NCBI GenBank assembly: GCA_023105745.1
Contig: JALGQZ010000009.1
Span: forward strand, 46,405,967 to 46,469,966
Length of the DNA: 64,000 bases
Direction of reading: 5' to 3'
Source: Austropuccinia psidii
Taxonomy: Eukaryota > Basidiomycota > Pucciniomycetes > Pucciniales > Sphaerophragmiaceae
Part shown: one piece after another, positions 1 through 64,000 of the stretch
How the letters are laid out: each line of letters starts with the position of its first letter
Position numbering within the stretch: the stretch's first letter is position 1
Position numbers and translations under genes: made by a program
The notes under the pieces: model-generated
Databases searched by the model: none
What the model was told of the DNA's origin: nothing
What the model saw: only the letters and a program-made list of their open reading frames with translations

Positions 1-1033
1 AAAGGGTAGTTTCCAATCTGGAATTAGAAGAAATGGGGCATTATTCGAGGAATTTTTCAATTCTTTATATGCCTTGACTCTTTCTTCTGTCATTTCATAG
101 ACTGTTTGTTGGTCACATAGTTTATACAAGGATTTGGCAATTTTTGGCAAAGTCCTTTATATGCTGTCTATGGTAACCGGCAAATCCTAGAAATGATTGC
201 ATTGCTTTTTTGGTTTGAGGCATTGGCTTAAGTAATACTGCTGCTACTTTATTCTTGTCTATGCCTAGACTAAGTCCAGATACAAGATGTCCTAGTGCTT
301 TTAGTTCACTATATGCAAAATGACACTTTTTCAAGGAAATTTTCATATTAACTTGCACTATTTTTTGTAGTACCCTTTCTAGTCTTGTAAGGTGATTTTC
401 CCAAGTTTCTGAGCAAACTATGATATGATCAATATAGATAATTAACCATCCTTCTGATAATTCTTCAGGAAATATGGTATTCATCATCCTTTGATAATGG
501 GAAGGTGCATTCTTTATACAAAATGGCATCCTTAAGTATTCAAAAATCCCACAGTGGACTATTATCTTTAGTAGTTCCTTGGCATTTTCTGTTGAGAAAT
601 TTTGATGAAAACCCTTTAAAGCATCCATGGCTGTAATGAACTTAGCTTGTGAAAATTGTGTCAATGTCTCATGGATTCTGGGTATTGGATATCTCTTTGG
701 AATGGTATAGGTCTTCAGGGCTCTGAAGTCTCCTACCATTCTTGATTTTCCATTATGCCAAGCTATAATGACAGGTGTAGTGACTGCTGCCTGTTCATTA
801 TGTCCTACTTTTCTTAATACCCCAAGGTCCATTAATTCTTTAATGTGTACTTCCAAGGCTTTTCTAGCCCTTGGACTAGCTGGGTAAGCAGGTCTCCTCA
901 GTAAAGGTGGGTAAGGGTTTTCCACATTAAGAATTATATCCACCTCATGCCCAATTATGGCACCTAGTGGCTCTTTGTCAGTTGCAAAGGCATTTTTGTA
1001 CTTAAATAAGAGGTCAATCAATTTTTCTTTCAT
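1..1033 (-). pseudogene. Ty3/Gypsy-type reverse transcriptase, decayed (element A pol)
   Basis: This encodes the reverse transcriptase of an LTR retrotransposon, read right to left and running off the window edge. The open part (122-1033, 303 aa) shows RT motif A (TAMDALKGFHQ, Asp137), the MPFCIKNAPSHYQRMM segment and a palm motif YIDH at residues 200-203, where Gypsy RTs have YIDD. The second catalytic Asp is therefore His, which should abolish polymerase activity. The downstream [15 protein letters not shown] segment is typical of the RT thumb. A stop at about 122 breaks the frame, but RT/RNase H-connection-like sequence continues in another frame to position 1. It lies downstream of the protease and gag of the same element. 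The family is certain; the decay is seen directly. Confidence 0.88.
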
Positions 1034-1228
1034 TTTTTCTGTTAGTTCTTGATTAAATTCTGCCTCTTTGAGTTGTTCAGATATGAAAAGTTCCTTTTCT
1101 TGACTTTTCTCTTCATTCTTAATAACTGAAATTTGATTTTTGTTATTTAAGAAGCCAAATTTTTGTCTTTTGTTGTCTCCTATGGTAAAATATCTATCTT
1201 TTTGGTTAGAGATGTCTATACCATAGAT

Positions 1229-1579
1229 TTACAAGTAGTCATTTCCAAGTATGAAGTGATTACTAGTACAGTTGTCCATTACTACAAGCTCTACTTTGAT
1301 TCTGACACATTGTGAGGGGTGAGGAAAAATGAGTGTTAAATCAATTATTCCAAGGGGCTTCATGCTCTCACTTGCACTACTAAATTTGACTCCTTGTATT
1401 GGCATAGGTTTTTCTTGCCAATCTGGAACAATTGTTTTTAAATAACGTTTACCAACACAGGTACAATATGCTCCTGTATCCAAGTTCACTTTTACCTCTT
1501 GGTTATCAACCATAACAATACTTATACTTGGTTTTCCAGCTGTATATCCCATTCCTTTTGCAGATTTAGTTCTATACAT
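1229..1579 (-). CDS. Retropepsin-like aspartic protease (element A)
   Basis: This 116-aa open segment has a retroviral-type aspartic protease fold signature. The active-site motif LDTGAYCTCVG (Asp34) is intact and the ILGNDYL motif near the end matches the ILG-D segment of retropepsins. It would process the Gag-Pol polyprotein of element A. It sits between the gag zinc knuckle (1751-1975) and the RT (1-1033) on the same strand, the standard Gypsy order. Stops separate it from both neighbours, so it is a piece of a decayed polyprotein. The start given is only the first Met of the open stretch. Confidence 0.8.
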   Translation of the reverse strand: MYRTKSAKGMGYTAGKPSISIVMVDNQEVKVNLDTGAYCTCVGKRYLKTIVPDWQEKPMPIQGVKFSSASESMKPLGIIDLTLIFPHPSQCVRIKVELVVMDNCTSNHFILGNDYL

Positions 1580-1750
1580 TTTGGCATCTTGTACATTTGT
1601 CAGGTTTGTGTCAGATTTTCCAACTTGTGGTAAGTTTGAGTTAACATCTAGTACTTCATAAATGATATCAATATTATCAATTTGTGCATTAATTTTATTA
1701 ATTTCATCACTTTCAAAAGTTTCTGACTCTTCTGTCTCTTTTTCAGAGTC

Positions 1751-1975
1751 CTATTCCTCCTCTTTGTCATTGTGGTTTTCAGTTTCCGCAATTTCATTAA
1801 TTTTTGCTTTTTTGAGGCAGTTATTGGCTAAGTGTCCAACACCTCCGCATTTATGGCATTTTTTTTGCTCATTATTGTTGGATATATAGGGCTTGAAAGC
1901 TTCTTTTGATAAATGGCTTATTTGGACTTTTAGTGTCCAATGTCTTCCAAGTTTTCCAATTTTTGTTCTTGTCAC
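1751..1975 (-). pseudogene. Gag nucleocapsid zinc knuckle (element A)
   Basis: The 74-aa open stretch contains KCHKCGGVGHLANNC, a CX2CX4HX4C zinc knuckle that binds RNA in retrotransposon nucleocapsids, followed by an acidic tail. It is separated from the capsid part of gag (2018-2614) by a frame change and from the protease by a stop, so element A gag is broken here. Confidence 0.8.
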
Positions 1976-2017
1976 TATGTCTTATAGTGCATTGATATAC
2001 TCTTCTGTGGAGCAAGG

Positions 2018-2842
2018 TTATATACACCTGCTTCTTAGGGCATGTTCTAGCTCTCCTCCACATTTCTTAAGTATTTTCATGTGTACCATCTTTTGTGACA
2101 TTTCTGGGTACAGTGCATTTAGTCTTTCAACTTGTTTTAAGAACCAAGTTAAAGTTTTGTCTTTGCCTGGGTCAAAGAAACAATTTTCAAATGCGTTCTC
2201 TATCTTGTACCTCCAGGAATCATTAGCCCACTTGGTGATTATATCGCGTTTCCACCAAGGCCAGTTGTTTTTGCCAATTGTTTGTCTTATGCCATAATAC
2301 CATCTTTTTGCAGATTTTTCAAACAATGAATGTAATCTTGCAGTAATGAATTCATCTGGTATGGCATAATCTTCTTGTAGCATGTCAATTGTCTTGATAA
2401 ATGACATATGGTCAAATTCACCTTCTCCTGTGAATGTTGGCCATTCTTTCAATTGAGGTGCTTCTTTCATTAAGACTTGGTTATTGGCTTGGTTACTCAG
2501 GTCTGATCTGAATGGATTTGTTAATTCCTCTTTTGGTTTAACAGGGCTTCTTATGTGAGAAAATGCAGTTGATAATTTGGGCATATTTGAGTTGGCTTCA
2601 TTAATTTTATCCATTTTCTCAGTGATGAGCCTTATTTAACTTTGAATATCATCTTTCAGATGCATTCTTGCTTCATCACTTTTTTCCACATGGTCAAAAA
2701 GTAATTTCTGGTGTGATGGAGTTTTTCTTTTAATTTTTCTACAGAAATACTTAGTTTGTTTAATTTTTCTGTAAGATTGTCAATACTCACGTCATAATTG
2801 ATTGTCAAAGTTTTGCCTTTGATATCTTTTATGTATTCATAC
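2018..2842 (-). pseudogene. Gag capsid region (element A), C-terminal part of the interrupted gag
   Basis: The open segment 2018-2614 (198 aa) reads like a Gypsy gag: LKEWPTFTGEGEFDHMSFI, then a Trp-rich capsid stretch (NNWPWWKRDIITKWANDSWR), then FFDPGKDKTLTWFLKQVERL. Upstream sequence to 2842 is coding-like (EYIKDIKGKTLTINYD, then a Leu/Lys-rich helix) with a frameshift near 2680 and a stop near 2630. At 2842 the frame stops abruptly at the end of LTR element B and continues at 37976-38665 on the other side of B. So this is the C-terminal part of one gag gene split by B. Confidence 0.75.
2839..2842. repeat. Target-site duplication of element B, left copy (atac)
   Basis: The 4 bp atac next to LTR1 match the 4 bp next to LTR2 (37976-37979). 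Removing B and one copy joins element A gag in frame across the gap, which supports a 4-bp duplication. Confidence 0.7.
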
Positions 2843-5040
2843 TGTGGGAACTCCTCTGCGTGTGGGATAAAATGAGGCAGTACCTGGAAGGGGAAATTAC
2901 AAGAAAACAGTTTTGAATTGCTGTTTGAGACTTGTAACCCTTGCTCTGCTCGTGTGCTAGAATAATCTAGACTGCCCTTCCTAATATGCTAAGTTATCTT
3001 TAATGAGTTCACCAAATCAATTTTATTATTGATAGTGGCTTGATCAGAAAATATTGTACTCAACAATCTCTAATCAGACTTTGCTCTACTTAAAACAATG
3101 GTTAGTTAAAACCTCAATAAATAAATACTTTTTAAAACTTCCAGAAAATCTGGTTGGATTACACCAAAATAATCTTACAAAAGATAACAAATGAAATAAA
3201 AAAGGAAGAATAAAACACTTCTTACTATTAAACAATCTAAACAAAACCCTTATATATATATATTTCATGTTTTTTTAAGTGAAATAGTACAGACAGTTAC
3301 AATATAAGAGAGAAATAAATAGCACATGATATCACTTATAGCAGTATATGATTCTTAAGGGAAAAATAACTTGAAATATATTCAGGTAAAATAAGTTAAA
3401 TTGACTGGGTGTTGACCTAAACATATAACCTAAAAAAATCAACTACTATAGTATAATATGTGATATGTTTGTGAGATTATAAAACAAATAATAAATTTAT
3501 AGCTTATTATTTCAACAAACTCTTTGGTCTTATACAATGGTAAGCTGTTGGTTTTGAATATTGATTGTAGAATAGGAAGAGTATTAAATTAATGTAAGTT
3601 TATTAATTTGGTGATAGTTTATTACTGAAAGAAATATATTTCCAGTATAATATGAAGATTGTTACTTATAACTTCTGAATGGATAGGTGATTAATGTGAA
3701 TAGGAATGTGAAAATGTTGTTGATCATGTTGAATAATTTAGTTGAGGTTGTTGATGGGTTTTATTTTAGTTTTATATGTAGCTTGATGAAATTGAATTGA
3801 TTTAAGGGGTTCTACTTTAGCTTAAAAGTAGTAAAATTACTTTGAAAAATTCAGGTTTTATTTTAAAATCTGAGAAAATTACTTTAAAGTGATGGTTTTA
3901 TTTTAAAACTATCTAAAAATTACTTTTAAGGTTTAATCACTAAACTCCAGAGATGCCTTACTCTTGAGCTTCAAGTGTTAAGATCCTAATTATTATGATT
4001 ACTAGTCTGCCTGCTAGTGAGGGATGAATTAAAATCTTTTCACACTATTGGTTCTCTTGATCTATGTCAACAACAAACCTCAATTACTAAGCTTAATTTA
4101 TCAAACAATTTTCTAATTTGACCTCTTAGATACAGGGTTTGGAAAAAATAAGTAGAAGTTACAATTTCCAGATGGGAAAAAGTCTGGAGAGGAAAAAAGT
4201 TTGACTATTTATATTCTTTAGGGGGAATAGGGTTAGGGTTTAGGGTTTTCACAAACTATTTCATGCATATGCATATGAATACTAGCTCTTCTTTAACTCC
4301 CCCTGGATTACTAAGCATTTTATAAACCCATAGCTAATTTACTACCACCAAGATAAGGTTTTATACCTTCACTCCACTCATCACTCTTGACACCCTTTAC
4401 ACTGTACATCCTTAATTATATTTTTTTTTCTAATAATAATCAGCACTAATAATCAACTCAATAATTTACACCATTAAAATTTAAAGCAATTCTCATCCAC
4501 TATCATCATCTCAATGGAATACCTAAAATAATCCACACTACTACTATTCTATATTGACAAATAGAATGACATCAAAATAAAATAAATATAACTTCACTAA
4601 CTCAGAATAATAATATTTTTTTAATTCAAATAGAGCTCATCTCAATACTCTTCTTAACAGAAGCAACTAAATAAGGCTTCCTCAAAATATTTTGAATTAA
4701 AATCAACCACAACTGCACAATTTTCACCAATAAGGAAAATTAATTCCCATGTAATACTACAATAATACAGCTCTTATAATTTATATCATTATTATTATTG
4801 GTTAAAACAAATCTACACCAAATTAGAATACAAAATTTTAAGTAAGGGGGTTTTCTTTTCTTGAATTCAAATATTCATTAAATCAGTAGAATACTGACTT
4901 ATCTTGTTTTGTTTTGGTCTTTTTTTTTTTTTTATAGAATAAGTGTTTTGAAGGTTACACAATCAGGTTCTTTTAATTATGATGTTTATTTCTTTTTTTT
5001 ATATTGGTCCATTAAGCTAAACTGGTATAGGTATACCACA
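2843..5040 (-). repeat. LTR of element B, 3' LTR (LTR1)
   Basis: A 2198-bp direct repeat, TGTGG...CCACA, nearly identical to 35775-37975, with small scattered substitutions and indels. Because a polypurine tract adjoins its right side (5041-5056) and a candidate primer-binding site adjoins the other copy, this is the 3' LTR of a minus-strand element. It contains AT-rich sequence, a short GGGTTTAGGG run near 4230 and no credible gene. Confidence 0.88.
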
Positions 5041-5056
5041 TCCCCCTCTCCATTTA
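5041..5056 (-). other. Polypurine tract of element B
   Basis: On the minus strand the sequence next to the LTR reads AAATGGAGAGGGGGA followed by TGTGG, the usual position for priming plus-strand DNA synthesis. Related tracts (ccctctccattt on the plus strand) recur near 5331 and 5596. Confidence 0.7.
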
Positions 5057-6780
5057 ATGCTGTCCCCAGCATTTCCAGTGACGCTTAAGGGACAAATCCC
5101 TTTCTTCACTACTTTCTTCCTTCATCCACACCTTCCTCCTGCCAAAATGAAAACACATAAAAAAATTCCTTTAATATTCAATTGAACTCCCATGAAACAT
5201 TTTATTTTTGCTCTTTATATTGATTTTGAATCTCCATTTTGTGTTCTTTAAGGTATCAATCTTGAATTTTTATTTTTATTTATTAATGTTTTATATATAT
5301 ATATATATATTTTGAGAGATGAGGGATGCATTCCCTCTCCATTTAAAAAAAAATGATTTCTACATAATTATTATTTTATTTATTCTTTATTAAAAATATT
5401 TGTGTGATAAGAATACCTGAATGAAATTTAATAATGAAGTTTTCTCAACTAACTACACAATAAAAAGACCCAAGATTAAAATTAATTGAAGGGCCACTTT
5501 CCCCCAAAAACTTAACATCATAAGGAGTGATGAAAAGAAATAAGTACCACCCCTTATTTTTTAAAATAATATCATTATTACTCCTTGAGGGACAATTTCC
5601 CTCTCCATTTGATTTTTTTTAACTACTCATAAGTCTTCACTAATATAATAATCTCCCAAGACTCTCCATAAGGGGAGTAATAAACATATAAGCTATTAAG
5701 ACTAAAAAACAGAACATATTGGTACAGTTTAAGGCCTTATTGAGGACCTTGAATTTAGCCCTGAGACTATAATTAAGATAAAATATATTGATGAGGCAGT
5801 TTAAAGTCATACTCAGGACCTTTATGTACTGTTTTTTTTTTAATTTATATCTCAATCTATACAATAGTAAATCCCAAAATATCCTTTGAACATATTCCTA
5901 TTATGTGAGTATGTCTTAGCCAATCAACTCAAAATTTAACATAAGATCACAGCCAACATAATATACAGGAAAATAAATAAAATGAGTCAATTCCAAAAGA
6001 TGACATAATATATAAAAATGGCATAATAGTAGAAATAACAGTAATACTCATAAAATATATGTGAAATAAAGATAGCTATAAAAGAAAAGGGATAAATACA
6101 TCCCTTATTTATATATTTTTTTATCATGTTTTTTTTTATTTTATTTATATATATTATGATATTTTTGTTTTTTGTTAAGAATACTCATTGATACTAACTA
6201 TATTACTTGTAAATATTCATCTTATATAAGTATTCCTCAGAAAATTAATCTTAGATTTGGATGAAAATCAAAAACATAAAAAAGGATAAAAATAAAAAAT
6301 AAGATAATAATAAAAAATATGGAAAAAATAACAAGGAAATAAGTATATAAAAAATAAATATAATTAAAAAAAAGTGAATTAGTTAATAAATTTGTCCATA
6401 GTGCAAGTATCCTCTGTTTTAAATCAACTTTTCTCTATTTGATAATACTATTATTTTACTTAAAGTTTCATTTTTTTTCTTATTAAGTTTTTATATCAAT
6501 TATTATTATTATTTTCAAATATGAACATCTATCTTTCTTTTACTCTTATCTTATTAATTTTTTATTATTTCATCTATAATATAAGTAAGGACTGATAATT
6601 ACTGCACTAGTAGCACAGTAGGTCTCTTTTTTTCTTTTTTTTTGTCATTTCATTTATATATAAACTTTCTTGTAATTTATATATATATGTTATATTCTCT
6701 TATATATATATATATTAATTATTAATTATTTTTATTTTTTTTATAATTCTATGAATATATATATATTTTTTAATTTATAT
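5057..6780. repeat. AT-rich region with recurring GGGA/TCCC mini-hairpins
   Basis: No convincing gene. The stretch is AT-rich with (TA)n and poly-T runs. Short hairpins of the type GGGAC-aat-TCCCT recur near 5089, 5322, 5587 and 6086, roughly 230-265 bp apart (one step about double), usually beside a ccctctccattt tract. This suggests an old, degenerate tandem array in the 3' part of element B. Confidence 0.45.
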
Positions 6781-7209
6781 TGTTACTGTAAAACAAAGAA
6801 AAGCTGCTCAGCATTGCTGCGCTACTGCAGCAGTCGTCTCTTTTCAGCTTTGCGTGCTGATTTAATTATTATCATTTTTTTTTATTTTTTTTTTCATTTT
6901 ATTATTATTATTATTATTTTTACAGTCATCGCATTGCAAAGCAAAAAAAAATAAAATCAAGTTTAAAATAAAAAGAAAGTCACTAGGAATTGCTACGTGA
7001 CTGTAGCATCGTTCTGCTCTTCTTAGGTCGCGCGGTGTGTTTTTCTTTTTATACCATGTTTTATTTTATTAAAACTCTTCTTTATTTTTGTGTTATTCTT
7101 TTATTATTTAGTAATTTTTATTATTATTATGATTTTATATAAAAAGACTAATTTATAATGTTTTTTTTACAGTTATTGTATCGCAAAGGAGAAACTAAAC
7201 AAGATAAAA
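6781..7209 (+). repeat. Degenerate tandem repeat, left half of the array split by giant copy 1
   Basis: Units share a GCTGCGCTACTGCAG-like core (near 6811 and 6990), a poly-T/TTATTATT block and an end resembling TTACAGTTATTGTATCGCAAAGGAG. Related units continue at 28294-28760, directly beyond giant copy 1, so the transposon inserted inside this array. The unit is roughly 200-250 bp. Confidence 0.5.
7207..7209. repeat. 3-bp target-site duplication of giant copy 1 (aaa)
   Basis: The three bases before the left terminus (aaa) equal the three after the right terminus (28294-28296). A 3-bp duplication is the norm for CACTA/CMC elements. In AT-rich DNA an aaa match has limited weight by itself, but copy 2 independently shows tgt. 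Confidence 0.6.
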
Positions 7210-7255
7210 CACCAGGGCGAATCTCGTGTCAATCGTCGGCGATTGACTTCACGTC
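7210..7255 (+). repeat. Terminal inverted repeat, transposase end, copy 1
   Basis: It starts CACCAGGGCGAATCTCG and ends GACTTCACGTC, with an internal near-palindrome (CAATCGTCGGCGATTG, 7230-7245). It matches the inverted sequence at 28248-28293 with few differences. The CAC start resembles the CAC(TA) termini of CACTA transposons. Confidence 0.9.
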
Positions 7256-7330
7256 AAGCAAACGTCAAGCAGGATAAAAGTCGAGCTCACGTCAAGCAAA
7301 AATCAAGCGAACGTTGAGCACACGTCCTAC
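7256..7330 (+). repeat. Subterminal ACGTCAAGC repeats
   Basis: Several variants of ACGTCAAGC(A) lie directly inside the terminal repeat of copy 1 and are conserved in copy 2 (about 63330-63396). Clustered subterminal motifs are the usual transposase-binding sites of CACTA elements; binding here is inferred. Confidence 0.65.
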
Positions 7331-7507
7331 TCTTGTCTTACACCAAATCCTGTGACATCCACCAATATTGGTTCCGCTGTGCCTTCAACTCAGATTCCTC
7401 ACCACCTGATCATCCCGCAACCGTCCAATGGTTGGTAAAAATTACCCAAGACCCGCCTGTTTGCAAACACACACATCAAAGAGGTCCTTCAGCCAGTCTT
7501 GATGTAG

Positions 7508-8175
7508 GCGGGGGGTTTGACTTCACCAGGTCATCCATAAAAGGACTCCGCCTGAGCGGGATTGTCGTTTTGCAGGTGACACTGGTAGGGCCCGCCGCAC
7601 AATACCGCGTGTGCGTGTGCGGGTGCGGGTGCGCTTGCGTGTGCAATGGTGTGTGCGGGTGCGGTTGCGTGTGCATTGGCGCGTGCGGGTGCGGGTGCGC
7701 AAGGGTCGCTTCCCCTTCCTACATGATGATGGCGCCGTTAGCAATTTTGGCGGGGGGTTTGACTTCACCAGGTCGTCCATGAAAGGACTCCGCCTGAGCG
7801 GGATTGTCGTTTTGCAGGTGACACTGGTAGAGCCCGCCGCACAATACCGCGTGTGCGGGTGCGGGTGCGCTTGCGCTTGCGTGTGCATTGGCGCGTGCGC
7901 AAGGGTCGCTTCCCCTTCCTACATGATGATGGCGCTGTTAGCAATTTTGGCGGGGGGTTTGACTTCACCAGGTCGTCCATGAAAGGACTCCGCCTGAGCG
8001 GGATTGTCGTTTTGCAGGTGACACTGGTAGAGCCCGCCGCACAATACTGCGTGTGTGGGTGCGGTTGCGCTTGCGTGTGCATTGGCGTGTGCGGGTGCGC
8101 TTGCGTGTGCATTGGCGTGTGCATTGGCGTGTGTGCAAGGGCCGCTTCCCCTTCCAACATGATGATGGCGCAGTT
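7508..8175 (+). repeat. About 200-240-bp tandem units with GT-rich minisatellite
   Basis: Three units each start near GGCGGGGGGTTTGACTTCACC (7508, 7749, 7949). They contain GGACTCCGCCTGAGCGGGATT and then a variable GTGCGGGTGCG/CTTGCGTGTGC tract. Copy 2 has only one unit (about 62930-63145), so the array has changed length since the copies parted. Long open frames here (up to about 150 aa, Arg/Cys/His/Thr-rich) are by-products of the repeat. Confidence 0.8.
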
Positions 8176-8394
8176 AGAAATTTTGGATGCTGTGAAAGGT
8201 GAGTGTGTGGGTCATTTGATCATTGAACTTGGCTTATTCACACTGTACCCAATGTCAAAATAGTAAGTTCTTTGTGGCAATGTGAAATAATGGGCTTTGC
8301 TTGTCACAATGGCATGTCTCTGTCAATAAATTTTGAGGCAGTTATTTCACTAGCAAAATTGCTAATGAATCTGAGATATTTGCATTTCTGTAGA

Positions 8395-11300
8395 CTAAAT
8401 TTCATGAAATAACGGCTTTATCATTACAAGCAGTCCACATGACAGAACTTTGTTATCATACAATCCACAGTTACCTTCTATTTCTTCTTCAGATATAATC
8501 AAGTGTCCATCATCAAAACCAACAGCTTTATAAATATTCAGATGCGGCCAATCTGGTAAGAAATTCACATCAATCTTCAAAGTTTTTAAGATCAGAAAGT
8601 TATTCTTCAGTATGCTAGATGGCTCAGAGACTTTAAAAATGCTATTAATAATACCAAAGCGTCGTGAGTTGCCCCTCAGAAAACATATCACACTGTTGCT
8701 GACATTTTTGGATTCAGTTGAAAATATATTGTTCCCAATATTAATGTTTGAAACTGGAAAATACCAAGGTGAGACAATCCTTGAAGTGAGATGACTTGTG
8801 GATTGCACGGTAGTGTCTAAGCTGATCCAATCAACTATTTCCCTTGTTGCATGAAAATTCTGTAAGTACTCAACCAGGCAATCATAATTTTCTTGGTCAT
8901 GGCGGGATGGTTTGTTATATTTATGGTCATTGAACAGGGTAGGTGGCTGTGATTCGAAAAGCTGTTTTATTTCACATGGCACGGATGGGGATTTCAGGAG
9001 AACGGAAAGGTTGGAACATCGACAGATATGTTGAAGTAAGGTTTTATCTATATCATCTATTTAGAGTTGTAAGAAGTTAATCTTATTCAGTTCAGGTGTT
9101 TAATCAATGTGAATATATTGATCTTATTAATTGACGTACATATTTTGTTATTTGTTGGCATTTTTGCAAATACTCCAATCAAGCGCTCATAACCCCATGT
9201 GGCTGAGGCTTGTGCTGGGCCCCAACGTTGGAAGAGTTCGGGAATATGGTCAGCAAAATGATGATTTGGTTTACTTTTCTGTTTTGGGAACAGGAGTTGA
9301 TTGGAAAGGCGGAATTTTTTCCAATGTTCAGCAAATGCAGTCGCATCTCCTATTGAAACAGTCCAACTTGTGGCAATGTTGATAGCACTAATCAAATGGA
9401 ATGTATTCTTGGTTAGTTCATTTCCAAGTTCTTCTGACTGACCCATTTGCCTTTGAATGTTGGCGGATTGGTGTACATCTAATGACATCTGTTGACTGAG
9501 CATGAAAAATGGAATATAGACCTTATATAAGAGAGCCCATTCAGCGGCTTTTAAGCTACCATGAGAGGGGGAACCCATGTTGCGAGGTACTCTTGTCCAT
9601 GATGAGGGAATTATTGTCTCAGATATGATTTGTCGGAGATGCTCCAGAGCCTCACCCTTGATCTGGTGATCACTCAGTGCAGTGATATCCAATTCAGAGG
9701 GGATTTCAGAAGTGGGGATGTAATCGGCATCAAATGAAGGAATCTCCGCAGAACCACTAGATGGATGTTCTGTGTTAGGGGTGGGCATTGGGAAGTAGTT
9801 TTTTCGGGTGGAAGTAGTGGGGAGTGGCTCATTTATTATTTTTGCTGCGTCTCTTCTCAGGGAGCGGGCCTCTCTCAATGTGATTTTATCAAGAGAGCTG
9901 TTGGAGGTCATGGAATCTGAGTCTGAACTGTTGGTGTCATTGGATTTCCTGCGGGACCTGAGGTAAATTTTTGATTTGGACTCTGGAATGCACAATTTGA
10001 AAGTTGCATGATCCTTCAAAATTCCAAGTATTAAATTATGCATTATGTCAAGATTAACCATTCTGGTGGCATCCCAATACGGAAGGTCTTCTAAAATTGA
10101 ATATCGCACTCCATACTCAGAGAAAATTGCTTGTCTTTGTTGCGGGGTTGCCCGAAGCCATTTGGCAATGGTTGATTTATGATTTTGATATGAGCGTGTG
10201 TAGTGAAATTGAGGACCAATTTCATCAATTTGAGCTTTGTGAATGGTGCAAAAATTACAAAAGTGGTTGCCTGAATGGGAAATAAATCCAGTAAGCTTGT
10301 GCATGGCAACCACATCCGCAATGGCTGTGAGGATGGCAACACGGATAAAGGATCCTGATGGACCTGTTGAGGTGGGTGAAAAATGGTAACCTTGCCATAG
10401 CTCTTTGAGCTCCTTGATGAGTGGCATTAATAAATAATTCAATTGAAGGGAAGTTGGCTCCTTCGGACCAGGGATTATTCCTGCAACATAGATATTCTCT
10501 GGCTTCAATCTTTCACTTGGGGGGAGATTAAGACAAATAAGCATGATAGGTCCAATGCTGGCCAACCGGGTGGACTTTCCATGTGCATTAAACCAGTCCA
10601 CATAAATGGAGAAGGCCAATGCACCAGGAATGGACATGAATGGGGGGTCATGGATATTTCTAGTGCCAGTGAAGCGTCTCCAGACCAATCCATCCCATAC
10701 GTCACATTTTGGGGAATCTTCGGGAGTTTGGGATTGTTGATGTTGATGCAGAATTTCCATAATTCCAGCCCGCTGGAGAAATCTGGCAAGCCAATTTTTG
10801 AATGGTTGATAAATGAAATGTTTTGTTGGTATAAATTTTTGCTTCATGTTGGTGGTGTTTTGGGTGTGGGCTTCAAATGAATAGATGAATTTGCCTAATG
10901 ATTGTGTGCAAGGGGGATCATGATCATTTGGGTCATTATGGCGTTGACAGTGGGGTTGGTCAGTTGTGACTGATTCAGTAAGGCCATTAAGAGAGAAACA
11001 TTGAGGACAACATATATAGTTTTGAATCACTGGCTCCAATTGGAGATGTTCAAATATGGTACTCAGATCTTGAGGTATATGGAATGCAGGAATGGGGGGA
11101 CCACTGGAGCTGGAGATGCTGGACTTGATCAGCAGGTTTAGGGAGGGGTGGAGAATGCGTGAAGCCCTGCGGGGTATATTATACCTTAATGATAGAATGG
11201 CAGATATTATCATTCCAAGGTCTTGTGGAGGAAGGGTTTGACTGCTGCTGTATGGTTTCTGTGCAATTGAATTGAGCCCCGGTGCTGTGGAGAAGATGCT

Positions 11301-11558
11301 TTGGGCCCATGGTGGTGAATAATCAGCTGGGAATGTTTGATCCAATAGAAGTTGTGGGCACTCAGATCCTGATGCAGAAGTAGGGATGTTTGGAAGAGAT
11401 TTGGGTGCAATGGTTGATTTGAGCTTTTTAATGTGCTGTTTATATTGGAAAGGTGTGAAGGCAACTCCAGGCCTATCACCCTCAGGGGAAGAGTGTGTTT
11501 GAGTTGAGCAGTGTTGACACATGCATATACGCATTGAGGAATAGCGGCGGGTTGTCAT
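8395..11558 (-). CDS. Plavaka-like DDE transposase (two exons, 1026 aa), intact
   Basis: This is the predicted transposase that would cut and paste the element. Exon 1 is 11558-9140 and exon 2 is 9056-8395; the 83-bp intron has donor GTACGT and acceptor ATAG, and the joined frame is open. An N-terminal Cys/His segment (residues 12-41, CMCQHCSTQTH) precedes a second cysteine cluster (CCPQC at about 183-187, then PHC and PPC). Then comes the family core: IPGALAFSIYVDWFNAHGKST (Asp321), LICLNLPPSER, ENIYVAGIIPGPKEP (355-368), NHFCNFCTIH and VNLDIMHNLILG (Asp504). Asp321 and Asp504 are candidate catalytic residues. The GIIPGPKEP block is characteristic of fungal Plavaka transposases rather than KDZ. 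The Met at 11558 is conserved in copy 2. It is divergent from the WRS gene and shares a 1-kb promoter region with a CpG palindrome. Confidence 0.88.
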
Positions 11559-12519
11559 TGTTGCAGGAATTGGGAGTACGGTTGGTTTGTGTATAAATAT
11601 CTTTGGCTGATGTGAAAGTGTTTAGGAGTGTTACTAATTGGCAAAAAAATTGAGTGATTCTTTATGAAGGGGGAGATGATTTGAGCCAGCTGGGAGTTTT
11701 ATCCCATTTGTAATGGTGTGTGAGCTGCAGCTGATGGAGTGTAACATGTCTCATCTGGATGGCGGAATTGGTTAGGAATTTAATTGGGTAAAATGCCATG
11801 CTGCTCAATGCTCATACATATACTATTTTATTTACACATGGCGATACTGCGGTTTTGACCCTTGAGGGGTGTTCCAATAGGGATGTGTCAACATTGATTT
11901 GAGGGGATTGACATTCAAACCATGTACGCTGGCACGCCATCGTACATGGCTTAAACCTTATTACAGACATAACGATATAACTCTATTACATAAAAGGTTG
12001 GAGTGTACCTAAAGTCTTGGTATTTGGTTTGAGTGCAGCAGGCTTTTAATCGGTTGGAGTGTGATTTGGATTGTTTTGCCTTTCTTGTAAAGGTGATGTC
12101 TCTTTTGTGGGTCAATCCTTCATGAATATACCCCTTTACAGATGTACAATGCTGTGGAATTTCAATGCATATATTGGCAGTTTGGATAATTCACAAAATG
12201 TGACAATGGGGAGGCAGAAATGTTACCAAATATGTTTACTTATGGATGATGGGTCCCCTTTGAGATCAAGGAAATATTACATTATATGGTGGTAGGCCGT
12301 GCCGGGTGGTTTCTGATAAAAGCGGAGGAGCTCAAGAGGAGGCAGGGAGGATTCTCCTAAAAAGAGGCTTATTGGACTTTCACGCAACACTTAGTTCCAA
12401 CTATTCATAGAATTTCTCTATTCTAAATTTGAAAAGATTTCATCTCATATCACTCTATTTTATCATAATACTGAGGTGTTTTATCTAGTTAAAAATATTA
12501 CTGTACTTTTTCGGCCCTT
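11559..12519. promoter_or_regulatory. Divergent promoter between transposase and WRS gene
   Basis: No gene is visible. A TATA-like TATTTATAC (minus strand, near 11590) lies about 35 bp upstream of the transposase ATG. The CpG palindrome sits at 11921-11948. The region is well conserved in copy 2 (58590-59550). Confidence 0.55.
11921..11948. promoter_or_regulatory. CpG palindrome, site a (copy 1)
   Basis: A 28-bp near-perfect palindrome with arms CATGTACG and CGTACATG around TGGC-ac-GCCA. It belongs to the six-site family in this element. The copy 2 equivalent is 59161-59188, where one CG has become CA. Confidence 0.75.
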
Positions 12520-14581
12520 ATGTCATCTTTCAAGTCACATAAATCCCGTTCAGGTTCTGTTCATGACTCAAATAGTGAATCTAGCATAGAATATGTTCAA
12601 ACACAGTCACCATTGAGCCCCAACATTCCTCTCACAACCCCTATCGCATCCTCAATGAATGTATCAGGTCTTAACATTGATGTGGGCAATCCAAAGGCTC
12701 CAACTTCAAGCACTTGGTCGATCCCAAATATTTCCGTCACTCCAATTCCCCCGAATCCCACTAATACACAAATGCATGTGTCTGAGGGGCCGGAAGGCAC
12801 ACCTCAAATGTCATCACACGCTAATCCCCAATCAAAATATCCACGTGAGTCCCTCCTTAATCCCGGTCGGAATCCAGTCGCATCCCAGGATCCCTTTGGC
12901 CAAAGTAAACAGCCAACCCTCAATATTCCATCAGGATCTCAGGTTCATGTGGTTCATGAAAGGCACATGGATGGGGGACGACGAAAAAGACCATTGGAGA
13001 ATGTAACTTGGAGTGGTCTTTCGGAGGGAAATCCAGGATTGACGCTTCATCAAAGTAAGTCATTTTAATTTCGGTGTATAACCTTTTTCACAATTTGATA
13101 TGTTTGTTTCATGGGTTAGATATGGCACCTAAAGGCAAGTCAGTCCGATCTCAGGAGCCAATTGAAGATTGTGAGTATGACCAGTCTTCATTCATTTTTT
13201 GATGTGTTAACTGATGATGTGCATGGCAGGTGATGAACTTTATGCATCTTCACCTCTGGTCCATAAAGAGAAAGTCACTGGACATCATCATCCATATTCC
13301 TCCAAACCAAGAACAGCTCATGCCAGTTCATCAAGCGAAAAAATGGTGGATGATGAGGATGAGAACATGTCTCCGACTCAAATGGAAACAAATGATGAAG
13401 CAAGGAGTGACAATTTCATGGCGCATGATCATGGCACTCAGTCAAATAATGAGTTCAACCATCCTCAAATGCCCCTTGCCCAGAGTATGCTTGAACAATC
13501 CGAGGTCAGACAGCAAAGGAACCAGGCTCGTAAAGCTCACAATGTGGCGAAACGTGCAAGCCAGAAGGAGCAACAAAAATGGCTGAAAGCAGAACTTCCA
13601 GAGAATGTCCATGGAATGAGATCAGCAGTACATGCACATTGCCTGTTCCTACTCAAAGTTAGGGATAAGGATTTTTCCTCACTACCAGCACCACCAAGCA
13701 CAGAAGAGCGTGAGATTGCAATTCAAGTGGCTGGTCATCTTGGATATGTCCCCGAGGATGTTTTCAATGAGCCATCAACACAGGTTCAGTCTCAGGGTTT
13801 CCAAAGCTACTGCAAAAATGAGCTCCACAAGCTAGGACTAAAGCGATTCACTTGGGACTGGGAGAGCTCATGGCAACATCCGTTCAATGAGCTGATGTCT
13901 ATGGTGTTTTACTGTACATTCCGTCTTGCACTGGTCAGCACCAAGTATCATCATTACTGTTGGAACAAGGATCATAATAACTATGGGGTCGTAGCGGCTT
14001 TAATGGAGCGATATTTCACTTATTTGAAAAGAGAATGGAAGTCTATTCAAAAGGATGCCGAGTATTTGGTTAAAAAGAAGGAGAATCAAAAGCTTGCGAA
14101 GATTCGTCAAAGGGTTAGTTAATGTCTCTCTTCTTCATTGTGAGCAAAGACTGATGATGATCTACTTCATTATGTGCAGACCTGTGAGCGCCGTCGTGAA
14201 TGGTGTGATACGGCTAAATCTCCCATTCTAGCATCACAATTCAATGACCCTCGAGTATGTTCAGATACTGAGGAGGTACTGGAAAATGGCCGTCAAGTTT
14301 ACCGCAAAGTGGGATTACGCTGGCGCTCCCAGTTATTTAATGAATTGGTATTAAAAATGGATCGAGACATAGAGTTTTGTAATCGCATTAAAAAAAAGGG
14401 TAAGAAAACTATTGATAGATTGCCAGAATTACGCTCGACAGATGATGGTGATATTCCGGAAGGCTTATCATTTCAGGTATTTGATCAAGATTGGCTCAAA
14501 GGCTGTAGTAAGATGCAGACTAGCGCCCTCAAAATACTTGACATGCCAGTTATTAGGCCGAATGGTGATGCTCTGCAATAA
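12520..14581 (+). CDS. WRS-family gene of unknown function, four exons (623 aa)
   Basis: I do not recognise a biochemical function. Exons 12520-13054, 13120-13170, 13230-14113 and 14180-14581 join in one open frame. The N-terminal 180 residues are Ser/Pro-rich and probably disordered. A short MAPKGKSVRSQEP segment follows, then a basic region (QQRNQARKAHNVAKRASQKEQQKW) that could bind nucleic acid or be a nuclear signal. The conserved part covers FTWDWESSWQHPFNELM, YHHYCWNKDHNNYG and a C-terminal block with SDTEE, YRKVGLRWRSQLFNELV and MDRDI. The SD-E...Y...WRS...D arrangement resembles an uncharacterised, widespread basidiomycete family I have seen near transposons; that link is from memory. 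It is transcribed away from the transposase. Copy 2 has a broken equivalent. Confidence 0.75.
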
Positions 14582-14916
14582 CTTAGTAATATAAATGTAT
14601 AGCACCGTTACAAATTAACATTTTGTGAATTATTTGTGCAGGTGTAATACAATCTGAGTATTAATCCTTAAAGATGCAACTTGCTAAATATGTCAGAATA
14701 TAGACAATATGAGTTGGACTGTATCACCGTCTCCCTTAGAAATAATACTCTATTGCTCATTTTCATTGAGGAAATATTGAAGGAGTTCGATCCAACTCAT
14801 GGTGTTCATAATTGTGGACCTATGCCAGGGTAAACAAGAGTTATCAACTTGGTCAAACACAAATTATATAATATCAGTAAGGCTCACGCAGTTAATGATT
14901 TTTTCTTTTCTTGGAC
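14582..14916. other. Convergent 3' region between WRS gene and SNF2 gene
   Basis: No gene or clear motif is seen; it probably holds the two 3' untranslated regions. It is conserved in copy 2 (56205-56543). Confidence 0.4.
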
Positions 14917-17316
14917 CTATTGGTGTTTGGAAAATGGCATTTCCATAAGGAAGGATTTTAGAATAGCAATACAATTAGGGTCAAAGATGATCTTGAAAGG
15001 TACCTTCCGCATGTTGACCTCAACTGAATGAGGAGTTATATAGTGGATGACCTTTACAGGTTGTTGTTGGCCAATACGATGGAGTCGATCAACAGCCTGA
15101 GCCTCAATGGCTGGGTTCCAATTGGGCTCCTGAAATGTGGATGTCAGGGGCCACAAATCAGGGCAGAATTTTGGGGGTCCCCTCACCATTAAATAGACCG
15201 TATTAGCACAAGTTATATTGAGGCCAGTTCCAGCTGCGGCAATGGATGCAATCAGTACTTCACATTCAGGATTATTGAAGAAAGTATCCAGTGCCTTCTC
15301 CTGTGCTCGTGCTGTAATTGTTCCATCAATTCGTGCTGAAAGGATAGAGTGATGGGCAAGGGCAATACCAATTCTACAATATAAAAAAGTCAGATGGATT
15401 CAATTGGTAATGGATGCATATTAGAATTAACGCACAAATCTAGAAATTGGGTCCATTGGGAGTAAACCACCAATTTGGTTGGACCACACCTTGTTTGTTT
15501 GTTCTTCATTAAGCTTTGTAGGAGGTGGGCAATTTTACTACTCATCATGCATGTTTCGACATCCACAATAGTTCGTGTGATTGTTGGCGATTTATCCTGA
15601 GTGCTCCTGCCCTCGGGGTCTTCCAAATCCGCCTCCGCAATTGTGTTAAGCATGATGTGATGGTTACAACATATTCGCAGCTTATTAATATTTCTGAAAA
15701 ATTCTCCTGGGGCTTTGCTTTTGGATGATAGGAATTCTTCATATAATATGGAATATTCTTGCTGCATGGTTGGGTTGAGTGGGAGCAGCTCATAATGATG
15801 GCTAATAGTGGGGAGGGATTCGAGATGTGTGGTTTTGGTGCGGCGCAAACTTAAATGCCGCAATGCCAAATGCAAGATATCATTGCAACCTTTGGAAAGA
15901 CTACTCAGGATGAATGGTGACCAGTTATCTTGATTGGCGCTCTGGGGTTGAGTGATGAATGATATTATGCCCAAAAGGTCATAAATGGTGTTGTGAATAG
16001 GTGTGCCCGTTAAACATATTCGACGGGATGAAAGGAGGCTATTAATGGCACGGTGAGTGGCAGTGTATTGAGAGCGAATATAGCTATAAGATGGGGCAAG
16101 GTTTATTGGATATAAAAGGTAATTTGAATCATTTAAGCTCAGCCACTCACTGTGCTTCATCCAAAATTATACGATGCCAATTGATTTGAAAAATGAATGA
16201 TGTAGAGGGATTGGTTTGCTTAAATTCTTGGGTGATAGTATTGTAAGAAGTGATGATGATATCATATTTTAAGATGTCGTCTTTGGATAATGAGTGACGA
16301 GTGGGACCATGGTAGATTTTGGAATGCAGCGCTCCAGCCTGAGCATGCTTGGATATTTCTGATTGCCAGTTGGTAATTAAGCGAGGGGGGCAGATGATCA
16401 TGGTGGGCGTGGAGCGATGGGGGTTTGCAATCATCCGCTCCTTGGAGGTACCAATTAGAGCAATGGCCTGAATGGTTTTACCTAATCCCATATCATCCGC
16501 GAGCAGTCCCCCAAGAGGGGTATTGGTCGAAAGGGATTCAAATGAGCTAACAACCCTGTTTGTAATGATGTGCCTGGCATTGAAAGTGGATCCTGGGGGT
16601 GAGGTGGCCCAAAGGTTACGGGCTGATTGGCCATTGGGGATTTCTCGATCCCAGAGAAAAGCTAGTCCAGTCTTTTGATGAGGGAGGAGGGGGGTTTGAA
16701 TAATGGCATGGGGCGGGGTCATCATGGGGAGGTCTGATCCACTGGGTAATTGTATCAGTTTTTGCTTGGAAATCAATGATGAAACAGCAGGATATGAAGC
16801 AGGCGTCGAGTTTGAAGCGGGAAATGTCGGAGTAAAGAGTTGAAATTGACAATGAGTAGTACAGTCATATTCTTTGGGCATTTTAAGCTTGAAATCTTGC
16901 GTTCGAAAGCTTTCCATTATGAATAGAATGTTTGGATACCATGTGAAGAACATCAATGCTAGATTGGGTTTCTGAGATGAGGAGGGATCATTGGCATCAG
17001 TCATAAATACTCCCTCAACAAATAATATTTGAGTAGGATTGGTTTGGCAATTTTCAATCCATGCCCCACCAGGACCACAGTGCATGAAAGTTTTTGGTGC
17101 CCCAAGGAATGGTATCAACGTTTGGGAAAGGGTTCCCGGGAGAGAGCCAATAGCATGCTGGTGATTGGGGAGATATACAAATATGTTGTGTTGATTGTGC
17201 CATAGGATAATCGAAGAACCTAAGTGGGAATTCTCAGGCTTTAAGGTTATATCACTATTTATTTGAATACAAATATTAATCATCCCAATGCAAAGTGGTT
17301 GTGAAGGGGTTGACAT
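14917..17316 (-). CDS. SNF2-family ATPase, HLTF/Rad5-like class, four exons (737 aa)
   Basis: This is a double-stranded DNA translocase of the Swi2/Snf2 type, likely to remodel chromatin or displace proteins in the nucleus. Exons 17316-16151, 16083-15436, 15373-15187 and 15129-14917 give one open frame. Motifs in order are GGLLADDMGLGKT (about 270-282, ATP binding), MIICPPRLITNW, DIIITSYNT, RIILDEAH (387-390; the His codon is completed by splicing), LTGTPIHNTIYDL, SLRRTK, VVYSQWTQFLD, IAAAGTGLNI (about 652) and QAVDRLHRIGQ (about 680). The core is most like HLTF/Rad5/Rad16. No RING finger is inserted between the two lobes, unlike most of that class. The N-terminal 200 residues are unassigned, and a HIRAN-like trace around HAIGSLPGTLSQTL is uncertain. 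The ATG at 17316 was chosen because copy 2 shares it; an in-frame ATG 15 bp upstream exists only in copy 1. Confidence 0.88.
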
Positions 17317-17682
17317 TATGGCTATGTTCAATTATTTGGGGACAGTTGAGAATTATATGATCGGGAAGGGTTAGAAAAAGGGAATGAAGAGGAATAAGCG
17401 CAGGTGGGGAACTTATATGAGTGGCATCAACAGGCCAAAAGGGGGATGGCCTGTGGTTACGTGCATGGTCTTGATGGGGGTGGGCGTCTTGGGCTGACAA
17501 TTTTCATATCCAATTTGGGGCATATATCAAGGCAAGGTGGCCAAAATGTGGGTGCACCGATATTTTGCTGGATCTGCAGCAAGGTACAAAACCTTTGGTG
17601 GAACAAGGTTGACATTAGCATATCCAAAATTGGGTGGGTTGGAGCAAGTTATTGTGGAGGGCATATTAGAGGCATGCAGTCA

Positions 17683-17706
17683 TGTTCGCTGGTGTGACAG
17701 CGAACA
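17683..17706. promoter_or_regulatory. CpG palindrome, site c (copy 1)
   Basis: Arms TGTTCGCTG and CAGCGAACA flank GTGTGA. It lies about 370 bp upstream of the SNF2 start. The copy 2 equivalent at 53415-53440 keeps the arms but has a different centre. Confidence 0.65.
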
Positions 17707-17816
17707 ATGAGCGTATCCTCCCCAGGTTAATTGTTGCACAGGGACCTACTGGGCAATGTTGGCAGTTTCAAAGGGCAATCTCACTGTAGGGATGTTTGTG
17801 TGTGGGCGGGTGAGAT

Positions 17817-17842
17817 ATGTTCGGTGGCATGCCACCGAACAT
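17817..17842. promoter_or_regulatory. CpG palindrome, site b (copy 1), perfect
   Basis: A perfect 26-bp palindrome with half site ATGTTCGGTGGCA, about 500 bp upstream of the SNF2 start. In copy 2 (53275-53300) both CG dinucleotides are TG/CA, yet the site is still a perfect palindrome. Confidence 0.75.
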
Positions 17843-19047
17843 GACTTTGGTTTTGCCTGAAGTTTTTTGCTGACTGATGCATACTGGGCTTTCAGGGGGG
17901 AATGTGTGGGATGATCAAAGGGGGCGCCAGCCGTGAGCCGTGATCCACATATACATTCACCCCTATGGCGTTTGAGGCGAGTACTAATCTACCGAGATTG
18001 GCATCCGGGTCTTTGCCTCACGCGCGTACAGTTCCGGAGGAAAGAGGCCACACGCCCCAGGGATTTTTTGGCTGCAAGCCAGGTGCCACAACTTGGGCGG
18101 GGCGTGTGAGAACGTGAAGAAAATGACCCGCGGTGGGAGATACCCACGCAAACATGTTTTAGCAAACATAGGCTGGGATTGTTATTCTAATGTGGATGAG
18201 GCTGAAGCAAATCCACACTGATTGGCCTCAGGTTTCCACGCGCAAGCGGGTGAGCGTCTGCAGTCACGCTGACAACCCGACCAAGAAAATAGGCAGCTGG
18301 CAGACTGGCAGTCAAATGTCTTCCAGGCGTGTGAAAGTTGCCTGCGTATGACCCATCGGGGGTGCGTATGAAAGTGTGTGGCTGCCCGCCAATGAACAAG
18401 CAGGGCCAGTCATTGTTGGCCCCGACAATGGCACCGGAGTGAATCCACTGTTTGTGTATGACCCAAATAATAAGTCATCCCATTATGACCTACATTCATT
18501 AACTTGGATTACACCCACATCTGTGCTGTAGTTAGGCAGAGCTCTCTAACAAGGTGCATCAAAGGGATGCAGTTGAGATATATGACTCAATGGCTTGACG
18601 TGATTGCATGTTACATTGCTGAACAGCTTTTGCTCTTCCCCGCAGCATACATTTACACAGGTGTACTGCGTACTACAGTGTTGGCTGTACAGATCAGGAA
18701 GGTGTTATACTACTTGAGCCTGCATGCGTATAGCCAATGGGTATTCACCTTCCAATTGTTTGCATATACGTAGCTCATGTGCCACATGCTCAGCATTGCG
18801 TTTCACCCAATTTGCACACGCAAGCTGAGCATCTCATGGTCAAAAGCACCGTGTGAAAGTGCTCAGTAAAGCCATGGAATGAACTATTTTTGCAATAGTT
18901 CATTGGAAGGCTCAGTTTGGAGCACTTCACCAAAGCGTGTGAAATGCTGCAGCTGGCTGAAATGTCACCCAATGCTGTGCCAAATGCTCAGATTGTGGGC
19001 ATAAAATAACGACTGAGCAATGGCTCAGCATGGTGCATTTGACATTT

Positions 19048-19785
19048 TTATATCAATAGTTCAATCACTGTGCCATTAAAATGTTCAGCCACTGAGCATT
19101 TCAATTATGACCCAAAAGCAAACCTGAGCAATGGGTCGAGGCAAGCTCATGCTGTATTCACTTGTGTTACAGCCCCCCCTTTGTTCACATACTATTACCA
19201 AGCCATACGGCTGGTAATATTGCCGTGGTCACTTGTGACCAAATGCACCGGGTGCATTTCTGCATGGGTCACTTGTGCATTCCACCCACAATGCACATTC
19301 AACAAGGGCCTCACGACCACCCTCCCGGGTGATCGGGTGGCTATTTAAGGAAAGAAAGGGGATTTGACTCAGCTTGACAATTTAATAAATTGCAATACTC
19401 AGCGGTGCATTTGATATTGTTATATCAATTGTTCAATTACTGTGCAATTAAAATGTTCAGCCACTGAGCATTTCAATTATGACCCGAAAGCAAACCTGAG
19501 CAATGGGTCGAGGCAAGCTCACGCTGTATTCACTTGTCTTACAGCCCCCCCTTTGTTCAAAGACTATCACCAGGCCATACGGCCGGTGATCTTGCCGCGG
19601 TCACTTGTGACCAAATGCACCGGGTGCATTTCTGCATGAGTCACTTGTGCTTTGCACGTTGAATGCACATTCAACAAGGGCCTCACGACCACCCTCCTGG
19701 GTGATCGGGTGGCAATTTAAGGAAACAAAGGGGATTTGACTCAGCTTGACAATTCAATAAATTGCAATACTCAGCCAGACCCCCA
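19048..19785. repeat. Direct duplication of about 371 bp with CTGAGC motifs
   Basis: Two units repeat the same order: AAATGTTCAGCCACTGAGC (19079 and about 19450), GAGCAATGGGTCGAGGCAAGC, an ACAGCCCCCCC run, GTGACCAAATGCACCGGGTGC, GGCCTCACGACCACCCT and a TATTTAAGG/AATTTAAGG near the end. The same duplication exists in copy 2 (about 51420-52060), so it predates the split of the copies. It lies upstream of the Cys6 gene. Confidence 0.75.
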
Positions 19786-19925
19786 TTGTTCTTCTGCCTC
19801 ACGCGAGCATTTCACTTCTCAGTTGCAGCATTCGCTGAGACTCAGCTTCAATTTTGCCCACACGCCTTGAAGCTGAGACTTTTGCGGGTGCTGAAACTGC
19901 TGAGATCGTCTCAGCTTCACCATGC

Positions 19926-19933
19926 TATAAAAG
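19926..19933 (+). promoter_or_regulatory. TATA box of the Cys6-cluster gene
   Basis: TATAAAAG, followed by a pyrimidine-rich stretch, about 430 bp upstream of the ATG. It is conserved in copy 2 (about 51207-51217). A TACTAAC branch site and TTTTTAG acceptor immediately before the ATG (20330-20353) point to an intron in the 5' leader. Confidence 0.6.
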
Positions 19934-20353
19934 ACCATCTTCACACGACACGCACTTCACTTTCTTTCTCACCCGCTCCACTTCGTTCAACCTCACCCGC
20001 GTTTGTCCTTGTGCGTATTCCCCCTCGTCTTCCTGCCTTTCCAGTCTTTTCTTTCGCACTCGACTAACCCACTCCCCTTCCTGCTCGCTTTTTGTTTATT
20101 CTTCTGATCCGCTCAGAAGCTCCCTTCTATCCACCTCGTGCGTTACCTCTTTTTTTAACTTTTGTCAACATTATGTACCGATATTAATATTTTTCTTCCT
20201 TCACGACTTCCTTCCAGACTTTTAAAAACTCCCGACTCGAGCGTTTTTAATTTGATTCCGTTTTAAATTTATATAATTCATCGTATGCCTTCATTTTCTT
20301 TCTTGATTGTTTACTTTGTATGCAGTTACTAACCTCGCTTGTTTTCTTTTTAG

Positions 20354-21749
20354 ATGTCGTGCACTTTATGCACCAAGCGGGGTATCCCCTGCATTCATTC
20401 CTCGACGACGAACGACACTTGTGATGCTTGCCGACAAGCACACAAGAAATGTTCGTTTGTTGTCCGCCCCTTCCGACCACGAGGCCAGAGGAGTTCTCGC
20501 CCAAGACGCCCTCGCGAGGACTCCTTTGTGGTCGACGATGATGAAACCATTTCCGAGCGTGAATGGACGCCGGGCCCCCAAACAGGCCAACGGGAACGAT
20601 TCCGGACGATTAGCCCTGTCCCCTCCAGTATCGATTTGTCCACTCCCCCTCCTAGGCCACCATCCGATGGTCACTTCACTCCTCGACCGGAGCGAAGTGA
20701 TTATCCGGCCGATGAAGGATGGCGATGGCGAGAGGACATTCAAGCTTGGGCTGATCGTCACCATGTCTTGTCATTGATGGGATTCAAACGCCAAAGTAAG
20801 TTTTCTTTCTCCTCCTTATCTCATTTCTCTTCACGCAATAATATTGACTTTTTTCCATTTCTCATAGAACAAAACCACCCGAATCCCCCCCGACAAGACT
20901 CTCCCGTTGCTAGTTTGCCTCGCGAGCAAACCCCCCGGCAACCAACTCCAGGCCCGAGTGGCACCCGATGGTCTGAGGAATTATTCCGCGGTAAGCAGCC
21001 AAAGTTTCATTTCATTTTCACTTTCACTTTCGAGTCGAGTGAACTGACTCTCACTACTTTTTTAGAACCCTCCCGAACCGAAGAGCCACCTATTCCTGGC
21101 CCAAGTCCATCGTCCCAACCACCTGAGGACGATACAACTCGTGAGCCAGAACCTGAGGTGGCTCCTACGCAATCCACGGAGGAACCTAATGGTAAGTCAC
21201 CACTTCTCTTTCTTCACTCCTCTCAACTTTTCCTCACCTTTTCTTTGACCGTCTCCAGATCGTCCCGCCACTCCTTGCTCGATCATCATCATCGACGATA
21301 CGCCCGTGGGATCCCCAATTCCCAATCCCCTTCCCCCTCCCCCTTCTTCTTACCCGACTCGCCCACCTTCCCCTTCCATTCCCCCCCCCTCCACTCCAAC
21401 CCCGGTTCCCTCCCCAGATATCCCTTCCAGTGCCCCCGAGAACCCCAACGCCTCCTCCCCCCCGGTGCCAAGCTCGTCTCATTCCCACAATGACGCTCGC
21501 CAGGAATTCACCGACCTGCGACCGACCCTAATGATTCCTCGAGCTATCGTCCACGATTCAATCAACCGAATCTTGTTGGAGCATCGTCGCTTGCTCCACA
21601 TGATTCCTTTCGTGGATGAAACTCATCGAAATGAGATGCACCGGGAATTGCGGGACGAACTAAGCCCTCCTTGCCCAGGCACTGGAGGCTTATCCAAAGG
21701 AGGACATAACCGGGATAGTCTCCAAATTCCTCGAAAAATAAAAAATTAA
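20354..21749 (+). CDS. Permuted Cys6 (zinc-cluster-like) DNA-binding protein, four exons (393 aa)
   Basis: This is a predicted nuclear DNA-binding protein. Exons 20354-20795, 20868-20990, 21066-21191 and 21259-21749 join in frame. Residues 3-33 are CX2CX6CX9CX2CX6C (Cys3, 6, 13, 23, 26, 33), the spacing of a fungal Zn2Cys6 cluster. The halves look swapped: CTLCTKRGIPC resembles the usual second half, and CDACRQAHKKC the usual first half. An Arg-rich segment and long Pro/Ser-rich disordered stretches follow. The C-terminal block is TLMIPRAIVHDSINRILLEHRRLL. Relative to copy 2, copy 1 lacks 2 nt near 21664, which replaces the last roughly 28 residues; the copy 2 frame (LLAQALEAYPKED) looks ancestral. 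The 5' leader probably contains an intron. It is a candidate reader of the CpG palindromes (inference). Confidence 0.72.
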
Positions 21750-21837
21750 AAAAAAAATAATCCCATTATTTCAACTTTTATCATTTGTAATACTTTCTTT
21801 TAAATAAATTATCATTTGTAATCAATTATTGTTATGT

Positions 21838-22029
21838 TCAAATTCTATTACATTCTTTGTTCACGTAAAAATTACTTATTTCCTCCTTAGAGAAAAACCC
21901 TGATTGCATGAGAATTATTTTTGTAAGTGCCCCACCAAGAGTTTGAGTGAGTATTTGTTTTCGTGAACCTCTTTTTCTCAAAATGCGCCAATAGTTGCCG
22001 TTATCCTCTCCTATATTTTCTTCTTCCAT
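21838..22029 (-). CDS. Small conserved ORF or exon, unknown
   Basis: A 63-aa frame starting MEEENIGEDNGNYWRILRK. The first roughly 30 residues are nearly identical in copy 2 (49175-49302), after which the frames diverge. It could be a short gene, an unannotated exon or chance conservation of sequence in a duplicated element. No domain is recognised. Confidence 0.25.
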   Translation of the reverse strand: MEEENIGEDNGNYWRILRKRGSRKQILTQTLGGALTKIILMQSGFFSKEEISNFYVNKECNRI

Positions 22030-22183
22030 GGTTTAGAGCCATCCCCATTCTTAACTGTAAAAAAGCGGCAGGTTCCCGTATGTGAGCAATCCAGTCCAGA
22101 TTCGTGAAACATGGCCTTTCCTATGGTCACACGCTATTAATCTTACTCATGTATCGAATTGTTTAAATTGTCTCGAACCTTAA

Positions 22184-22738
22184 AAAGCGTAAGGATTGGC
22201 GTGTGACTTGTCGGGACACTGCACAGGCGTAAGGATTGGCGTGTGAATTGTTGGGAGCCTGCACAGGCATAAGGATTGGCGTGTGAGTTGTTGGGAGCCT
22301 GCACAGGCGTAAGAATTTGTCAGCATTGTTGGCAACCCTCCCATGCGTAAGGATTGGCGTGTGAATCGTCGGAAGCCTGTACAGGCGTAAGGAATTTTAG
22401 CACTTTTGGGACCCCTCACAAGCATAAGGATTGGCGTGTGAATTGTTGGGAGCCTGCACAGGCGTAAGAATTGGCGTGTGAATTCTTGGGATCCTGCACA
22501 GGCCAAGAAATTTTCAGCATTGTGGGGAAGCTTCACAAGCGTAAGAATTGGCGTGTGAATCGTCGAAAGCCTGTGAAGGCGTAAGGATTGGCATGTAAAT
22601 TTTCGGGAGCCTGCACAGGCCCAAGGATTGGCGTGTGTAGCGTTGGCACCCCGCATAGGTGTAAGGAACTTTTAGCATTGTCAGAACCTGCACAAGCATG
22701 AGGATTCGCGTGTGAAGCATTGGCATCCTGGACAATAG
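22184..22738. repeat. Minisatellite 1, about 40-45-bp units
   Basis: About a dozen imperfect units built around GCGTAAGGATTGGCGTGTGA and TTGGGAGCCTGCACAGG. Copy 2 has the same array (48553-49031) with a different arrangement of units. Open frames across it (His/Ala/Cys-rich) are repeat by-products. Confidence 0.85.
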
Positions 22739-22754
22739 CAACAAACCAGGACAG

Positions 22755-22780
22755 ATGTACGATGGCATGCCACCGTACAT
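22755..22780. promoter_or_regulatory. CpG palindrome, site d (copy 1)
   Basis: A 26-bp near-perfect palindrome, half site ATGTACGATGGCA, at the edge of minisatellite 1 and downstream of the TET gene. It is the only site of the six not upstream of a gene. The copy 2 equivalent is 48501-48526. Confidence 0.75.
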
Positions 22781-22904
22781 AATCCACTTCAAACCTTTTT
22801 CATGTCAGACACCCCATCTCCCGCACTAGAATCCATCCAATCCTTGTGTATATTGTCCTCTGCCTTACCCCACCATTACTTACCCAACACACATGCAAAT
22901 CTCC

Positions 22905-24233
22905 TCAATCTTTGAATCGGCATGAGATTGTATTACCATCCCTGATTTGATAGCCCGCTCTCTCGCCAATCTCATAATAGCCATGGCTTTTTTGCCGCAT
23001 TGTTTTTGCTAACCTGCTTGAGCATTGTGCGGACATACCCACTAGTGTCGTGCTTTCGTTGTCCTGTGCTGGATCAGTATAATGAACAAATGTACTACTG
23101 GCCCACACTACCTGAATGAGCCCATGACATGCGGATAGATCAATCCAAAAATGCTCATTTGGGAAAATCAATTTTCCCCCTGTACACCGCTTTGACGTAT
23201 CTCTTTGAATTTGGCCGGTCTGCTTATCAGCTTGAAACCACCATCCCGAAGCATACAGCGATGCATCCTTATCAACATGAGGTGCGTTTTTGAATCCATT
23301 CATGGTGAAAGTGAGTGTGGAAGCGAACTCGAATGCACCCTGATTTGCCAGAATATTGCCTTCATAGTTGACTTGATCAAAAGACGGAACCCCCAATGAA
23401 TTGTAGGAATTTTGAATCTTCTCAAATAAATTATCCCCAACATATTGTAAGGATTGACCTAGAATGCAACCCACCGAGCTAAGATTGGCACCTCGGTTCC
23501 GCCATTCATCTTTTGCATTTTCAATTTTGCCAGCACTTCCATACAGACCAAATTGTTCATTCTTCGTGGTGCATTTGCGCCACCCAATCGCGAACATAAA
23601 TCCCTCCAGTAATGCTCCATTTGTTGCAATAGGGTCAGTGAACCTCTTTTCGCGAAATAAGAATTGTGATGATTCATCCCATTGATTGACCTCGACTTCA
23701 CTCATTGTTGTGAATGGTCGGAATTCGACAAGGGCAATGAGTAATCCGGTTGAAGAGAAAATTGCCACACGGCCAAAGTGAATGCGTTTGATCTGATTGA
23801 CATCCACAACCCTCCGAATTTCACTTGGGGTCATATTTGCTGATACTGGCATTGATATTTGTGCTGTTGGGCGAGAGGAGGAAAACAACCTATTCATTCG
23901 GCTTGTTTTGCGCTCATTTGTCTTTTGGGATCTGCTACTATTCCCGAGTGGTTGAGGGATCACTATGTGTTGAAGCACACAAGATATCAGATACTGCCAA
24001 GGAGCTTTCTTTGGCACACATCCTTGAACTTCCCTGTTGGAGCCCACATGACATTGGCACAATCTGAACCGACTAAAGCCAATGTTCTTCCATGGGGCCC
24101 AATGAGGGTGCCACATAAATGTGGAAGCATATATACACTGAGATTAAGCGAGTAACTCACACTTTCCTTCCTCAGCCCGACGCTTTCTCGCGAGTTCCCT
24201 TTTACGCTCTTTTCCTTTTTTGGTGAATGGCAT
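22905..24233 (-). CDS. TET/JBP-like 2-oxoglutarate Fe(II) dioxygenase (about 356 aa)
   Basis: This protein is predicted to oxidise a nucleic-acid base (5-methylcytosine in TET relatives) using Fe(II) and 2-oxoglutarate. It matches the Tet-like 2OG-Fe(II) oxygenase family expanded in rusts and other basidiomycetes. Landmarks in the last exon are IKRIHFGRVAIFSSTG, LVEFRPFTTMS, GFMFAIGWRKC, FKNAPHVDKDASLY (HxD iron ligands), GGKLIFPNEHFWIDLS, VWASSTFVHYT (third iron-ligand His) and LVGMSAQCSSRLAK (candidate 2OG-binding Arg). My gene model is exon 1 24233-24161 (basic MPFTKKGKERKREL start), exon 2 24033-23995 and exon 3 23863-22905; it is open in both copies. The short exon 2 is the least certain part. 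An unspliced frame from 24116 is the alternative. The copy 2 protein has the same length and all catalytic residues. Confidence 0.82.
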
Positions 24234-24567
24234 GCTTTCAGCAGAAATTGAAATGAAACCAAATGATTACTGATTTCTTAATATCACCTAAATTGGATTG
24301 CCGTGGATGAATCTTTTTTAATTGCGGCTAAAAAGAAAGCTCACGCCTGACCTTGGCAAATTCACGATCTCAAATACCTGAACCTGAAAATTGCAGTGGA
24401 TAGTGCATTCTTCAATTTTACACATTGATGTTTCCATGCAATCACTTTCCAATCCAACCATTTGGAATATTGCAAGCACACGGAAATGCAATATGCATCC
24501 TGCTGCGGATCCCTAGCTATCCTAGTCCTCTTGAAAGACACAGGAACATTTGGCCTATTATGGGCTG

Positions 24568-24622
24568 GCGGGAAGTGATAAACGCGACTTCCCGCAATGC
24601 ACCCGCGTGTGCTACTCGCGGG
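24568..24622. promoter_or_regulatory. Paired CpG-rich hairpins upstream of the TET-like gene
   Basis: Two adjacent inverted repeats: GCGGGAAGT (24568-24576) with ACTTCCCGC (24587-24595), and CCCGCG (24602-24607) with CGCGGG (24617-24622). Both are conserved in copy 2 (46696-46750). They sit about 340-390 bp upstream of the TET start. Their function is unknown; a binding site or a cruciform is possible. Confidence 0.55.
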
Positions 24623-24668
24623 CACATCGCCTGACTCAGCTTGCGTCTTGTCGGAGTCTTTGCAATGA

Positions 24669-24692
24669 TGTACGGAGGCATGCCGCCGTACA
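24669..24692. promoter_or_regulatory. CpG palindrome, site e (copy 1)
   Basis: Half site TGTACGGAGGCA with its near complement, 24 bp, in the promoter region of the TET-like gene. The copy 2 equivalent is 46626-46649. Confidence 0.75.
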
Positions 24693-24810
24693 ATTACTAT
24701 TGGTACTCAGACTGTGGCATCCGGGCAGTAGTAGGATAGGAAGTCATGATTATTAAATTCATAAATAACTTTGCAAAATTCAATTACAATCTATCTAGTA
24801 CAAAGCTAAT

Positions 24811-27040
24811 CTAAAACGGGTCAATCCTGGTTGTGAGTTTAGCTGACCTGGGTACCGTCAAGGTGACCTCATCACTTGAACCAAGCCCGCGTTTTGCCAC
24901 CCAGGCATCACCAAAGTCTAATACTAAGCATCGTGCAAATTCAAATCTAAGAGGTACAGCGGGGTTAAAAGACTCTGATGCGAAGAAACTTTTATTCAGT
25001 AAATCACATATATACTTATTAGTACGTAGCCACACTGGCTCCACTAGATTTTTACTTTCTGAAAGTTTTGCGGAAATGTCAATTAGTGATAAAGCCCCTT
25101 TAACTGAGCTTGTTCTCCAGTCATCTGAGCATACCATCAAACCACGAACCCCCACCGCACAGAATGCCGCTAATATACCATAGCAAATTCGATTTATTCC
25201 GAGATTCTTGTGACACGTCAAAAGATCTTTGATGGCCTCATTTTTTTTTGAGTTTGTGAGTTTGCCTTTGATGCCATTAACTTCGACCTTTGTATGTGCA
25301 CGTACCATGTTGTACGCAATCATCAAATGGATAACTGTATCCATTAGATCCTCCAGGTTCTTGTGCGGCTTTGTGGATATCTCATTGTCAGCACCGCCAC
25401 CTTCAATGCTGAGTTGGGTTGCACGTTGCTTCGATTTACTCAAGCAGGAGGCAAGGTATTCAACTGCTCCGCGTTCGAGTCCAAGAGGATCGGTCGAATT
25501 TGATGTTGGTGCAACATATGGTTTGGGTGCAATCACATCATATGAGACTAAACTAATGGATTCAAACATAACATTTGCCCAAAAATGTTTAACTGGATTC
25601 GCGGGGTAAAGAAGGCTCTGAACCATTTTGAAGAAGGAGTGTTCAGATTTTGGGAGATTATCTGGAGGTTTAGCTGATTCCTTCATCAATTTGAGATTCC
25701 AAATGTTGTGATCAAAAAACGCTTCTGTTTCTGTTGGCTTAAAAAAATCTAACCCTGTATATTGCAATTTATATCACCAGTCAAAAGCCAATAATCAAGT
25801 ATCATGCACAAAGATTAAAAAAAACTCACCTGCCATCTCAAGGTCCTCCAGCCAAGCCGACATTTTAAGCTCTCGGTTACTGATCAACTTAATACCAACG
25901 GGCAGGAATGTATGAGCATCCTTTGTTGGTAAATTGTCCCATCTATTTTTGTAAATCCTATTGATATTATCAAGCCCCCTTTTCCATGATTGTTGAGAAA
26001 TATTGGAATGATAATTCAAAATGCCTGCAAACTCTTCCATGCGGGATAAAAATATTCCTTGAAAATTTGCAGCGGATGACACTTTGGGCTCAGCGTCAGG
26101 AATTATATCAGTCATATCTCGTCCCATTGTATCATGTTTAATTGTTTCCCTTTCTTGAGAGGCTTGAATATTCTGAGGAGAGGCGGGAGGGGTTGCATCA
26201 TGCATTGTTTCATTGGGTATCGGGGGGCTTTCAGTATGTGGAGCTTCATCATGCATTGTTTCATTGAGTATTGGGGGGGGTTCAGTATGCGGAGGTTGAT
26301 TATCAATATGGTCCCCTTCAACATTGATAATTTCATGACCTTGATCGCGAGAATCGTTTGCAGCTTCAAAGGTACGGCGTTTTTTGTTTGTTTTTTTGGT
26401 CGCATGTATATTTGGTCTTTTTCCTAATCCTTTGCCTGGAAATCCAATTACGACTCGAGATCCTTCAGGTAGAGATTCTCCCACCTCCACACCTGCCCAT
26501 ATATTGTAAGCAGCTATTTTTATCAATTTTGTTTTGAATTATTAATGGACTTACGGTTCAAATCCATTTTGAGCAGGCTCATGGCTTCAGCAATCTTTTG
26601 ACGCACATAATCAGGAATTTTACTATCATTTTGAATTTTCTCGAGCCTTGGGATTGTTTGAGCAATGTTGGAGACAAATTGTTCCTTGGATATAATTTCC
26701 ACCTCCCCACTGAAAATTACATCATCTTCTGTCGGTGAACAAGGTTCAACAGTCTTTTCCTTCTCATAAGTTTTAAAATTTGGTTTCTGAGAGCTTGGAG
26801 GCTGCCCTGAAATAAAGGCTATGACACAATATCAGGTTTTGAGAGATTTGAAATATTCAAGATGGATGCATACTCACATTCCGGAAGAACTGGTGGATCT
26901 TGATTATCTTCATGTGACTGGCTCTCTACTTCAATGCCTAATTCACAACTACTGGCGATATCAGAGATTTCACTTCCACTCTCTGGGGCTGAAGTTGGTC
27001 ATTCATTGAATTGAGTTGAATTTCCCGGGGTTCGGGCCAT
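24811..27040 (-). pseudogene. Gene 5, unknown function, four exons (673 codons), one premature TGA
   Basis: I do not recognise this protein. Exons 27040-26878, 26806-26555, 26492-25830 and 25754-24811 have good GT...AG borders and join in one frame of 674 codons. Codon 14 is TGA where copy 2 has CGA, so this copy is nominally broken near its start. An acidic Ser-rich N-terminus is followed by a helical stretch (AQTIPRLEKIQNDSKI), a basic KKTNKKRRTF segment (possible nuclear signal) and a disordered region with a duplicated PIPNETMHD/PILNETMHD motif. A conserved C-terminal domain follows (WDNLPTKDAH, HSFFKMVQSLLYPANPVKHFW, LDFGDAWVAKRG). It lies upstream of the TET gene on the same strand. Confidence 0.65.
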
Positions 27041-27539
27041 AGCGGAGGTAGTTTAGTAAGCAAATAGATGGTGACGAGTTGATTGATAACTTGTTTGAAA
27101 ATTTTTGAATAAAAAGATCCAAATTCAAGAAAAAAGGTGCAAGTAAAATAATTGCATTTGCAAAATGCGATTTGTCGGGAAATTGAAGGAGGCGATGTTT
27201 TGCAAATTATTTCATATCATGCAAATGAAATCACTTCCCTGTGAGACATTGAATAAAGTTGACTAGTGAGAAACCTACTAAAGTCAACTTTTGAACTATT
27301 CAACGCTCATGAGGTAAGGACTAAGCAAAGTGTTCATTTGATTGATATGAAATAAAATGGTTTTGTCGGCGAAACAGGAGACACAATTCTTGTCTTAAAT
27401 AGTCCACTTATTAGGTTTTAATTTGTGAGTCTCATGATTTAAACCCTAACCACAACATGGTGAATATACTGACCAATATCCCCTTAGGTCCTGTTGGGAG
27501 AGAAGGCCACTCAGCATATTTTGGCAATTGCGTTCATTG

Positions 27540-27563
27540 TGTACGCCAACAAGCCACTGTACC
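27540..27563. promoter_or_regulatory. CpG palindrome, site f (copy 1), decayed
   Basis: TGTACGCCAACA facing AGCCACTGTACC. The equivalent in copy 2 (42305-42328) is better preserved. It lies 500 bp upstream of the gene 5 start. Confidence 0.55.
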
Positions 27564-27571
27564 CTATGGAT

Positions 27572-27966
27572 GTAGTACAGAAGCGTAAGGATAAGTGGTG
27601 TTGGGAGCATGTCGGGAGGGCACTACATGAGCGTAAGGATGGTAAGCAGTGTTGGGAGAATGTCGGGAGGGAGGGTAAGCGTTGTCGGAGGCATGTCGGG
27701 AGGGCACTACATGAGCGTAAGGATGGTAAGCAGTGTCGGGAGAATGTCGGGAGGGAGGGTGAGCGTTGTCGGAGGCATGTCAGGAGGGCACTACATGAGC
27801 GTAAGGATGGTAAGCAGTGTCGGGAGGGAGGGTAAGCGTTGTCGGGGGCATGTCGGGAGGGCACTACATGAGCGTAAGGATGGTAAGCGTTGTCGGAGGC
27901 ATGTCGGGAGGGTACTACACAAGCGTAAGGATGGTAGGGGCGGGGGTGTGAAAGCGTAAGGAGTGG
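27572..27966. repeat. Minisatellite 2
   Basis: Units alternate GCGTAAGGATGGTAAGC with GTCGGGAGGGCACTACATGA and GTCGGAGGCATGTCGGGAGG. Copy 2 has the inverse array at 41846-42297. The GCGTAAGGAT core is shared with minisatellite 1. Confidence 0.85.
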
Positions 27967-28247
27967 TGAGGACGGAGAGGGGCGGGCAGTGGCGGAGTCT
28001 CATCAGGATGGAGGGCGGTGCGGGTGCGTAAGCATGCTAAGCGTCGGGGAGGCAGAAGCCAATGAGGTGAAATTACAAAAACGTTGCGCATAGTGTTGAA
28101 ATGGGTTTGGGCTTTGAGTGACATTCTCATGTGACACATGTGACGATTGACGTTGTCTTGACGCTGACGTGACGTGACCCACTAAATCCAGTGACTATAA
28201 AGTGACACTAACGCGACTGAAGCAAGATTTTATACTGACCGCGGTGC

Positions 28248-28293
28248 GACGTGAAGTCAATCGCGGACGATTGACGCGAGATTCGCCCTGGTG
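28248..28293 (-). repeat. Terminal inverted repeat, far end, copy 1
   Basis: The reverse complement starts CACCAGGGCGAATCTCG and matches 7210-7255 over 46 bp with a few substitutions. Beyond it the two ends differ (CGCACCGC here against AAGCAAAC at the other end). Confidence 0.9.
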
Positions 28294-29239
28294 AAAGGAA
28301 TTGTCATTGAGAATAGCTGCGCTACTTTAAAATTCCTTTGCACTCCAAGCTCTCACGGTTTTTTTTATACTATATTTACTTTATTTTCTTTAGTACTATT
28401 ATTATGTTGGTAAGTTTATTTTGTTCTAAATTCTTTCTTTTCTTTTTTTTTAAAAGATTATTTAAATATTTGATATAAAAAATACTAATTTATAACAATA
28501 TTTTTTTTTGATCATTTCATTGTAAAGGAAAAAATAAAATAAAATAAAATCGTTGAGTATTCCTGTGCTACTGCAGAATTCTTCCTTTCCTATGATCACA
28601 AATCGGTATTTTTTTTTATTGTTAAAATTCTACCTTTATATTATTATTACTTTTTTATTTGTAAGTTTATATTATTTTTTTTTAATTTTAAATTATTTAA
28701 ACAATTTCTTTTTTTTTACATTTAGTGTTGTTTTAGATAGAAGGAGTTGGAGAAGTGGTGGCTGATAACCCGTGGGTATACTGCAGCAATTAATCCCCAA
28801 CTCTTTTCCCGCCATCTATGGCTTGCTTTTACAGGTAATGTACAGTTTTTTAGTGTTGTTCTTCTTATTATTATTATGATTATTTTTATGTTTAATATTA
28901 ATTTCTACTATCTCTTCTCAATGCTTATCAGTGATCTTCAAAGCCACTGAAATCATAGTCCTGAATCTGAATAGTGCTGCCAGTTTTTATATTTTGGGGT
29001 GAGTTATTTTTCTTATCTTGTGAATTATCAGTTTCTATTGCTTTAAAACCCCCTTTTTTTGAATTAACTAAATGTTTTTTTTACATGTTGCAATAAAAAA
29101 TTCAAATTACAATTAATTTCTTGAATCGTATGTGGGAGCTAAAAAAATATGGGGTGAGCTATTTTTTTATTGCTTGTATTATGCTAATCCTTTTTTTTTC
29201 TAAAGTTTTCTGCTGATGATGTAAGTCAAGGAAAGTTGG
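28294..29239 (+). repeat. Right half of the tandem array and AT-rich leader
   Basis: Units with the TGCTACTGCAG-like core recur near 28318 and 28560, continuing the array at 6781-7209 that giant copy 1 split. The rest is poly-T/TTATT-rich with intron-like short blocks (tacaggtaatg near 28830). No gene is seen before the TATA box at 29240. Confidence 0.45.
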
Positions 29240-29250
29240 TTTATAAATAG
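29240..29250 (+). promoter_or_regulatory. TATA box of the small spliced gene
   Basis: TTTATAAATAGG followed by a pyrimidine-rich CCTTCTCTACTCAGCTTTG, about 110 bp upstream of the ATG at 29355. Confidence 0.55.
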
Positions 29251-29354
29251 GCGATTGTTCCTTCTCTACTCAGCTTTGTTTCCCTACCTCTATATTTCTT
29301 TTTTTTTCATAGCCAAAAAAACATATATTTTTATTTTTATTTTTTAACATTATT

Positions 29355-29994
29355 ATGCCATTTACCTCAGAAATCCAACCTATCGCTGATGGTGACCAAG
29401 AGGTCACTATCTCTCTTGACTCTATTAATTATAGCTTTATGATTCCTTCTTGTGGCCTACCAACCTTTAATCTATACACCCACTCTGAACATGAAGATCC
29501 GACCCCAGTTCATCCTTTAGTTGGCCATGTTGGCCTTGCACCTAGCTTGCCTCCAGCTCTCTCAACAAACACTCAACCAACCACACCAGAGTCAGAGAGT
29601 AACAACCCCCTTTTAGATAATAATACAACTCCTCCCTCAATCCAATCTCTCCAAGCCAATTTTAGTTACTATTTCCGCCTTTTCGATGGCGAAATGAACG
29701 GTCTACAAGCTCACATGGAAAACCTCTATGTGAATCACACACCAAATTCTTTTTCATTTCAACAAGAGCACCAAATAATCAAAAATTTGGTGCAGTCATG
29801 CTTGCACTGGTACAGGCACATGATAAAGTAAGTCCATTTGCTATATATATATATATTATTAATTTATTTACATATAATATATATATTATTAATTTATTTA
29901 CATATAATATATATATTATTATTTATTTATTTTTTAAAAGTGCTGCTGTACAATTGGCTGAGCAGCAGGAAACTCCACCATTATATTTTCGCTA
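29355..29994 (+). CDS. Small two-exon gene, unknown (about 176 aa)
   Basis: Exon 1 runs from the ATG at 29355 to about 29838. The donor GTAAGTCC and the acceptor TTTAAAAG near 29940 give exon 2 (NAAVQLAEQQETPPLYFR then stop) in frame. The product has no recognisable domain: a Pro/Thr/Asn-rich middle (residues 50-95) and a C-terminal helical part (LFDGEMNGLQAHMENLYVN, EHQIIKNLVQSC). It sits in element B DNA on the opposite strand, behind a good TATA box. It may be the ORF of another inserted, non-autonomous element. The intron contains a (TA)n direct repeat. Confidence 0.5.
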
Positions 29995-31036
29995 AACGTT
30001 AAAGTACGTCCTTTTTCTTTTCCTTTTTTTTTATGAAACTTGATTCAAAGAAATATTGCTAATCATCCCTTCTTTTATATAATTTATTTAAGGGTCTAGT
30101 CCTAGCGAACCAAAAAGCGCTTTCTGCTTTTTTGTTGTTGTTTTTTTTTTTTTTTTATTTGAAAGAAAATTCTTCGTAAATCGGAAAAAAAAAAATAAAC
30201 ATAAATAAAAAAAATGTTCTTACTTTAATTATGCCAGCTAGTAAAACAATTTTATCTCTTTTTTTTATTTTTTTTATCAGGCTATGTTATTGAAATGGAA
30301 TGAGACTTAAATAATAATAATAATCATTATTATTATTATTATTTTTAATATCTTGGCTTTCAGCCTTCTCCCCCATTAATGATATTGAAGCGAGCAAAGA
30401 AATAAATAAACAAAAATAAAAAATCACATAAAACTAAACAAAATAAAAAATAAAAATAAGAAATAAAGTATATGTAAAAGATGATTAAAAATAATAAGTA
30501 AAGGAAATCAGTGCTCAAGAGCAACAAAAAGGAACCAAGAAAAACAATTACTATGTAGAAAGTAATAATAATAAATACTGGGTTCTGGATTAAGGTTAAT
30601 TGGATATATGATAAATTTACTCTCTTTTTTTTTAATCAAACCCTTTTCTTTTTTTTTATAATACTTATATATTTTTCTATTTATTTTCTCTTTATTTATA
30701 TATATTCACAGAAAAATTAAACAGGAATGATACATATATTATGTATACATTTATACATGGCTTAAAAAAAATAAATAAATAAAATAATCAAATAATCCAA
30801 TAAAATAAAATATAAATAAAAATAAAAGACAAATAAAATAAATATGCAACAGAACTCATTTCAAACTATAATATAATATTCAAAAAAAAAAAAAAAAAAG
30901 GGGGAAAATAATAATAATAATTAAAATAAAACAACATAGAATAAATAATTCAAATAAATCAAATAACATGAAGTAGAAGAAGCATTAAAAAAAAAAGAAA
31001 TAAATAATCAGTTGATCAATTTATAAGATAAAAGTT
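29995..31036. other. AT-rich simple sequence
   Basis: Poly-A/poly-T runs, (AAT)n and AAATAAAT-type repeats dominate. I see no gene, splice pattern or structured element. Confidence 0.5.
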
Positions 31037-32422
31037 TCAACATGATTTTCTTTCTCCAAATTTGTATTTGGATCCTTTACTTGATTTATTTCTTCTTTCA
31101 AATCTAAAAGACATTTTACTTTCCATTTTACTGTTGAAAAACTTATTTAACTCTTTTTTTAGGTTTGATTGAAGCTTTTTAAAGAAATATGGGCTTTTTA
31201 TCTTATTACTAAAATGTAAGTTTAAACTAACACTCACCTTATTCACAGATATAGAATTATCTTTTTGACAATTTTTAGTAAATTGCTTCACCCTTCTATT
31301 TCTAGTAATTTTCTTTTCTTCAAGAATTGGTATTGGATGATTTAAAGTATCATTTTGAGAATGGGATTGATTATTTGGGATTTCTTCAGGGTAAGTGTAT
31401 TTTTTATTAAAGTAATCTGGATCATTTAACTTTATATTATGGGCTAAACCTTTTGCTTCTGAGTTTTGCGCTTCAAAATTAAAAAAACCATTGAATAATT
31501 CTAGTATTTCTTTTTCTTCTTCTGTGAGCTGATTCTGATTATCTCCACCATGCTCTTCAGGTAAATTCTCTATATTGGTCTAGGATTCTCACATATTATC
31601 AGCTAAGTCCTTAATTAAATTATCTTTGCTCTCATCTTTTATTAATAATTATTCATAATTTGTTTCCATTAGCTTGGAGCTGTTTACATTGAACTGATAA
31701 TCTTCATCCTTCTTTTCCTATTCAAATAGTTTATTAAATTTCTGAACCAAAGAAAAATAATCACAAAATTCTTTACCTAAGATTAAATGATTTTCATTTT
31801 CCTCAATCATGAATAACTTGTAGATTGTTTTATCTGTAGGTAGTACTATTTGAACACTGTTAATATACCTTTTAGTGAGTTTATTTTCTAACTTTCTTTT
31901 TGATTTTCTTTTATTAGGGCTTACTCCAATGTGTAAAGCCATTTTAATTGGTATAATATTTATGTCTAAGTTTGGATTCATTATTGCCATAACAGGATAT
32001 TCCTCCCAACCTACTCTGACATATACTGGTGAAAAACTAGGAGAAATAGGATTCAAGATATCATAAAATTCATTTTCTTGTTCAGAAGACTCACCTTTCT
32101 CACTTCCAATGGATTTTTCTTCCATTTTAATATAGCTTATGTTCAATTTTGGTTTGGGTTCAGGTGATATGATTTGTTTTCCTTCACAAGATTTATGCTC
32201 CTTCAGTTCATTTCATTGATAAAGGGTTGGTTGCAATGTGGTTAAAAGAGGTTGAACTTCATCCACATTCAAAGGTATAGAATTCTCTTCTAATATAGTT
32301 GGTGTAGCACCTTTACATTGGAAATCAAAGCTAATAACCTCATTTTTATTCCTTTTCATTTTCTCAACTGCCTTTGCTAACATTCTCTTAACTTTATGGT
32401 GGTCTTTATCCTTCATTCCCAC
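31037..32422 (-). pseudogene. Element B downstream coding remnants, including a second protease-like segment
   Basis: Three open pieces (32213-32422, 31718-32146, 31037-31291) are separated by stops. The 142-aa middle piece has VRVGWEEYPVMAIMNPNLDINIIP and ENENHLILGKEFCDYF, an arrangement like a retropepsin (ALI-D-GS-LNIIP ... ILG--F) but with no DTG/DSG. It could be a non-catalytic protease-like domain or a decayed one. The last piece is Lys/Ser/Phe-rich. It follows the protease of element B on the same strand. No RT follows. Confidence 0.5.
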
Positions 32423-32434
32423 TGTAGGTTCTAG

Positions 32435-33394
32435 TTATTTTTGTTCTTGGTTGACTTTGATTGGTTTTGAAAACTTCAATTTTCTAAAAAATGCTTTTAG
32501 CTTACTAGGTGGGTTTGACTTAATTGATACATTCTGACCTTGACTTGGAATATTACTCTGATTCTGATTATACAATTCTTCTTGGATATAGAACTTAACA
32601 TTTTTTATGCCATTTGAAGTGACAACATTTGATATCTCTCTTGGTTTGATTTTAGAATTATCCTCATCTGCATCTTTCCAGTCTGAAGCTTTCACCATGT
32701 TACATAATTCCATCCCTTTTGGTGGTACTGAATGCCCTCCTTTTTCTTCAGGTGAGCAAATTGGAATACAAAGTCTTTTTCCATCTGATTCTCTATAACT
32801 CAATATTTCTCCTTGATCTTGAGAATGCTCAAGTCTAATTCCATTATCAGCTAAAAATGGCCTACCAATTACAGTATGAACTGCACCTCTGGCAACAAAA
32901 AAGTGAATCTTCCTCTCCTCACTAGATGGTAGAACTAACAGAGTATTTTCAGCAAGTCCAACAACTGCTGTACTATGGCCTCCAATACCCTTTAGACGCA
33001 TATTCAAGGCTCTCATGGTTAATTTTGCTTTAATAGACTCAATCTCTGGGATAATATTCAGCTCAGCACCAGTATAAACCAATGCTTTCAGTTTATAGCC
33101 TTCTTGCCCAATTGCTACATCCATCATACCTAGGGGACAATCATAGTGCATTTTTTCATCAATAATCACTTCTTCTGAAATTACTAATTTTTCTTGGTTG
33201 TTAATTGACTTCATTGACATTAAATACTTCTTTTCTTTTTCAGATAAGAACTTGAGTTGGTTTGTAAAACTGGGTGAAATTGTCAATATTTCTTCTAAGG
33301 TGAGATGCATTTTTTGATCTAAACCTTTCTTCATGACCTTCTCAATTATTGAATCTCCATCTTCTTCTTTTATTACTGATTTTCTAGGTGTCAA
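32435..33394 (-). pseudogene. Element B retropepsin domain with mutated active site
   Basis: The 319-aa open frame contains the retroelement protease layout YDCPLGMMDVAIG, LKALVYTGAELNIIPE (residues 104-117), GIGGHSTAVVGLAEN, VIGRPFLADNGI and SYRESDGKRLCIPICSPEEKGG. The catalytic Asp of the D-[ST]-G-[AS] motif is Tyr107, so it should be inactive. A basic, Lys-rich tail follows (KAFFRKLKFSKP). It lies 3' of gag on the same strand, as expected for gag-pro. Confidence 0.75.
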
Positions 33395-33732
33395 ATCCTT
33401 GTGAGCTAGGTGGAAAACAATTTTTCTGATTCTTGTTTCTTCACAGGTGATTTTTCTTTAATCCCTTCAAGAATTGGCTGTTGAACTGGCTTAGATTCTG
33501 GTTCTTTAATAATATTTGGATCCTTAGGCTCCTTGTATTTTTAAGGTATAATGACTCTTTCACCTTCCTCTGTATCCTCTTCTTCAATATATCCACCTGG
33601 AAAACTAACTTTCTTTTTTATTACCTCTTTAGATTGGACTGGTAACTTTTCAGGAATATTTAGAGATTGTGATTTATTTATTTCTTCCCTTTCCATTCTT
33701 TGCTTAGTCTGTCTTAATCCAAAATTGATATT

Positions 33733-34677
33733 TTATTGCTCTATTCCAGTAGAAATGCATAGTGGTTTCCATTCACCCCAATCTTTCATTGAGACTACAG
33801 CTGTTGACTTTTCTTCTTTCTTTTGTTCTTCATCTTTTGGTACTTTTTTATCTTTCTCTTCTAAAATCTTCTTGGTGAGAGCTTCTTGTTCAGCTGAAAA
33901 CTGTCTTACTAGATCGCTTGGTATCTGTTCTCCTTCAATTGGGACTCCTTGAAAATTAGGAAAATAGAAAGAACTTCCAGTTTTACGTACAATATGTTTT
34001 TGAATATCTTCCGTTAAATCATTACACCTGCTAACAGTATGTCCATCCTTTAGACAATAGGTACACTTATACTGCGGTCTAGGTCCTTGTTGTGCTGGAA
34101 TATAAGGGAAATGACTTGATGAAGCTGGAATTTGATTAGCTTTTGGATTTAATTCCTGATTTGATGTCTGAAAGTGAATTGGGTTTCTTTTCTGAGGTGT
34201 AGCAAGACTTGTAAGTTCACTAAGTTGATCCATGAACTGTTTAATGTCATCCTTTTCCTTTGATATTTCTTTTTTAAATTGTTCCTGCTGTTCTTTGAGG
34301 GATTTTGTAAGCTCTTTCATCTTCTTCAGTGCTTCTTGCATTCCTGGAAATGACTCTTCTTTGAACTGTAATTTTCTTTCTTTCACTCCATAGTCACCTC
34401 TTTCTTTCCTATGTGGGGAAGAAAGTCTTTTGGTTACTAATATTCTAGCTTTCAATTCTTGCTCAATATACTTTTTCAATACCCTCATAGGTGGTATAAG
34501 ATATCCTCCATCTTCTGCTCTAACCATTACATTTTCCTTAATCATCTCTTTGCTAATAGCTCCTTTGACATCAGAAGAAAGACAATCAAAAATATCTTCA
34601 TGGTACATATTATCCTCGGGAATATATTTATATATTAGAAGGTAAGTGATAATTGTTTCATATTCTCCAATAAACAT
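33733..34677 (-). pseudogene. Element B gag, nucleocapsid part with zinc knuckle
   Basis: A 314-aa open frame with a coiled-coil-like stretch (MKELTKSLKEQQEQFKKEISKEKDDIK split over residues 120-150) and a CX2CX4HX4C zinc knuckle KCTYCLKDGHTVSRC (Cys205, Cys208, His213, Cys218). Its end, AVVSMKDWGEWKPLC, resembles the end of gag-like proteins common in rust retroelements. It continues the capsid frame at 34687-34893 after a stop at about 34684. Confidence 0.75.
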
Positions 34678-34686
34678 TTTATACTG

Positions 34687-35700
34687 TTAAAGGGTACTAA
34701 TTCCTCCATTATCTTGGGTATCATTGAATAATTTTAGAAGGGATTCCTTTCTTAATCTTCTCTCAGGTTCCCCTCTTCCCCACTTAGTAATGAGATATTT
34801 CTTGAGCTGTGTCCAGTTTCCTTCTTCATAACCAGGCATAGCTTCTATTGCATCACTAATTTTAGAATCTGTTGTCCAGAAGGCCATCTTCATTGCCAGA
34901 TCTTCTTCTGTTGCACCTTCTATTTGAGCTATCCTTTCAGTTTTTTTAATAAACTTTTCAACTTATTCTCCATTGAAATTAAGATTATAATTTTTTGCTT
35001 TTATTTTTACTACAGATCTTTATTGCCTTGGAATTTCCCGATGTAATGGACTTGGATGTGTTGGTGTTGAAACAAAAACTTTTCTTGGAACATTTGATGA
35101 TCTTGGCTCTGTTGCTGGAGTTGAGGTTGCTCTAGGTCCAGGTGTTGGTGAAATTGGTGATTCTTCTGGTCTAACATGTCTGGGTAAAGTAGGTTCACTA
35201 GGACTAGCTCCTGGTGTGTATGATGTTGATTCTCTTCTTTTACTTTCTTCTTCTGTTATCCTGTCAGGAGAATCTGCAGTTGACTTAAAATATTTTTTAC
35301 ATGTTCAGATTGATCTTCTTCTTTGCTCTCTTCATCATACTGTTCTTCAACAGTATCTTCAGGCAAAGGTGGTAATTTTGATGTTGACTGTTCCATTTGT
35401 TCTATTTTGTAGGATCTTCCTTCAAATTTCCCTTCCTTCTGCTTTCTACTTTTGAAGTCTTGAATGAGGCTGAAAAAGAATTCTTTCAACCATTCCTATT
35501 CCTTCTTCCTTGTTTTTGGGGTGGAAACCAGTAAGCTAGAATCTACTTGTGATTCCTGTCCTGGTGGTGTAAATTGTTTTAATGGGTAATAGTAATGATA
35601 TGATTCAGATGAGGCTTTTGCTGATGAATGGGGAGATGATGATGTTTCCTTTTTATATGTAAAGCTATTTGATTCCAGTTTTCAAAAGTATATTTATTTG
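34687..35700 (-). pseudogene. Element B gag, N-terminal and capsid part, broken
   Basis: Open pieces at 35256-35489 (acidic, EFFFSLIQDFKSRKQKEGKF start), 35010-35198 (Gln/His-rich) and 34687-34893 are separated by stops. The last contains YEEGNWTQLKKYLITKWG, a typical retroelement capsid segment. The original start is probably near 35650, shortly after LTR2. Confidence 0.6.
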
Positions 35701-35756
35701 ATTGGTTTTTCTAAGATCAAGCTGAAAGTATTCTGATTATATTCCTATCTGCATGC

Positions 35757-35774
35757 CACTGTTGGGACACCAGA
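35757..35774 (-). other. Candidate primer-binding site of element B
   Basis: Just inside LTR2 on the minus strand is TGGTGTCCCAACAGTGG, a TGG-start sequence in the position where a tRNA 3' end primes reverse transcription. The tRNA was not identified. Confidence 0.5.
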
Positions 35775-37975
35775 TGTGGGGACTCCTCTGCGTGTGGGAT
35801 AAAATGAAGCAGTACCTGGAAGGGGAAATTACAAGAAAACAGTTTTGAATTGCTGTTTGGGACTTGTAACCCTTGCTCTGCTCATGTGCTAGAATAATCT
35901 AGACTGCCCTTCCTAATATGCTAAGTTATCTTTAATGAGCTCACCAAATCAATTTTATTATTGATAGTGGCTTGATCAGAAAATATTGTACTCAACAATC
36001 TCTAATCAGACTTTGCTCTACTTAAAACAATGGTTAGTTAAAACCTCAATACATAAATACTTTTTAAAACTTCCAGAAAATCTGGTTGGATTACACCAAA
36101 ATAATTTTACAAAAGATAACAAATGAAATAAAAAAGGAAGAATAAAACACTTCTTACTATTAAACAATCCAAACAAAACCCTTATATATATATATTTTAC
36201 GTTTTTTTAAGTGAAATAGTACAGACAGTTACAATATAAGAGAGAAATAAATAGCACGTGATATCACTTATAACAATATATGATTCTTAAGGGAAAAATA
36301 ACTTGAAATATATTCAGGAAAAATAGGTTAAATTGACTGGGTGTTGAGCTATATATATAACCTAAAAAAATCAACTACTATAGTATAATATGTGATATGT
36401 TTGTGAGATTAGAAAACAAATAATAAATTTATAGCTTATTATTTCAACAAACTCTTTGGTCTTATACAATGGTAAGCTGTTGGTTTTGAATATTGATTGT
36501 AGAATAGGAAGAGTATTAAATTAATGTAAGTTTATTAATTTGGTGATAGTTTATTACTGAAAGAAATCTATTTCCAGTAAAATATGAAGATTGTTACTTA
36601 TAACTTCTGAATGGATAGGTGATTGATGTGAATAGGAATGTGAAAATGCTGTTGATTATGTTGAATAATTTAGTTGAGGTTTTTGATGGGTTTTATTTTA
36701 GTTGTATATGTATCTTGATGAAATTGAATTGATTTAAGGGGTTCTACTTTAGCTTAAAAGTAGTAAAATTACTTTGAAAAATTCAGGTTTTATTTTAAAA
36801 TCTGAGAAAATTACTTTAAAGTGATGGTTTTATTTTAAAACTATCTAAAAATTGCTTTTAAGGTTTAATCACTAAACTCCAGAGATGCCTGACTCTTGAG
36901 CTTCAAGTGTTAAGATCCTAATTATTATGATTACTAGTCTGCCTGCTAGTGAGGGATGATTTAAAATCTTTTCACACTATTGGTTCTCTTGATCTATGTC
37001 AAAAATGAACCTCAATTAATGAGCTTAATTTATCAAACAATTTTCTAATTTAACCTCTTAGATAAGGGATTTGGAAAAAATAAGTAGAAGTTACAATTTC
37101 CAGATGGGAAAAATTCTGGAGAGGAAAAAGGTTTGACTATTTATATTCTTTAGGGGGAATACGGTTAGGTTTTAGGGTTTTCACAAACTATTTCATGCAT
37201 ATGCATATGAATACTAGCTCTTCTTTAACTTCCCCTGGATTACTAAGCATTTTATAAACCCATAGCTAATCTACTAACACCAAGATAAGGTTTTATACCT
37301 TCACCCCACTCATCACTCTTGACACCCTTTACACTGTACATCCTTAATTATATTTTTTTTTCTAATAATAATCAGAACTAATAATCAACTCAATAATTTA
37401 CACCATTACAATTTAAAGCAATTCCCTTACACTATCATCATCTCAATGGAATACCTAAAATAATCCACACTAATACTATTCTATATTGACAAATAGAATG
37501 ACATCAAAATAAAATAAATATAACTTCACTAACTCAGAATAATAATATTTTTTTTAATTCAAATAGAGCTCATCTCAATACTCTTCTTAACAAAAGCAAC
37601 TAAATAAGGCTTCCTCAAAATATTTTGAATTAAAATCAACCACAACTGCACAATTTTCACCAATAAGGAAAATTAATTCCCATGTAATACTACAATAATA
37701 CAGCTCTTATAATTTATATTATTATTATTATTATTATTATTTGTTAAAAAAAATCTACACAAAAATAGAATACAAAATTTTAAGTAAGGGGGTTTTCTTT
37801 TCTTGAATTCAAATATTCATTAAATCAGTAGAATACTGACTTATCTTGGTTTTTTTTGGTTTTTTTTTTATAGAATATGTGTTTTTAAGGTTACACAATC
37901 AGGTTCTTTGAATTATGATGTTTATTTCTTTTTTTATATTGGTCCATTAAGCTAAACTGGTATAGGTATACCACA
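35775..37975 (-). repeat. LTR of element B, 5' LTR (LTR2)
   Basis: A 2201-bp direct repeat of 2843-5040 with TGTGG...CCACA ends. The copies differ by scattered substitutions and small indels, for example a longer TTA run near 37720. Confidence 0.88.
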
Positions 37976-37979
37976 ATAC
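37976..37979. repeat. Target-site duplication of element B, right copy (atac)
   Basis: It matches 2839-2842; see that entry. Confidence 0.7.
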
Positions 37980-38665
37980 AATTCTTGTTGTCCTTGTATT
38001 AATTCTTGAGTGTTGTCAATTAAAATCTTTGGTTTATTATTTCCAACAATAAATTTAATGTTGTCAATTTCTTTTTGATTTTGTACAACAATATTTGTTA
38101 AAGAAGATAAGTTATTGTTTATTTCTTGTAATGATAATAAGCTAATTTTGATTTCTTCAAGAGGTAATATACTATTCTTAATTTCTGTTAAAGTATTTAC
38201 AACATCTTTGGAAAAGGTTATTTCTTTGGGAAATGAGGTTGTCTCATTCTTTGTTCTTCCTTGTCCTTGAATTCCATCAAGGTTCTGGCCATGTTGAATA
38301 CATTGTCCATGGCATCCTTTTGGATTTTTGGAATCCTGTAGCTTGGGGAATGTGGTTTTCTCCAATTCTTTTTCTTGTTCTTCTTCCCTTTTTGGGGAAG
38401 TGGGTTGGCTTGGAGCTTGCTGATAGAAGCTACTGGGGCTTCTTCCTTGGTTACCTCCTTCTTTTTGGAATGGTACTCCTTTGATATTTTTGATTTGAGG
38501 TTTGGATGATAGTGGATTCCATCCATTGGAGTATCTCACTATTTCCTCCTCTTTGAGGAACTTTTTCAGGATGTGCCAGGAGTTCATCACTCCTTGGTGT
38601 ATTTGAGGCAACATTTCCCAGTCCTTGTCTTTGTAAATTGTGTAGTACTGTTTGTATTGGTTCAT
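37976..38665 (-). pseudogene. Element A gag, N-terminal part, cut by element B
   Basis: The open frame MNQYKQYYTIYKDKDW..., with LKKFLKEEEIVRYSNGWNP and a long Leu/Ile-rich coiled stretch, runs into LTR2 at NTQELIQGQQELY. Removing B and one atac duplication continues the same frame at 2838 (EYIKDIKGK...). So 37976-38665 and 2018-2842 are two parts of one gag gene. Confidence 0.7.
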
Positions 38666-39151
38666 GTAAATGTCTATCTCAGCCTTCTGAATGTGATTTG
38701 TACCTGTTTGAGTTACTCATACTTAGTTCTAACTCTGGTTCAGATATCATGGGAATTTCTGGGACTTGCCTTTGGGATAGGGCACTTCCTTGTGTGGATT
38801 CTGTTCCACTGGGGATATTGCCCTTCCTTTTCCCTTTTGAGGAATCAATTCTACCTCTGATTCCAACTCCATCTTATTGGATGGAGTATTGTGATCCTCT
38901 TCTGATAGTCATTATTTGAGAAATGAAAAAATAAGAGGATTTCAGAACAGGAATTCTTCTTATGGTAACTTATAAATGAGGTACTCACCTTCAGAGTCCT
39001 GAATAGTGGATCCTGGAAAGTCTAATTTTTTATCTTTCTTTTTCTTAGTTATAATTGGTGTTGGAGAACTTGGGCAAGTTTCTTCCACCAATCTTTCAAC
39101 AGTGGCTTGGTTGTTTTCTAGTGGATTATCTTCAAACACTAAAAAAGACAA
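38666..39151 (-). pseudogene. Element A gag upstream remnants
   Basis: Minus-strand coding-like sequence: 38960-39151 reads FEDNPLENNQATVERLVEE and ITKKKKDKKLDFPGS, preceded on the minus strand by TTTTTTAG, a possible 3' splice site. 38666-38919 is broken by stops. This is probably the first part of gag with a leader intron. Confidence 0.45.
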
Positions 39152-40193
39152 ATTAATATAAGTCTTTTATATAAGAAGTGTTATTTTTGGTAAGATATGG
39201 AAATTTTCCACCTAAAAAATTGCTTTTATATCTTTTCTCAAAAAATGAAATGAATAAAGAAATAAAAATGAAATAAAAATAACTTTTTTTATTGTTTTTT
39301 AATATTTTTTATGTTTTTATTTTTAAAGAATAAAATAAAAATAACTATGATTCCTTTATGAAATTGATTTATAATATAAAATTATTTTTAATTTATAAGA
39401 TATCTTTTTTAATTACTAGAGTTACTCAAAGAAAGTTTTTGCAAGTCTAAGGATGTGAAAAACCATGTGTAAGACAGTACAATTGCTTTCCAAATGCCTC
39501 AATATTATTTAAAATTAATAAATATAAAATTATTATATAATTTTATGATTATAATTATAATTTATTATTGGATCAACCCAATTAGAATGTTTTTTTTAAA
39601 GGACTTTTAAAGTAAATATCACGGCCAGGCCCCCAAATTTAAGGTTTGACTATGAAACAATAAGTAAAAATTACTAATATTTTGCTTATTGTACTCTGAA
39701 TGTCCTTATAAATAAAATAAATAAGATAAAAATAACTATAATAAAGAAGAATTATTATAATTATGGCGTAAAATTAATTCTATTATTGAATAAATATAAT
39801 GATATAATTTATATTATGAAAAAATAATATAATAGATAAATATATTAATATAAGATAGTTAATATACTTAAAAGCACTTTATTATTGTTACCAACAAATA
39901 ATAAAGGCGTAAAAAATTGGTTTTTATTTATTAAAAACAATTAATAACAATAATATTACAAATATTAAAGTTAAAAATTAATATAAATACTATTTATATT
40001 AATTATAGAATTATTTAAGGTAATAACAGAGAGAAAATTATTATAATAAGAAGAAATAACCTACTTTCAATACTTAATATAATAATTTTGAATAATTTTA
40101 CGCCAAAAAATGTAAATACAACTTGTTTAAATTGTATTTACAATACATTTTAAGAGAAATTACAAATATTCTTAGTTTTACGTGGAATTGAGG
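39152..40193. other. AT-rich region between element A gag and the neighbouring LTR
   Basis: Very AT-rich, with TAATATAAT-type simple sequence. No gene or clear repeat boundary is seen. Confidence 0.45.
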
Positions 40194-40938
40194 TGTCACA
40201 GCGGCTCTTCGAAGTGAAGAGGGTGTGGCACTCAGTAAACTGGGACTCACTTATGGAGGGCTCAGGATATGGTAAGGGACAAATAAACTTAAGAGTGCAA
40301 AGAGATGAATTACTAAAATAAAGAATATAAGAAAGCAGCAACAAAAGAAATAAGAGGAAAGAATAGAAGAGCCAGCCACAAACAAGTCCAAGTTCACTGT
40401 TTCAACCTGTTAGAATGAAAAGAGAAGGGTTAAAAAGGATATGGCCACCCAACTCATACTGTACAGGCAAAGAGAGAAAAGGCAATGACTAACTTAATAT
40501 TAAATAAATATAATACCCAAAATAAGGAAAATAATATTCATTAAATAATAAATAAACTAAATTAATTAACTGGGGAAAGGTCCCAAGGGGGGAGAAAGAG
40601 GGGCTGGTATATGTGAGAATCACCAGCCCTGATCCAGAGAGATAATTTTCATGAGAGGATTGAAGGATTGAATTGAGTCTGGCCAATACATCTCCTGTAC
40701 AAGAGGTGTGGTGAAGTTGAGTGATCATACAGTTTCATAATGGTGTATCCAAATTGTATTGGGTGAATCCAACCTGTACAGATGTTAACAGGCTGTATTG
40801 AGGTACCAAGCTGTATGCATGTTTCAGCAAGGAAGATTGCTGAATCTGAATGCTGATGCAGATAGTGGATCTGCTGATTTGAGGTGTTTGAGTGGGTGTA
40901 TCAATGAATACCCTTGACCCTGGTGAGTGGTTGTTACA
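40194..40938 (-). repeat. Probable LTR, 745 bp
   Basis: On the minus strand it starts TGTAACAACC and ends GCTGTGACA, giving short inverted ends (TGTNACA). Immediately outside its right end is AAGAGGGGGATAC (minus strand), a good polypurine tract, so it reads as a 3' LTR. Because element A gag lies on its other side, it may also serve as the 5' LTR of A, or the elements are juxtaposed. No second copy is in the window, so the left border is uncertain. Confidence 0.45.
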
Positions 40939-41509
40939 GTATCCCCCTCTTGAAACCGGTGGGCTCCTGAACACCATAATACCCTGCCACTGTTGAGTGG
41001 CATTTTAATATCCCCACATTTTTTCAAAAAATTCCTTTTTAATTTTCATTTCCTCTTGTCCATTATGCTGAAAATCCTTCTTCAATTCTTCTCTGTCAAA
41101 TTTAATGGATTCCCCCCTTCTTTCAAATTTGAGTAAGTATTCCACTTTGAAATATGCTTTGTTTTCTTCTGATTCAATCAATCTTTTAACCTTGAGGTAT
41201 GGCCTTGGATTGTATCCCAAAATGATGGCCACTGAGTCCTTGTGCTCAAAAGATGATGCCAAATGAGTATATGAATGTATACTCATTTGTGAAGGCCCTC
41301 CTGAAAAGATCTTGAAATGAAGTCTTCAAGGGGTCTTGTCCCCATTGTCCTTGGAAGTGCCTCAATATCCCTTCCCATGGTGTTTTTTGGGCTTTGGCCC
41401 CTCCTATGGTAATTTTGACCTTTCTTGACTTTATGGCCTTTTGGGCCTTTTTTTGGGTCTAGGTGATTTTATTGATGTTTTTGAATATATAGCCATTTTT
41501 TGCCATTGT
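40939..41509 (-). pseudogene. Degenerate retroelement coding end with polypurine tract
   Basis: The 93-aa frame 41005-41286 contains PYLKVKRLIESEENKAYFKVEYLLKF split around residues 29-55, then KFDREELKKDF, somewhat like the chromodomain-type tail of a Gypsy polyprotein but not decisive. Upstream to 41509 there is coding-like sequence with stops (PWEGILRHFQGQWGQDPLK). It was interrupted at 41509 by giant copy 2 and continues at 63442. A polypurine tract and a probable LTR follow. Confidence 0.4.
41507..41509. repeat. 3-bp target-site duplication of giant copy 2 (tgt)
   Basis: tgt directly before the left terminus equals tgt directly after the right terminus (63442-63444). Confidence 0.75.
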
Positions 41510-41555
41510 CACCAGGGCGAATCTCGCGTCAATCATCGGCGATTGACTTCACGTC
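41510..41555 (+). repeat. Terminal inverted repeat, far end, copy 2
   Basis: CACCAGGGCGAATCTCG start, 46 bp, matching the inverse of 63396-63441 and of 28248-28293. TGACG/CGTCA subterminal motifs follow to about 41665. Confidence 0.9.
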
Positions 41556-41845
41556 GCACCGCTGTCAGTATAAAATCTTGCTTCAGTCGCGTTAGTGTCA
41601 CTTTATAGTCACTGGATTTAGTGGGTCACGTCACGTCAGCGTCAAGACAACGTCAATCATCACATGTGTCACATGCAAATGTCACTCAAAGCCCAAACCC
41701 ATTTCAACACTATTCACAATGTTTGGGTAATTTCACCTCATTGGCTTCCGCATCCCCACCTAATCCGCCCCAATGCTTCGCATGCTTACAAGCCCGCACC
41801 GCCCTCCAGATGAGACTCCGACACTGCCCCCCCATCTCCGTCCTC

Positions 41846-42297
41846 ACCACTCCTTACGCTTTCACACCCCCGCCCATACCATCTTTATGCTCACGTGGTG
41901 CACTCCCAACATGCTCCTGACATCACTTATCCTTAAGCTTGCTCAAGTGCCCTCCCAATATGCTCCCGACACTGCTTACAATCATTACGCTCGCGGAGTG
42001 CACTCCCGACATCACTTATCCTTACGCTCGCTCAATTGCCCTCCCGACACTGCTTATCCTTACGCTTGTGTAGTGCCCTCCCAACACTGCTTACCATCCG
42101 TACGCTCGCGGAGTGCACTCCCGACATGCTCCCGACACCACTTATCCTTACGCTTGTGTAGTGCCCTCCCGACACCACTTATCCTTACGCTTGTGTGGTG
42201 CCCTCCCAACATGCTCCCAAAACCACCTATCCTTACGCTTGCGGAGTGCCTCTCAACATGCTCCTGACACGACTTATCCTTACGCTTCCGTACTACA
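41846..42297. repeat. Minisatellite 2, copy 2
   Basis: Inverse of 27572-27966, built of ATCCTTACGC and GTGCCCTCCCGACA-type blocks. The unit order differs from copy 1. Confidence 0.8.
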
Positions 42298-42304
42298 TCC
42301 ATAG

Positions 42305-42328
42305 TGTACGGTGGCTTGTTGGCGTACA
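42305..42328. promoter_or_regulatory. CpG palindrome, site f (copy 2)
   Basis: TGTACGGTGGCT facing TGTTGGCGTACA; outer arms perfect, centre partly decayed. Confidence 0.65.
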
Positions 42329-42368
42329 CAATGAAGGCAATCACCGAAATATGCTGAGTGGCCTTCTC

Positions 42369-43806
42369 TGTCAGCCTGTGACTCAAAACCAGAGCACAAG
42401 CATGACAGCCAAAATACCATAAATCAATGGTATAGCCAAAATACCACCAAAACATGGAACTGAGCCAAATTAGCTCAAAAGGTATCAAAAGAAAGAGGAA
42501 ACTCACCCCTTTCTGAAAATATAAGTCCCATCACCATAGGACAAGAAATAACAAAGTTATTCCTGCCCAAAGTTATTGCTGAGCATAAACCTTAATTTTC
42601 ACCTCTCATCTAAAATCTAGAAGGAGAGGCTTAACCCCATCAAATGGGTATTCAAAATGAAGCTCTAAGCCAGGGCTATCCAATGGTGCTAACCAAACTG
42701 AGCTAGCACCAGTATAACTTGAGTTATGCTCAAATTCAGGCCAAATAAGGGTGAACAAAACATTCACCTCTCATCTAACTTTTACAGTTTTAGTGTGAGA
42801 TACCTAAAGTGGGGTCTTTTTGGAAAGAGCACAATCAGGGCTATCTGATGGTGTCACCCATTTCCCCATAACTCAACTACAACAGAAGTTATTGGCCAAA
42901 CAAGCTTAATACAGCTTTTGCCCAAACCACGCCAATGTACAAAAATACTTGTACATGGGATAACTTTGTCATATTTAATGATAACCATGTCAAGTTGGGT
43001 ACCATTGTGTAGAGCTCATATAGAGCTATTCAATGAACCAACTTTGAGCTTGATATCTCAAAAACCGACAGAGTTATGACCATTTTAAGGTCAAAATCCC
43101 ACCAGCTGTCATATACAGCCTTACCATGGGATAACACCCCATAATCATGAATATGAGGTGTCAAATAGACGAAGAAGCATTTTTTTACTTCAATACCTCA
43201 TATGTCAGTCAATACTGGGGTCCCATACAGTTTCTGTACAGCATTCTACGCGTCATACACGTCAGAATCAGGCTGTGAGGTCCCCAGATGAAAATTTTCA
43301 CCCTGTATTGGTGAAAACTGCCCAGATGTGGTTTCAAAACCACATCTGAGCCCAATACAGGGTATACAGGCTGTTTGCAAACCACAAGCCTGTCATGAGG
43401 AGTGAAAAATCTTCACTTCCTCTACGTGAAAAGGTCTAATAACCTTTTCACCTCAATTTCAGGATAAAAGGAGGGCTTTTCACTGCCAAAACCCTTTCCT
43501 CATCCTGCTCTTGAATAACCTACGTAGTAAACTGTCAAAAACAGTTTTACTCTTGGTTAATAATCAGGTATACTCTTAATTTAAAGTATTTTAGTCTTTA
43601 TTATTGTAATCCAACAGGTAAAGCTGCACCCAGGGCTTTCAACAGCGCTCACCACCACTATATTTCTATAGTAAAGCCCTTTAAATTCTTAAATTAAAAC
43701 TTTTATTATCAATTATATCCTCTTTAAAATTATTTTTACCGTGTCACAGTCATAGTTAAAGCTTGTAAATACTCTTATACACCTTTATCATAGACTCAGC
43801 CTGACA
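42369..43806 (+). mobile_element. Solo LTR inserted in giant copy 2
   Basis: A 1438-bp insertion absent from copy 1. It starts TGTCAGCCTG and ends CAGCCTGACA, flanked by a perfect 5-bp duplication ttctc (42364-42368 and 43807-43811). The TG...CA ends and 5-bp duplication fit a Gypsy-type LTR left after recombination. A GATAAAAGGAGG TATA-like motif near 43463 is consistent with a promoter. No open frame of note. Confidence 0.85.
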
Positions 43807-44272
43807 TTCTCTGCCAACAGGACCTAAGGGGAAATTGGTCAGTATATTCACAATGTTGTGGTTAGGGTTTAAATCATGAGACTAACAAATTAAAACCTAA
43901 TAAGTGGACTATTTAAGACAAGAGAATTGTGTCTCCTGTTTCGCCGACAAAACCATTTTATTTCATATCATTCAAATGGAACACTTTGCTTAGTCCTTAC
44001 CTCATGAGCGTTGAATAGTTCAAAAGTTGACTTTAGTAGGTTTCTCACTAGTCAAATTTATTCAATGTCTCACAGGGAAGTGATTTCATTTGCATGATAT
44101 GAAATAATTTGCAAAACATCGCCTCCTTCAATTTCCCGACAAATCTGATTTTGCAAATGCCATTATTTTACTTGCACCTTTTTTCTTGAATTTGGATCTT
44201 TTATCCAAAAATTTTCAAACAAGTTATCAATCACCTCGTCACCATCTATTTGCTTAATAAACTACCTCTGCT
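43807..44272. promoter_or_regulatory. Gene 5 promoter region, copy 2
   Basis: Matches 27041-27480 of copy 1 in inverse orientation. No gene seen. Confidence 0.5.
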
Positions 44273-46507
44273 ATGGCCCAAACCCCGGGAAATTCAACTG
44301 AATTCAATGAACGACCAACTTCAGCCCCAGAGAGTGGAAGTGAAATCTCTGATATCGCCAGTAGTCGTGAATTAGGCATTGAAGTAGAGAGCCAGTCACA
44401 TGAATATAATCAAGATCCACCAGTTCTTCCAGAATGTGAGTATGCATCCATCTTGAATATTTCTAATCTCCCAAAACCTGATATTGTGTCATAGCCTTTA
44501 TTTCAGGTCAGCCTCCAAGCTCTCAGAAACCAAATTTTAAAAGTTATGAGAAGGAAAAGACTGTTGAACCTTGTGCACCGACAGAAGATGATGGGCAAGA
44601 TGATGTAATTTTCAGTGGGGAGGTGGAAATTATATCCAAGGAACAATTTGTCTCCAACATTGCTCAAACAATCCCAAGGCTCAAAAAAATCCAAAATGAT
44701 AGTAAAATTCCTGATTATGTGCATCAAAAGATTGCTGAATCCATGAGCCTGCTCAAAATGGATTTGAACCGTAAGTCCATTACTAATTCAAAACAAAATT
44801 GATATCAATAGCTGCTTACAATATATGGGCAGGTGTGGAGGTGGGAGAATCTCTACCTGAAGGATCTCGAGTCGTCATTGGATTTCAAGGCAAAGGATTA
44901 GGAAAAAGACCAAATATACATGCGACCAAAAAAACAAACAAAAAACGCCGTACCTTTGAAGCCGCAAACGATTCTCGCGATCAAGCTCACAAAATTATCA
45001 ATGTTGAAGGGGACCATATTGATAATCACCCTCCGCATACTGAACCCCCCCAATACTCAATGAAACAATCCATGATGAAGCTCCACATACTGAAAGTCCC
45101 CCGATACCCAATGAAACAATGCATGATGCAACCCCTCCCGCCTCTCCTTGGAACATTCAAGCCTTTCAAGAAAGGGAAACAATTAAACATGATACAATGG
45201 GACGAGATATGACTGATATAGTTCCTGACCCTGAGCCCGAAGTGTCATCCTCTGCTAATTTTCAAGGGATATTTTTATCCCGCATGGAAGAGTTTGCAGG
45301 AATTTTGAATTATCATTCCAATATTACTCAACAATCATGGAAAAGGGCGCTTGATAATATCAATAGTATTTACAAAAATCGATGGGACAATTTACCAACA
45401 AAAGATGCTCATACATTCCTGCCTGTTGTATTAAGGTGATCAGTAACCAAGAGCTTAAAATGTCGGCCTGGCTGGAGGACCTTGAGATGGCAGGTGAGTT
45501 TTATCTTTGTGCATGATACATGTTTATTGGCTGTTGACTGGTGATATACATTGCAATATACAGGGTTAGATTTTTTTAAGCCAACCAAAACAGAAGCCTT
45601 TTTTGATCACAACATTTGGAATCTCAAATTGATGAAGGAATCAGCTAAACCTCCAGAGAATCTCCCAAAATCTGAACACTCCTTCTTCAAAATGGTTCAG
45701 AGCCTTCTTTACCCCGCCAATCCAGTTAAACATTTTTGGGCCAATGTTATGTTTGAATCCATTAGTTTAGTCTCATACGATGTGGTTGCACCCAAACCAT
45801 ATGTTGCACCAACATCAAATTCGACCGATCCTCTTGGACTCGAACGGGGAGCAGTTGAATACCTTGCCTCCTGCTTGAGTAAATCAAAGCAACGTGCAAC
45901 CCAGCTCAGCATTGAAGGTGGCGGGGCTGACAATGAGATATCCACAAAGCCGCACAAGAACCTGGAGGATCTAATGGATACAGTTATCCATTTGATGATT
46001 GCGTACAACATGGTACGTGCACATACAAAGGTCGAAGTTAATGGCATCAAAGGCAAACTCACAAACTCAAAAAAAAATGAGGCCATCAAAGATCTTTTGG
46101 CATGTCACAAGAATCTCGGAATAAATTGAATTTGATATGGTATATTAGCAGCATTCTGTGCGGCGGGGGTTTGTGGTTTGATGGTATGCTCAGATGGCTG
46201 GAGAACAAGCTCAGTTAAAGGGGCTTTATCACTAATTGACATTTCCGCAAAACTTTCAGAGGGTAAAAATCTAGTGGAGCCAGTGTGGCTACGTACTAAT
46301 AAGTATATATGTAATTTACTGAATAAAAGCTTCTTCTCATCAGAGTCTTTTGACCCCACTGTACCTCTTAGATTTGAATTTGCACGATGCTTAGTATTAG
46401 ACTTTGGTGATGCCTGGGTGGCGAAACGCGGTCTTGGTTCAAGTGATGAGGTCACCTTGACAGTACCCAGGTCAGCAAAACTCACAACCAGGATTGACCC
46501 ATTTTAG
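44273..46507 (+). pseudogene. Gene 5, copy 2, broken
   Basis: Same four-exon gene as 24811-27040. Here codon 14 is CGA (open), but two single-base losses (a C run near 45050 and GTTGGTA to GTTGTA near 45428) and a CGA to TGA change near 46128 break it. It matches the copy 1 protein closely elsewhere, which supports the exon model. Confidence 0.75.
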
Positions 46508-47048
46508 ATTAGCTTTGTACTAGATAGATTGTAATTTAATTTTGCAAAGTGATTTATGAATTCAATAATCCTGACTTCCTATCCTACTACTCCCCGGATG
46601 CCACAGTCTGAGTACCAATAGTAATTGTACGGCGGCATGCCTCCGTACATCATTGCAAAGACTCCGACAAAACACAAGCTGAGTCAGGCGTTGTGCCCGC
46701 GAGTAGCACACGCGGGGGCATTGCGGGAAGTCGCGTTTATCACTTCCCGCCAGCCCATAATAGGCCAAATGTTCCTGTGTCTTTCAAGAGGACTAGGATA
46801 GCTAGGGATCCGCATTCCAAATGGTTGGATTGGAAAGTGATTGCATGGGAACATCAATATGTCAAATTGAATAATGCACTATCCACTGCAATTTTCAGGT
46901 TCAGGTATTTGACATCGCGAATTTGCCAAGGTCAGGTGTGATCTTTCTCTTTAGCCGCAATCAAAAAAGATTCATCAACCGCAATTCAATTTAGGTGATA
47001 TTAATAAATCAGTAATCATTCGGTTTCATTTCATTTTCTGCTGAAAGC
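46508..47048. promoter_or_regulatory. TET-like gene promoter region, copy 2 (palindrome e and paired hairpins)
   Basis: Contains CpG palindrome e (46626-46649, half site TGTACGGCGGCA) and the paired hairpins (46696-46750) in the same order as copy 1. No gene. Confidence 0.6.
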
Positions 47049-48377
47049 ATGCCATTCACCAAAAAAGGAAAAGAGCGTAAAAGGGAACTCGCCAGAAAGC
47101 GTCGGGCTGAGGAAGGAAAGTGTGAGTTGCTCGCTTAATCTCAGTGTATATATGCTTCCACATTTATGTGGCACCCTAATTGGGCCCCACGGAAGAACAT
47201 TGGCTTTAGTCGGTTCAGATTGTGCCAATGTCATGTGGGCTCCAACAGGGAAGTTCAAGGATGTGTGCCGAAGAAAGCTCCTTGGCAGTATCTGATATCT
47301 TGTGTGCTTCAACACATAGTGATCCCTCAACCACTCTGGAATAGTAGCAGATCCCAAAAGACAAATGAGCGCAAAACGAGCTGAATGAATAGGTTGTTTT
47401 CCTCCTCTTGCCCAACAGCACAAATATCAATGCCAGTATCAGCAAATATCACCCCAAGTGAAATTCGGAGGGTTGTGGATGTCAATCAGATCAAACGCAT
47501 TCACTTTGGCCGTGTGGCAATTTTCTCTTCAACCAGATTACTCATTGCCCTTGTCGAATTCCGACCATTCACAACAATGAGTGAAGTCGAGGTCAATCAA
47601 TGGGATGAATTATCACAATTCTTATTTCGCAAAAAGAGATTCACCGACCCGATTGCAACCAATGGAGCATTACTGGAGGGATTTATGTTCGCGATTGGGT
47701 GGCGCAAATGCAGCAAAAAGATTGAACAATTTGGTCTGTATGGAAGTGTCGGGAAAACTGAAAACGCAAAAGATGAATGGCAGAACCGAGATCCCAATCT
47801 TAGCTCGGTGGGTTGCATTCTAGGTCAATCCTTACGATATGTTGGGGATAATTTATTTGAGAAGATTCAAAATTCCTACAATTCATTGGGGGTTCCGTCT
47901 TTTGATCAAGTCAACTATGAAGGCAATATTCTGGCAAATCAGGGTGCATTCGAGTTTGCTTCCGCACTCACTTTCACCATGAATGGATTCAAAAACGCAC
48001 CTCATGTTGATAAGGATGCATCGCTGTATGCTTCGGGTTGGTGGTTTCAAGCTGATAAGCAGACCGGCCAAATTCAAAGAGATGCGTCAAAGCAGTGTAC
48101 AGGGGGAAAATTGATTTTCCCAAATGAGCATTTTTGGATTGATCTATCCGCATGTCATAGGCTCATTCAGGTAGTGTGGGCCAGTAGTACATTTGTTCAT
48201 TATACTGATCCAGCACAGGAAAACGAAAGCACGACACTAGTGGGTATGTCCGCACAATGCTCAAGCAGGTTAGCAAAAACAATGCGGCAAAAAAACCATG
48301 GCTATTATGAGATTGGCGAGAGAGCGGGCTATCAAATCAGGGATGGTAATACAATCTCATGCCGATTTAAAGAATGA
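47049..48377 (+). CDS. TET/JBP-like 2-oxoglutarate Fe(II) dioxygenase, copy 2, intact
   Basis: Exons 47049-47121, 47249-47287 and 47419-48377 have the same lengths as in copy 1 and give 356 aa. HxD (NAPHVDKD), FVHYT and the SSRL arginine are all kept. The 21 differences from copy 1 over 330 residues fall outside these motifs. A TGA just upstream of 47385 (CGA in copy 1) would break the alternative unspliced frame, but it lies inside the proposed second intron, which favours the spliced model. It is the only intact gene in this copy. Confidence 0.82.
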
Positions 48378-49455
48378 GGGAATTTGCATGTGGGTTGGGT
48401 AAGTAATGGTGGGGTAAGGCAGAGGACAATATACACCAGGATTGGATGGATTCGAGTGCGGGAGATGGGTGTCTCACATGAAAAAGGGATGAAGTGGATT
48501 ATGTACGGTGGCATGCCATCGTACATCTGTCCTGGTTTGTTGCTATTTTCCAGGATGCCGATGCTTCACACACGAATCCTTATCCTTGTTCAGGTTCCAC
48601 AAATGCTAAAAGTTCCTTATGCCTATGGGGGGTGCCGACGCTACACACGCCAATCCTTACGCCTGTGCAGGCTCCTGAAAATTTACATGCCAATCCTTAC
48701 GCTTGTGAAGGTTCCCAAAAATGCTAAAAATTCCTTACGCCTGTACAGGCTTTCAACAATTCACACGCCAATCCTTATGCTTGTGAAGGTTCCCCACAAT
48801 GCTGAAAATTTCTTGGCCTGTGCAGGATCCCGAGAATTCACACGCCAATTCTTACGCCTGTGCAGGCTCCCAACAATTCACACGCCAATTCTTACGCTTG
48901 TGCAGGCTCCCAAGAATTCACACCCCAATCCTTACGCCTGTGCAGGCTCCCAACAATTGACACGCCAATCCTTACGCCTGTGCAGGCTCCAGACAAGTCA
49001 CACGCCAATCCTTACGCTTGTGAAGGTTCCAGACAATTTAAACAATTCAATACATGAGTAAGATTAATAGCGTGTGACCATAGGAAAGGCCATGTTTCAC
49101 GAATCTGGACTGGTTTGCTCACATACAGGAACCTCCCGCTTTTTTACAGTTAAGAATGGATATGGCTCTAAACCATGGAAGAAGAAAATATAGGAGAGGA
49201 TAATGGCAACTGTTGGCGCATTTTGAGAAAAAGAGGTTCACGAAAACAAATACTCACTCAAACTCTTGGTGGGGAACTTATAAAAATTTTTCTCACGCAA
49301 AAGGATATGTGAACCATTGAGGAAAATATAATTTCACATGAGCAAAGAATGTAATAGAAATTGAACATAACAATAATTGAAGACAAATAATTCATTTAAA
49401 AGAGTGTATTACAACATTGAATAAGAGGAAAATGATTTTTTTTTTAATTTTATTT
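48378..49455. repeat. Minisatellite 1 (48553-49031), palindrome d (48501-48526) and spacer, copy 2
   Basis: Inverse of 21750-22904. It also holds the copy 2 version of the small MEEENIGEDNGN frame (49175-49302). No other gene is visible. Confidence 0.75.
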
Positions 49456-50809
49456 TTCTAAGAATTTCAAGACTGTCCCAGTGATGTCCTCCTTTGGATA
49501 AGCCTCCAGTGCCTGGGCAAGGAGGGAGTTTAGTTCCTCCCGGAATTCCCGGTGCATCTCATTTCAATGAGTTGCATCCACGAAAGGAATCATGTGGAGC
49601 AAGCGGCGATGCTCCAACAAGATTCGGTTGATCGATTCGTGGACGATGGCTCGAGGAATCATTAGGGTCGGTCGCAGGTCGGTGAATTCCTGGCAAGCAT
49701 CATCGTGGGAATGAGAGGAGCTTGGCACCGGGGGGGAGGAGGTTGTTGGGTTCTTGGGGGCAATGGGAGGGAGATCCTGGGAAGGAACCGGGGTAGGAGA
49801 GGAGGGAGGGGGAAGATGGTGGTGTCGGTGAAGAAGAAGGGGGATGGGGGGATCCAACGGGCGTATCGTCGATGATGATGATCGAGCGAGGAGTGGCGGG
49901 ACGATCTGGAGACGGTCGAAGAAAAAATGAGGAAAAGTGGATGGATCGAAGAGAAAGAAGGGGTGACTTACCATAAGGTTCCTCCGTGGATTGCGTAGGA
50001 GCCACCTCAGGTTCTGGCTCACGAGTCGTATCGTCCTCAGGTGGTTGGGACGATGGACTCGGGCCAGGAATAGGTGGCTCTTCCGTTTGGGAGGGTTCTA
50101 GAAAAGGAGTAAGAGTCAGTTCACTCGACTCGAAAGTGAAAGTGAAAATGAAATGAAACTTTGGCTGCTTACCGCGGAATAATTCCTCAGACCATCGGGT
50201 GCCACTCGGGCCTGGAGTGGGTTGCCGGGGGGTTTGCTCGCGAGGCAAACTAGGAACGGGAGAGTCATGTCGGGGGGGATTTGGGGGGTTTTGTTCTATG
50301 AGTAATGGAAAAAAGTCAGTATTATTGCGTGAAGAGAAATGAGATAAGGAGGAGAAATAAAACTTACTTTGGCATTTGAATCCCATAGGTGACAAGACAT
50401 GGTGACGATCAGCCCAAGCTTGAATGTCCTCTTGCCATTGCCATCCTTCATCGGCCGGATAATCACTTCGCTCCAGTCAAGGAGTGAAGTGACCATTGGA
50501 TGGTGGCCTAGGAGGGGGAGTGGACAAATCAATACTGGAGGGGACAGGGCTGATTGTCCGGAATCGTTCCCGTTGGCCTGTTTGGGGGCCCGGCATCCAT
50601 TCACGCTCGGAAATGGTTTCATCATCGTCAACCACAAAGGAGTCCTCCCGAGGGCATCTTGGGCGGGAACTCCTCTGGCCTCGTGGTCGGAAGGGGCGGA
50701 CAACGAACAAACATTTCTTGTGTGCTTGTCGGCAAGCATCACAAGCGTCGTTCGTCGTCAAGGAACGAATGCAGGGGATACCCCGCTTGGTGCATAAAGT
50801 GCACAACAT
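49456..50809 (-). pseudogene. Permuted Cys6-cluster gene, copy 2, broken
   Basis: Starts MLCTLCTKRGIPC with all six cysteines kept (CX2CX6CX9CX2CX6C). Exon 4 has a net frame change in its Pro/Ser-rich part and a CGA to TGA change near 49566 (FVDATH then stop). Beyond the stop the frame continues as LNSLLAQALEAYPKED, probably the original C-terminus, which copy 1 lost by a 2-nt indel. Confidence 0.72.
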
Positions 50810-53806
50810 CTAAAAACAAAACAATTGAGGTTAGTAACTGCATACAAAGTAAACAATCAAGAGAAGAAATGAAGACGTACGATGAATTATGAATTTAAAA
50901 CCAAAACAAAATAAGAACGCTCTAGTCGGAAGTTTTTAAAAGTCTGGAAAAGAGTCGTGAAGAAAAATAAGTATTAATATTGGTATGTAATGTCGACAAA
51001 AGTTTAAAAAAGAGGTAACGCACGAGGTGGATAGAAGTGAGGTTCTGAACGGATCAGAAGAATAAACAAACAGGCAAAAGGAAGGGAAGTGGGTTTAGTG
51101 GAGTGCGAAAGACAAAAATAGAAAGGCAGGAAGACAAAGGGGAATACGCACAAGAAGCACAAACACGGGTGAGAAAGAAAGTGAAGTGCGTGTCGTGTGA
51201 AGATGGTCTTTTATACCATGGTGAAGCTGAGACGATCTCAGCAGTTGCAGCACCCGCAAAAGTCTCAGATTCAAGGCGTGTGGGCAAAATTGAAGCTGAG
51301 TCTCAGCGAATGCTGCAACTGAGAAATGAAATGCTCGCATGAGGCAGAAGAACAATGGGGGTCTGGCTGAGTATTGCAATTGATTGAATTGTCAAGCTGA
51401 GTCAAATCCCCTTTGTTTGCTTAAATTGCCACCCGATCACCCAGGAGGGTGGTCGTGAGGCCCTTGTTGAATGTGCATTGTGGGTGCAATGCACAAGTGA
51501 CCACGGCAAGATCACCGGCCTTATGGCCTTGTGATAGTCTTTGAACAAAGGGGGGCTGTAAGACAAGTGAATACAGCGTGAGCTTGCCTCGACCCATTGC
51601 TCAGGTTTTCTTTCGGGTCATAATTAAAATGCTCAGTGGCTGAACATTTTAATTGCACAGTAATTGAACAATTGATATAACAATATCAAATGCACCGCTG
51701 AGTATTGCAATTTATTAAATTGTCAAGCTGAGTCAAATCCCCTTTCTTTCCTTAAATAGCCACCCGATCACCCGGGAGGGTGGTCGTGAGGCCCTTGTTG
51801 AATGTGCATTGTGGGTGCAATGCACAAGTGACCCATGCAGAAATGCACCCGGTGCATTGGGTCAGAAGTGACTGCGGTGAGATCACCGGCCGTATGGCCT
51901 GGTGATAGTCTTTGAACAAAGGGGGGGGCTGTAAGGCAAGTGAATACAGCGTGAGCTTGCCTTGACCCATTGTTCAGGTCTGCTTTCGGGTCATAATTGA
52001 AATGCTCAGTGGCTGAACATTTTAATTGCACAGTAATTGAACAAGTGATATAAAAATATGAAATGCACCATGATGAGCCATTGCTCAGTCGTTTTTGTAT
52101 GCCCACAATCTGAGCATTTGGCACAGAATCGGGTGAAATTTCAGCCAGGTGCAGCATTTCACACGCTTTGGTGAAGTGCTCCAAACTGAGCGTTCCAATG
52201 AACTATTGCAAAAAAAGTTCATTCCATGGCTTTACTGAGCACTTTCACACGGTGCTTGTGACCATGACATGCTCAGCTTGCGTGTGCAAACCGGGTGAAA
52301 TGCAATGCTGAGCATGTGGCACATGAGCTACGTATATGCAAACGATCGGAAGGTGCATGCACATTTGCTATATGCATGCAGGCTCAAGTAGTATTACAAC
52401 TTCCTAATCTGTACAGCCAACACTGTAGTACGCAGTACACCTTTGTAAATGTATGCTGCGGGGCAGAGCAAAAGCTGTTCAGCAATGTAACATGAAAATC
52501 ACGTCAAGCCATGAGTCATATATCTCAACTGCATCCCTTTGGTGTACCTTTTTGGAGAGCTCTGCCTAACAATGGCATAGACGCGGGTGTAATCCGAGTT
52601 AATGAAAGTGGGTCATAATGGGATGACTTATGATTTGGGTAATACACAAACAGTGGATTCACTCCGGTGCCATTGTTGGGGCCAACAATGACTGGCCCTG
52701 CTTGTTCATTGCGTGTGCTCATTGTTGGGAAGCCACACGCTTTCATATGCACCCCCCAACGGGTCATACACAGGCAGCTTTCACACGCCTGGAAGACATT
52801 TTACTGCCAGTGTTCCGACCAGCTAGTTTCTTGGTTGGGTGGTCAGCTTTACTGCAGACGCTCACCTCCTCGCGTGTGGAAACCTGATGCCAATCAGTGT
52901 GGATTTGCTTCAGCCTCATCCACATTAGAATAATCCCAGCCTATGATTGCTGAGGCTGGTTATGTTTGCGTGGGTATCTCCCACCGCGGGTAATTTTCTT
53001 CACGTTCTCAAACGCCCTGCGCAAGTTGTGGCACCTGGCTTGCAGCCAGAAATTCCCTTGGGTGGGTGGCCTCTTTCTCCGGAGTTTTGTACACGCATGA
53101 GGCAAAGACCGTGATCCCAATCTCGGGGGATTAGTGGCCTCCTCAAACGCAATAGGGGTGAATGTAGATGTGGATCATGCCTCACGGTCGGTGCCCCGTT
53201 TGATCATGCCACACTTCCCCCCCTGAAGCCTAGATGGAATCAGTCATCAAAAAACTTCACGCAAAACCAAAACCATGTTTGGTGGCATGCCACCAAACAT
53301 ATCCCACCCGCCCACACACAAACATCCCCACAGTGAGATTTCCCTTTGAAAAGGCCAATATTGCCCAGTAGGTCCCTGTGCAACAATTAACCTGGGGAAG
53401 ATATATATGCATCCATGTTCGCTGTCACACCAGCGAACATGACTGCATGCCTCTGATATGCCCTCCACAATAAGTCGCTACAACCCACCCAATTTCGGAT
53501 ATGCTAATGTCAACCTTGTTCCACCAAAGGTTTTGTACCTTGCTGCAGATCCAGCAGTCATATCAGTGCACCCACATTTTGGCCACCTTGCCTTGATATA
53601 TGCCCCAAATTGGATATGAAAATTATGAGCCCAAGAGGCCCATCCCCATCAAGACCATGCACGTAACCACAGGCCATCCCCCCTTGACCCCATTGCTGCC
53701 TCTCATATAAGTTCCCCATCTGCGCCTATTTGTCTTCATTCCGTTTAGCTAACCCCTCCCGATCATATAATTTCCAACTGTCCCCAAATAATTTAAAATA
53801 GCCATC
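50810..53806. promoter_or_regulatory. Regulatory region between Cys6 and SNF2 genes, copy 2
   Basis: Contains the Cys6 gene TATA box (about 51207-51217), the 371-bp duplication (about 51420-52060), many CTGAGC motifs, and palindromes b (53275-53300, CpGs lost) and c (53415-53440). No gene. Confidence 0.6.
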
Positions 53807-56204
53807 ATGTCAACCCCTTCACAGCCACTTTGCATTGGGATGATTAATATTCGTATTCCAATAAATAGTGATATAGGCTTAAATCCTGAGAATTCCCACT
53901 TAGCTTCTTGGATTATCATATGGCACAATCAACACAACATATTTGTTTATCTCCCCAATCACCAGCATGCTATTGGCTCTCTACCTGGAACCCTTTCCAA
54001 AACGTTGATACCATTCCTTGGGGCACCAAAAACGTTCATGCACTGTGGTCCTGGTAGGGCATGGATTGAAAATTGCCAATCCAATCCTTCTCAAATATTA
54101 TTCGTTGAGGGAGTATTTATGACTGATGCAAATGATCCCTCCTCATCTCAGAAACCCAATCTAGCATTGATGTTCTTCACATGGTATCCAAACATTTTAT
54201 TCATAATGGAAAGTTTCGAACACAATATTTCAAGCTTAAAATGCCCAAAGAATATGACTGTAATACTCATAGTCAATGTCAACTCTTCACTCCAACATTT
54301 CCCCCTTCAAGCTCGACGCCAGTTTCATATCCTGCTGTTTCATCATTGGTTTCCAAGCAGAAACTGATACAATTACCCAGTGGATCAGACCTCCCCATGA
54401 TGACCCCGCCCCATGCCATTATTCAAACCCCCCTCCTCCCTCATCAAAAGACCGGACTAGCTTTCATTTGGGATCGAGAAATCCCCAATGGCCAATCAGC
54501 CCGTAACCTTTGGGCCACCTCACCCCCAGGATTCACTTTCAATGCCAGGCACATCATTACAAACAGGGTCGTTAGCTCATTTGAATCCCTTTCGACCAAT
54601 ACCCCTCTTGGGGGACTGCTCGCGGATGATATGGGATTAGGTAAAACCATTCAGGCCATTTCTCTAATTGGTACCTCCAAGGAGCGGATGATTGCAAACC
54701 CCCATTTCTCCACGCCCACCATGATCATCTGCCCCCCTCGCTTGATTACCAACTGGCAATCAGAAATATCCAAGCATGCTCAGGCTGGAGCGCTGCATTC
54801 CAAAATTTACCATGGTCCCACTCGTCACTCATTATCCAAAGACAACATCTTAAAATATGATATCATCATCACTTCTTACAATACTATCACCCAAGAATTT
54901 AAGCAAACCAATACCTCTACATCATTCATTTTTCAAATCAATTGGCATCGTATAATTTTGGATGAAGCACAGTGAGTGTCTGATCTTAAATGATTCAAAT
55001 TACCTTTTATATCCAATAACCCTTGCCCCATGTTACAGTTATATTCGCTCTCAATACACTGCCACTCACCGTGCCTTTAATAGCCTCCTTTCATCCCGTC
55101 GAATATGTTTAACGGGCACACCTATTCACAACACCATTTATGACCTTTCGGGCATAATAGCATTTATCACTCAACCCCAGAGCGCCGATCAAGATAACTG
55201 GTCACCATTCATCCTGAGTAGTCTTTCCAAAGGTTGCAATGATATCTTGCGTTTGGCATTGCGGCATTTAAGTTTGCGCCGCACCAAAACCACACATCTC
55301 AAATCCCTCCCCACTATTAGCCATCATTATGAGCTGCTCCCACTCAACCCGACCATGCAGCAAGAATATTCCATATTATATGAAGAATTCCTATCATCCA
55401 AAAGGAAAGGACCAGGAGAATTTTTCAGAAATATTAATAAGCTGCGAATATGTTTTAACCATCACATCATGCTTAACACAATTGCAGAGGCAGACTTGGA
55501 AGACCACGAGGGCAGGAGCACTCAGGATAACTCCCCAAGAATCACACAAACTATTGTGGATGTGGAAACATGCATGATGAGTAGTAAAATTGCACACCTC
55601 CTACAAAGCTTAATGAAGAACAAACAAACAAGGTGTGGTCCAACCAAATCAGTGGTTTATACCCAATGGACACAATTTCTAGATTTGTGCGTTAATTCTA
55701 ATATGCATCCATTACCAATTGAATCCATCTGACTTTTTCATATTGTAGAATTGGTATTGCACTTGCCCATCACTCTATCCTTTCAGCACGAATTGATGGA
55801 ACAATTACTGCATGAGCACAGGAGAAGGCACTGGAGAATTTCTTCAATAATCCTGAATGTGAAGTACTGATTGCATCAATTGCCACAGCTGGAACTGGCC
55901 TTAATATAACTTGTGCTAATACGGTCTATTTAATGGTGAGGGGACCCCCAAAATTCTGCCCTGATTTGCGGCCCCTGACATCCACATTTCCAGGAGCCCA
56001 ATTGGAACCCAGCCATTGAGGCTCAGGCTGTTGATTGACTCCATCGTATTGGCCAACAACAACCTGTAAAGGTCATCCACTATATCACTCCTCATTCAGT
56101 TGAGGTCAACATGCGGAAGGTACCTTTCAAGATCATCTTTGACCCTAATTGTATTGCTATTCTAAAATCCTTCCTTATGGAAATGCCATTTTCCAAACAC
56201 CAAT
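53807..56204 (+). pseudogene. SNF2-family ATPase, copy 2, broken
   Basis: The same gene as 14917-17316. A 1-nt deletion near 54213 (AAAGCTTTC to AAAGTTTC) shifts the frame before the ATPase core. Two CGA to TGA changes (near 55813 and 56037) add stops in the C-terminal helicase lobe. Motifs GGLLADDMGLGKT, DEAH (completed by splicing) and LTGTPIHN are still readable. Confidence 0.85.
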
Positions 56205-56543
56205 AGGTCCAAGAAAAGAAAAATCATTAACTGCGTGAGCCTTACTGATATTATATAATTTGTGTTTGACCAATTTGATAACTCTTGTTCACCCTGGCAT
56301 AGGTCCACAATTATGAACACCATGAGTTGGATTGAACTCCTTCAATATTTCCTCAATGAAAATGAGCAATAGAGTCTTATTTCTAAGGGAGACGGTGATA
56401 CATTCCAATTCATATTGTCTATATTCTGAAATATTTAGCAAGTTGTTGCATCTTTAAGAAATCATACTCAGATTGTATTACACCTGCACAAATAATTCAA
56501 AAAATGTTAATTTGTAACGGTGCTATACATTTATATTACTAAG
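56205..56543. other. Convergent 3' region, copy 2
   Basis: Equivalent of 14582-14916; no feature seen. Confidence 0.4.
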
Positions 56544-58589
56544 TTATTGCAGAGCATCACCATTTGGCCTAATAACTGGCATGTCAAGTATCGTGAGGGC
56601 GCTAGTCTGCATCTTACTAAAGCCTTTGAGCCAATCTTGATCAAATACCTGAAATGATAAGCCTTCCGGAATATCACCATCATCTGTTGATCGTAATTCT
56701 GGCAATCTATCAATAGTTTTTTTACCCTTTTTTTTAATGCGATTACAAAACTCTATGTCTCGATCCATTTTTAATACCAATTCATTAAATAACTGGGAGC
56801 GCCAGCGTAATCCCACTTTCCGGTAAACTTGACGGCCATTTTCCAGTACCTCCTCAGTATCTGAACATACCCGAGGGTCATTGAATTGTGATGCTAGGAT
56901 GGGAAATTTAGCCGTATCACACCATTCACGACGGCGCTCACAGGTCTGCACATAATGAAGTAGATCATCATCAGTCTTTGCTCACAATGAAGAAGAGATA
57001 CATTAACTAACCCTTTGACGAATCTTCGCGAGCTTTTGATTCTCCTTCTTTTTAACCAAATACTCGGCATCCTTTTGAATAGACTTCCATTCTCTTTTCA
57101 AATAAGTGAAATATCTCTCCATTAAAGCCGCCACGACCCCATAGTTATTATGATCCTTGTTCCAACAGTAATGATGATACTCGGTGCTGACCAGTGCGAG
57201 ACGGAATGTACGGTAAAACACCATAGACATCAGCTCATTGAACGGATGTTGCCATGAGCTCTCCCAGTCCCAAGTGAATTGCTTTAGTCCTAACTTGTGG
57301 AGCTCATTTTCGCAGTAGCTTTGGAAACCCTGAGACTGAACCTGTGTTGATGGCTCATTGAAAACATCCTCGGGGACATATCCGAGATGACCAGCCACTT
57401 GAATTGCAATTTCACGCTCTTCTGTGCTTGGTGGTGCTGGTAGTGAGGAAAAATCCTTATCCCTAACTTTGAGTAGGAACAGGCAATGTGCATGTACTGC
57501 TTATCTCATTCCATGGACATTCTCTGGAAGTTCTGCTTTCAGCCATTTTTGTTGCTCCTTCTGGCTTGAACGTTTTGCCACATTGTGAGCTTTACGAGCC
57601 TGGTTCCTTTGCTGTCTGCCCTCGGATTGTTCAAGCATACTCTGGGCAAGGGGCATTTGAGGATGGGTGAACTCATTATTTGACTGAGTGCCATGCTCAT
57701 GTGCCGTGAAATTGTCACTCCTTGGTTCCTCATTTGTTTCCATTTGAGTTGGAGACATGTTCTCATCCTCATCATCCACCATTTTTTCTCTTGATGAACT
57801 GGCATGAGATGTTCTTGGTTTGGAGGCGTATGGATGATGACGTCCAGTGACTTTCTCTTTATGGACCAGAGGTGAAGATGCATAAAGTTCATCACCTGCC
57901 ATGCACATCATTAGTTAACACATCAAAAAATTAATGAACACTGGTCACTCACAATCTTCAATTGGCTCCTGAGATCGGACTGACTTGCCTTTAGGTGCCA
58001 TATCTAACCCATGAAACAAACATATCAAATGGTGAAAAAGGTTATACTCCGAAATTAAAATGACTTACTTTGATGAAGCGTCAATCCTGGATTTCCCTCC
58101 GACAGACCACTCCAATGGTCTTTTTAATCGCCCCCCATCCACGCACCTTTCATCACCCACATGAACCTGAGATCCTGATGGAATATTGAGGGTTGGCTGT
58201 TTACTTTGGCCAAAGGGATCCTGGGATGGGACTGGATCCCAACCAGGATTAAGGAGGAACTCACGTGGAAATTTTGATTGGGGATTAGCGTGTGATGAGA
58301 TTTGAGGTGTGCCTTCTGGCCCCTGAGACACATGCGTTTGTGTATTAGTGGGATTTGGGGGAATTGGAGTGACGGAAATATTTGGGATCGACCAAGTGCT
58401 TGAAGTTGGAGCCTTTGGATTGCCCACATCAATGTTAAGACCTGATACATTCATTGAGGATGCAATAGGGGTTGTGAGAGGAATGTTGGGACTCAATGGT
58501 GACTGTGTTTGAACATATTCTATGCTAGATTCACTATTTGAGTCATGAACAGAACCTGAACGGGATTTATGTGACTTGAAAGATGACAT
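56544..58589 (-). pseudogene. WRS-family gene, copy 2, broken
   Basis: Equivalent of 12520-14581. A 14-nt loss between two TTGGAG repeats near 58110 shifts the frame in exon 1. A TCA to TAA change near 57502 stops exon 3. The rest, including the YRKVGLRWRSQLFNEL block, is well conserved. Confidence 0.8.
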
Positions 58590-59550
58590 AAGGGCCGAAA
58601 AAGTACAGTAATATTTTTAACTAGATAAAACACCTCAGTATTATGATAAAATAGAGTGATATGAGATAAAATCTTTTCAAATTTAGAATAGAGAAATTCT
58701 ATGAATAGTTGGAACTAAGTGTTGCGTGAAAGTCCAATAAGCCTGTTTTTAGGAGAATCCTCCCTGCCTCCTCTTGAGCTCTTCCGCTTTTATCGGAAAC
58801 CACCCGGCACGGCCTACCACCATATAATGTAATATTTCCTTGATCTCAAAGGGGACCCATCATCCATAAGTAATCATATTTGGTAACGTTTCCGCCTCCC
58901 CATTGTCACATTTTGTGAATTATCCAAACTGCCAATATATGCATTGAAATTCCACAGCATTGTACATCTGTAAAGGGGTATATTCATGAAGGATTTACCC
59001 ACAAAAGAGACATCACCTTTTCAAGAAAGGCGAGACAATCCAAATCACATTCCAACCGATTAAAAGCCTGCTGCACTCAAACCAAATACCAAGACTTTAG
59101 CTGCACTCCAACCCCTTATGTAATAGAGTTATATCGTTATGTCTGTAATAAGGTTTAAGCCATGTACGATGGCGTGCCAGCATACATGGTTTGAATGTCA
59201 ATCCCCTCAAATCAATGTTGACACATCCCTATTGGAACACCCCTCAAGGGTCAAAACCGCAGTATCGCCATGTGTAAATAAAATAGAATATGTATGAGCA
59301 TTGAGCAGCATGGCATTTTACCCAATTAAACTCCTAACCAATTCCGCCATCCAGATAAGACATGTTACACTCCATCAGCTGCAGCTCACGCACCATTACA
59401 AATGGGATAAAATTCTCAGATGGCTCAAATCATCTCCCCCTTCATAAATAATCACTCAATTTTTTTTCCAATTAATAACACTCCTAAACACTTTCACATC
59501 AGCCATAGATATTTATACACAAACCAACTGTACTCCCAATTCCTGCAACA
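58590..59550. promoter_or_regulatory. Divergent promoter with palindrome a (59161-59188), copy 2
   Basis: Equivalent of 11559-12519. The palindrome has one CG changed to CA. A TATTTATAC lies about 35 bp before the transposase ATG. Confidence 0.55.
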
Positions 59551-62500
59551 ATGACAACCTGCCGCTATTCCTCAATGCGTATATGCATGTGTCAACACTG
59601 CTCAACTCAAACACACTCTTCCCCTGAGGGTGATAGGCCTGGAGTTGCCTTCACACCTTTCCAATATAAACAGCACATTAAAAAGCTCAAATCAACCATT
59701 GCACCCAAATCTCTTCCAAACATCCCTACTTCTGCATCAGGATATGAGTGCCCACAAATTCTTTTGGATCAAATATTCCCAGCTGATTATTCACCATTGA
59801 CCCAAAGCACCTTCTCCACAGCACCGGGGCTCAATTCAATTGCACAGAAACCATACAGCAGCAGTCAAACCCTTCCTCCACAAGACCTTGGAATGATAAT
59901 ATCTGCCATTCTATCATTAAGGTATAATATACCCCGCCGGGCTTCACGCATTCTCAACCCCGCCCTAAACCTGCTGATCAAGTCCAGCATCTCAAGCTCC
60001 GGTGGTCCCCCCATTCCTGCATTCCATATACCTCAAGATCTCAGTACCATATTTGAACATCTCCAATTGGAGCCAGTGATTCAAAACTATATATGTTGTC
60101 CTCAATGTTTCTCTCTTAATGGCCTTACTGAATCAGTCACAACTGACCAACCCCACTGTCAATGCCATAATGACCCAAATGATCATGATCCCCCTTGCAC
60201 ACAATCATTAGGCAAATTCATCTATTCATTTGAACCCCACACCCAAAACACAACCAACATGAAGCAAAAATTTATACCAACAAAACATTTCATTTATCAA
60301 CCATTCAAAAATTGGCTTGCCAGATTTCTCCAGCGGGCTGGAATTATGGACATTCTGCATCAACATCAACAATCCCAAACTCCCGAAGATTCCCCAAAAT
60401 GTGACGTCTGGGATGGATTGGTCTGGAGACGCTTCACTGGCACTAGAAATATCCATGACCCCCCATTCATGTCCATTCCTGGTGCATTGGCCTTCCCCAT
60501 TTATGTGGACTGGTTTAATGCACATGGAAAGTCAACCCGGTTGGCCAGCATTGGACCTATCATGCTTATTTGTCTTAATCTCCCCCCAAGTGAAAGATTG
60601 AAGCCAGAGAATGTCTATGTTTCAGGAATCATCCCTGGTCCGAAGGAGCCAACTTCCCTTCAATTGAATTCTTTATTAATGCCACTCATCAACGAGTTCA
60701 AAGAGCTATGGCAAGGTTATCATTTTTCACCCACCTCAACAGGTCCTTCAGGATCCTTTATCTGTGTTGCCATTCTCACAGCCATTGCGGATGTGGTTGC
60801 CATGCGCAAGCTTACTGGATTTATTTCCCATTCAGGCAACCACTTTTGTAATTTTTGCACCATTCACAAAGCTCAAATTGAAGAAATTGGTCCTCAATTT
60901 CACTACACACGCTCATATCAAAATCATAAATCAACCATTGCCAAATGGCTTCGGGCAACCCCACAACAAAGACAAGCAATTTTCTCTGAGTATGGAGTGC
61001 AATATTCAATTTTAGAAGACCTTCCATATTGGGATGCAACCAGAATGGTTAATCTTGACATAATGCATAATTTAATACTTGGAATTTTCAAGGATCATGC
61101 AACTTTCAAATTGTGCATTCCAGAGTCCAAATCAAAAATTTACCTCAGGTCCCGCAGGAAATCCAATGACACCAACAGTTCAGACTCAGATTCCATGACC
61201 TCCAACAGCTCTCTTGAAAAAATCACATTGAGAGAGGCCCGCTCCCTGAGAAGAGACGCAGCAAAAATAATAAATGAGCCACTCCCCACTACTTCCCAAT
61301 GCCCACCCCTCACACGGAACATCCATCTAGTGGTTCTGCGGAGATTCCTTCATTTGATGCCGATTATATCCCCACTTCTGAAATCCCCTCTGAATTGGAT
61401 ATCACTGCACTGAGTGATCACCAGATCAAGGGTGAGGCTCTGGAGCATCTCCGTCAAATCATCTCTGAGACGATAATTCCCTCATCATGGACAAGAGTAC
61501 CTCGCAACATGGGTTCCCCCTCTCATGGTAGCTTAAACGCCGCTGAATGGGCTCTCTTATATAAGGTCTATATTCCATTTTTAATGCTCAGTCAACAGAT
61601 GTCATTAGATGTACACCAATCCGCGAACATTCAAAGAAAAATGGGTCAGTCAGAAGAACTTGCAAATGAACTAACCAAGAATACATTCCATTTGATTAGT
61701 GCTATCAACATTGCCACAAGTTGGACTGTTTCAATAGGAGATGCGACTGCATTTGCTGAGCATTGGAAAAAATTGCGCCTTTCCAATCAACTCCTGTTCC
61801 CAAAACAGAAAAGTAAACCAAATCATCATTTTGCTGATCATATTCCCGAACTCTTCCAACGTTGGGGCCCAGCACAAGCCTCAGCCACATGGGGTTATGA
61901 GCGCTTGATTGGAGTATTTGCAAAAATGCCAACAAATAACAAAATATGTACGTCAATTAATAAGATCAATATATTCACATTGATTAAACACCTGAACTGA
62001 ATAAGATTAACTTCTTGCAACTCTGAATAGATGATATAGATAAAACCTTACTTCAACATATCTGTTGATGTTCCAACCTTTCCGTTCTCCTGAAATCCCC
62101 ATCTGTGCCATGTGAAATAAAACAGCTTTTTGAATCACAGCCACCTGCCCTGTTCAATGACCATAAATATAACAAACCATCCTGCCATGACCAAGAAAAT
62201 TATGATTGCCTGGTTGAGTACTTACAGAATTTTCATGCAACAAGGGAAATAGTTGATTGGATCAGCTTAGACACTACCGTGCAATCCACAACTCATCCCA
62301 CTTCAAGGATTGTCTCACCTTGGTATTTTCCAGTTTCAAACATTAATATTGGGAACAATATATTTTCACCTGAATCCAAAAATGTCAGCAACAGTGTGAT
62401 ATGTTTTCTGAGGGGCAACTCACAACGATTTGGTATTATTAATAGCATTTTTAAAGTCTCTGAGCCATCTAGCATACTGAACAATAACTTCCTGATCTTA

Positions 62501-62692
62501 AAAACTTTGAAGATTGATGTGAATTTCTTACCAGATTGGCCGCATCTGAATATTTATAAAGCTGTTGGTTTTGATGATGGACACTTGATTATATCTCAAG
62601 AAGAAAGAGAAGGTAACTGTGGATTGTATGATAACAAAGTTCTGTCATGTGGACTGCTTGTAATGATAAAGCCGTTATTTCATGAAATTTAG
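59551..62692 (+). pseudogene. Plavaka-like transposase, copy 2, broken
   Basis: Equivalent of 8395-11558. A 19-nt deletion near 61296, between two ACTACTTC direct repeats present in copy 1, shifts the frame after about 580 codons. A CGA to TGA change near 62066 adds a stop at the start of exon 2. The DWFN and GIIPGPKEP blocks are intact before the break. This copy should depend on copy 1 or another source for transposase. Confidence 0.88.
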
Positions 62693-63395
62693 TCTACAGA
62701 AATGCAAATCTCTCAGATTCATTAGCAATTTGGCTAGTGAAATAACTGCCTCAAGATTTAGTGACAGAGACATGCCATTGTGACAAACAAAGCCCATTAT
62801 TTCACATTGCCACAAAGAACTTACTATTTTGACATTGGGTACAGTGTGAATAAGCCAAGTTCAATGATCAAATGACCCACACACTCACCTTTCACAGCAT
62901 CCAAAATTTCTAACTGCGCCATCATCATGTTGGAAGGGGAAGCGGCCCCTGCGCACCCACACGCGCACACGCCAATGCACACGCAAGCGCACCCGCACCC
63001 ACACACGCCAATGCACACGCAAGCGCACCCGCACCCGCACACGCGGTTATGTGCGGCGGGCTCTACCAGTCTCACCTGCAAAACGACAATCCCGCTCAGG
63101 CGGAGTCCTTTTATGGATGACCTGGTGAAGTCAAACCCCCCGCCTACATCAAGACTGGCTGAAGGACCTCTTTGATGTGTGTTTGTGCAAACAGGCGGGT
63201 CTTGTGTAATTTTTACCAACCATCGGACGGTTGCGGGATGATCAGGTGGTGAGGAATCTGATTTGAAGGCACAGGGGAACCAATATTGGTGGATGTCACA
63301 GGATTTGGTGTAAGACAAGAGTGTGACGTGTGCTCGACGTTCGCTTGATTTTTGCTTGACGTGAGCTCGACTTTTATCCTGCTTGACGTTTGCTT
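62693..63395. repeat. Transposase-end subterminal region, copy 2
   Basis: One GT-rich unit of the 200-bp type (about 62930-63145) and the ACGTCAAGC repeats (about 63330-63396). The minus-strand 253-aa frame across it is a repeat by-product. Confidence 0.7.
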
Positions 63396-63441
63396 GACGT
63401 GAAGTCAATCGCCGATGATTGACACGAGATTCGCCCTGGTG
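63396..63441 (-). repeat. Terminal inverted repeat, transposase end, copy 2
   Basis: Reverse complement of 7210-7255 with one or two differences. Confidence 0.9.
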
Positions 63442-64000
63442 TGTGCTGTCTTGGGGTTCTACGGTCCATGGTACGTGGTCCGTAGTCTGTGGGCTGTGGG
63501 GGCTATTGGAGGCCCCCTGGGCCCAATTTATCTGGGGACTCAGGGCTTCCATGGAGCGAAAAAATGGCCCATGGTACATTCTCACCTACATGGCCTGAAC
63601 CCATTGAGGGGGTCCAGGACCATCAAGATCCTGGCCTCCCCAAAGCTGCAGGGGAGGCCCTGGGTGATGAATTCAGCCCCAAAGGGGTATGAATCCTCAC
63701 CTTAGAGGCTTTGAGGGGGGGCATAAATGAGCTATGGCCCCCATTTCCTTGAGGTCAATTTCTTTTGATTGGAAGTGGACTGATTCTGACATCTTGAATC
63801 TTCTGCTTGCATATTCTTCAGTTATGATTTCCAAACTGACTTAACTCACTGAATCTTCTCCTTCTGCACCGCCACCATCTGTTCTTTGTGGTTCTGGAGT
63901 CCTCAGTTGATTATCTTCACCCTCCATGGCTTTTTCTGGTCACTTTGATCTGTCCCAAACCTATGATGGATACAGGGAAGTTGAAATTCTTGATCCTTCC
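63442..64000 (-). pseudogene. Retroelement-like region interrupted by giant copy 2
   Basis: On the minus strand an ATG near 63927 starts MEGEDNQLRTPEPQRTDGG and ends at GTGAGTTAAG, a possible first exon and donor. Closer to the transposon, MEALSPQINWAQGAS and TTDHVPWTVEPQDS read up to 63442 and continue in the same frame at 41509 (MAKNGYIFKNINKIT) once the transposon and one tgt are removed. The family is not recognised; it is probably a gag-like gene of a degenerate element. Confidence 0.4.

Follow-up and report, generated by a model that had tools for sequence, protein, structure and literature searches.

What is the 21-kb segment that lies twice, in opposite orientations, within this window (the whole stretch of 64,000 nucleotides of Austropuccinia psidii DNA that was analyzed), and why should a transposase gene travel there with genes for a TET-like enzyme and an SNF2 ATPase? 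The reading that we favor, at a probability of about 0.6, is that the segment is a very high-copy, autonomous EnSpm/CACTA-type transposon of A. psidii that carries its own anti-silencing kit. The features on which this reading draws are collected in Table 1.

Table 1. Positions of the two element copies in the window and of the termini and genes of copy A.
Feature	Position	Strand	Description
Element copy A	7210..28293	+	EnSpm/CACTA-type transposon, 21,084 bp; TIRs and AAA TSD; inverted copy within window
Element copy B	41510..63441	-	21,932 bp; TIRs and ACA TSD; all six genes present, damaged
5' TIR of A	7210..7255	+	46 bp, 6 CpG
3' TIR of A	28248..28293	-	44/46 match to 5' TIR; 7 CpG
Left TSD of A, AAA	7207..7209	.	
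Right TSD of A, AAA	28294..28296	.	
Transposase	8395..11558	-	exons 11558-9140 and 9056-8395; start codon tentative
ORF2	12520..14581	+	623 aa, 4 exons; dN/dS 0.31
SNF2 ATPase	14884..17316	-	719 aa, 5 exons; Pfam; PDB RAD5 E 1.3e-59
SNF2 exons	17316-16151, 16083-15436, 15373-15187, 15129-15004, 14916-14884	-	
Cys6 gene	20354..21749	+	4 exons; cluster halves apparently swapped; poorly kept
TET/JBP-like dioxygenase core, PF20515	22905..24071	-	Pfam E 6e-45; coordinates are those of the core
ORF6	24811..26816	-	exons 26816-26555, 26492-25830 and 25754-24811; further 5' exons uncertain

It is nearly certain that the segment is one mobile unit with selected cargo. The bounds of copy A that had been proposed from the letters alone proved exact to the base; a second copy with matching TIRs, which lies inverted, and the cut-and-paste character of the unit were likewise confirmed. 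Copies A and B can be aligned over almost their whole length, with BLAST pieces of more than 2 kb that are 90–96% identical, the 3'-terminal 0.7 kb being only 80% identical, and they have six genes in common with order and strands unchanged. B has stops or frameshifts in its transposase, ORF2, SNF2, Cys6, and ORF6 genes and one stop in TET. It is flanked on both sides by ACA, and A by AAA; across all insertions read (7 + 6), the 3-bp TSDs are identical in 13 of 13, and intact empty sites were found for two of these. Two of the 13 insertions sit inside ORF2 of another copy, and in 8 of 8 copies the joined 47-mer runs through without a break. The TIRs are 46 bp long and agree between 5' and 3' ends at 43–45 of 46 positions in the seven copies with both ends read. 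The element ends in CACCAGGG, its TIRs having CAC..GTG ends, and the 5' TIR of A holds an inner inverted repeat, GTCAATCG..CGATTGAC. The outermost 400 bp contain short motifs at three to five copies each, part of which fall inside the TIR itself; in EnSpm/CACTA elements, subterminal repeats are bound by a TnpA-like protein.

To which family does the element belong? The first-pass annotation had called the transposase Plavaka-like and pointed to KDZ elements, labels that found no support in the termini and TSD. By termini, TSD, and transposase, the element fits EnSpm/CACTA better than either. The transposase matches Pfam Transposase_21 with an E value of 4e-15 (56 bits), far above its match to Pfam Plavaka (E 4e-6), which at 26.8 bits lies just over the cut-off of 26.3 and covers only profile positions 237–321 of 325. 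Its D, D, and E residues (assigned by eye), CxxC, and LDxMH motifs occur in 8 of 8 copies, one of which has Y changed to F beside the E, and its splice sites are likewise kept in 8 of 8. The LDxMH motif has been described for animal and fungal EnSpm/CACTA (CMCT) transposases, and TSDs in the CMCT clade range from 2 to 5 bp. PlavakaB TSDs can also be 3 bp; however, Plavaka termini are TGT..ACA or CATCA..TGATG, neither of which is found here, and we rejected membership despite the Pfam match at the profile end. The KDZ group (Kyakuja, Dileera, Zisupton) shares TET/JBP cargo in basidiomycetes but has TSDs of 7–8 bp, in contrast to 3 bp in all insertions read here, and was rejected as well. The closest parallel is in rusts themselves: TET-bearing EnSpm transposons of the Pucciniales have already been published, with related families reported from A. 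psidii (Kojima 2025, PMC12730594). These have CAC..GTG termini, a 3-bp TSD, an internal TET/JBP gene, and a transposase with Plavaka similarity that is nevertheless classed as EnSpm. The TET–EnSpm core in rusts is thus not new. The main text of that report has no occurrence of SNF2; copy counts for the present family and selection tests were not seen there, although the family may be in its Table S1. What is new here is purifying selection on the transposase, ORF2, SNF2, TET, and ORF6, each, among eight copies.

The first-pass annotation had left copies and empty sites to be counted in the genome, and the count is large. A 28-mer of the TIR, with up to two mismatches, has 3,653 matches in the 1.015-Gb genome. 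Genome-wide counts with 40-mers from five of the six genes were 2,818 (127) for the transposase, 2,675 (78) for TET, 2,578 (131) for ORF6, 2,547 (61) for SNF2, and 2,210 (133) for Cys6; the reversed controls, like that of the TIR, gave 0 in every case. The genes also stay together, as had been proposed: in the samples taken we saw neither the same TIRs around unrelated genes nor a failure of the genes to co-occur outside the window. Gene order is identical in 8 of 8 copies read (A, B, and six others chosen as the closest 5'-end matches), ORF6 lying past the fetched end in one. Among exact matches listed on one contig below ~74 Mb, where misses include near-exact sites, an exact SNF2 40-mer accompanies 33 of 52 exact TIRs, with distance and strand as expected, and seven of the TIRs have none inside 40 kb. 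There, too, SNF2 lies 6–10 kb downstream of 57 of the 83 exact TET sites listed, against a random expectation of 0.2. The SNF2:TET co-travel ratio is about 1:1. Among the 100 exact TIR sites listed of the 3,653 matches, neighboring facing pairs are all at least 20.8 kb apart, which is weak evidence against MITE-like derivatives.

Five of the genes are under purifying selection in the sampled copies (seven for ORF6, eight for the rest, with the choice by 5'-end similarity noted above). Values of dN/dS are 0.42 for the transposase, 0.31 for ORF2, 0.34 for SNF2, 0.37 for TET, and 0.39 for ORF6, compared with 0.93 for an intergenic pseudo-frame, and the pN/pS of each lies below 200 of 200 CpG-biased neutral simulations, which assume a star tree. 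The antisense frame of TET has a dN/dS of 0.56, so that the sense signal of this gene is modest in the dN/dS comparison. The changes between the copies suggest that selection kept TET and SNF2 working along with the transposase, which lends quantitative support to the earlier idea of a working gene set.

What the two cargo enzymes do is a separate matter. Both had been named correctly from the sequence alone. In none of the 8 copies has the TET-like protein lost its HxD...H iron triad or the R; a sequence search for solved relatives gave none that was significant. The SNF2 protein has both helicase lobes with SNF2 motifs (Pfam, PDB), and its splice sites and Walker motif are kept in 8 of 8 copies, with changes among the five motifs checked in copies B, E3, and E5. 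RAD5 is its best solved relative, at 206 bits versus 158 for the next (PDB). RAD5 itself has a RING finger between the lobes and a HIRAN domain; neither has a Pfam match in the three SNF2 ORFs, and the protein is therefore RAD5-like by its motor only. NCBIfam names for it were bacterial and far below cut-off, and were set aside.

The familiar roles of RAD5-type motors are in replication and repair, not in anti-silencing. It is conceivable, if rather unlikely, that the SNF2 protein is a transposition or repair helper, acting in post-excision gap repair or in replication of the 21-kb element, and that TET alone counters silencing. The closeness of the RAD5 match favors such a role, as does the fact that SNF2 is selected like the transposase. 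Oppositely, the nearly equal co-travel of SNF2 and TET fits a joint function without proving it, and DNMT5, a methylation enzyme, contains a Rad8-related SNF2 motor (PMC13297926); there, as perhaps here, a RAD5-like ATPase is tied to CpG methylation biology. Unlike DNMT5, the element gave no Pfam match to a methyltransferase domain. The PDB matches are led by RAD5, and their best 60 of 82 and best 60 of 68 include no chain named DNMT5, in a library from which DNMT5 is possibly absent.

The pressure against which an anti-silencing kit would act can be read from the decay of the copies. Among 321 C>T/G>A changes, 203 fall at 492 CpG positions and 118 at 4,220 other positions, a strong CpG decay that points to CpG-methylation-type pressure, and transposable elements of A. 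psidii are reported to be CpG-hypermethylated, the young ones most (PMC12774611). The CpG observed/expected ratio is 0.54–0.66 within the element versus 0.02–0.16 in the flanks, and each 46-bp TIR has 5–7 CpG. Decay per cell is 0.024–0.025 at the ends versus 0.049–0.064 in the five well-kept genes, a difference that is weak evidence because the 5' ends were picked by similarity, the TIRs are constrained, and the spacer between TET and ORF6 is equally low (0.024). That decay continues indicates that protection is partial at best. Less probable still than a helper role for SNF2 is that the TET-like enzyme does not restore cytosine but produces a protective or signaling base (5hmC or another) or keeps C-to-T mutation in check, options raised by Kojima 2025 (PMC12730594), where fungal transposon TETs are described as having no experimentally shown function. 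The strength of CpG hypermutation would suit this proposal, but copies whose TET frame is open continue to decay at CpG.

The remaining genes bear on whether the cargo is working at all. Of the six, Cys6 is the weakest gene and is weakly kept, its first exon being broken in six of eight copies. Its product had been described as a permuted Cys6 protein and proposed to bind the element's promoters. The permutation is hinted at, since residues 23–35, in the second half of the cluster, align to positions 3–15 at the start of the Zn_clus profile and the halves thus look swapped, in a match below cut-off (E 0.053; 14.1 bits versus 21); promoter binding found no support. Copy A differs by 2 bp near the end of the frame from the other seven copies, so that this part of A may be atypical. 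ORF2 has 43 protein matches and ORF6 has 25, all in A. psidii; an ARM-repeat match in 1 of 20 ORF2 relatives and CDC24 and UPF0147 matches in ORF6, all of them below cut-off or isolated, were dropped. The ORF6 frame is open in only two of seven copies. This decay, with that of Cys6, is what one might expect if host genes had been captured once and multiplied passively by a successful transposase, but purifying selection on ORF2, SNF2, TET, and ORF6 is as strong as that on the transposase, and given the dN/dS values and the neutral simulations we reject passive cargo as very improbable. A chance gene cluster, or one locus assembled twice, for which nothing speaks beyond the two window copies themselves, is refuted by the differing TSDs and flanks, the thousands of copies, and the empty sites.

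An anti-silencing function of the cargo, judged from these sequence comparisons, is probable. In this element, which we take to be autonomous, the transposase excises the DNA via the 46-bp TIRs and inserts it with a 3-bp target duplication. The TET-like enzyme would oxidize 5-methylcytosine at the CpG-dense ends and promoters, and the RAD5-like motor could open chromatin or strip proteins, giving TET and transposase access to DNA. ORF2 and/or ORF6 may be the DNA-binding partner that confers specificity, like TnpA in maize Spm. Jointly, these activities would allow copies to stay expressed and able to transpose in the face of CpG methylation by the host.

There is precedent for such a transposon-encoded factor. 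TnpA of maize Spm is a DNA-binding protein with a role in demethylation. Arabidopsis VANDAL is likewise described as encoding its own anti-silencing factor, VANC (PMC10398659). Those factors are DNA-binding proteins, whereas here a dioxygenase and an ATPase gene are involved. At its fullest, the element might be a complete selfish demethylation machine, in which a RAD5/DNMT5-type SNF2 motor delivers TET to nucleosomal methylated ends with ORF2 and ORF6 as targeting subunits. We consider this version doubtful; if true, it would mirror DNMT5, the ATP-driven methylation enzyme of the host, and could account in part for the family's rise to ~2,500 copies.

More generally, these results extend the observation of TET genes in transposons to a multi-gene system that can be tested, with enzymes that move together and are maintained by selection in a genome whose young transposons are marked by CpG methylation. 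The thousands of natural copies, with varying gene integrity, provide a ready comparative experiment. If an eraser and a DNA-exposing motor are both transposon-borne, they would counter host silencing directly and may be one contributor to the gigabase genomes of rusts.

In the copies sampled, the 21-kb element is one gene set that moves as a unit. Copy A and its inverted counterpart copy B (see the table) both start with CACCAGGG, and the terminal inverted repeats (TIRs) are 46 bp long, with 43–45 of the 46 positions common to the two ends in seven copies. The gene order in copy A is transposase (−), ORF2 (+), SNF2 (−), Cys6 gene (+), TET-like gene (−) and ORF6 (−). Gene models came from a simple splice script and were then corrected by reading the sequence; where the transposase starts is provisional, as are the 5′-most exons of TET and ORF6. 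In the transposase, ORF2, SNF2, Cys6 gene and ORF6, splice sites are conserved across copies with three exceptions (ORF2 of E3 has GC, the Cys6 gene of E2 has AT and ORF6 of E5 has TT; E1–E6 are further genomic copies). Imperfect-repeat arrays occupy noncoding parts of the element, and A and B have unequal lengths in such stretches.

Coordinates of the element copies and associated repeats in the window
Feature	Position	Strand or direction	TSD
Copy A	7210-28293	+	AAA
Copy B	41510-63441	opposite direction to A	ACA
Imperfect-repeat array	7409-8186		
Imperfect-repeat array	22127-22681		
Imperfect-repeat array	27577-27963		
2.2-kb direct repeat, first unit	2843-5040		
2.2-kb direct repeat, second unit	35775-37975		

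E1–E6 are the six entries that directly follow A in the list of 5′-end matches. Five of them have both ends inside 27 kb, lengths of 20.1–21.2 kb and target site duplications (TSDs) of AAA, AAA, AAA, CAA and AAA; in E4, the transposase lies ∼10 kb farther from the 5′ end than in A, which indicates extra sequence there. The genes keep the same order and strands in all eight copies (ORF6 of E4 lies beyond the fetched stretch). On C1, one contig of the genome, six more facing TIR pairs spaced 20.9–32.8 kb apart all have matching 3-bp TSDs, bringing the total to 13 of 13 insertions. Two of the 13 (L029/L030 and L033/L034, near 78.08 and 61.80 Mb of C1) are insertions into the ORF2 gene of further copies of the same element, which provides natural empty sites: the joined 47-base flank of each is uninterrupted in all eight copies, with no mismatches in six copies, one in E3 and two in E6 at one site, and two to three at the second. 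Empty sites of the other 11 insertions were not found in the window or E1–E6. Copy A is itself flanked by a direct repeat of 96.4% identity, and we guess from this repeat that it may lie inside an LTR retrotransposon.

Over the 1.015-Gb genome (84 contigs), a TIR 28-mer matched 3,653 places with up to two mismatches. 40-mers from five of the six genes, with up to three mismatches, matched 2,818 places for the transposase, 2,675 for TET, 2,578 for ORF6, 2,547 for SNF2 and 2,210 for Cys6; every reversed control, the TIR included, gave 0. By upper-bound arithmetic that takes each one as complete, ∼2,500 copies would account for about 5% of the genome. Of the 52 exact TIR places listed on C1, 33 have an exact SNF2 match with the expected spacing and orientation; in 12 there is one within 40 kb whose spacing or orientation differs, and seven have none in that range. 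SNF2 lies 6–10 kb downstream on the same strand at 57 of the 83 exact TET places listed on C1 (random expectation 0.2, maximum 2), versus 3/83 within 40 kb upstream. The 99 exact SNF2 places listed there have the transposase downstream in 65 (random expectation 0.3), TET upstream in 57, both in 45 and neither in 22.

Five of the six genes are under purifying selection in the sampled copies. Averaged over every pair among eight copies (seven for ORF6), dN/dS is 0.42 for the transposase, 0.31 for ORF2, 0.34 for SNF2, 0.37 for TET, 0.39 for ORF6 and 0.59 for Cys6, against controls of 0.93 (intergenic pseudo-frame), 0.56 (antisense TET) and 1.56 (antisense SNF2 exon). Because CpG bias can distort dN/dS, we also ran neutral simulations (n = 200) on a star tree, using the mutational spectrum seen in the copies. 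Simulated pN/pS was 0.78–0.89, and no simulation fell at or under the observed value for five genes, with 3/200 doing so for Cys6. Relative to A, frames are open in six of eight copies for SNF2, five for ORF2 and four for the transposase, and in two of seven for ORF6; TET has a stop in one of eight copies and a frame-breaking gap in E2 (TET of E4 is cut by the end of the fetched stretch). The first exon of the Cys6 gene is broken in six of eight copies, being open in A and E4, and, taken whole, the gene has a frame unlike that of A in the seven other copies, owing in part to 2 bp that are missing from A close to the end. Given these broken frames and the weaker selection figures, the Cys6 gene is the least maintained of the six.

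The transposase, called Plavaka-like in the first-pass annotation, scores higher with Transposase_21 (56 bits) than with Plavaka (26.8 bits, cut-off 26.3; Pfam), and all eight copies contain the motifs D, D, E, CxxC and LDxMH. That an EnSpm-type transposase excises and inserts the element can be deduced from its anatomy. TET matches PF20515 (E = 6e-45), with H, D, H and R conserved in all eight copies. Its best 120 of 193 relatives are all from A. psidii MF-1, and the genome is probably that of A. psidii or something very close to it. Of these 120, 107 span H, D and H, and the whole triad is retained in 84; the best two show identities of 90% over 87% of the query and 95% over 79%. Around HxD, NAPHVDKD (A, B, E3, E6) and NSPHLDKD (E1, E2, E4, E5) hint at subfamilies. 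SNF2 carries motor motifs, some altered in B, E3 and E5; its closest solved relative is RAD5 (E = 1.3e-59), and a Pfam search found no RING. Within the bounds that the search sets on shared words and length, all matches to ORF2 (43/43) and ORF6 (25/25) are from A. psidii. Four of the 25 ORF6 matches are annotated with a TET domain, so the ORF6–TET linkage is present in another assembly. In P0083, P0091, P0129 and P0143 of the MF-1 assembly, ORF6-like and TET sequence is annotated as one protein, perhaps a gene-model artefact of neighbouring genes.

Kojima 2025 (PMC12730594) describes EnSpm transposons of rusts that carry TET, end in CAC..GTG and have TSDs of 3 bp; the paper also refers to related families from A. 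psidii and suggests that such elements escape silencing. Its main text, the part searched here, never names SNF2. Among the papers listed by our literature searches, we found no report of SNF2 as transposon cargo; the one paper joining SNF2, JBP, transposon and basidiomycete discusses DNMT5 in the passages searched. Thus, the TET–EnSpm core is already known; what appears to be new here is that the gene set includes SNF2, how abundant the set is and that it is under selection.

CpG sites in the element decay. Of the 321 C>T or G>A changes in the aligned parts of genes, 203 hit one of 492 CpG positions and 118 are spread over 4,220 other positions, with TCG the leading context (n = 96). CpG observed/expected is 0.54–0.66 inside elements versus 0.02–0.16 in flanks, and GC content 0.43–0.45 versus 0.28–0.36. 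The ends are CpG-dense (22% of bases in CpG at 7210-7330 and 18% at 28100-28293), and their decay per cell is 0.024–0.025 (5′ ends picked by similarity), compared with 0.049–0.064 in the five better-kept genes; decay is equally low in the TET–ORF6 spacer (0.024), so the ends are not special. In A. psidii, CACTA is described as the second-largest transposon class, behind Ty3, and transposons as CpG-hypermethylated, young families most (PMC12774611). TET thus likely has a substrate, and it may protect the element copies. Transposon-encoded anti-silencing has parallels in Spm/TnpA and VANDAL/VANC. The first-pass annotation had proposed a self-contained anti-silencing or expression-control system. 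Anti-silencing best fits enzymes that move together under selection in a host that methylates CpG; on this reading, in which every biochemical step is inferred, the TET and SNF2 of the element would together counter silencing of its copies.
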